Part shown: piece after piece, positions 1 to 36,880 of the stretch
How positions within the stretch are numbered: the first letter of the stretch is position 1
Layout of the letters: the number at the start of each line of letters is the position of its first letter
Virus record (IMG/VR): IMGVR_UViG_3300025769_000343
Location: 1-36,880 of that record
Length of the DNA stretch: 36,880 nucleotides
Direction: 5' to 3' (one strand)
Source: a virus
Made by a program: the position numbers and the translations under genes
The notes under the pieces: model-generated
Database searches by the model: none
What the model was told of the DNA's origin: nothing
Seen by the model: the letters and a program-made list of their open reading frames with translations, nothing else

Positions 1-354
1 AGATGCCCCTTGCCACGGTTGGCTACGTTCTTCTATCTTCATCCCAAGAAGATCTAATCCTTTAACGTAGGCTCTTGCCCAGTCTTTTCTAGACTCACGA
101 TCAGAATTAAATTCTCCTACAAGTTCAGATGCCATTGATTGTAATTCAGCTTCATCAATAAAATCAGCTAAGTTTGCGTCATGGTCTGGCCCCGTAATGC
201 TTTCGGTTATATCGCCCTCGAAGTCTATGATCACTCCACCGTCACCAGTATCTATCGATACCGCATCAGGATTTACAATCTCTACTTCAATATTCTCAGC
301 ATCCGTTTCTTCGATTTCTAGATCTGAAGGCTCCATCTGCTTTTCAATAGCCAT
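1..354 (-). CDS. Probable portal protein, N-terminal part (cut by window edge)
   Basis: The frame runs from an ATG at 354 off the left end, so only about 118 residues are visible. It starts MAIEKQMEPSDLEIEETD, continues with a very acidic stretch, then a segment reading SRKDWARAYVKGLDLLGMKI followed by EERSQPWQGA. That second segment matches my memory of portal proteins of marine tailed phages, where an acidic leader precedes a SRK-W--Y-KGL-LLG block and a W-GA turn. A portal forms the dodecameric ring through which DNA is packaged and ejected. An AAGGAG ribosome site lies 11 bases upstream. It follows the GNAT and large terminase genes in the same direction, the usual terminase-to-portal order. 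The conserved core lies outside the window. Confidence 0.68.
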   Translation of the reverse strand, partial: MAIEKQMEPSDLEIEETDAENIEVEIVNPDAVSIDTGDGGVIIDFEGDITESITGPDHDANLADFIDEAELQSMASELVGEFNSDRESRKDWARAYVKGLDLLGMKIEERSQPWQGAS

Positions 355-376
355 GACCCGAAGTACTCCTTATTTA

Positions 377-877
377 TTAAAAAAATAAACTGTTCTGTTG
401 GAAATGATAAATGTTAACTTTTCTTTTTGACGTTTCTTTCCAAGTATTTTTATGAGAGATTCCTTGTCTATCTCCCAATTGTTTCCATCCAACGCCTTTC
501 CAAAATTGATTACTAGGCAAATCATCAGCGCAACCACAAGCAAAATCTTGTATGCCTCTGCTTTGACCATGTTTCATTCCTGCATCTAGCAATGCTTTTC
601 CTCTTTCAATTCTTCTTGCGTCTTCTTGAATAGCAATTTGATTTACTTTTGACCATCTACCAAAAGACATCAAAAGAAAACCAACTTTATCTCCGTTTTC
701 TTCACACAACCAAAGTTTATCATTACAAGTATTTGACCATCTTTTCCCAGTTTTTTCGCCAGTAATCGCTGCCTCATACGCAGTATTCGGGATAAATCCT
801 AAAGCATTACTTTCTATTTTTGATAAAGAATGAATATATTTTAAATCATTTATTTCAGCTAACCTAACTTTCATCAT
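377..877 (-). CDS. GNAT-like acetyltransferase between terminase and portal genes
   Basis: 166 residues. The order is that of a GNAT fold: an N-terminal strand (MMKVRLAEINDLKYIHSL), a central strand-helix region with KVGFLLM and an acyl-CoA-type loop around RRIERGKALLDAG, then a C-terminal block CGCADDLPSNQFWKGVGW that resembles motif B (N-FW---G). The loop is diverged from the canonical Q/R-x-x-G-x-G/A, so activity is not certain. The block C-G-----N-FWK--G also occurs in the GNAT-like protein at 18279-18887, so the two are probably related. It lies in the packaging operon, 6 bases after the large terminase. The substrate is unknown. Start: the first of two consecutive ATG codons is given; the second is equally possible. 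Confidence 0.7.
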   Translation of the reverse strand: MMKVRLAEINDLKYIHSLSKIESNALGFIPNTAYEAAITGEKTGKRWSNTCNDKLWLCEENGDKVGFLLMSFGRWSKVNQIAIQEDARRIERGKALLDAGMKHGQSRGIQDFACGCADDLPSNQFWKGVGWKQLGDRQGISHKNTWKETSKRKVNIYHFQQNSLFF

Positions 878-883
878 TACCCC

Positions 884-2377
884 CTAGTAATACTCGACTG
901 GTCTTTGGTATCTTGGCTCATCATCCCAGTCATCCATTTCGGCTCTCACCCAACCGCCTTGCCTAAACCTTAGCAGAGCTTGTGTGGTGGAGTCCACTAA
1001 ATCATCATGATCCCCAGAGGGAAATGATGCACACTCTTCAATCACTTCTTCTGCCCATCTGGTGGGAGGATACCATATTGAGCCGCTTGCGAACAGGTCT
1101 GTTATTGCATTTACTCTCGCAATCTTATCCTGTCCACGCGAAGGTGTAAACTCTGTAACTGGAATACCCATAGATCTAAGCTCAAATATCAAGGGCGCAC
1201 CAGACGCTTTCTTCTCCACAATCATCTGATCAGGCTCAAACTCCATGTACTTGTCGTATGCTGCACGTTTCAAATCAGGGAACTCTAGCTTTTCTTTAAA
1301 TGCATCAAGCAAAATTATATTAGGTTGCCCTTCATAGTAGAACACACCCCACGTTGTGCAGGCGCTGTAGTCTGATCTTTGTGTTTTGAGAAACGCAGTA
1401 TCCCAAGATTGTATGATAGCTTCACACTGAGGTGGTCTATCGTTGTCCCATTCCTGCCACCATTCCCTTTTGATGAGCGCACCTTCTTCAGCGGTAGGGT
1501 CTTGTTGATACTGGGCTGACCATTTCGATACAGGAAGTTCTGCTTTCAGTGCGTCCAGTTCTTCTTGAGACCAAAACTCAGGCCATAACGGTTTACCTGA
1601 CGGCATGATCGCAGGGAACTCTATCACTTCCCAGTCATCCATACCCTTTCGATCTGATGTTGATTGCAGAATCTGACCAGTCAAATCACGTTTAGACCAT
1701 CTGGTCATCACAACGATGATAGCTCCTCCTGGTTGCAGACGCTGCCGTGGGCCTGATGTATACCATTCGTAGACTCTGTCGTAGACATCAGCGTTAAACT
1801 GCCCTTGTTGAGCGTCCTGTTCGCTGTGAGGGTCATCTATGATCAAAAGATCCGCACCTTTACCAGTAACCGCACCACCAACACCAATCGCAAAGTAATC
1901 ACCACGCTTGTTTGTGTTCCATCTACCCGCAGCTTTCGAGTCTGATGACAGGGTGATACCGCTAAAAACTTTCTGGAAGTCATCTGATTGTATCAGGTTT
2001 CTAACTTTACGACCAAATCCTACAGCCAGTTCTGCTGTGTGTGCCGTCTGGATAACTTTCTTTTCGGGGTATTTGCCAAGAAACCATGCAGGCAAAAGAA
2101 AAGAAGCAAACTCTGACTTGGTATGTCGGGGTGGCATATTGATAATCAAACGCTTTAGATCACCTCTAGCGACTCTCTCAAAGGCATCAGCCATCTTTTT
2201 GTGGTGAGTGCCTGATATAAAGCTAGGCCACATCAACCTAACAAAGCTAATGAAATCATCCTTAGAAGCAGATTTGTTCTCCACTTCCTCTAGTTCTGCC
2301 AGAAGATCCAGTAATTCTACCTGCTGATCTACAGGTAACTGGGATATCTTGTCTTTCATTGCAGCAAGTTTCTGCAT
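884..2377 (-). CDS. terL: Terminase large subunit
   Basis: The packaging motor ATPase and nuclease. The ATPase part has a deviant Walker A loop PPRHTKSE (about residues 82-89), a Walker B strand GADLLIIDD (about 174-182) and a coupling motif VMTRW (about 223-227). The C-terminal nuclease has the expected acidic residues: SWD (D326), IVEKK (E388) and HDDLVD (D458-459). The reading frame is open back to a TTG at 2407, but that has no ribosome site. The ATG at 2377 has GGAG five bases upstream and is preferred, giving 497 residues; the ATG at 2380 is adjacent. The small terminase gene is not next to it but about 1.8 kb away, beyond an opposite-strand gene block. Confidence 0.95.
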   Translation of the reverse strand: MQKLAAMKDKISQLPVDQQVELLDLLAELEEVENKSASKDDFISFVRLMWPSFISGTHHKKMADAFERVARGDLKRLIINMPPRHTKSEFASFLLPAWFLGKYPEKKVIQTAHTAELAVGFGRKVRNLIQSDDFQKVFSGITLSSDSKAAGRWNTNKRGDYFAIGVGGAVTGKGADLLIIDDPHSEQDAQQGQFNADVYDRVYEWYTSGPRQRLQPGGAIIVVMTRWSKRDLTGQILQSTSDRKGMDDWEVIEFPAIMPSGKPLWPEFWSQEELDALKAELPVSKWSAQYQQDPTAEEGALIKREWWQEWDNDRPPQCEAIIQSWDTAFLKTQRSDYSACTTWGVFYYEGQPNIILLDAFKEKLEFPDLKRAAYDKYMEFEPDQMIVEKKASGAPLIFELRSMGIPVTEFTPSRGQDKIARVNAITDLFASGSIWYPPTRWAEEVIEECASFPSGDHDDLVDSTTQALLRFRQGGWVRAEMDDWDDEPRYQRPVEYY

Positions 2378-2460
2378 CATCTCTCCGTTTGTAAGGTAGG
2401 CAGACAAAAGGGTGGGGTTGCCTACCTACCAAGAGACAGATAAGGGAGAATCTCTATCTC

Positions 2461-2551
2461 AAAATATAGTATATACTAATATATATATTTTAAGTATATA
2501 TATATATTAATATTATATATATATTATATTATATATATATTATATATATTA
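2461..2551. repeat. AT-rich tract with TA-step repeats, between divergent genes
   Basis: About 90 bases made almost only of A and T, mostly alternating TATA, between the start of the large terminase (minus) and the tail-chaperone-like gene (plus). Bases 2495-2531 are identical to 15776-15812, including the irregular ATTAATATTA interruption, so the likeness is more than low complexity. It could hold two divergent promoters or be a DNA-unwinding element. It ends just before the AGGAGG ribosome site of the gene at 2563. Confidence 0.75.
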
Positions 2552-2562
2552 CAGGAGGCACA

Positions 2563-2874
2563 ATGACAGATTCTAGTGAAGAAAAAGCTATTAAGCTAAA
2601 ACGGAACGTTTTACTTGCAGAATCCGATTCAAAGCAGGAAAACGATAGTTCATTAACAGATGATGAAAGAAATGAATGGTCTATGTACAGTGATGCTCTG
2701 CGTAATCTTTTGGTACATGAGAACTGGCCTAATCTAAAAGATGCCGATTGGCCTAAACAACCTAAGTCTAAGGGTAAACCTAAACGTGCGAGAAATGCCA
2801 AGGGTCAACTTGTTGGGGATAACCCTGACACGCCTGATATAAACGAAGCATGGGAAGGCGGCAAAGCACCATAA
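2563..2874 (+). CDS. Phage tail assembly chaperone-like protein (Phage_tail_APC type)
   Basis: 103 residues. The first 65 follow a pattern I recognise from phage tail assembly chaperones: R/K-x-LL-x-x-SD, then a short D-S-L-T-D stretch, a W--Y--ALR helix (residues about 44-52) and a closing WP--P (WPKQP). The C-terminus is basic then acidic and proline-rich (KSKGKPKRARNAKGQ). These proteins help assemble the tail and are normally late genes, so its place in a plus-strand block opposite the terminase is notable. A strong AGGAGG ribosome site lies 4 bases before the ATG. The stop overlaps the next start (TAATG). The family call rests on pattern memory only. Confidence 0.6.
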   Translation: MTDSSEEKAIKLKRNVLLAESDSKQENDSSLTDDERNEWSMYSDALRNLLVHENWPNLKDADWPKQPKSKGKPKRARNAKGQLVGDNPDTPDINEAWEGGKAP

Positions 2875-3104
2875 TGGAAGTATCAATACCCATGATATGG
2901 AATATTATTGTCACGCTCATTGTAGCGCCTATGGCGTGGTGGATTAGTCACATGAGTAGTGAGGTAAAACGACTCAACATCTTGCTAAACATGACGCGAG
3001 AGAACTATATTAAACGAGAAGACCATCAATCAGAGCTGTCTAGGGTGGTAGACCATCTGGTTAGATTAGAGGGAAAGATAGATAAACTAGCAGAAAAGGT
3101 CTGA
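2874..3104 (+). CDS. Small membrane-anchored coiled-coil protein
   Basis: 76 residues starting MEVSIPMIWNIIVTLIVAP. One N-terminal membrane segment (about residues 6-24) is followed by a charged helix with heptad-like spacing (EVKRLNILLN, SELSRVVDHLVRLEGKIDKL). The start overlaps the previous stop (TAATG), implying translational coupling; an upstream ATG in frame at 2850 exists but lies inside the previous gene. The layout resembles phage proteins of the DUF2730 type or lysis accessory proteins, but no function can be given. Confidence 0.6.
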   Translation: MEVSIPMIWNIIVTLIVAPMAWWISHMSSEVKRLNILLNMTRENYIKREDHQSELSRVVDHLVRLEGKIDKLAEKV

Positions 3105-3134
3105 AGACGGGAGATATTCGGTTAGGGTGTAACC

Positions 3135-3611
3135 ATCGATCCAGTAAGTTGTGTAGCTTTAGCGACAGGGGCGTACAAAACAATACGTGCGGCTATTTCT
3201 ACAGGTAAAGACCTTCAAGATATGACAGGAACTTTGTCTCAATGGGGCAAAGCCTTTAGTGATTTCTCTAATCTTGAGGAACGTGAGAAGAATCCTCCGT
3301 TCTGGAAGAAGACATTCAAGGGATCTGACGAAGAAACTGCCCTTGAGATCTTTGCAAACAAAAAGAAAATGGAACAAATGAGGGCTGAGATAAAAGATCA
3401 TATATCTTGGACGTATGGCCCTAGTGCATGGAAAGAAGTCTTGGCAATTGAGGCAGATATGCGCCGAAGAAGAAAGCAAGAGGCATATCGAAAGCAAGAA
3501 CAGATAGATGCTATGATAAATTTTGCTATCGGTGCTGCAATATTCCTAGTAAGTGGGGGTATATTGTTTGTTGGCTTCTACCTTTTAGGTCAATGGCAGG
3601 GTAGGTGGTAG
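3135..3611 (+). CDS. Phage protein with C-terminal membrane segment; start codon unclear (possible AUC)
   Basis: Open from a TAG at 3123 to a TAG at 3609. The first in-frame ATG is at 3222, but the frame before it already reads IDPVSCVALATGAYKTIRAA, which looks like the conserved N-terminus of a marine-phage family as I remember it (a DPV-----A start, then a NPPFWKKTF core, then an EA-RKQEQI helix and one membrane segment near the end). No ATG, GTG or TTG exists in this frame between 3126 and 3222. The ATC at 3135 has AGGG placed 7 bases upstream, so an AUC start is the best reading; the safe alternative is 3222-3611 (129 residues). Residues 135-150 of the long form are hydrophobic (AAIFLVSGGILFVGFYLL). 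Confidence 0.65.
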   Translation: MDPVSCVALATGAYKTIRAAISTGKDLQDMTGTLSQWGKAFSDFSNLEEREKNPPFWKKTFKGSDEETALEIFANKKKMEQMRAEIKDHISWTYGPSAWKEVLAIEADMRRRRKQEAYRKQEQIDAMINFAIGAAIFLVSGGILFVGFYLLGQWQGRW

Positions 3612-3773
3612 ATGTGGGTACTATTATGGCTACAATTAGTGAGCGGAACCTTTGATCACTACCATGTTGGCAGCTATTCTACCGAAGAAGCCTGCAAAGA
3701 AGCTAAGGCAGAGGCTAAAGTTCTAGTAACCACTACTAATTCCAAAGTTGTATGCATCAAAATTGAGCGGTGA
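3612..3773 (+). CDS. Small Cys-containing protein with hydrophobic N-terminus
   Basis: 53 residues: MWVLLWLQLVSG at the start, then DHYHVGSYSTEEACKEAKAE and a VVCIKIER end. The pattern (hydrophobic start, F/Y-x-S/T-E-x-x-C-x-x-A, then a late V-C) recurs in the 81-residue protein at 11959, which suggests the two small families are related. The ATG directly follows the TAG of the previous gene, so it is probably translated by re-initiation. Two cysteines could form a disulphide if the protein is exported. Function unknown. Confidence 0.55.
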   Translation: MWVLLWLQLVSGTFDHYHVGSYSTEEACKEAKAEAKVLVTTTNSKVVCIKIER

Positions 3774-3931
3774 AATTAGTTCAATTGAACAAATACAAGT
3801 GGGCAGCACTAGATGAAGACGGCACTATCCTAATAATCAGTAGTAACCCCAATATAGTCAGAGCAAATGCACCAATAATAAAAAAAGCTCGCTATAAAAA
3901 GAAATATAACAGGCGAGCAAAGTCTAAGTGA
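3770..3931 (+). CDS. Small basic hypothetical protein carrying a palindrome site near its start
   Basis: 53 residues, starting at GTG which overlaps the previous stop (GTGA). Sequence begins KLVQLNKYKWAALDEDGTIL and ends in a strongly basic tail (KKARYKKKYNRRAKSK). The dispersed palindrome at 3779-3790 lies within codons 4-7. No ribosome site is clear, so translation would depend on coupling. The basic tail suggests nucleic acid contact; this is inference only. Confidence 0.4.
   Translation: MKLVQLNKYKWAALDEDGTILIISSNPNIVRANAPIIKKARYKKKYNRRAKSK
3779..3790. repeat. Dispersed palindrome site 1 (GTTCAATTGAAC)
   Basis: A perfect 12-base palindrome, 7 codon positions or fewer inside the small reading frame that starts at 3770. 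Downstream flank is AAATAC. Confidence 0.85.
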
Positions 3932-4032
3932 TATAACATATTTCATTTTTTGAATGTATATTATGGAGGGGGTGTAGGATTCCTAGCGGTTTGTAATCGT
4001 TTGTGTGGAACATCATGTATATATAAATACGC

Positions 4033-4070
4033 GGGCGCGACTCACGCAGGGGGGGCGGGGGAGAGTGGGG
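4033..4070 (+). other. G-rich block with potential to form a G-quadruplex
   Basis: Plus strand holds GGG (4033-4035), seven Gs (4049-4055), five Gs (4057-4061) and four Gs (4067-4070), in a region that is otherwise AT-rich. It lies in the 200-base convergent gap between the plus genes ending at 3931 and the small terminase ending at 4139. No gene is visible in this gap. A CGCGGGCGCG near-palindrome starts it (4030-4039). Confidence 0.55.
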
Positions 4071-4127
4071 TAATCTAACACATTATAAATTTATACACCC
4101 ACGCTACGACCCACCAGAACCAGAAAA

Positions 4128-4139
4128 GTTCAATTGCAC
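4128..4139. repeat. Dispersed palindrome site 2 (GTTCAATTGCAC)
   Basis: One-base variant of the palindrome, preceded by AAAA. It shares one base with the stop codon of the small terminase gene, just as site 10 abuts the stop of the giant gene. Confidence 0.75.
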
Positions 4140-4645
4140 TATCCAAGCAGCCTGTTCAGTCTAGCCTCTAGCTCTGCCTTGATACTCTCAGCGTCTCGCT
4201 CTGTCTTATCCTCAGTCTCAACCTTGTCAGTAAACAGGGCTACAGATTTCCCCAGTAGCTCTAAGGCTCTGACCCTTGCACCATCTGAGTTGTCCTGATT
4301 GGTTGCCTCATCTGTTAGCTGTTTCAAAACAAAGTCACTTCGAGAGAGGGCTAACATGCGCTGCTGCTTAACCCTATCGGCATTTAACACCTCTAACCTC
4401 TGGGAGACCTTTGGGTTCTGAACCAATAGGCAAGCCTCTGTATGAATACATGCTGCACTCATGTTTGAGGCATCATATGCTAACCTGTATGCATCACTAA
4501 AGTTGTTACCCTCAAACACTGCTAAAGCGAATGCTTCCTGTTTATCTGTTAACCCTGTATTCTTACTGGTGGCACTCTTTCTCCTAGTACCTGTATGCTT
4601 CTTATTGCTACCTACGACTCTTAGCTTAGGTTTCTTATTACTCAT
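4139..4645 (-). CDS. terS: Terminase small subunit
   Basis: 168 residues from the ATG at 4645. After a basic leader it reads LTDKQEAFALAVFEGNNFSD then AYRLAYDASNMS, then VQNPKVSQRLEVL. That is the typical start of the Terminase_2-type small subunit: a helix-turn-helix with LT-KQ--F---- and N-S-AYR-AY, then helix with NP-V--R. A coiled-coil and acidic C-terminus (KTERDAESIKAELEARL) follow and probably drive oligomerisation. It recognises the packaging site and feeds DNA to the large subunit. Start choice: the ATG at 4654 has no space for a ribosome site, while the ATG at 4645 has AGAGG nine bases upstream. It overlaps the interrupted zinc-knuckle frame upstream. Confidence 0.85.
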   Translation of the reverse strand: MSNKKPKLRVVGSNKKHTGTRRKSATSKNTGLTDKQEAFALAVFEGNNFSDAYRLAYDASNMSAACIHTEACLLVQNPKVSQRLEVLNADRVKQQRMLALSRSDFVLKQLTDEATNQDNSDGARVRALELLGKSVALFTDKVETEDKTERDAESIKAELEARLNRLLG

Positions 4646-4853
4646 TAGTGCCATCCTCTAGACGCTGCGCTTGCTTTCGGGATTTTGGGGAAACGCTACA
4701 TCTCCCACAATGTTGCATAACTAGCTATGACCTGAGCGCATGACACCAGTTACAACTAGTGATTCGTTTTACACTGCAATCTGGGGCAAACGATACCCAG
4801 AAAAAGTGCAATAGAACTTTTTTTATCCTAACATCTAAATTTTTTTTTGTCAC
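4638..4853 (-). pseudogene. Zinc-knuckle reading frame interrupted by one in-frame amber codon
   Basis: From a GTG at 4853, with AAGGG five bases upstream, the frame reads about 42 residues ending SCNWCHALRS, then TAG at 4725-4727, and continues in the same frame as LVMQHCGRCSVSPKSRKQAQ to a TAA at 4638. Joined, it holds two CxxC pairs about 14 residues apart and a basic helix with Q-A-Q-R, like small zinc-ribbon proteins of phages. The end overlaps the small terminase start by 8 bases, which is typical of coupled genes. TAG is a normal stop elsewhere in the window (for example 3611, 10395, 18276), so global recoding is unlikely. It may be a recent nonsense mutation, a suppressed stop, or chance. 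The downstream part alone is a 26-residue frame from an ATG at 4718. Confidence 0.4.
4806..4817. repeat. Dispersed palindrome site 3 (GTGCAATAGAAC)
   Basis: A variant core with one half-site GTGC, flanked by five As and seven Ts, so the longer symmetric context is kept. It lies within the divergent region between the small terminase and the plus-strand operon. Confidence 0.8.
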
Positions 4854-4890
4854 GATATCCCTTTATTTATTGAACTAATCCTAACAATAA

Positions 4891-4923
4891 GGGAATAAAA
4901 GAGAATAAAAGGGAAGATAAGGG
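4891..4923 (+). repeat. Short tandem A/G-rich repeats, about 10-base period
   Basis: Three 10-base units GGGAATAAAA, GAGAATAAAA, GGGAAGATAA followed by GGG. A CCCTTTATTTATTG stretch just upstream (about 4859-4872) is nearly their reverse complement. This is in the divergent non-coding region, where an origin, operator or promoter control site could sit. No function is shown. Confidence 0.45.
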
Positions 4924-4953
4924 TTTACATAGGTATCCAGATATGCCAGAAGA

Positions 4954-5130
4954 ATGACAGACGCAGGGAAGCAACGAGGCTTTGATCCTCACAATCCCAC
5001 GAACATAGGCTCACAAGCCCAGACAATAGTCCCAAGGTGGCAGACAAAATTGCTTGATCACCCGACACGCTCAATCCGAGGAATAACCCTGCAAAAACCC
5101 ACAACGGACATTGTGGGGAAAAGCGCGTAA
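4954..5130 (+). CDS. Possible small protein, weakly supported
   Basis: 58 residues from ATG (MTDAGKQRGFDPHNPTNI... ending DIVGKSA). It has no good ribosome site, no recognisable motif, and lies in a region that otherwise looks non-coding. The frame may be accidental. It would be the first gene of the plus-strand operon. Confidence 0.25.
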   Translation: MTDAGKQRGFDPHNPTNIGSQAQTIVPRWQTKLLDHPTRSIRGITLQKPTTDIVGKSA

Positions 5131-5317
5131 AGATGTCTGCTTAATGTAAACGCTGCGAGTGCCGCCACTGAGAATTTGGGTCAGTGAGGTGGTTGAATGT
5201 AGAGAACAACAGCTTGCAGTAGTAGTGACGCAGGGATCAGCGCAAAGTGAAATTATCGAGAGCGGCAGCTACTAGTTGCCGTTGTCATAAGGTCACTTAT
5301 TAACAGGGAATAAGCCA
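5131..5317 (+). other. Non-coding leader with a hairpin
   Basis: About 190 bases with stops in all plus frames. The only structure I see is a 7-base stem with a loop of about 9 bases near 5263-5285 (AGCGGCA ... TGCCGTT, with one wobble pair), without a U run. It probably forms the 5' leader of the small-gene operon. A ribosome site (AGGGAA) for the gene at 5318 lies at its end. Confidence 0.4.
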
Positions 5318-5470
5318 ATGTCGAAATTAGTAATCAAAGACGCTGACGCAGCGGTTACAGCAATGGATATCTTCGCTAACCTTTGCCTCTCATGCGCTGA
5401 AGGAAATTATGCTCAAATGATCATCGATGCATTTGGGTTCATCACCGCAATCAAAAACGCAATGTCATAG
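5318..5470 (+). CDS. Small hypothetical protein
   Basis: 50 residues, MSKLVIKDADAAVTAMDIFA and on to ITAIKNAMS. Predicted to be helical, with two cysteines (LCLSC). AGGGAA precedes the ATG by 6 to 8 bases. It is followed after 8 bases by the gene at 5479, whose AGGAGG lies directly behind this stop. The shared FKNAI/ITAIKNA-like segments with the next protein may be chance. Function unknown. Confidence 0.55.
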   Translation: MSKLVIKDADAAVTAMDIFANLCLSCAEGNYAQMIIDAFGFITAIKNAMS

Positions 5471-5478
5471 GAGGTCAC

Positions 5479-5676
5479 ATGACACATTTCAAAAACGCAA
5501 TCGCAGCTTACAAAAATGCTCAGAAAAGCACGAGCATATATGAGCGCAGAAGCTTTTATCAGATGGCTCAAAACTTTACCAAATGGCATATCGCTGAGGT
5601 AGGCGGTGATTACCTTGATGTCTACATTGCAGTGGTAGCTGAGGCTACTGGCTACTATGAAAAAGCAGCCGCGTGA
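5479..5676 (+). CDS. Small hypothetical helical protein
   Basis: 65 residues, MTHFKNAIAAYKNAQKSTSI then a Y/F-rich helix RRSFYQMAQNFTKWHIAEVG and an A-rich end. A strong AGGAGG ribosome site 5 bases before the ATG supports the start. No family recognised. It is followed by the first of the UUCG-type hairpins. Confidence 0.65.
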   Translation: MTHFKNAIAAYKNAQKSTSIYERRSFYQMAQNFTKWHIAEVGGDYLDVYIAVVAEATGYYEKAAA

Positions 5677-5685
5677 TTTTAAAAG

Positions 5686-5703
5686 TGCAGCTTTCGAGCT
5701 GCA
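5686..5703 (+). terminator. Intercistronic hairpin with TTCG loop (first of a family)
   Basis: A perfect 7-base stem TGCAGCT / AGCTGCA closed by TTCG. No U run follows, so it is more likely an mRNA processing or stability element, or a weak terminator. The next gene follows after ATGAGGAGAAAACA. Confidence 0.6.
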
Positions 5704-5728
5704 TCATTAACATCATGAGGAGAAAACA

Positions 5729-6004
5729 ATGGTTAAAATTAAAGTTGATTACGCCCAAGTGACTATGGATTTTGATGATCGTTGGGTGGTCATGGTTAGC
5801 GATGAGCAAGGCCGTGAGTATTCGAGGTCAGACGTTAACTTCATTGAGCATGATAATGCTGTAGCGTTTAGGGATCGGATAAAAGAACGTGGCTATCTCA
5901 ACGCAGAGCTTTGGGATTGTCGTATCCCTTACGGCACTGAGGCTTGGCTCTCAGATGGCATGGAGCAACGCACAATTGAGGATGAGCGTCACGGTTTCAT
6001 ATAA
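5729..6004 (+). CDS. Small hypothetical protein
   Basis: 91 residues: MVKIKVDYAQVTMDFDDRWV then a charged, aromatic sequence with W residues (ELWDCRIPYGTEAWLSDGM). Beta-rich start suggests a small compact fold. The leader ATGAGGAGAAAACA before the start is nearly identical to that of the gene at 6071, so hairpin plus leader appears to be a repeated expression unit. Function unknown. Confidence 0.7.
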   Translation: MVKIKVDYAQVTMDFDDRWVVMVSDEQGREYSRSDVNFIEHDNAVAFRDRIKERGYLNAELWDCRIPYGTEAWLSDGMEQRTIEDERHGFI

Positions 6005-6018
6005 GTGAAAATAAGTTT

Positions 6019-6036
6019 GCAGCCTCTAGGGGCTGC
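6019..6036 (+). terminator. Intercistronic hairpin (second of the family)
   Basis: Stem GCAGCC / GGCTGC with a six-base loop TCTAGG. It lies 15 bases after the stop at 6004 and is not followed by a U run. Its stem sequence resembles those at 5686, 6656 and 7423. Confidence 0.55.
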
Positions 6037-6070
6037 GATGTTATTTCCACCAACCTATGAGGAGAAAAAC

Positions 6071-6406
6071 ATGGGTATCTCAGTACAAAATCTCGCACCT
6101 GCAATCACAACAAAAGGAACTCTTTTTAGCTTCCACGTCACTGACGATAATGGCGGCAAGTGGTTCTTATCAATCACGCAGCAACTTAATGATTATGCCT
6201 TTAGCAGTGACAAAAAAAAGTTCAGAAAACTGGCAGATTGGCACTTTTATCTTCAGTCACCGACTGGTCATGAGTGGGATCTAGAAACTGACGTGTTCCC
6301 TCGCAGAGATGGATCATGTGGGTTCGACTTGGATAGTGCTTGGGATGTTCTGATGTTGATGGGCATCATCAAGCATGACGGTGTTTCAAGAAAAACAGCA
6401 GCGTGA
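6071..6406 (+). CDS. Hypothetical protein
   Basis: 111 residues from MGISVQNLAPAITTKGTLFS. Sequence is beta-rich with several W and F residues (GGKWFLSITQQLNDYAF, ADWHFYLQSPTGHEWDLETD). The frame is open back to a GTG at 6005, but that stretch contains a hairpin and no ribosome site, whereas the ATG at 6071 has AGGAG 6 bases upstream in the same leader used by the gene at 5729. No family recognised. Confidence 0.7.
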   Translation: MGISVQNLAPAITTKGTLFSFHVTDDNGGKWFLSITQQLNDYAFSSDKKKFRKLADWHFYLQSPTGHEWDLETDVFPRRDGSCGFDLDSAWDVLMLMGIIKHDGVSRKTAA

Positions 6407-6413
6407 GGTTACA

Positions 6414-6524
6414 ATGTTAAACAAGCTAATCATCTGGGCAGATACTCTGCCCTTCTTTCACAAGGCTGCGCTAGTCGCGGTCATCAACGCGGTGATACTA
6501 GCCGCCATTTACTTTATGAGGTGA
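6414..6524 (+). CDS. 36-residue single-pass membrane protein
   Basis: MLNKLIIWADTLPFFHKAAL then VAVINAVILAAIYFMR. The second half is one membrane segment with a positive end. GAGG lies 6 bases upstream of the ATG. It sits between two well supported small genes (8 bases after one, 4 bases before the next). Tiny membrane proteins of this kind are common among early phage genes, often of unknown target. Confidence 0.55.
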   Translation: MLNKLIIWADTLPFFHKAALVAVINAVILAAIYFMR

Positions 6525-6528
6525 TACT

Positions 6529-6645
6529 ATGACTGATGAAGACATCATCCACTACTTCGACACCCACTGGGATGTCACGCTTACAGAGCTTGCCAGAATG
6601 TCAGGACGCTCTGTCAAAGAACTCAAAAAAATTCTTATGTCATGA
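6529..6645 (+). CDS. 38-residue helix-turn-helix-like protein
   Basis: Reads MTDEDIIHYFDTHWDVTLTE then LARMSGRSVKELKKILMS. The segment VTLTELARMSGRSVKELKKIL has the spacing of a helix-turn-helix (L--LA---G-S---L---L). AGGTGATACT precedes the ATG. I recall similar short proteins in marine phages. It may bind DNA or a partner protein, but 38 residues is very short for an independent regulator. Confidence 0.6.
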   Translation: MTDEDIIHYFDTHWDVTLTELARMSGRSVKELKKILMS

Positions 6646-6655
6646 AACCATGAGT

Positions 6656-6691
6656 GCAGCCCTTCGGGGCTGTAGTCGCGGCATCATGCCG
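6656..6691 (+). terminator. Two adjacent hairpins (third of the TTCG family plus a smaller one)
   Basis: GCAGCCC-TTCG-GGGCTGT at 6656-6673, then CGGCA-TCA-TGCCG at 6679-6691. Neither is followed by a U run. They separate the gene ending at 6645 from that starting at 6727. Confidence 0.5.
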
Positions 6692-6726
6692 ATAACGAAA
6701 CTTGTCAGCCAGAAAAGGATGAACAG

Positions 6727-7407
6727 ATGACAAATTCAAAAACTTTTACCGTGACCGAAACTGCAATCAACAACGTCTACACTGCGGAGCAAGAGATTGT
6801 GAAGCTCAAGGGCGTCAACAAAGAAAACAATGCTGCGGCTAACGGTCATAAAATGGCAGCGTATGGCGAGGTCATTGCTTCTATTTCTCAAGAGAAATTG
6901 GTGAAGGGAAACCTAAAACGCTCTAGCTCTAAAGCTCTCAAGAGCGCACTAGTCGAACAGGCAGGTGTCAAAGAGCCTAGCGCAAAGCGTTACCTAGAAA
7001 ACAGTGTGGGTGCGATTGTACTGCTCAAAGAACATTTTGGTGAGATACCAACTCAGTACACACCTGATGCCATCGTCAAGGATCTAGCAACGCTAGAGAT
7101 CGACAGCGAGAACAAGCTTGCCAAAGCGGTCAAAGGTGAGAGCGACAAGTCAAAAGCGCAGCGCCTCGCAGAGCAAGTTGTCGGCAAGTTCTCAACCAAG
7201 AAAGACGAGAACGGTAACAGAGTTCAAGGCGATGTCTTCAAGGACGGTCTGGACGATGAGGAGCTTGACGAGTTCGAGAACGCCATGCGTGAGTTGATGG
7301 CTGCTCGTAAGGCATACCGCAACTCAGAGGCTGCTAAAGCTGCCGAGGCTGAGGTTGCTGACGAGAACGTGACCGTAGATGCTACGGTTGCTGAGTTCGC
7401 AGCGTAA
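6727..7407 (+). CDS. Hypothetical helical protein with acidic C-terminus
   Basis: 226 residues. Mostly helical: an N-terminal ETAINNVYTAEQEIVKLK, a lysine-rich middle (KRSSSKALKSALVEQAGVKE, then PSAKRYLENSVG) and an acidic tail (DDEELDEFENAMRELMAARK, then EAEVADENVTVDATVAEF). The middle could contact nucleic acid and the tail could be a protein contact. AAGGA lies 7 bases before the ATG. It is the largest of the first early block and ends at a clear terminator. No family recognised. Confidence 0.75.
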   Translation: MTNSKTFTVTETAINNVYTAEQEIVKLKGVNKENNAAANGHKMAAYGEVIASISQEKLVKGNLKRSSSKALKSALVEQAGVKEPSAKRYLENSVGAIVLLKEHFGEIPTQYTPDAIVKDLATLEIDSENKLAKAVKGESDKSKAQRLAEQVVGKFSTKKDENGNRVQGDVFKDGLDDEELDEFENAMRELMAARKAYRNSEAAKAAEAEVADENVTVDATVAEFAA

Positions 7408-7422
7408 TGTTGCCCTTTAATC

Positions 7423-7448
7423 TCAGCCCCTTCGGGGGCTGAATTTTT
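7423..7448 (+). terminator. Rho-independent terminator
   Basis: Stem TCAGCCCC / GGGGCTGA with a TTCG loop, followed by ATTTTT. This is the only member of the early hairpin family with a U run. It ends the transcript of the gene at 6727, and palindrome site 4 begins three bases later. Confidence 0.8.
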
Positions 7449-7450
7449 AA

Positions 7451-7462
7451 GTGCAATAGAAC
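7451..7462. repeat. Dispersed palindrome site 4 (GTGCAATAGAAC)
   Basis: Same 12-base core as site 3. Located between a terminator and the next gene, 21 bases before the ATG at 7484 and overlapping nothing else. Flanked by TTTTTAA and TTTTTAG. Confidence 0.8.
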
Positions 7463-7483
7463 TTTTTAGAAAGAGAGGTAAAC

Positions 7484-7684
7484 ATGACAAATTATCCAAA
7501 TCCTTGGGAGCTTAACAGCTACAAAAAATTACAGAAGCGTAAAAAAATAGAAGCTCGAATATACGAGCTTATAGATTGGAACGTGCCTGATGACGCACCC
7601 TACTGTGATCATCAGCATAAATGGGGATCGATAGAAGCTCTATACCTTGAGTTAAAACATCGTGATAAGAGAGGTGAAATATAA
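7484..7684 (+). CDS. Small hypothetical protein
   Basis: 66 residues, MTNYPNPWELNSYKKLQKRK then KIEARIYELIDW and a segment with C and three H (PYCDHQHKWGS). The Cys/His cluster could hold a metal but is incomplete. AGAGAGGTAAAC precedes the ATG. Its stop overlaps the next start (TAATG). Function unknown. Confidence 0.65.
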   Translation: MTNYPNPWELNSYKKLQKRKKIEARIYELIDWNVPDDAPYCDHQHKWGSIEALYLELKHRDKRGEI

Positions 7685-7878
7685 TGGCTGAATATACTTT
7701 AATGGAAGTGAAAAAAGCTACCAATAATTTTGATGAAAAAGATTTTTGGTATTGGTTTCTTTCGCCTAACAAAATTGACTTGGACACTAAGGTTCATGTC
7801 TTAGAGCACACCACCATATTTGGAGATCTAATTGATTACATGCGAGAGCTTAAAGTAATTGAAGGAGAGGAGGACTGA
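7684..7878 (+). CDS. Small acidic hypothetical protein
   Basis: 64 residues (MAEYTLMEVKKATNNFDEKD ... LKVIEGEED). AGAGAGGTG lies upstream, and both ends overlap neighbours by one to two bases, so it is translated in a coupled series with the genes at 7484 and 7878. No motif recognised. Confidence 0.65.
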   Translation: MAEYTLMEVKKATNNFDEKDFWYWFLSPNKIDLDTKVHVLEHTTIFGDLIDYMRELKVIEGEED

Positions 7879-8129
7879 TGGAACTGGAAGACACATACAG
7901 CATGAACATAGTCGAGGCATACAAAGAGTTCAGTATGCAAGAGCTAAACGACATGCTTGTCAAAGCTAATGAAGACTTTGACGAGGCTGTAAAAGAAGCA
8001 AAAGAGAGCGGTCTACGCTCCAAGCAAGACAGAGTAGAGACATGCTCTGTAAAAATGGAATGTCTGAATTTTGTAATCGCAATCAGAAAAGCAGATGAAC
8101 TGCTTTCAACCTTAGAGAGGAAATCCTAA
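7878..8129 (+). CDS. Small helical hypothetical protein
   Basis: 83 residues, acidic and helical with coiled-coil-like spacing (MQELNDMLVKANEDFDEAVK, then EAKESGLRSKQDRVETC). A strong GGAGAGGAGG site precedes the ATG. Its stop overlaps the start of the AAA+ ATPase gene, so it may be a partner of that protein; that is inference from position. Confidence 0.65.
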   Translation: MELEDTYSMNIVEAYKEFSMQELNDMLVKANEDFDEAVKEAKESGLRSKQDRVETCSVKMECLNFVIAIRKADELLSTLERKS

Positions 8130-9187
8130 TGAAATTATCACAAGCTTCAAACATCGTGTACAAGGCTATCAACTTTGCACTCGATCAAAAAGACGCAAGA
8201 AATGCTGAGTATGTTGTGCCTTACCTTGTCGGTGGGGCAGGTCTTGGTAAGACAACAGCGGTTCATGATCTTGCTAAAAAGATTAGTGCTGACCGTGATG
8301 TCGAGTGCCACGTTCAAGAGCTGCGTTTGACTGAAAGAAGTCCAGAAGAAATTGCGGGTTGGCTCATACCCAACGATGACAAAAGCAGAATGGTTCATAT
8401 TGCACCAGATTGGATGCGTAAGATGACACCTAACTCATACGGCATTCTATTCTTGGACGAGCTTCCACAAGCCGTGACCATGTGTCAGAACGTATCCGCT
8501 CAGATCTGTAATGAAAGAGCGGTTGGCTCTTGGAAGATACCAGATGGTTGGGCTATCGTTGCGGCAGGCAATCGCATGTCAGATCGCGCAGGCACAAACA
8601 ACATGCCATCTCAACTCAAAGATCGTTTGATGTTTTTAAACATTGAGGCTGACCTAGAGGACACTTTGGCTTACGCTAATCTAACAGGGTGGTCAGAGCA
8701 AGTAAAAGCTTTCCTAAGATTTCGCCCTAACAGACTGCATGAGTTCAAGGCTGATCAAGATAGCTGCCCATCTCCTAGAACATGGGAAAGAGTAAACTCT
8801 ATCCTCAAGTGGGAGCTTGATCCTGTTGACCAGATAGAAGCCATTGCAGGCAGCGTTGGTCAGGCAGCAACGGCTGAGTTCGTTGGCTTCCTCAAGGTGT
8901 ACGATGTCATCCCTGATGTCGATCAGCTTATTGCCAATCCTTCAAGCGCAGTTATTCCTGACGCGCCTGATGTTCAGTACGCTGTATGCGCTGCAATATC
9001 AGCTAAGATGAATGGCAAAAACGCCAAGAACATTGTGACATACCTCAAGCGTCTACCTGAGCAGGAACTAGCTGCTTTTGTGATCAAGGACGCGATGAGC
9101 CGCAGCGAGGATCTCAAGAAGGAACTCAAGAGAGACGATGCGGTAAGAGAATGGATCATGTCTATCGGCAAGCACCTCATTCTTTAA
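8129..9187 (+). CDS. MoxR-like AAA+ ATPase
   Basis: 352 residues. Walker A GGAGLGKT (residues 35-42), Walker B ILFLDEL (106-112), sensor-1 asparagine in VAAGNR (N148) and an arginine-finger candidate in LKDR (R166), with an insert between Walker A and B. This is the AAA_5/MoxR arrangement. MoxR ATPases act with von Willebrand A (VWA) proteins to remodel or load metal onto targets. The next gene encodes such a protein, so the two form a pair. The C-terminal half is less conserved. The phage target is unknown. The gene starts inside the stop of the gene before it, with GAGAGG upstream. Confidence 0.9.
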   Translation: MKLSQASNIVYKAINFALDQKDARNAEYVVPYLVGGAGLGKTTAVHDLAKKISADRDVECHVQELRLTERSPEEIAGWLIPNDDKSRMVHIAPDWMRKMTPNSYGILFLDELPQAVTMCQNVSAQICNERAVGSWKIPDGWAIVAAGNRMSDRAGTNNMPSQLKDRLMFLNIEADLEDTLAYANLTGWSEQVKAFLRFRPNRLHEFKADQDSCPSPRTWERVNSILKWELDPVDQIEAIAGSVGQAATAEFVGFLKVYDVIPDVDQLIANPSSAVIPDAPDVQYAVCAAISAKMNGKNAKNIVTYLKRLPEQELAAFVIKDAMSRSEDLKKELKRDDAVREWIMSIGKHLIL

Positions 9188-9240
9188 TCAAGGAAAGCAG
9201 TCATACACTTCAATATGACTGCTTACCATTTCAGCTTTTA

Positions 9241-9252
9241 GTTCTATTGAAC
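9241..9252. repeat. Dispersed palindrome site 5 (GTTCTATTGAAC)
   Basis: In the short gap between the AAA+ gene and its VWA partner, 18 bases before the ATG at 9271. Followed by TTTTTTT and then the GGAG ribosome site. Confidence 0.85.
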
Positions 9253-9270
9253 TTTTTTTCGGAGAAAATT

Positions 9271-10395
9271 ATGGACGCACAAATGAAAGTGTCTCGCGGT
9301 AGCACGCGATTAGTTATTAAGTTTCCATTTTATGGATCAGTATGCTTAGGCGTAAGGGTAAAGCCAGATGCCAGTGTTTCGACTATGGCTACCGATGGCA
9401 AGTCTATTCTGTGGTCACCAGATTGGGTTGACACGATAGATCAAGAAGAGACCGTGGGTGTTATGGCTCATGAGGTCTTGCACATTATTCTCAAGCATCC
9501 TTTGAGGCGAGGCAGTCGTGACCCTTTGCTTTGGAATATTGCCACTGATTTTGCAATCAATCAAATCCTAGTTGATGCAGGTTTCAAACTGCCAGAGGGA
9601 GCATTGATTGACCCTCAGTACAAAGGCTTAACGGCTGAGGCTATCTATGACCGACTACCAGAAGATGCCAAAGAAAAGTATGGCAACGCTGTTATTGGTG
9701 AGGTCAAAGATGCCAAGAAGGATGATGGCAGTGACATGTCACAAGCTGAGGTCAAGCAGATGGAAGCAGACATCGATGCCAAGATCATGATGGCTGCAAC
9801 TGGAGCTAAGGCGGTTGGTAAGATGCCTGCCTTTGCTAAGGATCTCATTGAAGAGATGGAGCGCAGTCAAGTTGATTGGCGTAATGTGATGCGTAGATTT
9901 GTTGGCGGTGATCAGCCAGATGACTACAGCTTTCGCAGACTTCACAAAAAGATGTATCACATGAACGGAATGATATCACCCACCATTGAGAAGATCGGTG
10001 CAGGTGATGTCGTGATCGGTATCGATACAAGCTTGTCTGTGTGCAAGAGAGAACTGAGATTTTTCCTTGGTGAGATCAACGCTATCAGCGAGGATCTAAA
10101 GCCACGTTCAATCACAGTCATCACTTGTGATGCTCGTGTTCAGACAGTCAAACGCTATGAGCAAGGTGAAGAGATCCAGATGATTGAGATCGGTGGGCGT
10201 GGCGGCACGGAAGTAAAGCCAGTGTTCGACTACATTGAGGAGCACCAGTTGCCAGTAGACAACATGGTTTACCTCAGTGATATGGAGATCTTTGACTACC
10301 CACAGAACCCACCTCATTACCCTACACTGTGGGTATCATCTAGCATGAGGTCTGACCCTGCCCCTTGGGGAGAGACTACCTACCTTAAAACGTAG
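9271..10395 (+). CDS. Metallopeptidase-like plus VWA-like protein (DUF2201 type), MoxR partner
   Basis: 374 residues. The N-terminal part has a zincin helix HEVLHIILKH (H67, E68, H71) followed by WNIATDFAIN. The C-terminal part is VWA-like: VVIGIDTSLSV gives D252-x-S254-x-S256, the metal-binding DxSxS motif, then ITVITCDARV and GGRGGTEVKPVFDYI. This domain pair is known as DUF2201 and is usually beside a MoxR ATPase, as here. The frame is open further upstream (to 9151), but that reading overlaps the ATPase gene; the ATG at 9271 has GGAG 8 bases before it. Role in the phage unknown; a chaperone, a protease of host proteins or a metal-loading system are possible. Confidence 0.85.
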   Translation: MDAQMKVSRGSTRLVIKFPFYGSVCLGVRVKPDASVSTMATDGKSILWSPDWVDTIDQEETVGVMAHEVLHIILKHPLRRGSRDPLLWNIATDFAINQILVDAGFKLPEGALIDPQYKGLTAEAIYDRLPEDAKEKYGNAVIGEVKDAKKDDGSDMSQAEVKQMEADIDAKIMMAATGAKAVGKMPAFAKDLIEEMERSQVDWRNVMRRFVGGDQPDDYSFRRLHKKMYHMNGMISPTIEKIGAGDVVIGIDTSLSVCKRELRFFLGEINAISEDLKPRSITVITCDARVQTVKRYEQGEEIQMIEIGGRGGTEVKPVFDYIEEHQLPVDNMVYLSDMEIFDYPQNPPHYPTLWVSSSMRSDPAPWGETTYLKT

Positions 10396-10403
10396 GTGGC
10401 CTC

Positions 10404-10481
10404 ATGTTTTACAGTGCGGCAGCAATAACAGTCTGCATCCTCTGGACAGTGGGTGCAGCATTAGGATGGTGGAACATTTGA
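10404..10481 (+). CDS. 25-residue membrane peptide
   Basis: MFYSAAAITVCILWTVGAAL then GWWNI. Almost entirely one membrane segment. AGGTGG lies 7 bases before the ATG, right after the stop of the VWA gene. Similar in kind to the 36-residue membrane protein at 6414. Very short, so moderate support only. Confidence 0.4.
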   Translation: MFYSAAAITVCILWTVGAALGWWNI

Positions 10482-10495
10482 AGAAAGGAAATCAA

Positions 10496-10702
10496 ATGAA
10501 AATTGTTATGGTTCGAGTAAATAAAACTATTGAATGGGATGTCTCTGTGCCTGTTCAAGATGAGCATGATCCCTCAGAGATACGAGAGTATGTGGACTCA
10601 ATCAATTGGGATAAAGAGATCCAAGTATCGCCACAAAACTTCAAGCACCTAGCCGAATATACTGAGTGGCTAGACTGGGATTTCAAAGACGATGAAAATT
10701 AA
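10496..10702 (+). CDS. Small acidic hypothetical protein
   Basis: 68 residues: MKIVMVRVNKTIEWDVSVPV, then DEHDPSEIREYVDSINWDKE and a W-rich acidic end (YTEWLDWDFKDDEN). AAAGGA precedes the ATG. The frame is open to an ATG at 10466, but that lies inside the small membrane peptide gene. The beta-strand start and acidic tail resemble DNA-mimic-sized phage proteins, but nothing specific is recognised. Confidence 0.65.
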   Translation: MKIVMVRVNKTIEWDVSVPVQDEHDPSEIREYVDSINWDKEIQVSPQNFKHLAEYTEWLDWDFKDDEN

Positions 10703-10710
10703 AGAAGCTT

Positions 10711-10739
10711 GGCCTTGCGATTTGCGAGGCTTTTTATTT
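10711..10739 (+). terminator. Rho-independent terminator
   Basis: Stem GCCTTGC / GCGAGGC (one G-U pair) with loop GATTT, followed by TTTTTATTT, just 9 bases after the stop at 10702. Confidence 0.8.
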
Positions 10740-10774
10740 GCCATGTTTAATTATGACGTGGTCTGGCAACCAAA

Positions 10775-10800
10775 GGCGGCTGATGAAGAGCCGCCATTTT
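10775..10800 (+). terminator. Second hairpin, terminator-like
   Basis: Stem GGCGGCT / AGCCGCC with a 7-base loop, followed by ATTTT. Probably a backup terminator before the gene at 10865. Confidence 0.6.
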
Positions 10801-10807
10801 AATTCGT

Positions 10808-10828
10808 GGGGCAGCGGAGGACTGCCCC
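10808..10828 (+). other. Third hairpin in the same gap
   Basis: Stem GGGGCAG / CTGCCCC with a 7-base loop and no U run. It lies 36 bases before the start at 10865, so it could be part of that gene's leader. Confidence 0.5.
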
Positions 10829-10864
10829 TCAATCAATCTAATCTTAAAAGAAAGCGAGTGCAAT

Positions 10865-11959
10865 ATGGATGATGACCTTTTTAATATTGTGATGGCTGCA
10901 CTAGCAAAGCCACGCAAAGGTATCTGGAACTATCAAACCCACAAAACTTCTGAGCTATCGCGCAGAGACGTACAGCGTCACATGGTTGGAAGTCAAAAGT
11001 TTGTAATCTCTGACAGTCTGCTTGAGCATTGTGTCTTAGCTAGTCTGTCTAAACCAAAGTCTCTTTTGGAAATGTGCGAACTAGCTATCCCTGCATTCAA
11101 CAACATGTGGATTGAATGGGATGAGCAGAAGCGCATGAGTTTATTCCGACACCACACTACAAAGATGGGGCTTATCCCCGATGACTTTGAATGGACTGAA
11201 GATTTGTGGAGCAGACGTGTGGGCTATCATATCTGGGGAGACACTGGCGTAACTCACTCTCATTATTCTCAGTTTCATATGGATGAAAGCGGTCAAATAG
11301 CTGTTCCCCCTATGGCAATTGCACTGGATAACGAGAAGCCAATAGATAGCAAAAGTAATGTCAAAGAAATCAGTGGGAAAGACGGGTATGAAAACAGACA
11401 TTTGCGTGAACAACAAAAAGAACTAGGAGATGATTTGGTTGGTACTTTTTATGCCAACGAACACAAAGGATCTCTACACTTGGAAAGGCTCTACCTTCAA
11501 ATGCTTCCTAGTTTGCACAACGCAGGCAACATGGTTTTGCCTAAAAAAATATTAGACGAGGATAAAATAGAACACGCACGAACAACGTGTAGAGCTTGTG
11601 CAGGTGACATGCGTTTCTTGATTGCTGCAATGGCTATGCTAAACTATCCGCACACTGTAAAGGAACGCAAGACAGAGAAAGGTTTGCCAAGAATTGCGTT
11701 TGGTAGATCAGTGCCTCGAAACGAGCTGAGGATTGTCGAGCTTGATTTGCCTAAGCCTAATGGTGTTACTCGCTACGAGCGTATGTTCAAGGGTGGTGGC
11801 GGCAAGAAGCGCAGGCATGTTCGCAGGGGTCACTGGCATACGTTTATCTACAAGAACGGTGACCGCAAAAGAAAATGGGTAGAAGAGAAATGGGTGGGAG
11901 ACGCAAGTCTTGGAACAATCACTCATGATTATCATTTAAAATCTAAAGGGAGTAAATAA
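10865..11959 (+). CDS. Hypothetical phage protein with conserved His/Gly/Trp-rich C-terminus
   Basis: 364 residues. No domain recognised in the first 250; it is aromatic and charged. There is one CRAC pair near residue 240 (TTCRACAGDMR). The last 60 residues read HVRRGHWHTFIYKNGD then WVEEKWVGDASLGTITHDY, a pattern (H-VRGHW..., WV---W-GD--LG-----Y) that I have seen at the C-terminus of many phage proteins of unknown function. The ribosome site is weak (GCGAG). It starts a tight cluster: its stop overlaps the next gene by one base. Confidence 0.75.
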   Translation: MDDDLFNIVMAALAKPRKGIWNYQTHKTSELSRRDVQRHMVGSQKFVISDSLLEHCVLASLSKPKSLLEMCELAIPAFNNMWIEWDEQKRMSLFRHHTTKMGLIPDDFEWTEDLWSRRVGYHIWGDTGVTHSHYSQFHMDESGQIAVPPMAIALDNEKPIDSKSNVKEISGKDGYENRHLREQQKELGDDLVGTFYANEHKGSLHLERLYLQMLPSLHNAGNMVLPKKILDEDKIEHARTTCRACAGDMRFLIAAMAMLNYPHTVKERKTEKGLPRIAFGRSVPRNELRIVELDLPKPNGVTRYERMFKGGGGKKRRHVRRGHWHTFIYKNGDRKRKWVEEKWVGDASLGTITHDYHLKSKGSK

Positions 11960-12204
11960 TGTTTAAATTATTCTATACGTTACTTGTCATCGAATACGTT
12001 GTTGAGAACCAAGACGTATCAACAACTGTCATCTTTCCCAGTGAGCACGAATGCTACGAGGCTATGGGCAATGGGGTGATGGATGATCTTTATGATGTCC
12101 TTGCTGACACATACGGCAAAGAGATCATGATGTATTGCAGACGTACACCGTTTGCCTCTGGCTATCGTGAAATCATCAAGCCAAAGGTGAGACCAGATGG
12201 GTGA
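11959..12204 (+). CDS. Small Cys-containing protein with hydrophobic start
   Basis: 81 residues, MFKLFYTLLVIEYVVE then VIFPSEHECYEAM and MMYCRRTPFASG. It shares a layout with the 53-residue protein at 3612: a hydrophobic N-terminal strand or signal, S-E-x-x-C-x-x-A in the middle and a late C. If the start is a signal anchor, the cysteines could pair outside the membrane. AAGGGAG lies upstream. Function unknown. Confidence 0.65.
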   Translation: MFKLFYTLLVIEYVVENQDVSTTVIFPSEHECYEAMGNGVMDDLYDVLADTYGKEIMMYCRRTPFASGYREIIKPKVRPDG

Positions 12205-12385
12205 TGAACAGTTAAGCCCTGCGCTCAAGTACGAGTATCGTTTCTTAAAGCAACAAGTTGATAGGTTGCAAGACGAGCTTGGGCGTAGGGATAGGCCACG
12301 TAATACAGAACAAGACTTGTTTCGTGCGCGAGAAGAGTTAAAGTTGTTCGTCTCTAAACTAAGAAAGAACGGTATAAAAATATGA
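12197..12385 (+). CDS. Small coiled-coil protein
   Basis: 62 residues, highly charged: LKYEYRFLKQQVDRLQDELG then REELKLFVSKLRKNG. Heptad spacing suggests a coiled coil. It overlaps the genes on both sides by a few bases, so it is part of a coupled series. No family recognised. Confidence 0.6.
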   Translation: MGDEQLSPALKYEYRFLKQQVDRLQDELGRRDRPRNTEQDLFRAREELKLFVSKLRKNGIKI

Positions 12386-12573
12386 GGCGTTGGACAACTG
12401 CTGAAAAAGAACTGCTAGGCTACAAGCGTAGGCTTGCTAACAATAACATCAAGGTATCTTTATCAAGACCGCCTTGGGAAAAAAGTTCAATAGAACTAAA
12501 AACGGAGGATGACACTGATGTCACACAAGGAAAATCTAGAAGTAATCGAATACGCAAAGAAAGAACTAAGTAG
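12382..12573 (+). CDS. Small basic hypothetical protein containing a palindrome site
   Basis: 63 residues, MRRWTTAEKELLGYKRRLAN and a basic tail. The start overlaps the previous stop (ATGA). The last part overlaps the next gene by about 55 bases and palindrome site 6 lies within it, so the true protein may be shorter or the site may have been inserted. No motif recognised beyond the W-TAEKE start, which is weakly like a Myb or terminase-type helix. Confidence 0.45.
   Translation: MRRWTTAEKELLGYKRRLANNNIKVSLSRPPWEKSSIELKTEDDTDVTQGKSRSNRIRKERTK
12485..12496. repeat. Dispersed palindrome site 6 (GTTCAATAGAAC)
   Basis: Preceded by six As and followed by TAAAAAC and then the GGAGG ribosome site. 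It ends 21 bases before the preferred ATG at 12518. Confidence 0.85.
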
Positions 12574-13270
12574 GTTCTTCAAAGACTATGGCTTCTCACC
12601 AGATGAGATCAAACAGTTCTGCTCTGATGGTACTAACTACAGATGGAAAAGTTTTGACTACGATGGAGCGCCTGATGTTTTCAGAATGTTGAGCAAAGGT
12701 AACGGTGGAGATGCCATCAGACCTGTTGTTGAATGTGGCAGATCTTTTCTAAAGATAATACAAAAGCACAGATATCATTCTCGGCATATAGAAAGTCTTG
12801 GTGCTATCAGAGAGCACAGCCAAAGGAACTCTATATGGGCGCAGTCTGAGATAGACAACGCCTTCCCATCCAAAGAGTGGCATGTGAAATGTGACAAGGG
12901 TAGCAAGCCTTACGTTGAGAAGAGGGCGGTCAGCTACAAAGACATCTTTGATGTTGAGATACCTATCAGTTGGGGCAAAGCAGTCTACTCAGAGAGTATC
13001 GCTACTGTCAAAGCAGGTGATGGTGAGAGGTTTGTCTTGAGAGCCAAGAAGAAAAACCTTACCAGACTATCCAAGCAGGGGATCGTTGCATATGCTTGTG
13101 ACACCCTCAAGGTATACCGTGGCGAGGCCACTATCGAAAATGCTTGGGTGCTCAAGTACGAAGCTCCAGATGATACTATCCTTGCCACTCACACAGAGTT
13201 CTCTCGTGCGGAAAGCTTGCTTAACAGAAGGATCAAGGATACTGTTGTGAAGGAACTTGTTGACTTCTAA
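12518..13270 (+). CDS. Hypothetical protein
   Basis: 250 residues: MSHKENLEVIEYAKKELSRF at the start, then mixed alpha/beta with IPISWGKAVYSESIATVKAG and a conserved-looking ERFVLRAKKKNLTRL. No recognised domain. Start: the ATG at 12509 touches the GGAGG, while the ATG at 12518 has it at 9 bases, so 12518 is preferred. It is the last long gene of the early block before the hairpin at 13276. Confidence 0.7.
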   Translation: MSHKENLEVIEYAKKELSRFFKDYGFSPDEIKQFCSDGTNYRWKSFDYDGAPDVFRMLSKGNGGDAIRPVVECGRSFLKIIQKHRYHSRHIESLGAIREHSQRNSIWAQSEIDNAFPSKEWHVKCDKGSKPYVEKRAVSYKDIFDVEIPISWGKAVYSESIATVKAGDGERFVLRAKKKNLTRLSKQGIVAYACDTLKVYRGEATIENAWVLKYEAPDDTILATHTEFSRAESLLNRRIKDTVVKELVDF

Positions 13271-13275
13271 AAGAG

Positions 13276-13293
13276 GGGCGGCGAGAGCCGCCC
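13276..13293 (+). other. Hairpin with GAGA loop after the gene
   Basis: Perfect stem GGGCGGC / GCCGCCC with a GAGA (GNRA) tetraloop and no U run. It begins 5 bases after the stop at 13270. Probably an mRNA 3' end or processing structure. Confidence 0.6.
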
Positions 13294-13307
13294 TAGTTGG
13301 AGCAAAA

Positions 13308-13358
13308 ATGAAAAACAATTATAGGGTAACACAAAAAATAAAATGCACAAAGAACTAA
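13308..13358 (+). CDS. Possible 16-residue leader peptide
   Basis: MKNNYRVTQKIKCTKN, with GGAG five bases upstream. Its stop lies 13 bases inside the next gene (13343), which itself has no ribosome site. This suggests coupled translation. It could be chance. Confidence 0.3.
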   Translation: MKNNYRVTQKIKCTKN

Positions 13359-13549
13359 ATCACGAAGCTCTTATCGATCTCGTTAGTCAGTTACCACCCA
13401 AGGCAACTGGCGAACAAGTTATAAATCTAATTGTAAATCTCGTAGAAGTTTATGGTATGGGAGATAACTGGTTTAATATTGCAGTCAGCATTGGTCATAT
13501 TCTTGAGCAGCTAAATGATGAGCACATAGGGAATGTGACCATACACTGA
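13343..13549 (+). CDS. Small hypothetical helical protein
   Basis: 68 residues, MHKELNHEALIDLVSQLPPK then GEQVINLIVNLVEVYGMGDN and IAVSIGHILEQLND. Amphipathic helices suggest a small helical bundle. No ribosome site directly before the ATG; coupling to the leader frame at 13308 is possible. Last gene before the convergent terminators. Confidence 0.55.
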   Translation: MHKELNHEALIDLVSQLPPKATGEQVINLIVNLVEVYGMGDNWFNIAVSIGHILEQLNDEHIGNVTIH

Positions 13550-13593
13550 CGATAGTATAACAACCTCTCAGGTTTGCCTCAATTTACTATCGT
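13549..13593 (+). other. Inverted repeat with 27-base loop
   Basis: ACGATAGTA (13549-13557) and TACTATCGT (13585-13593) are perfect inverted 9-base arms beginning at the stop of the gene. The loop contains a short ACC/GGT pair. It is separate from the terminator just downstream and could be a protein or RNA control site. Confidence 0.5.
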
Positions 13594-13600
13594 TAAACTA

Positions 13601-13643
13601 GCGCAGGTTGAGAACGCTGCTCTTCTCCCTGCGTGTTTTTTTT
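13601..13643 (+). terminator. Rho-independent terminator of the plus-strand early operon
   Basis: Outer stem GCGCAGG / CCTGCGT, inner stem GAGAA / TTCTC, then G and eight Ts. It ends the long plus-strand block. Confidence 0.75.
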
Positions 13644-13671
13644 AAAAAAAAGGAACGCCCGAAGGCGTTCC
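13644..13671 (-). terminator. Rho-independent terminator of the minus-strand primase operon
   Basis: On the minus strand, stem GGAACGCC / GGCGTTCC with a TTCG loop followed by eight Ts. The T run (as As on plus) is contiguous with the T run of the plus-strand terminator, so the two signals share a T8A8 centre. Confidence 0.85.
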
Positions 13672-13749
13672 AGTATCAGAGTGGAGGAATCCAGATATAT
13701 GTCTGAACCAATGTCCTGACGCAATATCTAGCACCACTACAGCGTATCG

Positions 13750-13917
13750 TCAAACACTTTCAATCATCTTGTCACACAAGTTGCTGACAAGCCTCAGTGC
13801 CTCATGATGCGTAAGCTCAAGGACTGCCACCTCTTCACCGTCTACAAAGACGTGAATGACTGGTGCTTCTTTCCCCTCACGGACAAGCAAAAACTTTTTA
13901 GAATGGGAGTGGGTCAT
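13750..13917 (-). CDS. Small hypothetical protein coupled to the primase gene
   Basis: 55 residues from ATG at 13917: MTHSHSKKFLLVREGKEAPV then IHVFVDGEEVAVLELTHHEA. The start lies inside the end of the primase gene, whose last codons read DPDDDDDPLPF, so translation is coupled. Upstream in-frame ATGs (back to 14034) lie wholly inside the primase frame and are unlikely. Beta-hairpin plus helix layout; function unknown. The minus-strand terminator follows after 78 bases. Confidence 0.55.
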   Translation of the reverse strand: MTHSHSKKFLLVREGKEAPVIHVFVDGEEVAVLELTHHEALRLVSNLCDKMIESV

Positions 13918-15676
13918 CGTCATCATCTGGATCATTGTAATCGTTTGGCACGTCAAGGAACTCATCAGGTACATACTTCCTGTATGTTGATGTCGGAACA
14001 TCGAACTCAAGCTCAGTCTCTCCCTGCTTACCAACCCATGAGAAACGACACTTCCATATGTGTATCTCTGACATCGGAGACCCAGATGGATTTGGTCTGT
14101 GTACAGTCAATCCAACATCAGCCTTAGCAAACCATGCCGCACTACCAGATATGTCATATCCTTTTGGCGCAGGCACTTTACCATCTGTTCCTCGCATCAT
14201 CTTTGTCGGATGAGCTACGAACCACAAGTGTATCCCATGCGCTTGAGCAAACACTCTAAGCTTTGTCAGTACGTCTGAGATCCACTCAGTCTCGCTGACA
14301 TCCCTTGCCTTTTGAATGTAATTATATGGGTCTATGATAGCTCCCCTGACACCATGTCGAAGCACTGCTATCTTTAATCTTTCGATGATGCTGTCTACAG
14401 ATGACAGAGAACCATCTGCTTGGTACAAAAAAGAAAAGTTCGATTGAACAAATTCTTTTCCGTCCTGTAATTCTTGATGTGTAAGTCTTTGCATTGAGCC
14501 TTGAAAGAAAGGCTTGCGAATATACTTGCTTATCAACTTTGCTATATGCAGTCGTGGTTCATTCTCGAAAGAACATATTGCAAACTTCCAACCTTTTTCT
14601 TGTGCCATGTTAACCATAATCTGGTCTATGAACTCTGACTTACCAGAGGATGGATGACCAGTAACAACCGTAAGCTGTCCTGCTACTACCGTGTACAATT
14701 CGTCTACGTTGTCGTAGCCAGTGCTCTCGCCTCTGCCCATACCGTTCTCGTAGATCTCATCAAGTTGTTCGTAGAAGTGAGAAGCGTCATACAACCCCGC
14801 GACAGGCCACGGTTTACAGTCAACTACAATTTTATCTACGGCATCCTTGCCAAGCTTGACCAGTACGTCATTGGCATCTTTGCACCCCTCTGGGAACTCA
14901 ATCTTGAAGCATCGATCTTTACCAATACGTCTGGCTATCTCTTCTGCCATTGCCTGACCTGCACTGTCTGCATCGGTAGCGATGATGATACGAGCAGCCG
15001 CTTCTATTTTTTTCTTTGCAGCCCATAAGAACTTGAATTTATTATCTTCTTTCGGATCGATCTGTCCATCGACAACCTTCATGACCGCACCGTTTGGCAC
15101 GGACACAACGCTATCATAACCTGTTTCGATGAACGCAAGAGCATCCATCTCACCCTCACAAATTATAAGATCATCATTACGCTCCACGCCCTGCACGTTG
15201 AAGAATGTCTGAGGTGCACCGCTACATGCGAAGCCTTTGTCCTCTATCGATCTTATCTTGTATGCATATTCCTGACCCTCATTGGTGTACGGAAACATGA
15301 TGCATTCAGTTTCTTTTCCTAGTGCCTGTATCCAATGACGAGCTGAAACTAATCCTACTTTGGTAGCTGTTTCTTTACTGATGCCTCTTCCTTGAAGCCA
15401 TGCCTGGCAGTCTTCTGTTAATTCTTTTCTTTGAACTTTTTTTGCAATGGACATTGTTGTTTCTCTCTTGATCTCTGGTAACTCCTCTCGCATAGGAACA
15501 ATACCTTGCTGACCACAGTGCCAACACTGATACAAAGTTTTGTCTTGTTCTATACGGAGAGAAAGTGTTTTATCGTTTTTCTTTTTGCGGCTGTGACTAC
15601 AGCTTGGGCATTTGATTTTATGCTGACCTTCACCCAATCTATAAGCCTCGCCACGAACTTCTTGTTCGATGTGCAC
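13898..15676 (-). CDS. Bifunctional primase-helicase (T7 gp4 type)
   Basis: 592 residues. Zinc-binding primase domain with CPSC (C23, C26) and CWHC (C51, C54); TOPRIM domain with CEGEMDALAF (E174) and ATDADSAG (D235, D237); RecA-like helicase with Walker A GHPSSGKS (340-347), SFENEP (E371), Walker B AIIDPYNYI (D449) and a FVAHPTK sensor segment. It makes primers and unwinds the fork. Start: the frame extends to a TTG at 15733 without a ribosome site; the GTG at 15676 has GGAG 8 bases upstream and is preferred. Upstream is the AT-rich tract at 15752. Palindrome site 7 lies inside the helicase part. Confidence 0.93.
   Translation of the reverse strand: MHIEQEVRGEAYRLGEGQHKIKCPSCSHSRKKKNDKTLSLRIEQDKTLYQCWHCGQQGIVPMREELPEIKRETTMSIAKKVQRKELTEDCQAWLQGRGISKETATKVGLVSARHWIQALGKETECIMFPYTNEGQEYAYKIRSIEDKGFACSGAPQTFFNVQGVERNDDLIICEGEMDALAFIETGYDSVVSVPNGAVMKVVDGQIDPKEDNKFKFLWAAKKKIEAAARIIIATDADSAGQAMAEEIARRIGKDRCFKIEFPEGCKDANDVLVKLGKDAVDKIVVDCKPWPVAGLYDASHFYEQLDEIYENGMGRGESTGYDNVDELYTVVAGQLTVVTGHPSSGKSEFIDQIMVNMAQEKGWKFAICSFENEPRLHIAKLISKYIRKPFFQGSMQRLTHQELQDGKEFVQSNFSFLYQADGSLSSVDSIIERLKIAVLRHGVRGAIIDPYNYIQKARDVSETEWISDVLTKLRVFAQAHGIHLWFVAHPTKMMRGTDGKVPAPKGYDISGSAAWFAKADVGLTVHRPNPSGSPMSEIHIWKCRFSWVGKQGETELEFDVPTSTYRKYVPDEFLDVPNDYNDPDDDDDPLPF
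14438..14449. repeat. Dispersed palindrome site 7 (GTTCGATTGAAC)
   Basis: Inside the primase-helicase coding sequence, away from any gene boundary. Preceded by AAAA. Its presence here argues that the motif is not simply a promoter. Confidence 0.85.
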
Positions 15677-15751
15677 GACTTGTTCTCCTACTCTGATCCA
15701 ACGAACATAGAGGAAGGAATGCCGATGCGTCAAGCAAGAATTTTTCGAGAG

Positions 15752-15812
15752 TATTTATATATATATTATATATATTATATATATATATTAATATTATATA
15801 TATATTATATTA
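15752..15812. repeat. AT-rich tract, second copy of the 37-base repeat
   Basis: Bases 15776-15812 are identical to 2495-2531, in the same orientation. It lies between the resolvase stop (15810-15812, inside the repeat) and the primase start. It may be a promoter region for the primase or a DNA-unwinding element. Confidence 0.7.
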
Positions 15813-16226
15813 ACTAGATTTCTTTATTAGAACAGTATCATAAGATAAGTAGAAAGGGATCTTATCTACGTCACAAGATCGAACCCTGATGATTGTCCTT
15901 GGGTTTTCTTTATCTAATCCCCAGTAAATAAATTTTTGTTTTACTTGCCGATCATTTTTGTAGATACGGCACTGCATACAATCAAGGATGAGGCTCTCGT
16001 CTAGGTCAGGTCTACGGCTTGCGTAATAGATCATCATCTCAACCACAACGTCATCAGTTGTCGGCACTTCCATGACTGGACATTGCTGCTCGAACATCTG
16101 AACGTAGTCTCTGGCCTTCTTTGATTTGATAAACGCAGGTCTGCCTTTGATGATGACCATCTTTCGAGAGTTAGCTTTCGATGCAGGCTCACCATATATT
16201 GTGAAGGTCTTGTCAAAGTTATCCAT
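15810..16226 (-). CDS. rusA: RusA-like Holliday junction resolvase
   Basis: 138 residues. N-terminal GEPASKANSRK, then the acidic cluster PDLDESLILD (D74, D76, D82) and IYKNDRQV with D92, which is the RusA active-site layout (D-x-D then K-N/D-D). RusA-type enzymes cut four-way junctions made during recombination and replication. AAGGG lies 5 bases before the ATG. It is the first gene of the minus-strand replication operon, divergent from the nuclease gene at 16300. Its stop lies within the AT-rich repeat. Confidence 0.85.
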   Translation of the reverse strand: MDNFDKTFTIYGEPASKANSRKMVIIKGRPAFIKSKKARDYVQMFEQQCPVMEVPTTDDVVVEMMIYYASRRPDLDESLILDCMQCRIYKNDRQVKQKFIYWGLDKENPRTIIRVRSCDVDKIPFYLSYDTVLIKKSS

Positions 16227-16248
16227 ATGTACCCTTAAAATATCTTAT

Positions 16249-16277
16249 TTGACATTATGTTCCTTATATGATTTAAA
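16249..16277 (+). promoter_or_regulatory. Candidate promoter for the plus-strand recombination operon
   Basis: TTGACA (16249-16254), 17-base spacer, TTTAAA (16272-16277), in the 73-base divergent gap before the gene at 16300. The -35 is perfect, the -10 is poor; an alternative -10 TATGAT sits at 16267 with too short a spacer. Confidence 0.4.
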
Positions 16278-16299
16278 CCATAACAGAGTGGAGAATACA

Positions 16300-17205
16300 A
16301 TGAAAATTACAAACGAGCATCAGTTGCCTGATGCATTTCTTAATTTTGCGAGAGACGATAAGTACTCGAAGGGAGACTCCGACATCAGTGTTACCACGCT
16401 GATTGACTCCCCTCGTGTTCGTTTGTTGCGCGAGAAGAACAAGAACCAGATGACAAAAGATGTTGTCGAAATGATCTGGCCTTTGCTCGGCACGGCAGTG
16501 CATCATATTCTTGAAAGCGCAGAAGATCCTGAGAACGTGGTAAAAGAAGAAAGACTTTACGCCAAGGTACTGGACTGGGTTTTGTCAGGCGCATTAGATC
16601 ATCAAGAAGTTTTACCAGATGGCACTGTGCAGATTACTGACTACAAGGTTACGTCTGCATGGTCTGTTATCTTGGGCAAGAAAGAATGGGAGCGGCAGCA
16701 GAACTGCTACGCTTGGCTCATAGAAAACTCAGAGGATGGCAAGAATAGATTTAGGAAAGTCAGCAACATTCGTATCTGTGCAGTGCTTAGAGACTGGCAG
16801 AGACGCAAGGCTGAGTTCGATAAAGACTACCCTCAATCACCCATAGTTGTAATTGATCTGCCCCTTTGGAGTGAGGCAGAGCGAGAAGAATATGTTTACG
16901 GCAAGATGCATGAGCACCAAGAAGCTCAAGCCAACTATGATCTGTTCGACAAGGAGCAACTGTGCACACCAGAAGAACAGTGGGCAAAGCCTGATACATG
17001 GGCTGTGAAAAAGAAGAACGTGAAGAGAGCACTGCGTGTCTATGAGACAGAGCAAGAAGCTATCGATCATGTAAACTTATCGAATGAAAAATATACCACT
17101 GCAACAATCATAGAGCATCGGAAGGGTGAGCTAACCAGATGCCAAGGTAACTACTGCGGAGTGTCAGAGTTCTGCGAACAATTTAATTCATGGAGGAAAG
17201 AATGA
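16300..17205 (+). CDS. PD-(D/E)XK nuclease (RecB/Cas4-like exonuclease)
   Basis: 301 residues. GTAVHHILE (64-72) forms the helix before the core, LSGALDH gives D100, and QITDYK gives D114 and K116, matching the D ... D/E-x-K nuclease core. QQNCYAWL follows as the usual helix Q-Y motif. Several C-terminal cysteines (CQGNYCGVSEFC) may bind a cluster or zinc as in Cas4 relatives. Such nucleases supply single strands for annealing proteins, and an annealing protein is encoded immediately downstream with a 4-base overlap. GGAG precedes the ATG by 6 bases; the frame extends upstream to 16126 but overlaps the divergent resolvase gene. Confidence 0.85.
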   Translation: MKITNEHQLPDAFLNFARDDKYSKGDSDISVTTLIDSPRVRLLREKNKNQMTKDVVEMIWPLLGTAVHHILESAEDPENVVKEERLYAKVLDWVLSGALDHQEVLPDGTVQITDYKVTSAWSVILGKKEWERQQNCYAWLIENSEDGKNRFRKVSNIRICAVLRDWQRRKAEFDKDYPQSPIVVIDLPLWSEAEREEYVYGKMHEHQEAQANYDLFDKEQLCTPEEQWAKPDTWAVKKKNVKRALRVYETEQEAIDHVNLSNEKYTTATIIEHRKGELTRCQGNYCGVSEFCEQFNSWRKE

Positions 17206-17966
17206 GTAAAGAAAAAAGTTCAAGTGAACTTTCTGTTTGGGAAGATCTAAGTAAAAAAGATCTTTCAGAAAGAATAGAAACTAAAGATTACAAAACTAAA
17301 AGCGGTAAGCCCTATAGCTTAAAATATATATCTTGGGCTTGGGCTTGGGGCGAAGTAAAAAATTCTTACCCCGATGCATCTTACGAGGTTCATGATAACA
17401 TCACCTATCCAGACAGCACAGTTGAGGTTAGGGTTAGCGTTACGATCAAAGGGCAAACGCATATGATGTGGCTTCCAGTTATGGATTATAAAAATGATGC
17501 TAAAAAAAATCCCACATCAAAAGACATCAGTGATAGCAGGATGCGATGTTTTGCAAAGGCTATAGCAATGCATGGTCTAGGTCACTATGTATATGCAGGT
17601 GAGGATCTGCCAGAGAGCAACGGAGAAGTCCCTCAGAGTGAGGTAAAGGCTGAAGAGGCGGTTGACCCTATCCAAAAGACTGACGCGCCTCCACCGCCCC
17701 CTAAAGAGAGCACACCAGATATAGTAAGTGCTGAGGATGATATGGGTAATGTCATAACTAAAGAGACTGACGGTTGGGATATGGTAACCGATGCCTTCAC
17801 TGAGCTTATGAAGGTACACAAGACTTATGAAAGTCTTGGTAAGCTTTGGAAGAAAAACAAATCAGCTTTGAATTTATTACAAACCAATAGACCAAGCGAC
17901 TACGAAGAACTTCTAACTAATTTTAAGAAACGTGCAAAAGAACTAAAGGAGAAAGCTAATGGCTGA
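17202..17966 (+). CDS. Sak/DUF1071-type single-strand annealing protein
   Basis: 254 residues. The core reads KYISWAWAWGEVKNSYPDAS then MMWLPVMDYKN and SRMRCFAKAIAMHGLGHYVY followed by AGEDLPE. YLSWAWAW and the MRC-KA-A--GLG-Y-YAGEDLPE block are typical of DUF1071/Sak annealing proteins, which pair complementary single strands in phage recombination. The C-terminal third is a proline-rich linker (DAPPPPPKES) and a helical tail. Start at 17202 overlaps the previous stop, with GGAGG 5 bases upstream. Palindrome site 8 lies within the first ten codons. Confidence 0.85.
   Translation: MSKEKSSSELSVWEDLSKKDLSERIETKDYKTKSGKPYSLKYISWAWAWGEVKNSYPDASYEVHDNITYPDSTVEVRVSVTIKGQTHMMWLPVMDYKNDAKKNPTSKDISDSRMRCFAKAIAMHGLGHYVYAGEDLPESNGEVPQSEVKAEEAVDPIQKTDAPPPPPKESTPDIVSAEDDMGNVITKETDGWDMVTDAFTELMKVHKTYESLGKLWKKNKSALNLLQTNRPSDYEELLTNFKKRAKELKEKANG
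17218..17229. repeat. Dispersed palindrome site 8 (GTTCAAGTGAAC)
   Basis: Inside the annealing protein gene, 13 bases after its first codon. Preceded by AAAAAA and followed by TTT. The central four bases differ (AAGT), but both GTTC/GAAC half-sites are kept. Confidence 0.75.
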
Positions 17967-18276
17967 TTATGAAAGAGCATCAGGCGCACTGTTTAAGAAC
18001 AGAAAGAAACAAACAGAGAAGCAACCTGATTATACTGGCAACATTGAGATGAGTGCCGATGTTGTTAGAGATCTAATGGCTCAGTTAGATGAAGGTATTA
18101 AGCATCCAAAGGCAGATCTATCTGCTTGGATCAGGCAGTCTAAAGGAGGTATGAACTTTCTGTCTATAAACTCTAGTGTCTTTTACGAGCGCAATGGTGG
18201 TCACAATAAGTCTTCTAACAACAGTAACAATCAAACTTCTGGGTTAGATGATATGGATGATGAGATTCCATTCTAG
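17959..18276 (+). CDS. SSB-like protein with acidic tip (DUF736-like core)
   Basis: 105 residues. A core of the type GALFKNRKKQTEKQPDYTGN ... LSAWIRQSKGGMNFLSI resembles small phage DNA-binding proteins (DUF736-like). It ends in an Asn/Ser-rich linker and DDMDDEIPF, which matches the conserved acidic tip of bacterial SSB proteins (D-D-D-I-P-F). The tip normally recruits repair and replication partners. This fits its place right after the annealing protein, which it overlaps by 8 bases. Role as the phage SSB is inferred. Confidence 0.75.
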   Translation: MADYERASGALFKNRKKQTEKQPDYTGNIEMSADVVRDLMAQLDEGIKHPKADLSAWIRQSKGGMNFLSINSSVFYERNGGHNKSSNNSNNQTSGLDDMDDEIPF

Positions 18277-18278
18277 TA

Positions 18279-18887
18279 ATGGATATACAAGTCGAACCTG
18301 CTGTTGAACGTGATCTAGTTTACATCGATCATTTGCAGAGGAAGAACGCAGAAGACTTAGCGTTCTATCCCAAGCAAGTCTTTGAGCGTGAGATACTAAA
18401 TCACAGAATACTTTTGGCTCGTGTAAACGGAGAACATGCAGGATATATTTATCATGGTTCTCTTGGTCATCAGGTTAAGATACATCAGGCTTGTATTGAA
18501 TACGATCTACGAGGTCAGTTATATGGCGCTGCTTTAATCAGACATTTAATTGACCTCGCATCTGCATCAAATGCATTATCGATTAGCTTACGCTGTGGTT
18601 CTGACATTGCGGCAAATGGTTTCTGGAAAGCTATGGGCTTCTACTGTCAGGGTGTAACAGCAGGTGGTATCAGAAGAATGAGAGACATCAACAACTGGCG
18701 ATATGATCTACAGCCTCAACTGTTTGTAACTCAAACTGATCCATCTGAGAAAAAGAAATCGGCTGCACTGTGGCGTAAGTACAAAGATGAAAACCCCATC
18801 AATAGTTTCAAGAGAGGCAAGGCTCTTACAGAACATAGGAAGATGATTGAGGAAAAAGATGAAAAGCAGAAAACAAGAAATGGATGA
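18279..18887 (+). CDS. GNAT-like acetyltransferase with basic C-terminal extension
   Basis: 202 residues. GNAT order: MDIQVEPAVERDLVYIDHLQ, a strand RILLARVNGEHAGYIYHG, a diverged acyl-CoA loop QACIEYDLRGQLYGAALIRH (R-x-x-L-Y-G-A), and motif B CGSDIAANGFWKAMGF. The last block matches the one in the protein at 377-877 (C-G-----N-FWK--G). A basic helical tail of about 55 residues follows (SEKKKSAALWRKYKDENP). The ATG has no clear ribosome site and lies 2 bases after the previous stop. It sits among recombination genes. Substrate unknown. Confidence 0.75.
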   Translation: MDIQVEPAVERDLVYIDHLQRKNAEDLAFYPKQVFEREILNHRILLARVNGEHAGYIYHGSLGHQVKIHQACIEYDLRGQLYGAALIRHLIDLASASNALSISLRCGSDIAANGFWKAMGFYCQGVTAGGIRRMRDINNWRYDLQPQLFVTQTDPSEKKKSAALWRKYKDENPINSFKRGKALTEHRKMIEEKDEKQKTRNG

Positions 18888-19209
18888 ACAGGCTGCGGCA
18901 TTCAGCAAGCAGAACCCGTATGTCTCTGTTCTTTTCATAAAATTTACAAAAGAAATTATCTCGCGTGGATTTAAAAACTATTCAGTGAATGCAATCTTTG
19001 AGCGCATTCGTTGGGAAACAGACACGGCAGACGCTGATGGTAAGTCATCGTTTAAGCTAAACAATAACTATCGTGCTTGGTATGCCAGAAAATTTATGGA
19101 GAGATACCCAGAACACGATGGCTTTTTTAGAACAAGGAAACGAATAAGTGACGAGCAAGATGCTACAAACTTACCAGAACTAACACCAGAAGATTATGCT
19201 TATTCCTAA
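18859..19209 (+). CDS. Conserved phage hypothetical protein (IRWET / NNNYRAWYARKF type)
   Basis: 116 residues from the ATG at 18859, which has GAGG 6 bases upstream; a TTG at 18847 is the longer option. Its conserved-looking segments are AIFERIRWETDTADADG and FKLNNNYRAWYARKFMERYP, then FFRTR. This pattern is familiar from phage genomes close to HNH and resolvase genes, with no assigned function. The start overlaps the GNAT gene by 29 bases. Confidence 0.7.
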   Translation: MKSRKQEMDEQAAAFSKQNPYVSVLFIKFTKEIISRGFKNYSVNAIFERIRWETDTADADGKSSFKLNNNYRAWYARKFMERYPEHDGFFRTRKRISDEQDATNLPELTPEDYAYS

Positions 19210-19486
19210 ACATAAAAGAGTTAGGAGTGAGAAGTATTTGAATACTTTGCGAGGGTCACCTTGCTTAGTGTGCAGACGTGGCGCAGAGGCGCACCACCTA
19301 CAGCATGTTGGGGAACGTGGTGTAGGCATGAAGTCGGGAGATAACTTCGCTGTACCTCTGTGTCACGAATGCCATATGCAACTGCACCGCTTTGGTGACG
19401 AGCGCACATGGTGGGATTTAAGTGGAGTTGACCCAATAGAATGGGCAACAAGAAACTGGGAGAGATACGATGGTAACAGTGACTAA
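19196..19486 (+). CDS. HNH-like (Ref/DUF968-type) nuclease
   Basis: 96 residues. Metal and catalytic-like residues: CLVCRRGAEAHHLQHVGERG then KSGDNFAVPLCHECHMQLHR. The C-x-x-C ... HH ... C-x-x-C-H-x-x-x-H layout matches RecA-dependent or recombination-enhancing nucleases of the P1 Ref group and DUF968. The ATG at 19196 overlaps the previous gene by 14 bases. It probably cuts DNA during recombination. Confidence 0.8.
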   Translation: MLIPKHKRVRSEKYLNTLRGSPCLVCRRGAEAHHLQHVGERGVGMKSGDNFAVPLCHECHMQLHRFGDERTWWDLSGVDPIEWATRNWERYDGNSD

Positions 19487-19676
19487 AGCAATGGTTCAGC
19501 AAGTAGAGTGTCCTGCATGTGGGGCAAAATCTGGTCAGTCTTGTGGTCATAAGAAGGACAAAACAAAGAGTCATGTAGACAGACTTCACGCTGCTCAATT
19601 TCATTTTAACAGTGATGATGTACCACCTGACAAAAGATATACTGGTAAGAAAGTTTTTCATAGGAGTGAGAGATGA
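19470..19676 (+). CDS. Small zinc-knuckle protein
   Basis: 68 residues. Pattern CPACGAKSGQSCGHKKDKTK then SHVDRLHAAQFHF: C-x-x-C, a third C, then H-x-x-R-x-x-A-A, which is a common small zinc-binding module in phages and actinobacteria. GGGAGAG precedes the ATG by a few bases. The stop overlaps the next start (ATGA). Confidence 0.75.
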   Translation: MVTVTKAMVQQVECPACGAKSGQSCGHKKDKTKSHVDRLHAAQFHFNSDDVPPDKRYTGKKVFHRSER

Positions 19677-20119
19677 ACGAGATTAGAGATGCAGCCATGA
19701 ACTTTGAGGCGGTAAAGGTATCGATGTCACAGGACAGAAACGGTATCATACTGCGCCTTAACGTACATCCTAATGACTGCCCACCAGAACTACACACTGA
19801 TTGGGTAGGCACTAGATATGTTGTGGCAATGGTTAGGCTCAACGATCAAGACGAGCCAGAGACAAGAGAAGAACATCAACACATTGAAAGATTAATAGCA
19901 TCGGCAGGCTTGCTGTGCCGTAATCCAGAGTTTGGAAAGTACATGAACGATGTGGGATATATAAACGAAAGTGACCCAGTCAATCTTGAAAGAGCGGTGA
20001 CTAAAGCAGTAAGAGAACATTGCAACATACAGTCTAGATCAGAGTTTAGGGACAGCCCAGAAGCTCGTAAGAAATTTGAACAACTTAGAGAGGACTTTAA
20101 GTCATGGAAGAAAGGTTAA
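19673..20119 (+). CDS. Conserved phage hypothetical protein
   Basis: 148 residues. The N-terminal half is a strand-rich module, FEAVKVSMSQDRNGIILRLN then VHPNDCPPELHTDWVGTRYV and VAMVRL, which I recognise as a recurrent phage module of unknown function, often near replication genes. The C-terminal half is helical and charged. GAGTGAGAG precedes the ATG. It overlaps the AlpA-like gene by 16 bases. Confidence 0.7.
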   Translation: MNEIRDAAMNFEAVKVSMSQDRNGIILRLNVHPNDCPPELHTDWVGTRYVVAMVRLNDQDEPETREEHQHIERLIASAGLLCRNPEFGKYMNDVGYINESDPVNLERAVTKAVREHCNIQSRSEFRDSPEARKKFEQLREDFKSWKKG

Positions 20120-20292
20120 TTGATTTGAACGAGGTTGCTCGAATGATGTCGATGCATCCCAAGTCAGCAAGAAAAATAATAAAGAATGAAGATGAGTTCC
20201 CAGACCCGATAGTATTTAGTCAGCGTGTTAAGCGTTGGAAGTATTCATCGGTTATCAAATGGATAGAGAGTAAAGATAGCAGTGAAGAATAA
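20104..20292 (+). CDS. AlpA/excisionase-like DNA-binding protein
   Basis: 62 residues: RLIDLNEVARMMSMHPKSAR then KIIKNEDEFPDPIVFSQRVK and RWKYSSVIKWIES. This is the AlpA / MerR-like winged helix: L-EVA-M---H--SARK----D-FP-P----R--RW--S-V--WI. Such proteins act as transcription regulators or recombination directionality factors. No integrase is visible in the window. Palindrome site 9 begins at the base after its stop. It is the only strong candidate regulator here. Confidence 0.8.
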   Translation: MEERLIDLNEVARMMSMHPKSARKIIKNEDEFPDPIVFSQRVKRWKYSSVIKWIESKDSSEE

Positions 20293-20304
20293 GTTCAATT
20301 GAAC
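20293..20304. repeat. Dispersed palindrome site 9 (GTTCAATTGAAC)
   Basis: Fills the gap between the convergent stops of the AlpA-like gene (ends 20292) and the giant gene (its TAG begins at 20304 on plus), sharing one base with the latter. A weak bidirectional terminator role is possible. Confidence 0.85.
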
Positions 20305-23300
20305 TATCTGTAATCTTTCATGATCTCATTGCCACGAGCATAAAGCATTTGTTTCTTTTCATCTAACCTGTCTAGGATCAATTGCTTTTGTGCGTCTGGC
20401 ATATTTACATTATCACGCACAGCGTTTTGTTGTCGTGATATTTTTTTGATCGCATTGTTTATAGCTCTAACGCGAGGTATTAATGTAAACTCTTCTGCGT
20501 ATTTTTCTCTAGCTCTTATAAGCCTGTCTCTATCCCCTGCATCTTGTGCTGCTTTTATCTCTGCCGCAACGCGGAGAACCTTGTCTCTTTTCTCTACAAA
20601 GATACCAATGTTTTCTCTGTCAGATACAGTGCCGTAAACCTTACGAACAAAAGGAACTTCTCTTGCTAGATCTTGAGAAAGACCTTCAGCATAGGCTGTG
20701 GTAGGAACGTCCACGAATGTTCTCTTTGCAAACCTTCCAATACCACCAGTTAAAAAATCAAACCAGTAATCCATAATCTCTGGATTCCAGTCTACGAAAC
20801 CAGAGATCTCGCTTGTTCCCCCTGTTAAAGAGTTTAAGTTTTCTGCAACCCATTTAGCCGATGGGCTGACGTTATTAAAATATCTTTGACTATCAGGAGA
20901 GTCATCGCCAGGATACGCCTGCTTATATACTGGAACACCTGCGTAATTTTCATTTCTCATGATCTCTACAAAAGGATCAAATGCAGTTGGCACAGCAAAG
21001 TTATATAGATTTTCTGTTCCACCTATTGGGTTGAGTGCATCCACCGCAGTCATCACCATACTAAGGCCGCCCTCTGACGCAGAGTATTCACCCCTCATAG
21101 TTCTGCTCAATGCTCGACCTGCATTGACCGCTGCGTTTAATCCATAGGGCATGGGTATTGCTAGGTAATCCCGACCTGCACCAAGATCACCTAATGGCAA
21201 GACCATATTATGTTCTAGAATATAATCTGGTATCTTATCGTAAATTAATATGCCATCTTCATCCTCTTCGGAAACAAGAGAGTTCACAAAGTCTTGGAGT
21301 GCGCCCATTCCTATGAGACCAATCCATATGGCTTGTACTTTTTTAGATCTTAGTAACGCATTGAAAAGTGCAAATGAACCTTGGATAGATGCGTTGTAAA
21401 ATAGATACCAAGAGTTCATGAACGTCTTTAGTTCTCCACCCTTACCAAAGTTTACCGTTACATTCCTAGCCGCTTGAGCTGCTCGCGCCCCTGAGAAACC
21501 CTGCTTCTTTAAATTGTGGTATGTGGTAACACGGATAGCATTCTCGATTACGGTGTTATAGTTCTCTAGAAAATTTAATATTGAACCTGCGCCCTTGCCG
21601 ACAAAGCTGTTCTTTACTTTATTAAACTTACCTCGAATACCATCCTCTTGTATATCTCCTAGTATCTTATTAATGTTCTCAACTTGATCAGCAATACTTG
21701 TCATGGGGTTTGCAGAGTTCTGACCGCCGTCACGAACAAAGTCTCTATAGATCTGAGACCATTCACTGCTCTCATCTCCATTTACAATGGCACGTTTAAT
21801 TCCTACGAATGCTTTTCTGTAGTCCTTAGCCATAGCTCCGACCATGCCTTTAGCATCGAACTGTTGGACATTCACACCTGCTGTTTGCAAGTCACGAACC
21901 AAGTTAGTTATCATAAACTCTGGGTTGTAAGATGTGTTTATGTTTGACAGGTATCTATTTAATTTGCCCATCGCACGATTGATTGTAGCGAGAGTACTAG
22001 ATCCAGTACCGTCTGAACCTTTCAGTGCTCTACCTAATCTCTTGTCTGCTAACTCAACATAAACATCTTTGCCGTTTACCTTTGCCACAAATATATTATC
22101 ACTATCTGCTGCAAACCTATCTACAATTTCAACTACATTCCCAGAAGAACTCAATGCTCTGGTTGTCGGTACACTATCAAGGATACGTCCATACCCACGA
22201 GTTTCGTTTGGTTTGCTTTCCAGTAAGCCAATGAAAGCCTGACCTACTTTGTTTCTTTCACCCCTGATAACTGCGTTTTGATTTTGATCTAACACAGTTG
22301 CAAGTATGTCGGTTGCATAATCATATCTACCAAGAGCACGTCTATCTTCTCTTCCCCTAACACCAAAAGGACTTCCGCTTCGTGGCCTCACAAAACTCAT
22401 GTCATTATCTGTTGGGTCTTCTTTGCCACGCAGAGGAACGTAGTTGTTAAAGTTTCTATCTTGCCGTAAATCTTCAGGGATTAACCCGTAATCTGCGCGG
22501 GAATCATTCGTGTTTCTTATTATATCTCTTATTCCAGATTGCATTCTTTGTAATTTTAAAGCGTTATCTGGATCAAGAGTTGCAACCCAAGCGAGTATGG
22601 CGTCAGCCTCTGCATCAGACATTCCAGAACCTGAGTCATTGCTTGGGTCTCTTGTTCTTATAAATGCATTTCTTTCTTTGGCATGAGTGGCATAAATAAC
22701 TGCTTCACCCACGGCTTGTTTTTTACTTCCATAAGATGACAAGGCTTGCTTTACAAATCCATTTCCAGTCTCAGATGCCGCATCAGATAAACCCTCAAGC
22801 CTATCAATACTATCTTGAGATATATTTAATTGATCTATGGCATCAACTGGAGCAGCATACAGATCTTGTCTTGCCCTTAATTCTTCTGGAACTTTGCCGT
22901 GATAAAGTTCTTCTGTTAGATAAGCGTCAAAAGCATCTGGTATTTCTACGTTATTTTCTTGAAGCTCCTGATACATACGACCTACAGAAATGAAGTCATC
23001 TTGAAATTGATTTATTATTTTATCCGCTATGTCTTGAGATTTACTCTGCGGAATAAAATATCCTAATTTTCTTGCTATAAAGTCAGAAGCTTTGGCGTAG
23101 CTTAGATCATATTTCTTTTCTTCTATCTGAACAGGAAGGGAACTAAGCATTGTAGACTGTCTGTATGAATGTGTATTAGCTACAGTCTTACGAGCTTTCT
23201 TTTCCAATATAGGGAAGAATGTTTTTACATAATAAAAATTTGGCTGAAGAGTTGATACTTGCTTGCCTCTTGTTGAAACATCACTGCCTCTCTCTAACAC

Positions 23301-26300
23301 AAGTCTAAGAGGTGGGCTTCCGTTAGTAATGTTCTTGCGCCACTCAAGTACAAGCTTGTTTTGATTTTGATATGAGATTACATCTTCGCCATCTTGAAAG
23401 TCTTGTCTTCTCCATCTATCCAGTAAATCTCTTATAGCTTCTTCAACCCTGCCGTATTTAGAGTTCATGAAAAGATCTTTGTCATGGTTTCTTTGCTGTA
23501 TGTGAACTAAGCCATGACCATCTTGGATGCCGTTAGCATGATTGTTTTGAAGACCTGTTGGAAGAACAACAAGACGCTCTGTTCTACCCTCAAGTATCTT
23601 ACCGTAAACAGGGCTAGGGGTTTGACCTCTGTCAGATTTTTTTACTGGAACTCTTTCGAGCATGTAGCTTTTTCTGTAGTCCTCAGCGGTTGGCTCAACC
23701 TCTGGATCAAAGACAGCGAACCTAGAGGGATATCTTTGTGGTGGTAATTGAGGATTTGTTTCTACTGAGTTAAGCTCTGCTCTTTCCTCTGGGGTTATCT
23801 GCCCTTGAACTGATTGAGAGTAATCTTCTAATTCTAGTTCTCTTGGCGAGAAGAAGTTTCGTTCTCCTGTTGTGTCTTGTATTGTATCAATCTCTCTGCC
23901 AATTTCTGAATCTCTTTCGAGTTCAAGTTTGACACCACTGAGCCGTCCTCGCTCTGCCTTGGGGAGTGTGGCTTCGATTTTGCCATCTGAAATACCTTTC
24001 TTTTTTAGAATAGCTATAGCACCGTCAGCATAGTCGTTGTCATCACCACGACCTTTACGGACACCACCTGCTGCAAAAATTCTTTTCTCTGCGTACCACA
24101 TCAATGCTTGGAAATCTGCGTTAGAAATATTCACACCAAGCTGATTACTCTCTCTTAATATTTCACGAGCACGATTAGCGGTTGCTCTCATAGCCGCTCT
24201 GTCTGCCGCACTTCTTGGATCTTCTTGTAGCGACTCGACTAATTTGTTTGCTAAGTTTTTACCTGCTTTTGCTAGGGGAGTTGACTCAGGTCTAGCATCT
24301 TGAGCTATCTTTTTTACTGTCGCAGCATCCTTGCCAGTGATAGTAGCCCCAGAAATATTAAAATCATACTGATCAGACAAATCATTTAGCTTGTCGTTGT
24401 ATGCTTTGTTGTAAAAACTTTTATCCCATGTACTCATTATCTGTGGAGCTAAAAGTTCAATATCACTTTTTTCTAAAGTAGTGACCCCAAGATCATCTAG
24501 AACAGTAGCCAGTAGATCTTGATCCATTTCAGATAACTGTTCTGGATTTGATACTAAGTTCCAAAGAGTGTCCTTGTTTTTCTGAACTAACTCTTCGTTG
24601 TACTGAACTATTGGTTTGCCAGTAATTCTATTTACAAATCGCATCCACCAACGATCCATAGTTAAAGGATCGAAGTTCCCGCGCAAGTTCTGGTAAAAAC
24701 CATTACCGATCTTAGGCCCGATCACATAAGCAACACCAACCATTTGATCTGCTTGTTCTTTGCCATCAATCTTAAATGGTAGATCTTTTACTCTATCAAC
24801 ACCAAAGACTTCGGTCATCAGAGACGCAAGTTCTCCCTTTGGTAATTGAGTAGTAAGCAATTCATTAATTTGATCTGAGTCATATCCTAGATTAGTGAGG
24901 GCGTTCCAGAACTCCCACGCCTTGATCATGGACTGACCTTGCTTGCCAGAAGAAGACAATGGGAACTTTCCGTCTTGGCTGTTCTTCCATGCATCATACT
25001 GACGAGCGGCAAGTAGGTAGTTGTCTATAACTGATAAGCCGTTTGATGTGACGGCAGTGGCATAATCAAACGCATGTTCTGACGCAGAACTATAAAGAGG
25101 ATTGTCTGTGCCATCAGGACGTGTGGGTGAAACCTCTGGATAAACTGGGAACAGGGTTTGCTTTGCAAGCTTGAGCGTTGTGTCATACCAACCAAGGGCA
25201 TCACTGCTTGATAGTAAAGCCGCCTCTGCTTCAGCAGCCATGATACGAGCTACGGATTCACGATCTTCTGCTGAGTTTATGAGATCATATTCAGGAGCGC
25301 CTCTAAACTGTAATAGTTTGTTAGCAAAGCTAACTAATGTTTCTGAACCTTCTTTGCTTCTAAATTTAGGTTCTCCAGTATTAGGATCTAAGTAGTCCAA
25401 GACACTTGCAGCACGTTGCTTTGGTGTAAGTGGAAGAGTTAAACGAGACTGTCTAAATCCCTCTACTCCTCCAGTAAGCTGTTCTCTTTCGAGGGCGTTA
25501 CGTTTATTCCTTGCTTCTTCAAAGCGGCGACCAACCTCTGCAAGGTTTCTTTGGTATCCGATTGCGGCGTCACTTCTGTAAGCACCACTTTGCTTGAGTC
25601 CTTCGATTCCTTCATTTGTTCTAATCTCCTCAAAGTTATTCAAATTAAATATGGCTAGTTGATCCGCCGCTTCAGCTATATACAAAGCCTCTTCTGCGGT
25701 AGGAACAATCAAAGTGTTATCTAAAAAGTATTGCTTTGACTCTCCATCGAACCACCCACCAAGATACACTGGTCTGTTTATTGCCCTAGATATATCCTTA
25801 TTGTCCTCTATATAACCTAATAATACCTCTTCTGGCAAGGTCTCTCCGACAATTATTTCTGCCTGTTTCAATGGTGCAACAACAAACCCACCTGACACAG
25901 GTTCTAACGTGATTGGATCTACAGTAAATCCATCTGGATTGTCTTTGATAAATCCCTGCAAAGATGGCACTGAGGATGAGCGAGGCAGGCGTGATGCTTT
26001 TGCAGGTGTCTCTACTGCATCAGCATCCTTGTCTACTTTAATTGACTCCTCTGGTAGAGGTGCTCTCTCTCTGCTTCCAATCTCACCTAGATTTATATCA
26101 TCGAATATAGTCGCAGCATCTGTGAATCCGTTCTCTAGGTTTCCACCAATGATAGATTTAAAGAAGTTCTTAATTTTATCTAAGATAGTTCTTGGCTTGC
26201 CAGTAATCTTCAAACGGCCTGCATTGTAATCACGAAACATTTCCGCCACAGCTTCTTCGATCTGTATCTCTGGAGACTTATCGGCGTACATCTTCTTTGC

Positions 26301-28454
26301 TCTATCTAGATAGGTGTACTTTCTTAGCTCTGGCTTACCCTTCTTGCTTTTTACATACTTTGCTTTTGCTGCTGCACTTGTAAGAGTTTGCCACTCCTTG
26401 TCTTTTATGACGTTCATATTCTTTAGGGCGTGTGTTGTCTCGTGATCGAGAACCTCACCAACCCTTTCAAAGAGTTGCTTCTCAGATAGCTTAGGATCAT
26501 AGACACCCATAGATAGACTTATCATTCTGTTGGTAGGGTTGTATTCAAAGCTTCCTTCAATACCCTCGCCTTCTTCGTCTCTTACTAACTGTTCCGCACT
26601 TAGCTTAACATCTTTTAATCCGTACTTATTAAGCCTCTTACGAATATCCTTAAATACTTTCTCTTGTTTTTGTGTAAGAGCAGGAGTGTATACAGGTTTG
26701 TTCGATTGAACTTTTTCTTGAACAGAGTCAGCTATCCTTCTTGCTTTGGCTGCTGCTATTTTTGTTTCAAGCTTCTGAGCTTTGTTAAACTCAGGTGTAA
26801 CTTTTGGAACATATGGAAGGTTGCCAAGCCTGTTAAGTGCTGACTGAGATTCGTTGATAACAGTTGAGTACTGTTTGTTTCTTTCGTTAAGCCTATCAAT
26901 CTCATATTGAATAGCTTTCTCACTGGTTCTTCTGCCCTGTAGGTCTCTGCCGTATTGACGTACAGAATCAAGATCAAGCTTCAGGTCTTTAATAATATTG
27001 TTGTTCTTTTCTGTAGCTTCACTAGCTATATCGATCTGTCTTCTGTAAGAAACATCTGGAGTTTTAAGCTGAGGCTGTATGTTGGTTGTTGGCGTAAACC
27101 TTCGACCAACCCTATTAACATATCCACGACCCACTAGTTCATTCATTACATCTGTTACTTGAGGCACAGTAGTTTTGCCTACATCTTTACTAACCTGCTG
27201 TTGAATAGAAGAAAGGTTTAAAGTTTTTTCTCTTGCAGTATCAGATTTAACCTGCTGTAGAATCCTATCGTATTGAGCTTTGGTGAATGTCTTATTCTTA
27301 AACTCTTCATCTGTTGTGACCTCTGCAACTGCAAGAGGATCTACAGGTCTTTGTTCTTTTACAGGAGGCTGCTCCGCAGCTATCGCTTGATCGTTTTGTT
27401 TTTCTGCCTCAGTTGTAAGCTCTTGTGATATTACGCTTGCGTAACCAAGTCTCTCTCTTGTGTCAGTCGTAAGTTCTTTTAGATCAGCTATAAGCTGCTC
27501 GTCTTTTTCTGCCTCTTTCTTTAACCGCTCTTGTTCTTTCTTATCTTTTTCTTTCTGTGCTTCTCTTTCTCTTATAGATTTACTGGTCAGTCTTTTGTTT
27601 GTGGCAATATCTATTGGAGCACCAACAACAGCGGCTGCGCCTCCGCCAAGTAAACCTTCACCTAAAGCTTCTTTAAAGCTAAGATCAAGACCCTTGTCGG
27701 TTAATGCTGTCTCACTTGTCTGCTGAATTAAAGCCTGCAACCCTTCCGTGCCTGCTTCTACAATTGTTCTTCTTAAAAAGCTAGACATGCCTGGAGCTAT
27801 CGCATTTACAGCACCGCTTGCACTTGAACCTGCTATAGATCCAAGCCAGTCATCTGCGTTAGGAACGTCCCTCCCGTTGTTTCTGGCTCTCTCATTTGCA
27901 ATCGGGCCAAGCAACTGAACTGCCTCAAAAAGTGCAGGCGCAGTAAATCCACCGATTAAAGCGCCAGGCGCTCCTCCGATTAAACCCCCACCGATAACAC
28001 CTGCGCCTCTTGCTGCCATAGACCCTACGAACTGACCTGCTTGTTCTGCTAAAGCTCTTGGCATATAACGGAAGTCAAATCCGAACCCATCTGGATTTAA
28101 AAACTTACCTGCTGCGCTCTCGTAGTTTTCTGGCCCTTCAACTAAGTCACTAAAGAAATCACCAGTACCTTCATATCCAAGAGACCTTGCTGTCTCTGCT
28201 ATGTTTTCGAGGGGCTGATCAAGGGCAAACTTAAAAGCACTAGATACAGATCTGTCAGGCTCAGGAGCTTCCTCTCTTGCGAGAGACCTAATACCACCAC
28301 CATATTGTTGCTCAAAGGCTCTTCTAAAAGGGGCTTCTTGTTGTTCTAATATCTGAGATATTCGGCTTGCTTCTTCTGGTGTGGGTGTATCACCTGCTAT
28401 TGTAAAGCTGTATGGCTCACCAGAGAACTGACCTAGTTGCTGAATAACCCCCAA
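20304..28454 (-). CDS. Giant polyvalent protein with zincin-like motif and LPD38-like C-terminus
   Basis: 2716 residues, about a fifth of the window. The N-terminus has a glycine-rich hydrophobic stretch (about residues 149-172) that could cross a membrane. A zincin helix HETTHAL lies at residues 671-677 after EVLD. Near residue 2370 there is a hydrophobic segment (AIWIGLIGMGALQDFV), within a part that resembles the large polyvalent protein domain LPD38 (TFMNSWYLFYNASIQGSFAL, and a final DWNPEIMDYWFDFLTGG). Such proteins are thought to be packaged and injected with phage DNA and to counter host defences. Start is TTG with AAGGAG 7 bases upstream. Palindrome site 10 is inside the gene. Confidence 0.85.
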   Translation of the reverse strand: MGVIQQLGQFSGEPYSFTIAGDTPTPEEASRISQILEQQEAPFRRAFEQQYGGGIRSLAREEAPEPDRSVSSAFKFALDQPLENIAETARSLGYEGTGDFFSDLVEGPENYESAAGKFLNPDGFGFDFRYMPRALAEQAGQFVGSMAARGAGVIGGGLIGGAPGALIGGFTAPALFEAVQLLGPIANERARNNGRDVPNADDWLGSIAGSSASGAVNAIAPGMSSFLRRTIVEAGTEGLQALIQQTSETALTDKGLDLSFKEALGEGLLGGGAAAVVGAPIDIATNKRLTSKSIREREAQKEKDKKEQERLKKEAEKDEQLIADLKELTTDTRERLGYASVISQELTTEAEKQNDQAIAAEQPPVKEQRPVDPLAVAEVTTDEEFKNKTFTKAQYDRILQQVKSDTAREKTLNLSSIQQQVSKDVGKTTVPQVTDVMNELVGRGYVNRVGRRFTPTTNIQPQLKTPDVSYRRQIDIASEATEKNNNIIKDLKLDLDSVRQYGRDLQGRRTSEKAIQYEIDRLNERNKQYSTVINESQSALNRLGNLPYVPKVTPEFNKAQKLETKIAAAKARRIADSVQEKVQSNKPVYTPALTQKQEKVFKDIRKRLNKYGLKDVKLSAEQLVRDEEGEGIEGSFEYNPTNRMISLSMGVYDPKLSEKQLFERVGEVLDHETTHALKNMNVIKDKEWQTLTSAAAKAKYVKSKKGKPELRKYTYLDRAKKMYADKSPEIQIEEAVAEMFRDYNAGRLKITGKPRTILDKIKNFFKSIIGGNLENGFTDAATIFDDINLGEIGSRERAPLPEESIKVDKDADAVETPAKASRLPRSSSVPSLQGFIKDNPDGFTVDPITLEPVSGGFVVAPLKQAEIIVGETLPEEVLLGYIEDNKDISRAINRPVYLGGWFDGESKQYFLDNTLIVPTAEEALYIAEAADQLAIFNLNNFEEIRTNEGIEGLKQSGAYRSDAAIGYQRNLAEVGRRFEEARNKRNALEREQLTGGVEGFRQSRLTLPLTPKQRAASVLDYLDPNTGEPKFRSKEGSETLVSFANKLLQFRGAPEYDLINSAEDRESVARIMAAEAEAALLSSSDALGWYDTTLKLAKQTLFPVYPEVSPTRPDGTDNPLYSSASEHAFDYATAVTSNGLSVIDNYLLAARQYDAWKNSQDGKFPLSSSGKQGQSMIKAWEFWNALTNLGYDSDQINELLTTQLPKGELASLMTEVFGVDRVKDLPFKIDGKEQADQMVGVAYVIGPKIGNGFYQNLRGNFDPLTMDRWWMRFVNRITGKPIVQYNEELVQKNKDTLWNLVSNPEQLSEMDQDLLATVLDDLGVTTLEKSDIELLAPQIMSTWDKSFYNKAYNDKLNDLSDQYDFNISGATITGKDAATVKKIAQDARPESTPLAKAGKNLANKLVESLQEDPRSAADRAAMRATANRAREILRESNQLGVNISNADFQALMWYAEKRIFAAGGVRKGRGDDNDYADGAIAILKKKGISDGKIEATLPKAERGRLSGVKLELERDSEIGREIDTIQDTTGERNFFSPRELELEDYSQSVQGQITPEERAELNSVETNPQLPPQRYPSRFAVFDPEVEPTAEDYRKSYMLERVPVKKSDRGQTPSPVYGKILEGRTERLVVLPTGLQNNHANGIQDGHGLVHIQQRNHDKDLFMNSKYGRVEEAIRDLLDRWRRQDFQDGEDVISYQNQNKLVLEWRKNITNGSPPLRLVLERGSDVSTRGKQVSTLQPNFYYVKTFFPILEKKARKTVANTHSYRQSTMLSSLPVQIEEKKYDLSYAKASDFIARKLGYFIPQSKSQDIADKIINQFQDDFISVGRMYQELQENNVEIPDAFDAYLTEELYHGKVPEELRARQDLYAAPVDAIDQLNISQDSIDRLEGLSDAASETGNGFVKQALSSYGSKKQAVGEAVIYATHAKERNAFIRTRDPSNDSGSGMSDAEADAILAWVATLDPDNALKLQRMQSGIRDIIRNTNDSRADYGLIPEDLRQDRNFNNYVPLRGKEDPTDNDMSFVRPRSGSPFGVRGREDRRALGRYDYATDILATVLDQNQNAVIRGERNKVGQAFIGLLESKPNETRGYGRILDSVPTTRALSSSGNVVEIVDRFAADSDNIFVAKVNGKDVYVELADKRLGRALKGSDGTGSSTLATINRAMGKLNRYLSNINTSYNPEFMITNLVRDLQTAGVNVQQFDAKGMVGAMAKDYRKAFVGIKRAIVNGDESSEWSQIYRDFVRDGGQNSANPMTSIADQVENINKILGDIQEDGIRGKFNKVKNSFVGKGAGSILNFLENYNTVIENAIRVTTYHNLKKQGFSGARAAQAARNVTVNFGKGGELKTFMNSWYLFYNASIQGSFALFNALLRSKKVQAIWIGLIGMGALQDFVNSLVSEEDEDGILIYDKIPDYILEHNMVLPLGDLGAGRDYLAIPMPYGLNAAVNAGRALSRTMRGEYSASEGGLSMVMTAVDALNPIGGTENLYNFAVPTAFDPFVEIMRNENYAGVPVYKQAYPGDDSPDSQRYFNNVSPSAKWVAENLNSLTGGTSEISGFVDWNPEIMDYWFDFLTGGIGRFAKRTFVDVPTTAYAEGLSQDLAREVPFVRKVYGTVSDRENIGIFVEKRDKVLRVAAEIKAAQDAGDRDRLIRAREKYAEEFTLIPRVRAINNAIKKISRQQNAVRDNVNMPDAQKQLILDRLDEKKQMLYARGNEIMKDYR
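26700..26711. repeat. Dispersed palindrome site 10 (GTTCGATTGAAC)
   Basis: Inside the giant gene. Same core as site 7. Followed by TTTTTC. Confidence 0.8.
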
Positions 28455-28468
28455 TAGTCATCTCCTTG

Positions 28469-30688
28469 CTATGCAGAAACTGCTGTGCCTAAGTCTAGAC
28501 CACTTTGAGTTTGAGTTCCACCAGTAACATCAAAAGAATTGCCTGCTTGCTGAACGCCACCACCAAGACCTAATGATTTTCTTATACGACTTAATCGCAA
28601 TTCTGTTCTAAAAATTTCTTGCTGTATTCTTAGTCTTTCTCGTTCTTTAGTATCCTCAGTCATCATTGGGTATTTAGTTGCATCCTCAAGATCAAGTAAT
28701 TGTTTTTGAAGTCCGTCTCTAGAATCACGAAGGTCATCTAACAAACTGACCATTGTTCCAGGAGTCATCCCACTTGTAGTGCTTTCTTGATCAAGCACGT
28801 CTAGCTTATACTGCATGTTCATCAAATCTAAGATGTCATCATCGTATTGTTGTCTAGCTTCACTAAGAGATCTAAGACCCATGAGACCTGCTTCACCTAT
28901 AGCACCTGCTAATGTTGGGTTGTCTGATGCCATAAGCGCCATGCCAGTCTGTGCAAGTGCTAACCACTTGTCGGACTCTAAGCTCTTCTCTCTTTCGTCA
29001 AGCATTCTCTGTATTCTTGATCGTAAAGGATCGCTGTATCCAGTTCCAGAATCACCGCCTGTTGCAGAAGCTGTCGCTGTTTTAACAACCTTGTTGCCAA
29101 GAGGTGATGTTGATGTGTCTTGAGTATCATTACGAGCAAACTCTGTTAAGTTAGTAGATAATGCCTCACCGCCTGCTTCTCCACCGCCCAACGAAATGTT
29201 ATTCAATGCGCTTGGTGATGTATTATCTGCTGACGGTGCATCACCTGCTATTTGTGGTGCTGTGTCTGGAGCAGATCCGTCAGGCAGCATAGAAGAATAT
29301 TTATCAATAGTGTCATCTATTGCGCCACCTAGTATTTCTCCACCAGAAACAATAGCATCTCCTAATTGTGACCCAATACTATTTGGATCAGGATTTTGTG
29401 AACCCATGTCTTCTATGTTTTGTTTTATTCTATCAAGATCAAATATATCCGCTAAACTAATATTGGAATTAGCGTCACCAATGCCACCAAACATTCCTCC
29501 ATCTGGTATTGGATCTACTTCGTCACTTGTAAATAGTGGAGTTTGATCTGGCTGTTCGAGGCTACCCTCTCTATTCATTTCTGAGATCATATTTGTCATG
29601 TAATCATCCGCAGCCTGAGCCTGAGCCTGAGCTTGAGCAACACGATCAGCAGCTTCTTGAGCAGTTTCACCTGCATTTAAATCAGATGCCGCGTCAGCCA
29701 CTTGTGGATATTCTAATAGGGGCGATTGAAAATAATCATCAAATTCTGGCGTGATTACTTCACTGATCTGAGATGGCATTGTTCCTACTGGTGACATATC
29801 ACCACTAAAGCCGCCCACTATACTAGATGGCACTGCTTGAGTGTCTATATTAGGAGCAGACATCTTTCTTGCTTGTATGATTGACTCAGGCAGAAAACCA
29901 ACTGCACCTGCAAGAGGCTCTGAAAAGCCGCCATCTGGATCTAAAAGCGGATCGTTAATATATTTCTGAGCCTGTAATGATGAACTACCATCCTCTGGCG
30001 CACTAGCTCTAAGCCTAGATAAAGATTTGGCTCTGTCTTCTAGTTCTCTAGCTTCCTGACCTTGATCTATCTTTGTCTGGTTTGCCATCGCCTGAAGCGA
30101 AGGAATCGGGTTAAACTTCTCTAAAAAACTAGGCTCTCTTTCTAATCCTTCTAGTCCAGTTTGCTCTGGCTCAGTGGGCATAATCCCCGAATTGTTTAAA
30201 TAGTAAAGAGCTACTCGCTCTAATGCGGCAGGATTATCTTTATACTTTGCATACTGATCAGGTCTTTGAAATCTTAAAAGCTCAATGGCATCCATAGGGT
30301 TTCGATCAAGACTGTATGTGCCAAGAGGCCCACCATTAGCCATACTAACAATGCCACCTTCAGCCATCCTCTGCGGCATACGAGTAGGCTCTCTTTGCAC
30401 TGCCATGTCTGCACCTGTATTTTGTGCAATTGAACTATTTGGAGCCATGTTCCTTGCGATTGCAGTCAAGCCCTCTTGTGGTGCGCCTGCTGCGGTCATC
30501 ACTTCTTCTGCAACTGTAGGCATATTAGCAGCTTCTTGACGCTTGTAATCCTCACGCATTCTCTTGCGTCTTGTCAGCTCACTGAGAACTAGAAACTGCG
30601 GCATGTTACCTGATGGAGACTGCATCTCCTTCATTAACACACGATCAGGAAAGTCTTTAAGGTTGTCTTGAAGCTCTATTATATTCAT
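28469..30688 (-). CDS. Virion-associated protein with AEGGI motif
   Basis: 739 residues. N-terminus reads MNIIELQDNLKDFPDRVLMK then SGNMPQFLVLSELTRRKRMR, which I recall from marine phage structural proteins. RMAEGGIVSMANGG (about residues 107-120) is a glycine motif of the same kind as in the 421-residue protein at 32147. The middle is acidic, Ala/Gln/Asp-rich and probably disordered; the C-terminal 200 residues are helical (SLESDKWLALAQTGMALMAS, then QQYDDDILDLMNMQYKLDVL). Likely an internal or ejected virion protein. The start overlaps the previous gene's stop (GATGA). Confidence 0.65.
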   Translation of the reverse strand: MNIIELQDNLKDFPDRVLMKEMQSPSGNMPQFLVLSELTRRKRMREDYKRQEAANMPTVAEEVMTAAGAPQEGLTAIARNMAPNSSIAQNTGADMAVQREPTRMPQRMAEGGIVSMANGGPLGTYSLDRNPMDAIELLRFQRPDQYAKYKDNPAALERVALYYLNNSGIMPTEPEQTGLEGLEREPSFLEKFNPIPSLQAMANQTKIDQGQEARELEDRAKSLSRLRASAPEDGSSSLQAQKYINDPLLDPDGGFSEPLAGAVGFLPESIIQARKMSAPNIDTQAVPSSIVGGFSGDMSPVGTMPSQISEVITPEFDDYFQSPLLEYPQVADAASDLNAGETAQEAADRVAQAQAQAQAADDYMTNMISEMNREGSLEQPDQTPLFTSDEVDPIPDGGMFGGIGDANSNISLADIFDLDRIKQNIEDMGSQNPDPNSIGSQLGDAIVSGGEILGGAIDDTIDKYSSMLPDGSAPDTAPQIAGDAPSADNTSPSALNNISLGGGEAGGEALSTNLTEFARNDTQDTSTSPLGNKVVKTATASATGGDSGTGYSDPLRSRIQRMLDEREKSLESDKWLALAQTGMALMASDNPTLAGAIGEAGLMGLRSLSEARQQYDDDILDLMNMQYKLDVLDQESTTSGMTPGTMVSLLDDLRDSRDGLQKQLLDLEDATKYPMMTEDTKERERLRIQQEIFRTELRLSRIRKSLGLGGGVQQAGNSFDVTGGTQTQSGLDLGTAVSA
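30424..30435. repeat. Dispersed palindrome site 11 (GTGCAATTGAAC)
   Basis: Inside the 739-residue protein gene; it is the exact reverse complement of site 2. Flanked by TATTTT and TATTTGG. Confidence 0.65.
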
Positions 30689-31731
30689 CCTGTTAAACCT
30701 TTATATAGACTCAACGCTGATATGCCCATGCCAAGTGCATCTTTAACTGGATTAACACGCTGCATTGTTTGTGTTAATTCATTCTGACCTGCGGGCAGAC
30801 CTCTCAATATACCTGCTATACGTTCATATTGAGTCTGTGGGTACTCTCTCTGACGAACAAAATCTTCGTATGTCTGGTCAAGTCGAGCCTGATCTTCAGC
30901 CCTAATATCACGTCCAAGAGTATCAAGTAACTGTGCGCCTTGTATATCTGCCTGACGTTGACGCTCACCTAATGTAGCTAAACCTGCGCCCATATTAGCA
31001 AACTGTTGACCCATGCCACCTAGCTGCTGCGCTGCACCTAGTGCTGCTTGTTCACCTGCAAGTCTTTGACCTATACCAAACTGCCTATCTGCACGATCAG
31101 CTTCAAACTGACGAGCTGCCTGTTCAAAGGCTTGTTGCTGTCCTGTAGCCTGTATCTCTCCAAGCTGTCGTTGTAAATTTTCTTGTGCCAGAGCATCGAC
31201 AACCCCTCTGCGAGAACCGCCAAATGCACCTGCGCTTACAGCTTCCGCATCTCTTCCTGCTTGAGATCTATCAAAGTCTCTTCTAGCCTGTTGCTTCTGA
31301 ACATCCACAACATTTTGCATATATGGAGACATATATTGACTAACAGCACCACCACTAAAAGTGGTAGGATTGTATTGGCCTGCGGCTCTAAGCCTACCTA
31401 CCGACTGATCTGTATATCCAATGCCACGACCTGAAGCAGCCATTCCTCGCCTGCCTGCCTGCATAGCTTCTGGCATACCTGCGATACCCTGTTGAGCAAT
31501 CCCTCGCGTCATGGCACGAGATGCACCTATATCACCATACATAGATGATTCAGCTATTCTTTCTCCAGGATAAGGCGTGTATCTAGACTGTCCAGTATAT
31601 GGATCAAAGGGCAGCATTGCATCTTCAGCGCCCTGAAGCATTCTACGATAGTACGGATCTGAAAACTCAGGCATACTCACTGTTCGTGTGGTAGTATCCG
31701 TAGGTATATTTTGACCGCCGCCTTTGCCCAT
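30685..31731 (-). CDS. Virion-associated protein, Gln/Ala/Gly-rich helical
   Basis: 348 residues. Recognised segments: SQYMSPYMQNVVDVQKQQAR then RDFDRSQAGRDAEAVSAGAF and GGSRRGV, typical of a marine phage structural family, and long Q/A/R-rich helices (QQAFEQAARQFEADRADRQF). No hydrophobic membrane segment. Likely a component of the internal core or DNA-ejection apparatus, next to the 739-residue and giant proteins. GGAG lies 7 bases before the ATG. Confidence 0.65.
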   Translation of the reverse strand: MGKGGGQNIPTDTTTRTVSMPEFSDPYYRRMLQGAEDAMLPFDPYTGQSRYTPYPGERIAESSMYGDIGASRAMTRGIAQQGIAGMPEAMQAGRRGMAASGRGIGYTDQSVGRLRAAGQYNPTTFSGGAVSQYMSPYMQNVVDVQKQQARRDFDRSQAGRDAEAVSAGAFGGSRRGVVDALAQENLQRQLGEIQATGQQQAFEQAARQFEADRADRQFGIGQRLAGEQAALGAAQQLGGMGQQFANMGAGLATLGERQRQADIQGAQLLDTLGRDIRAEDQARLDQTYEDFVRQREYPQTQYERIAGILRGLPAGQNELTQTMQRVNPVKDALGMGISALSLYKGLTG

Positions 31732-31732
31732 T

Positions 31733-32146
31733 TTATAACTCCATTCGGTAAGCTATGTATTCAGGATAAAATCCGTATTTTTTCAAAGCTCTACCCCAAC
31801 CTTTTCTTCCATAGCCCTCTAGATGACTACATCCTAACTCATTTCCGTAACGCTTCATAGTGTCAATCAACTGATCTTCCCACTCTTTCATCTGCGTTCC
31901 GCCTACCCAATCTAATGCCAGTGCTCTACGTCTAGGATATTGTATTAGTCTTGTGGTAAATGCAGCTATTATCTTATCATCTTCATTCATCACAACCCAA
32001 AGAGCATACATGCCTTCATAAACCCCAGTTAATATATCAATCACTTCTGATTTATCTTTGACTGTATCTACTGCTCTTTTTAATATCTCATCAACGTCCT
32101 TCCATACACTGCCAATTGCCTCTTGAGGCACTAAGCTAACTTTCAA
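31733..32146 (-). CDS. GNAT-like protein within the virion gene block
   Basis: 137 residues from TTG at 32146 with GGTGG five bases upstream. Strand-helix order fits a small GNAT: MYALWVVMNEDDKIIAAFTT, RALALDWVGGTQMKEWEDQL, then SHLEGYGRKGWGRALKKYGF. The last block (G-GRKGW-RALKK-GF) resembles motif B of phage GNATs. The acetyl-CoA loop is not clear. Third GNAT-like gene of the window. Directly follows the 421-residue gene. Confidence 0.6.
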   Translation of the reverse strand: MKVSLVPQEAIGSVWKDVDEILKRAVDTVKDKSEVIDILTGVYEGMYALWVVMNEDDKIIAAFTTRLIQYPRRRALALDWVGGTQMKEWEDQLIDTMKRYGNELGCSHLEGYGRKGWGRALKKYGFYPEYIAYRMEL

Positions 32147-33412
32147 TTATCCCACCATTTGTTCAAGTTTCTCAGGAGCATCCTCTTCAGCACGGTTAAT
32201 CATATCAAGGAAGCCACCACCATATGCTTTCTCCAGAGCATCAGTAGTATTCTTCCTCAGCACAAACTCCCCATCAGACAGGAGAACGTCTTGCTCTCCC
32301 TCAAGTGTTGCAGGAACCATGTCATCAACTCCAGAACCATCTCCTGGGCCTCTTACCATTCCTTTATCACCCTCTGCAAAACGAGCTACAGTATCATCTA
32401 ACTCACCCGACTGCACTCGCCCGACAAGATCGCGTAATGCGTCCTCGCCGTACTTCTGAACAAACATAGCTAAAGCTATTTCTGGTTGATCAGACATTTC
32501 TTTGATTGCTTTTATGGCCTCGACAATAACATCTTTTTCATTCATGCCACTGTCTTCCATCATCTCATCTACTTCTGCTTCTCCACCTTCAGCAAATCCT
32601 AAGACTCCTCTAGCCCCCTCTACGATAGCATCCATTGGAACTTGCGGCATAGATCTAGATAAGTTTCCAATAAACTCCATAGCCTTATCTAACGGAACCT
32701 CTTTACTTGAACTGCCTCCATCACCTAAAGATGCAATGCCCCCCTCTGCATAGGTGTATGGATACTTAGGTGTACTACCATCTGCTCTAGGTCTTCTTCG
32801 GTACTGAAAATATAGACCTTCACCTGGGCTTCCCCCGTAAGGATTGGGGTTATAACTTCTTACCATTGGGTTTGGCATAGGTGGTCTTGTTTCTTTGTCC
32901 TCGTCATCGCCATCTTTTTTTGCTGCACGATTCTCAATCATCTGCATATCTGCCATAGATTGACCAAGCATAGCAGGCATAAAAGCTTGCTGCCCTGCCG
33001 TGAATGCACCACCCTTAGTGCCAGTACCAAACGGCATTGCTGCTGACGCAGTGTCTGCACCCAGAACTTTAGTCGCTAAATCAGATGCGCCACCACTAAC
33101 AACAGAAGTTGCTGACGGACTTGGTGCTGTAAAACTCTGTAGTAAACTTGGCTTTGCGACAGGCGCTCCTTGAGCTGCTGATGCTGCTGCTCCACTTGTA
33201 GATCCAGACAGACCACCCAGTATTTTGCCGCCAAGGAAAGAGGTCATACCTGTTTGTATGCCTTTACCTATGTCACCTGTCTGAACAAATGATCCTAATC
33301 CTGCTCCTATTCCTGCTAATGCAGGCACTGACATCGCCCCAAGGGTAGCCCCAAGCGCACCTGTACCTGCTAATGCAGGTAGACCAACGCTAAATAGTAG
33401 AGGAAGAACCAT
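32147..33412 (-). CDS. Virion or membrane-associated protein with AEGG motifs
   Basis: 421 residues. The first 70 are glycine/alanine-rich and hydrophobic (ALAGTGALGATLGAMSVPAL), suggesting insertion into a membrane. YAEGGIASLGDGG lies near residue 202 and FAEGGEAEVDE follows. The C-terminus has VRGPGDGSGVDDMVPATLEG then EQDVLLSDGEFVL, a phage structural motif (G-GDG--D-----L--GE-VL). Likely a tail or ejection protein. GGAG lies 6 bases before the ATG, and palindrome site 12 is 14 bases upstream. Confidence 0.6.
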   Translation of the reverse strand: MVLPLLFSVGLPALAGTGALGATLGAMSVPALAGIGAGLGSFVQTGDIGKGIQTGMTSFLGGKILGGLSGSTSGAAASAAQGAPVAKPSLLQSFTAPSPSATSVVSGGASDLATKVLGADTASAAMPFGTGTKGGAFTAGQQAFMPAMLGQSMADMQMIENRAAKKDGDDEDKETRPPMPNPMVRSYNPNPYGGSPGEGLYFQYRRRPRADGSTPKYPYTYAEGGIASLGDGGSSSKEVPLDKAMEFIGNLSRSMPQVPMDAIVEGARGVLGFAEGGEAEVDEMMEDSGMNEKDVIVEAIKAIKEMSDQPEIALAMFVQKYGEDALRDLVGRVQSGELDDTVARFAEGDKGMVRGPGDGSGVDDMVPATLEGEQDVLLSDGEFVLRKNTTDALEKAYGGGFLDMINRAEEDAPEKLEQMVG

Positions 33413-33426
33413 CTAAATCTCCAAAA

Positions 33427-33438
33427 GTTCTATTGAAC
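33427..33438. repeat. Dispersed palindrome site 12 (GTTCTATTGAAC)
   Basis: In the gap between the endolysin stop and the start of the 421-residue gene, 14 bases before its ATG on the minus strand. Flanked by CCAAAA and TTTAAC. Confidence 0.85.
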
Positions 33439-33465
33439 TTTAACATCAAAAGTCCAAACTATCAA

Positions 33466-34074
33466 TTATGTTAACCATTCATATATCTTTTTAGTCTCTT
33501 CTTTGCGGTGCTTTAATCCGTTGTATCCACCGTTAATACGTTTTGTTATGCGTTTGATCGTGTCATCATTGACACCTTCATCACAAATTTCCCATAAATT
33601 ATTTCTCTTAAAGAACCAAATGGCACTCTCCATCGGGTACTTTGTAGCCACAAGATCAGGATCTTTCATAATATCTGGCAGGTTCATATCATTTGCAAAC
33701 ATAGCGTAATTTTCTTTGAACGTGCATTGCAAAAATCCACGACCACGCCATAGATATCCCTGTCCTTCATTGCCGTAACGGTGTCCATAAACTCGATCAG
33801 CTAATGCCTGTGGGTTGCGAGCACAGCTTTCGGCTTCGCCCTCTGTTTTAAAGTACTTACCAAAAACTCTAAGGATAGCTTCTTTAGAATAGTTTAGATT
33901 TTCTTCAACATACCTAAACGTACCGCTCTCATGCACAAGCTGCCCAAGAAAATGAGCACCTCTTTCTGGGTTTAGTACATAATGGTTGCATATCTTCTTT
34001 GCGGTATTAGGGCCAAAAGCACCATCAGGTGTGGCTCCTATCTTTTCTTGTAATGCTTTTAATGGTTCACTCAT
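33466..34074 (-). CDS. GH19 endolysin (chitinase-like lysozyme)
   Basis: 202 residues. N-terminal short peptidoglycan-binding-like start (LKALQEKIGATPDGAFGPNT), then HESG with the catalytic glutamate (E49), a second acidic pair (E57/E58) in YVEENLNYS, and YLWRGRGFLQCTFKENY (107-123), which matches the Q-T-x-x-x-N-Y substrate loop of GH19. It cleaves the peptidoglycan sugar backbone for lysis. It follows the SNase-like gene with an 8-base overlap and the membrane proteins upstream, forming the lysis cassette. AAGGA precedes the ATG. Confidence 0.9.
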   Translation of the reverse strand: MSEPLKALQEKIGATPDGAFGPNTAKKICNHYVLNPERGAHFLGQLVHESGTFRYVEENLNYSKEAILRVFGKYFKTEGEAESCARNPQALADRVYGHRYGNEGQGYLWRGRGFLQCTFKENYAMFANDMNLPDIMKDPDLVATKYPMESAIWFFKRNNLWEICDEGVNDDTIKRITKRINGGYNGLKHRKEETKKIYEWLT

Positions 34075-34468
34075 CTGGAGCTTTCCTTCTATCTCTCAAG
34101 GTCTGCAAGTCCTTTTCTTTCTTGCCGCCATCGTACTCCCAAGCATAACCTTGCTCTATCATCACTTCGTTTATAGAATATTTTGATTCTTGATCTTTAT
34201 AAAACCAACCAAGCATTCTACCATACTTACCTTCTTTTTCTGTCCTGACTATCAGCTTATCAGCGCCCTCAAGCATACCTGTAAGGTGATCTTTTGCTTC
34301 AAGACCCATAGCTTTTTCTTCTAAGTCTCTTGTTCTGCTTTCTGGAGTGTCTATTCCTGCGAGCCTTACCCGTTCCTTCTTCGTTAAATCAAAGCCAAGA
34401 TCGATGATCACGTCTACCGTATCACCATCTACAACCCTATCTACTGAAGAAACAAAGTAAGTATACAT
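34067..34468 (-). CDS. Staphylococcal nuclease-like (thermonuclease) protein
   Basis: 133 residues. VVDGDTVDV (D14, D16), RVRLAGIDTPESR (R35, D40, T41, E43) and KYGRMLG (R84) match the metal and catalytic residues of SNase. No signal peptide is visible, so it is probably cytoplasmic or released at lysis. It sits between the membrane proteins and the endolysin. It may degrade host nucleic acid or clear DNA at lysis; that is inference. Confidence 0.88.
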   Translation of the reverse strand: MYTYFVSSVDRVVDGDTVDVIIDLGFDLTKKERVRLAGIDTPESRTRDLEEKAMGLEAKDHLTGMLEGADKLIVRTEKEGKYGRMLGWFYKDQESKYSINEVMIEQGYAWEYDGGKKEKDLQTLRDRRKAPDE

Positions 34469-34734
34469 TACTCTACAATCTCCTTCTTACCACAGACACG
34501 CTCATATACCATGTCAGACGTATAGCTTTCAGCCCACTTATTTTCTGTGAAAGTACAGAAGTGCCACAAGTCATTTACGTCATCGCTAATAACTTCGATA
34601 ACATCCTGCTGTGCAGACACCGTTCCCTGTAAATGTTCGATGTCGTGAACCAATCCACTTATGTACCAGACTAATGCTACCAACTGCACAGCCATAGCAA
34701 AAACAAGAGCAACAGGTATTTTTAGATCTGCCAT
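34468..34734 (-). CDS. Small membrane protein with coiled-coil tail
   Basis: 88 residues. One membrane segment (IPVALVFAMAVQLVALVWYI) at the N-terminus, then a helix (DIEHLQGTVSAQQDVIEVIS) and two Cys in the tail. Layout is like small accessory lysis proteins or inner-membrane spanins, but no lipobox partner is seen. Overlaps the SNase-like gene by one base. Confidence 0.6.
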   Translation of the reverse strand: MADLKIPVALVFAMAVQLVALVWYISGLVHDIEHLQGTVSAQQDVIEVISDDVNDLWHFCTFTENKWAESYTSDMVYERVCGKKEIVE

Positions 34735-35117
34735 TATTTCCTCTTAAAGAATGCTGTTGCCCCACGTATTCCAAAAGATGCTGAAATTGCTAAACCTAAA
34801 CTGTAAAAATACCAGTCTGGGGCTTTAGAGAGCTGCTCAAAACCACGGTCAACCCAACCTTCTGCACCTGGAATCCAACATAAAATTAATGGAATACTTA
34901 AAATTACCACAAACCATTCGTCTTTCCAACTCGACCTTGAGCCTTGAGCCATGATGCGCTCCCAGTCTGCGACTGACGTTTCTTTTGAGAGCATTATTTT
35001 CGCTTTCGCTTCCGCCTCTGTTAGCTTGAGCTTTGCATTTGCAGCATTTGCATCCGCCTTACCTTTGAGCCAACCGCCTGCAAGTTCGGCTATCGGCCCT
35101 ATCATCTGAGCAATCAT
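34734..35117 (-). CDS. Holin of the 3-TM (GTA_holin_3TM) type
   Basis: 127 residues. Helical leader rich in A and K (ADANAANAKLKLTEAEAKAK), then SWKDEWFVVILSIPLILCWI, then DWYFYSLGLAISASFGIRGA. KDEWF--ILSIP-ILC-IPG and the C-terminal Y--LG-A-SASFGIRG are characteristic of this holin family. It forms inner-membrane holes for endolysin release. GAGGTGG precedes the ATG. Neighbours are two small membrane proteins and the endolysin. Confidence 0.75.
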   Translation of the reverse strand: MIAQMIGPIAELAGGWLKGKADANAANAKLKLTEAEAKAKIMLSKETSVADWERIMAQGSRSSWKDEWFVVILSIPLILCWIPGAEGWVDRGFEQLSKAPDWYFYSLGLAISASFGIRGATAFFKRK

Positions 35118-35332
35118 GACTGACCACCTCTATCGGTTTTTGCTTCTTTGTTCATCCAGATGCCGAAACAACCAGTAAGCGCACCCATACATACAGACAC
35201 CAGACCTGCCTGACCATTTGTTGGATCAGGCAAAGACATGTACCAATGTACACTTTGATACGTTAGAATCGTAACGACTAGCATCATTAATCTTGGAAAG
35301 ATTTTATAGTCATCGATTATTGTAGCAGGCAT
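35114..35332 (-). CDS. Small two-TM membrane protein, holin-like
   Basis: 72 residues: RLMMLVVTILTYQSVHWYMS then GLVSVCMGALTGCFGIWMN. Two membrane segments with a short loop and a charged tail (KEAKTDRGGQS). It may be a second holin, antiholin or pinholin. The stop overlaps the 3-TM holin start by four bases. Confidence 0.6.
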   Translation of the reverse strand: MPATIIDDYKIFPRLMMLVVTILTYQSVHWYMSLPDPTNGQAGLVSVCMGALTGCFGIWMNKEAKTDRGGQS

Positions 35333-36759
35333 TAGAACATTCCACCCATGCCGCCCATAAATGCGCCAAGTCCACCTGCCATTTGTGGCATAGGTCTCCC
35401 TCCTCCTTTGCCACCACCACCGCCACCGCTGACCATGTTTTTAAAATAATCAAACTGATTATAAGGTGAGTTGTAGTTAGGAACATTAAAGTTACTTCCC
35501 ATGTTCATGATTTCAGCACGTTCTCTTGCGCTCATCATTTCTATAGGACGTGCTCTAGTTCTTTGTGATCCACCAAGTATATCATAGTTTCTAGCGGCAT
35601 GCATGAATGCAGGACTCATATTTGGAGTCATAGCATTTCTAGCTGCTGCCATATAATATGGAACTTGACCTGCGCCTTGCTGAGATTCATACCTCATAAG
35701 ATCAGGACTATAACCAAACCCACCTAGTCCACCACCCATTCCTGGGTATTGTGGACGTGGCATTACAGGTGGAAACTCGTCAACTATCTCTGGTGGTAAC
35801 TCTGGCCTAAAATCATCTATCTCTGGCGTAGGTTTTGGTGGTACTACTTGATCATCTCCGCCACCTTTTTTTCTTCTTCTTCTGCGTTTAAAATCATCAA
35901 CTGAAGGGTTTCTTTTTCCTGATGTACCAGATCCTGGGATAACGAACCCTGTTTCGCCCCGCATAAGATTGCGGATACCACTCATAAACTGTTGACCAAG
36001 AGTACTTCTGTTCTTATCTCCTGCAACATTGCGATAGCCTGCACCAAGAAGTGACTGAGCTGCTTGCTGATTAGCTGCTGCGTTCCTAGCTGCTGCTGAT
36101 GCTGATGCCCTCCTTCTTTGAGCAGCCTGACCAGAGGCTTGCCTCTGTTTACGTCTTCTGTCTGCTGCTAATGTTTGCGCTCTTTGTCTTGCTAACTTAG
36201 CTGATGCAGCATTCCTTCTTTCTGACAATGATGCTGTTGAAGTTCTTGCAGGGGTCTGATTTGCAGACATCATACGGTTTGCGGCGGCAGTTCTTGCCCT
36301 TCTTACACTTGGTCTATTTGCATCTCTTCTTCTAGCCGCTGCTGAAGTAGCTCTTGACCTTACTACACTTGGCCTTGCAGCATCTCTTCTTCTGGCTGCT
36401 GCGGAAGTACCACCAGTTCTTGAGCCTGTTCTTGCTGCTGATCTAGAAGAACGTGCTGCTGAAGCTGCCGCTGCCCTTCTTACGCTAGGTCTCGCCGCGT
36501 CTCTTCTTCTAGCCGCCGCTGACGTTCCACCAGTTCTTGAACCAGTACGAGCGCCTGACCTAGATGATCTAGCTGTAGAGGCAGCTCTTGACCTTCTTAC
36601 GCTAGGTCTCGCAGCGTCACGCCTTCTAGCTGCTGCTGATCTTGCTCTTGACCTAGCTCTGGAGGCTGCTCTTGCTCTATTTCTAGCTGCGCTTGACCTA
36701 GCTCTAGTTCTACCTCTACTAGTTGCGCTACTTCTGCTTGTTCTTCTTCCTGGTGGCAT
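35332..36759 (-). CDS. Arg/Ala/Ser-rich repeat protein (protamine-like N-terminus)
   Basis: 475 residues. The first 240 are almost only A, R, S, T, G and P, with no hydrophobic core. A 39-residue unit starting SAAARRRDAARPSV repeats at residues 41, 80 and 119, and again in shorter form at 139. The rest is Pro/Gly-rich with RRRRRKKGGG (near 294) and a glycine-rich end (VSGGGGGGKGGGRPMPQMAG). Such composition is known in histone H1-like and protamine-like DNA-condensing proteins; in this position it may be a virion protein bound to DNA. Function is inference. AGGAG lies 7 bases before the ATG, and the start overlaps the upstream stop (TAATG). Confidence 0.65.
   Translation of the reverse strand: MPPGRRTSRSSATSRGRTRARSSAARNRARAASRARSRARSAAARRRDAARPSVRRSRAASTARSSRSGARTGSRTGGTSAAARRRDAARPSVRRAAAASAARSSRSAARTGSRTGGTSAAARRRDAARPSVVRSRATSAAARRRDANRPSVRRARTAAANRMMSANQTPARTSTASLSERRNAASAKLARQRAQTLAADRRRKQRQASGQAAQRRRASASAAARNAAANQQAAQSLLGAGYRNVAGDKNRSTLGQQFMSGIRNLMRGETGFVIPGSGTSGKRNPSVDDFKRRRRRKKGGGDDQVVPPKPTPEIDDFRPELPPEIVDEFPPVMPRPQYPGMGGGLGGFGYSPDLMRYESQQGAGQVPYYMAAARNAMTPNMSPAFMHAARNYDILGGSQRTRARPIEMMSARERAEIMNMGSNFNVPNYNSPYNQFDYFKNMVSGGGGGGKGGGRPMPQMAGGLGAFMGGMGGMF
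36304..36639 (-). repeat. 117-base tandem repeat encoding 39-residue units
   Basis: Copies start (minus strand) at 36639, 36522, 36405, with a shortened one at 36345. The first two spacings are exactly 117 bases, the third 60. They encode the SAAARRRDA-RPSV units of the repeat protein. Confidence 0.75.
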
Positions 36760-36880
36760 TATGCTTCTCCTGATATAGCTTCTGGGGCAGTTACCGTAAT
36801 AGCCGTGTGCCGTTTAGTTTCGCCTGTCCAAGACTCTCCGCAGTCAGGACACTCTCCATCTGGATATGAGGCAACCTCTT
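36759..36880 (-). CDS. C-terminal end of a CxxC protein (cut by window edge)
   Basis: Only about 39 residues are visible, including GECPDCGESWTGETKRHTAI and an end APEAISGEA, stop TAA overlapping the next start. CPDCG is one half of a zinc-ribbon-like site; the rest lies outside. It is co-directional and coupled with the Arg/Ala-rich gene. Confidence 0.5.
   Translation of the reverse strand, partial: EVASYPDGECPDCGESWTGETKRHTAITVTAPEAISGEA

Follow-up and report, generated by a model that had tools for sequence, protein, structure and literature searches.

A dispersed symmetric palindrome marks a phage lineage and may act as a set of direction-independent transcription roadblocks

The window, which is the whole stretch of DNA analysed here (36,880 nucleotides; IMG/VR record IMGVR_UViG_3300025769_000343, positions 1 to 36,880), contains a short palindrome in two forms: perfect sites with the core GTTC-N4-GAAC, and half-variant sites in which one half reads GTGC. 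Their placement, with the neighbouring elements that bear on their function, is as follows (the sites are given without strand).

3779..3790, no strand: perfect site GTTCAATTGAAC, in the convergent region between the gene at 3222-3611 (+) and terS (-)
4128..4139, no strand: half-variant site GTTCAATTGCAC, abutting the terS stop codon
4806..4817, no strand: half-variant site GTGCAATAGAAC, upstream of terS
6727..7407, + strand: b226, an all-helical orphan protein in which residues 65-104 form a conserved HTH-like segment; first-choice candidate binder
7423..7450, + strand: intrinsic terminator, abutting the site at 7451
7451..7462, no strand: half-variant site directly 3' of the intrinsic terminator, its centre 27 nt before the ATG at 7484
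9241..9252, no strand: perfect site, centred 24 nt before the start (9271) of the VWA-type gene
12485..12496, no strand: perfect site, centred 27 nt before the c253 gene's ATG at 12518
14438..14449, no strand: perfect site inside the primase-helicase gene, retained by 21 of 21 non-redundant relatives
17218..17229, no strand: perfect site within the opening codons of the Sak-like annealing gene; just 1 of 4 aligned relatives has it
17932..17943, no strand: half-variant site GTGCAAAAGAAC, centred 21 nt before the start codon at 17959
20104..20292, + strand: AlpA-like small DNA-binding protein; weaker candidate binder
20293..20304, no strand: perfect site that fills the convergent junction separating the AlpA-like gene from the 2716-aa gene
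21368..21379, no strand: half-variant site within the 2716-aa gene; 9 of 15 sequences carry a site at the corresponding position; removed by the A/T-flank filter
26700..26711, no strand: perfect site within the 2716-aa gene; 2 of 3 aligned sequences retain it
30424..30435, no strand: half-variant site within the 739-aa gene; in 6 of 8 long records it lies 258 nt from where the gene starts
33427..33438, no strand: perfect site, its centre 20 nt upstream of the start of the gene at 32147-33412 (-)

All eight perfect copies reported by the first-pass annotation are present, against 0.53 expected; the largest number in 100 shuffles was three, and the codon-preserving shuffles that the annotation had proposed as a control averaged 0.475 copies and never held more than 2 (200 shuffles). 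The four GTGC variants that it named (4128, 4806, 7451 and 30424) are real, and with the two added here (17932 and 21368) the window holds 14 sites, 13 of which pass the A/T-flank filter. This filter removed weaker sites before the spacing, start/stop, terminator, junction, half-variant and convergent-junction counts given below. When any single mismatch is allowed the excess is modest (24 matches against 13.2 expected, with 1 of 100 shuffles reaching 24), and the excess of variants is specific to GTGC, found 35 times in ten main-clade records against at most 2 occurrences of any other single change. The sole common variant is a T-to-G change at base 3 of one half.

The A runs before and T runs after the core are likewise real, extending about 5 bp on either side and yielding a symmetric 22-bp consensus, approximately WWWWA-GTTC-AATT-GAAC-TWWWW; the base before GTTC in the phage half-sites is A in 123 of 154 cases and T in 24. 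Two sites flank terS in all eight long records, one 6-14 nt past its stop codon and one 102-172 nt upstream of its start, and at both the side taken by the GTGC half, upstream or downstream, differs between clades, indicating that the sites have no fixed direction. In agreement with the annotation's view that the motif is new, a full-text literature search for the single 12-mer GTTCAATTGAAC matched just a plant paper.

A 4-bp stem with A/T wings could also form an RNA or DNA hairpin, serving as a weak terminator, a processing signal or an attenuation signal. This reading gains from the replacement of terminators by sites at some convergent gene ends (see below), and from the pairing-restoring form GTGC-N4-GCAC, which occurs three times in the G+C-rich record G015 and once each in G023, G046 and G047 (unfiltered counts). 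However, 48 of the 138 filtered sites in the ten main-clade records have one unpaired position, and in the same records the compensated double change is found 0 times against 4.2 expected from independent halves (Poisson P 0.015), which makes a hairpin highly improbable.

The motif extends well beyond the window. We counted it in 80 relatives' loci, a set distinct from the window pieces L001-L004 and rich in close relatives, with the expectation taken from base composition; 20 of these records were searched whole, one of them (L005/G020) being nearly identical to the window. All 20 records, selected by length, carry the motif, with 139 matches against 12 in the reversed control, whereas eight named phages outside the lineage, searched whole for this count, are at background (5 versus 9); the outgroups are partial (34-41 kb) in the logo, spacing and shared-protein comparisons, and records G010, G043, G044 and G047 were read to base 20,000 only. 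A blind 18-mer scan of IMG/VR returned 41 stretches, 35 from this lineage, making the palindrome a compact metagenome diagnostic for it. Records of at least 35 kb hold 8-18 filtered sites, or roughly one per 2.4-5.5 kb, with 18 in each of the two longest (58 and 62 kb). The motif marks a single phage lineage, and chance origin of its copies is ruled out by both kinds of shuffle and by this enrichment in relatives.

The lineage members range from 41 to 57% G+C and probably infect different hosts, yet share one motif, which argues against sites for a host factor, of which a LexA-type repressor is the closest match. Upstream of lexA, the sequence tGTTCN4GAACa is found in 18 of 31 Akkermansiaceae loci, in 17 cases no more than about 40 nt from where the LexA domain begins, and one contig bearing b226 belongs to an Akkermansiaceae MAG. 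Yet the lexA boxes have T before GTTC in 18 of 18 cases and no preferred centre, unlike the A-flanked, AATT-like phage sites; the MAG-borne relative is without the site; and of 288 Verrucomicrobiota genomes, a set that may not include the true host, 4 contain the exact phage 14-mer, each a single time. We consider host control of this kind improbable.

Inside genes, the clearest evidence comes from the primase-helicase copy, where synonymous identity is 0.98 at the site against 0.53 gene-wide, and where the encoded residue alternates between Asn and His in exact match with GAAC and GCAC. Judged from these alignments, selection at this copy acts at the DNA level. The test was negative for the copy at 17218 and uninformative for the 739-aa gene and the 26700 site, with three aligned sequences each. 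Several sites keep their place among relatives, a check that the first-pass annotation had proposed.

That annotation had also reasoned that sites inside coding sequence cannot simply be promoters. Intragenic copies do exist, but it understated the intergenic bias: in eight long records, 50 of 77 perfect copies fall between genes called with our own simple gene caller, a class that holds 17% of positions. The A/T-flanked sites of 19 records number 210, of which 59 fall at stop codons (4.9% of random positions do so) and 51 lie 17-35 nt upstream of a start codon (10.9% of random positions), the start-type rows including internal Met codons at G004 22135, G006 22146 and G007 39233. The 82 sites well inside genes would not be needed by a pure boundary element and to that extent count against a roadblock role.

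Sites favour intergenic gaps, convergent ones above all. A site is present in 23 of 34 convergent junctions, compared with 70 of 249 codirectional junctions with a gap of at least 30 nt (Fisher p 1e-5), and per kb of junction DNA there are 2.05 sites in convergent, 1.15 in codirectional and 0.92 in divergent junctions, so that the raw divergent excess (18 of 36 junctions) mostly reflects junction length. Sites also tend to stand where an intrinsic terminator is missing: 18 convergent junctions have only a site, 8 only a terminator, 5 both and 3 neither (Fisher p 0.008). Both Fisher values are optimistic, because the convergent junctions represent a small number of orthologous places that recur across related records. 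A site lies within -12..+60 nt of 16 of the 198 predicted terminators, about 4 being expected at random positions, and 12 of these 16 sites stand at -3..+5 nt, followed in 9 of the 12 cases by a start codon 22-27 nt after the site centre.

This last arrangement would hardly accommodate a promoter clear of the site and, together with the 17-35 nt class, is what would be expected of classic operators through which a repressor or regulator acts on initiation at many adjoining promoters. Such a role is unlikely on the present evidence, as sites at convergent junctions and deep within genes have no evident promoter; in addition, none of 12 long records has a PF00589 integrase and just 4 of the 12 have an HTH_3 domain, so that a lysogeny repressor is not evident. 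Alternatively, the palindrome itself might be the core of a phage-specific promoter, since its copy number resembles that of phage T7 promoters and it can lie between a terminator and a ribosome site. A symmetric site with a degenerate half that flips, and one that fills convergent junctions, is hard to reconcile with a promoter, and no RNA polymerase or sigma factor gene was recognised by eye in the gene list of the near-full relative G006; we regard this reading as quite improbable. The giant protein matches only PHROGs without known function.

The spacing of A/T-flank-filtered sites is more regular than random in 13 of 13 records, with P below 0.05 in eight, which also fits a genome-organising role. 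A phage protein might bridge, condense, segregate or protect the DNA at these sites, much as at dispersed centromeres or nucleoid-organiser sites, with intergenic placement being merely the cheapest; in favour of this, sites span early and late regions, one intragenic copy (primase-helicase) is strictly conserved, and codirectional and divergent gaps have similar densities per kb. Genome organisation does not, however, predict the convergent excess or the complementarity with terminators, and no ParA/ParB pair was noticed by eye in the G006 gene list. A protein at G006 34557-35387 appears ParB-N-like by eye and has no tblastn match in the window. We take this role to be somewhat unlikely.

Our preferred reading, to which we assign a probability of about 0.4, is that the palindromes are dispersed operators of one symmetric, presumably dimeric and probably phage-encoded DNA-binding protein, acting mainly as direction-independent transcription roadblocks or insulators. 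The bound protein would block or insulate transcription from either side where transcription units end or begin. Where convergent genes end, the bound site may in several cases substitute for an intrinsic terminator, and behind some terminators it would stand after the T-run and ahead of the next gene's ribosome site. The host LexA, hairpin and promoter readings are weaker than this one. If roadblocks are indeed at work, they would provide a testable, terminator-free means of bounding transcription units and would expose an orphan protein family as the likely reader of the site.

The first-choice candidate for this reader is b226, at odds of roughly one in three and ahead of the AlpA-like protein. 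It is found in 18 of 22 motif-bearing records and in 0 of 3 outgroups, the divergent subclade being matched at E 1e-26 to 1e-35, and its second helix opens with K and R, invariant in 29 of 29 sequences down to 33% domain identity (the G025 protein, translated out of frame, is disregarded; some b226 ends in the ten-record main-clade comparison were set by hand and may be tens of bases off). Four proteins, b226 among them, share the pattern of presence in 11 of 11 relatives and 0 of 3 partly covered outgroups, which counts against b226 in particular, as does relative L213, which has b226 and a TerL of 79% identity and is without a site in 6.7 kb.

Comparisons of b226 with known proteins gave little. 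Pfam returned a best value of 0.13 for the window protein and, for 30 members of the family, scattered weak matches to unrelated families (best 0.00034); PDB sequence searches gave best E values of 0.11 and 0.35, and tblastn against 50,697 phage records found no match. The domain is predicted well (pLDDT 92, pTM 0.81), but neither that domain nor the full-length protein gave an informative match with Foldseek and VIA-align (best Z 5.4 and 5.2), and we make no claim of a new fold. BFVD yielded one relative from an uncultured phage, at 48% identity.

The AlpA-like protein, which had been suggested as a candidate binder, is disfavoured: it occurs in 15 of the 22 motif-bearing records, two with internal stops, and its recognition helix varies among nine homologues. 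TerS is disfavoured as well, its helix region being replaced in the close relatives L012 and L110 (TerS 69% and 68% identical); L012, with a TerL 97% identical, retains one perfect and three half sites in a 7.8-kb locus. A fuller but doubtful version of the roadblock reading would hold that, in a lineage with no recognisable integrase, symmetric roadblocks placed throughout the genome replace part of the intrinsic terminators and are read by b226 as a new DNA-binding family, whose recognition segment co-changed with the operator, one subclade having GTGC halves and AATA centres and the other almost only AATT.

A few cultured temperate phages are known to carry operators dispersed genome-wide; the lineage described here would add a symmetric version, from uncultured phages of 41-57% G+C, that overrides codon choice in a replication gene. 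The verrucomicrobial LexA box, TGTTC-N4-GAACA, shares the GTTC-N4-GAAC core and spacing but has a flanking T and a free centre, where the phage sites have A and an AATT-like centre. Phage N15 has dispersed palindromic centromere sites, and the palindromes are likewise dispersed over a phage genome, but they are many more, show an excess at convergent ends and come with no partition locus noticed by eye in the G006 list. The analysis neither favours nor rejects an N15-type centromere, which the first-pass annotation had also raised. T7-like phage promoters are dispersed, directional and asymmetric; they are similar in number per genome and lie between and within genes, whereas our sites are symmetric and no phage RNA polymerase gene was recognised by eye in G006.

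The stoperators of Cluster A mycobacteriophages, to which the first-pass annotation likened the motif, are described in two reports (PMC9283540, PMC6550527) as 20-30 short conserved sites per phage genome, in short intergenic spaces, with a proposed role in stopping elongation; they are 13-14 bp, lack dyad symmetry, are bound by a monomer and are oriented with transcription. The likeness holds for the layout, many copies of one short site dispersed genome-wide as protein-binding sites would be (8-18 here, fewer than in Cluster A), but not for the sites themselves, which here are symmetric 22-bp palindromes with a flipping half and no fixed direction, and no repressor-integrase locus was seen. 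The SPbeta repeated element (SPBRE) recurs in various intergenic regions of its phage, as the palindrome does here; an in silico prediction of SPBRE preceded by 24 years the discovery of its repressor, MrpR, a protein of tyrosine-recombinase fold that maintains lysogeny (PMC10516654). Unlike MrpR, b226 matches no known fold usefully, and the 12 long records have no PF00589 integrase.

The palindrome GTTC-N4-GAAC is real and common to the whole lineage of this phage. All eight perfect copies that the first-pass annotation had placed in the window (36,880 bases, one IMG/VR virus record) are present, and their number lies far above chance both in dinucleotide shuffles and in the codon-preserving shuffles it had named as a check (8 observed against a mean of 0.475 and a maximum of 2, n=200). 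With six further copies in which one half reads GTGC, the window holds 14 sites, and among all 4-N4-4 inverted repeats GTTC ranks commonest here, as it does in each of the seven long relatives examined alongside. Across 80 loci of TerL relatives (83-100% identity; 729,683 bases, including many close relatives) there are 173 perfect copies, where base composition predicts about 10.8. Each of 20 records searched whole, one of them (G020) almost identical to the window, has the site, 139 matches in total compared with 12 when the pattern is reversed. Outside the lineage, eight named phages (023Pt_psg01, HTVC027P, DSL-LC04, HTVC023P, MinM2, CRP-902, CRP-810 and CRP-7) have 5 copies in all, against 9 in the control. 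A blind scan of a viral contig collection with AAAGTTCAATTGAACTTT returned 41 stretches, 35 of them assigned to this lineage by shared genes, known TerL or a shared contig; the other six (L159, L170, L175, L176, L182 and L187) have no gene in common with the reference relative.

The site is also under selection as DNA inside one gene. In the primase-helicase gene it is kept in all 21 non-redundant relatives (27 before removal of those more than 95% alike), and conservation at synonymous positions, another check proposed earlier, is 0.984 there against a gene mean of 0.533, placing the site second among 605 stretches of the gene ranked by synonymous identity. The six codons, TTT GTT CAA TCG (A/C)AC TTT, show an Asn/His alternation that corresponds exactly to GAAC versus GCAC; apart from that, a single sequence differs, with CAG in place of CAA. 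Less telling are the copies at 21368 and 17218, kept in 9 of 15 and 1 of 4 aligned sequences, and those at 26700 and 30424, for which too few sequences align. In 6 of 8 long records, however, the 30424 copy keeps a distance of 258 nt to the start of its gene.

Symmetrised over 77 perfect copies, the sequence logo shows a palindrome of 22 bp, with an AATT-like centre and A/T wings about 5 bp long; A adjoins GTTC in 123 of 154 half-sites. In ten main-clade records under a strict A/T filter, the sole common variant has G for T at position 3 of one half (35 copies; any other single change, at most 2). A looser filter on these records gives 90 perfect copies, 48 single variants and no double variant, where 4.2 would be expected if the halves were independent (Poisson P 0.015). 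Because paired RNA would favour the double change, a base-paired RNA as the acting form fits less well than a protein dimer on DNA, although unfiltered doubles do occur outside those ten records (three in G015, at 57% G+C, and one each in G023, G046 and G047). In the subclade of G029, G025, G023, G043 and G031, centres are mostly AATT and GTGC is rare. At the sites both upstream and downstream of terS the GTGC half changes sides between clades, so the direction of the site is not kept.

Placement was examined for 210 A/T-flanked sites in 19 records, with genes from our own gene caller. Stop codons coincide with 59 sites (4.9% for random positions), and 51 lie 17-35 nt upstream of a start codon (random 10.9%), a few of these starts being internal Met codons; 10 sites are of both kinds and 110 of neither, and 82 lie inside genes. 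A site occupies 23 of the 34 convergent junctions, 18 of the 36 divergent ones and 82 of the 712 codirectional ones. In the last group the genes mostly stand almost end to end; relative to the 249 codirectional junctions with gaps of at least 30 nt (70 with a site), the convergent excess persists (Fisher p 1e-5) and the divergent one is weak (p 0.012). The density per kb of junction DNA, however, is 2.05 sites at convergent, 1.15 at codirectional and 0.92 at divergent junctions. Together, these figures indicate that the robust excess is between genes generally, and at convergent ends in particular.

Among the 198 intrinsic terminators predicted, 16 are accompanied by a site at -12 to +60 nt (about 4 for random positions), 12 of them at -3 to +5 nt. 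In 9 of these 12 the site centre is followed, 22-27 nt further on, by a start codon, so that terminator, site, ribosome site and ATG come in this order, which leaves almost no space for an ordinary promoter of the downstream gene. This order is seen at window 7423-7484 and in like places in G002, G004, G006, G025, G029 and G031. (G006, a 62-kb record, has an imperfect duplication at its two ends, 93-2066 and 60061-62148, and may be a chimera in which the assembly joined two relatives.) Convergent junctions, largely a few orthologous places recurring over related records, have a site only in 18 cases, a terminator only in 8, both in 5 and neither in 3 (Fisher p 0.008). The ends of the giant gene and of terS mostly have the site, and the primase/c253 junction (c253 being the gene that starts at 12518) mostly the terminator. 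The giant gene product itself (2716 aa, window 20304-28454) matches only giant PHROGs of unknown function.

We propose, tentatively and with a probability of about 40%, that the sites would work as transcription roadblocks or insulators. The main rival is a genome-organising role; in each of the 13 records tested the sites are spaced more evenly than random ones (P<0.05 in 8).

Two proteins are putative binders:
6727-7407, plus strand, b226, an orphan helical protein, first candidate
20104-20292, plus strand, AlpA-like protein, weaker candidate
Pfam and PDB sequence searches with b226, and a known-fold comparison of its confidently predicted central domain (pLDDT 92, pTM 0.81), gave no useful match; it had no match among 50,697 phage records, and its one structural relative is from an uncultured phage. 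Of 22 motif-bearing records 18 contain b226, and the four that lack it are fragments of 24-30 kb; none of three outgroups has it. Its long second helix opens with K and R, which all 29 aligned members share, even at a domain identity as low as 33%; (Y/L)xEN(S/A) mostly comes next (exceptions: EG in L142, DN in L202), and a site lies 7-165 nt away on its downstream side in 8 of 14 records. As a binder b226 is nevertheless unproven, because MoxR, TerS and a 699-aa protein are as universal, and L213, a contig from the Akkermansiaceae MAG UBA985 (TerL 79%), has b226, with KK for KR, but no site in 6.7 kb. This phage contig (L213:1-6724; b226 about 50% identical) may hint at the host or reflect a binning error. 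The AlpA-like protein is in 15 of 22 motif-bearing records, its helix variable. Among 12 long records, HTH_3 occurs in four and a PF00589 integrase in none. The MoxR-type ATPase and its partner gene (window 8129-10395) are conserved in the lineage; the partner matches a PHROG named HNH endonuclease and by eye looks VWA/metallopeptidase-like. Compared with terS of the window (4139-4654), some relatives such as L012, L110 and L125 have another central helix region in TerS, the rest being similar, which suggests recombination or packaging-site switching.

A host factor could also read the site. Among 31 Akkermansiaceae lexA loci (one plus the best 30 of 49 matches), 18 contain tGTTCN4GAACa, always upstream of lexA and in 17 cases no more than about 40 nt from where the LexA domain begins; this agrees with the Verrucomicrobia LexA box. 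It differs from the phage site in flanks and centre, and the exact phage 14-mer occurs in 4 of 288 genomes of Verrucomicrobiota, which may not be the host's clade, at one copy each. The reader may thus be a factor of a clade other than those compared.

A full-text literature search with the single 12-mer GTTCAATTGAAC matched only a plant paper, and among the matches listed on phages with dispersed palindromes or dispersed repressor sites (the top 12 of 84 and of 29) none was recognised as this lineage. Phage N15 centromeres and T7 promoters are further systems for comparison. Another, from passages of PMC10516654, is the SPbeta repeated element (SPBRE) with its binding protein MrpR. The likeness to stoperators drawn in the first-pass annotation holds for the putative manner of action but not for class: passages of PMC9283540 and PMC6550527 give asymmetry as a defining feature of stoperators, and the phage sites, lacking it, are a variant that falls outside that class.

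Follow-up and report, generated by a model that had tools for sequence, protein, structure and literature searches.

Gene organization and sequence features of the 475-aa protein

The window analysed here is the complete IMG/VR record IMGVR_UViG_3300025769_000343, which comprises 36,880 bases. Its terminase is 52–59% identical to those of 023Pt_psg01, DSL-LC04, HTVC027P, and HTVC023P, and the virus is therefore a distant relative of the 023Pt_psg01/DSL-LC04/HTVC podovirus group. A gene for a 475-aa protein is located such that the record ends only 121 bases upstream of it, and its start codon overlaps the stop codon of the gene immediately upstream, which encodes a small Cys-containing protein (Table 1). 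Apart from a 1-base overlap with a neighbour, no overlapping ORF of at least 60 aa is present at the gene in the other frames of the window. The position, strand, and 475-aa length given for this ORF in a preliminary description of the DNA were borne out, and its placement beside lysis and virion genes is upheld by the gene neighbourhood. In the relatives described below, the gene is located between a P22 gp10-like tail protein gene and the lysis genes, the upstream order being tail fibre genes and the gp10-like protein, followed by two small proteins. The gp10-like 'stabilization protein' of the relatives matches phrog_3287 ('virion structural protein') and is 40% identical to the one annotated in DSL-LC04.

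Table 1. Features of the 475-aa protein gene and neighbouring genes in the window
Feature	Position	Strand	Remarks
Gene of 475-aa protein	35332..36759	-	ATG at 36759
AGGAG ribosome-binding site ahead of the ATG	36767..36771	-	sequence
Cationic N-terminal module, residues 1–245, net +59, RAS type	36025..36759	-	predicted Ala/Arg helices
39-residue repeat copy 1, residues 42–80	36520..36636	-	
39-residue repeat copy 2, residues 81–119	36403..36519	-	
Partial repeat AAARRRDAARPSV, residues 120–132	36364..36402	-	
Partial repeat AAARRRDANRPSV, residues 140–152	36304..36342	-	
Poly-R/K patch KRRRRRKK, residues 291–298	35866..35889	-	
Conserved family core, residues 354–420	35500..35700	-	ESQQGAGQVPYYMAAARN...SPAF...NYDILGG.QR...RP.EMMS..ER
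Peptide ESQQGAGQVPYYMAAAR			part of the conserved C-terminal core
Gly/Met/Phe-rich C-terminus with GKG motif, residues 446–475	35335..35424	-	
72-aa small membrane protein	35114..35332	-	phrog_10198
127-aa holin-like protein	34734..35117	-	phrog_2524, a PHROG without function; holin by eye
88-aa protein (p88), N-terminal membrane helix	34468..34734	-	Rz-like by eye
SNase-family nuclease	34067..34468	-	
Endolysin, GH19-like	33466..34074	-	phrog_181
421-aa protein (p421)	32147..33412	-	weakly similar to DSL-LC04 'tail tape measure protein'; co-segregates with N-type
137-aa protein, acetyltransferase-like by eye	31733..32146	-	only phrog_25629, unknown function; co-segregates
348-aa protein (p348)	30685..31731	-	matches phrog_4287 'DNA ejection protein'; co-segregates
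739-aa protein	28469..30688	-	
2716-aa giant protein with LPD38 domain	20304..28454	-	

The protein has a pI of 12.0 and a net charge of +67, contains no cysteine, and shows no signal or membrane segment. The previously noted Arg/Ala/Ser-rich half, poly-R/K patch, and Gly-rich end are all present: residues 1–245 contain 69 Ala, 63 Arg, 37 Ser, and 16 Thr (28% Ala, 26% Arg, and 15% Ser), and residues 291–475 contain 31 Gly. The best net charge over 200 residues (+52) ranks first among 104 long frames (the window plus four records from three related isolated phages). In the AlphaFold model, the N-terminal half forms long Ala/Arg helices with block pLDDT values of up to ~90, a result to be read with caution because AlphaFold readily gives helices for Ala/Arg-rich sequences. 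The hydrophobic moment of these predicted helices is no higher than that of shuffled sequences, i.e. they are not amphipathic.

The 39-residue repeat of the preliminary description was recovered independently by Tandem Repeats Finder (117-bp period, 2.6 copies, 75% matches, at 36338–36639). Between the two complete copies, 6 differences fall at first, 2 at second, and 21 at third codon positions, corresponding to a dS of 1.24 and a dN of 0.10 (dN/dS ~0.08; Fisher p = 4e-8). The same excess of synonymous differences is present among the repeat copies of a second phage, L023. Between orthologous copies of the window phage and L023, dS is 0.24 and dN is 0.012, and the residues specific to each copy are identical in the two phages. 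Purifying selection acts strongly on the repeat copies at the protein level. As most of their differences are synonymous, the repeat is an old one that has been retained as protein, and a recent DNA expansion as its origin is ruled out by the dN/dS ratio. Taken with the charge ranking, this selection indicates that the charged repeat is beyond chance.

Conserved C-terminal core and exchange of N-terminal modules

A search of metagenomes for relatives, proposed earlier, was run on the viral contigs of IMG/VR; the scans yielded 13 and later 38 relative loci, from which 27 non-redundant complete proteins were taken as the comparison set. A C-terminal core of ~65 residues is common to all 38 loci, and a gp10-like tail protein is encoded shortly upstream of the gene in every locus that includes the upstream region. 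The core consensus in the 27 proteins is ESQQGAGQVPYYMAAARN...SPAF...NYD.LGG.QR...RP.EMMS..ER, with a few substitutions allowed, together with the GKG motif. Its invariant residues are encoded by several synonymous codons, which indicates that the constraint acts on the protein and rules out a DNA signal as the cause of the conservation. AlphaFold gave no fold for the C-terminal half (mean pLDDT 50), and the core appears in this model as a disordered chain bearing conserved motifs, which would be expected of a docking tail. In one relative (L051, 5647–6576), a GQQYGSPYGQQYG tandem repeat is inserted between MAAARN and SPAF in the otherwise invariant core.

The remainder of the protein is far from constant. 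Net charge ranges from −4 to +76 across the family, which excludes the basic repeat as a family-wide property; it was found in six variants, including that of the window. Strong charge is missing in most relatives, a few of which have none, so that the family as a whole cannot have DNA condensation as its central function. Among relatives with either kind of N-terminus, some have the poly-R/K patch and others do not. Clustering separated the N-termini into about three types, namely RAS, PDYG, and a broad third type. The RAS type includes the window, L023 (=L006), L024 (=L002), L025 (=L007/L008), L026 (=L010/L011), and L028 (=L012), and the PDYG type includes L027 (=L009), L029 (=L003), L030 (=L004), and L031 (=L005). 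The low-complexity member L025 is placed apart in the clustering, yet contains the same repeat motif. All RAS members have a net charge of +54 to +76, although their repeat units differ.

Close relatives show a clean exchange of the N-terminal module, beginning at the ATG and ending shortly before the core. In the pairs L010/L009, L002/L004, and L010/L003, the DNA upstream to the ATG is 97, 92, and 84% identical, respectively; homology is lost at the ATG and returns ~1.0–1.2 kb further on, just before the core. In a tree of the gp10-like proteins, the non-RAS members L030 and L029 are placed within RAS clusters. This break in homology and the gp10 tree indicate that the entire N-terminus is swapped as one cassette. 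The preliminary description had held that homologues without the basic repeat would mark it as a dispensable low-complexity expansion. Most homologues do lack it, but the dN/dS ratio and the exchange as a unit argue against a neutral expansion.

No known family turned up, in agreement with the initial impression that no standard phage structural protein is of this kind. No relative of the 475-aa protein was identified in Pfam, the PDB, or isolated phages, nor was there a credible PHROG match. A Pfam match of the full protein to Glyco_trans_2_3 was below the cut-off, and a match of the Arg-rich part only to phrog_32072 ('tail protein', E 5e-4) was found; both were rejected as compositional, since the C-terminal halves of the 27 family members matched no PHROG. 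The PDB sequence search gave no match, and two versions of the core, searched against isolated phages, returned chance matches only. No counterpart was detected in 023Pt_psg01, DSL-LC04, or HTVC027P by a profile search, no relative was confirmed in cellular genomes, and no account of a phage protein of this kind came up in literature searches.

Co-segregation of the N-terminal type with neighbouring genes

Identities within the RAS type and between RAS and non-RAS members were compared in a clade of 8–9 genomes. RAS–RAS and between-type identities are 93 and 72% for p421, 97 and 83% for the 137-aa protein, and 91 and 79% for p348, with exact permutation values of 1/126, 2/70, and 2/70, respectively. 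No separation by N-terminal type was observed for the holin (86 and 87%) or gp10 (82 and 79%), and the endolysin follows the type somewhat, more weakly (5/126). L009 is intermediate in this comparison. The pattern is illustrated by L010 and L005, which are of opposite types and share 99% identity in p88 and 98% in the holin but only 68% in p421, and by L002 and L010, which are of the same type and share 64% in gp10 and 78% in the holin, yet 93% in p421. Mantel tests, which covered up to 21 genomes, gave the same picture, including when gp10 was controlled for; the correlations with the N-terminal part are 0.52 (p421), 0.73 (137-aa protein), 0.66 (p348), and 0.13 (holin). The C-terminal core also follows the p421, 137-aa, and p348 genes and, across the complete family, gp10. 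The N-terminal type thus co-segregates with the ejection-type genes in this small sample, in which relatedness and linkage can inflate the association. Within the lysis cassette, the SNase nuclease gene is present in the RAS relatives L002 and L006 and was not detected in the other close relatives.

Possible role of the protein and comparison with known systems

We tentatively favour the reading, to which we give somewhat less than an even chance, that the product resides inside the virion or is ejected from it, and that its constant C-terminal tail serves for docking while its N-terminus is exchangeable and, in this lineage, cationic and DNA-contacting. The protein would be one of the internal (ejection) proteins in the virion of a P22-like podovirus, and its core would be a short-linear-motif tail docking onto constant virion partners. 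The exchangeable N-terminus, represented here by a cationic, helix-forming Ala/Arg repeat, may bind DNA irrespective of sequence, in its packaged state or during entry, and may thereby neutralize charge or shield the incoming DNA. Presence in the virion, docking by the core, and DNA binding by the N-terminal module are what we infer. No homologue was found in isolated phages, most relatives have no strong charge, and the gene also adjoins the holin gene, all of which count against the ejection reading. More specifically, the tail might load swappable N-terminal cargo for injection, including the Arg/Ala/Ser-repeat DNA-binding helix, which would make the protein a reversed analogue of the T4 internal proteins and a rare protamine-like DNA-packing domain in a tailed phage; we regard this version as doubtful.

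Co-segregation with the ejection-type genes favours a virion-internal or ejection role over a pure host-DNA condenser. The earlier interpretation is upheld in part, namely as regards the neighbourhood, the lack of a known family, and a charged region maintained as protein by selection, whereas the DNA condensation or capsid lining that it suggested is conjectural. A host-takeover protein, whose cationic half would coat or compact host nucleic acids (DNA or RNA) in the infected cell, would not need to be present in the virion, and the composition resembles that of known nucleic-acid condensing tails. Such a function is distinctly improbable, given that the gene is surrounded by tail, lysis, and ejection-type genes, that its start codon overlaps the stop of the preceding gene, and that the N-terminal type follows the ejection-type genes. 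A cationic outer-membrane disruptor or holin partner acting in lysis would suit the location directly upstream of the holin/endolysin cassette, a region in which no lipoprotein (o-spanin) partner for the Rz-like 88-aa protein is visible. However, the N-terminal type does not follow the holin, a strongly cationic region is lacking in many relatives whose gene occupies the same position, and no signal or membrane segment was seen. Neither was the amphipathic cationic helix of a disruptin-like lysis protein found; the low hydrophobic moment of the predicted helices makes membrane disruption less likely, and a lysis factor is very improbable overall.

Variation of the N-terminus in length, repeat unit, and charge, the absence of the charged repeat from most relatives, and the unlike repeat units of the RAS members would also suit a dispensable, drifting low-complexity linker, in which case the repeat is functionless and the protein works through its core alone. 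This explanation is improbable: it is already weakened by the purifying selection on the repeat copies, and neither the charge maintained in all RAS members despite their unlike repeat units nor a clean cassette swap, rather than gradual drift, is expected of it. In P22, the tail needle gene follows soon after gp10, and the present gene likewise follows soon after the gp10-like tail gene. A scaffold-, plug-, or needle-like tail or head assembly factor, absent or minor in the mature virion, could use the charge to recruit partners rather than DNA; a disordered core with invariant motifs fits partner binding, and the charge is not conserved across the family. We consider such a factor unlikely, as it leaves the retained charge of the RAS members unexplained by itself and no known needle or scaffold proved similar to the protein in the PHROG and family searches.

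Several known systems resemble parts of this architecture. The T4 internal proteins IPI–IPIII combine a conserved capsid targeting sequence with diverse injected bodies (PMC3012670). They resemble the present family in having a constant part and a strongly diverging remainder; here, one short constant segment is retained and the remainder is exchanged among close relatives. T4 internal proteins are located with the packaged genome, which they touch, and are later injected; the 475-aa protein is a candidate virion component. The constant part of the T4 proteins is N-terminal and removed by the prohead protease, whereas that of the present family is C-terminal and ~65 residues long; family searches revealed no sequence similarity between the two, and an S78 prohead protease was not found in eight related, mostly fragmentary records. 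Ascovirus P64 (64 kDa, pI 12.2) contains Arg/Ser-rich tandem repeats, the number of which varies among orthologs, and condenses genomic DNA (PMC6163548). Both P64 and the 475-aa protein are large and combine a conserved part with basic Arg/Ser-rich tandem repeats at a pI of ~12. P64, however, is encoded by insect viruses, its basic domain is C-terminal, and its DNA condensation was shown by experiment; its vs2C-ad (two-cysteine) motif is absent from the cysteine-free 475-aa protein, and no homology was found or expected. Membership in either group is not claimed, given the missing homology, the location of the constant part opposite to that in T4, and the lack of cysteine for vs2C-ad.

The ejection proteins of T7 and P22 are mosaically conserved, and some of those of T7 bind DNA (PMC8954989). 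P22 gp7, gp16, and gp20 and T7 gp14–16 are helical, and the present gene shares its fate with ejection-type genes, being located among virion/ejection genes and inherited with them in our small sample, whereas its product matches no ejection-protein PHROG or PDB chain. Protamines and histone H1-type tails likewise consist of Arg- or Lys-rich simple sequence with Ala and Ser. The earlier label 'protamine-like' is overstated, as residues 1–245 are only 26% Arg, with Ala the commonest residue, and constitute one module of a larger protein; classical protamines contain about half Arg or more. What is new here is the combination of a selected repeat, an interchangeable module on a conserved tail, and co-segregation with ejection-type genes.

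DNA packing in tailed phages is generally attributed to motor force, so that a condensing protein is hardly needed. If the ejection reading is true, a cationic module that is under selection, exchangeable, and linked to ejection-type genes would be an exception to motor-only packing, and the conserved core would provide a handle for finding injected or head-packed cargo in uncultured phages. 'Simple' Arg-rich phage sequence can be under selection and swapped as a unit.

The 739-aa protein has conserved ends and a divergent middle among the relatives, a mosaic style like that of the 475-aa gene. The 2716-aa protein is probably an injected polyvalent protein; ~900 residues in its C-terminal part resemble Vibrio phage giant proteins as well as giant proteins of Stx-converting phages annotated as LPD5. 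AT-rich tandem repeat tracts are present at 2464–2551 and 15752–15812, near changes of the coding strand.
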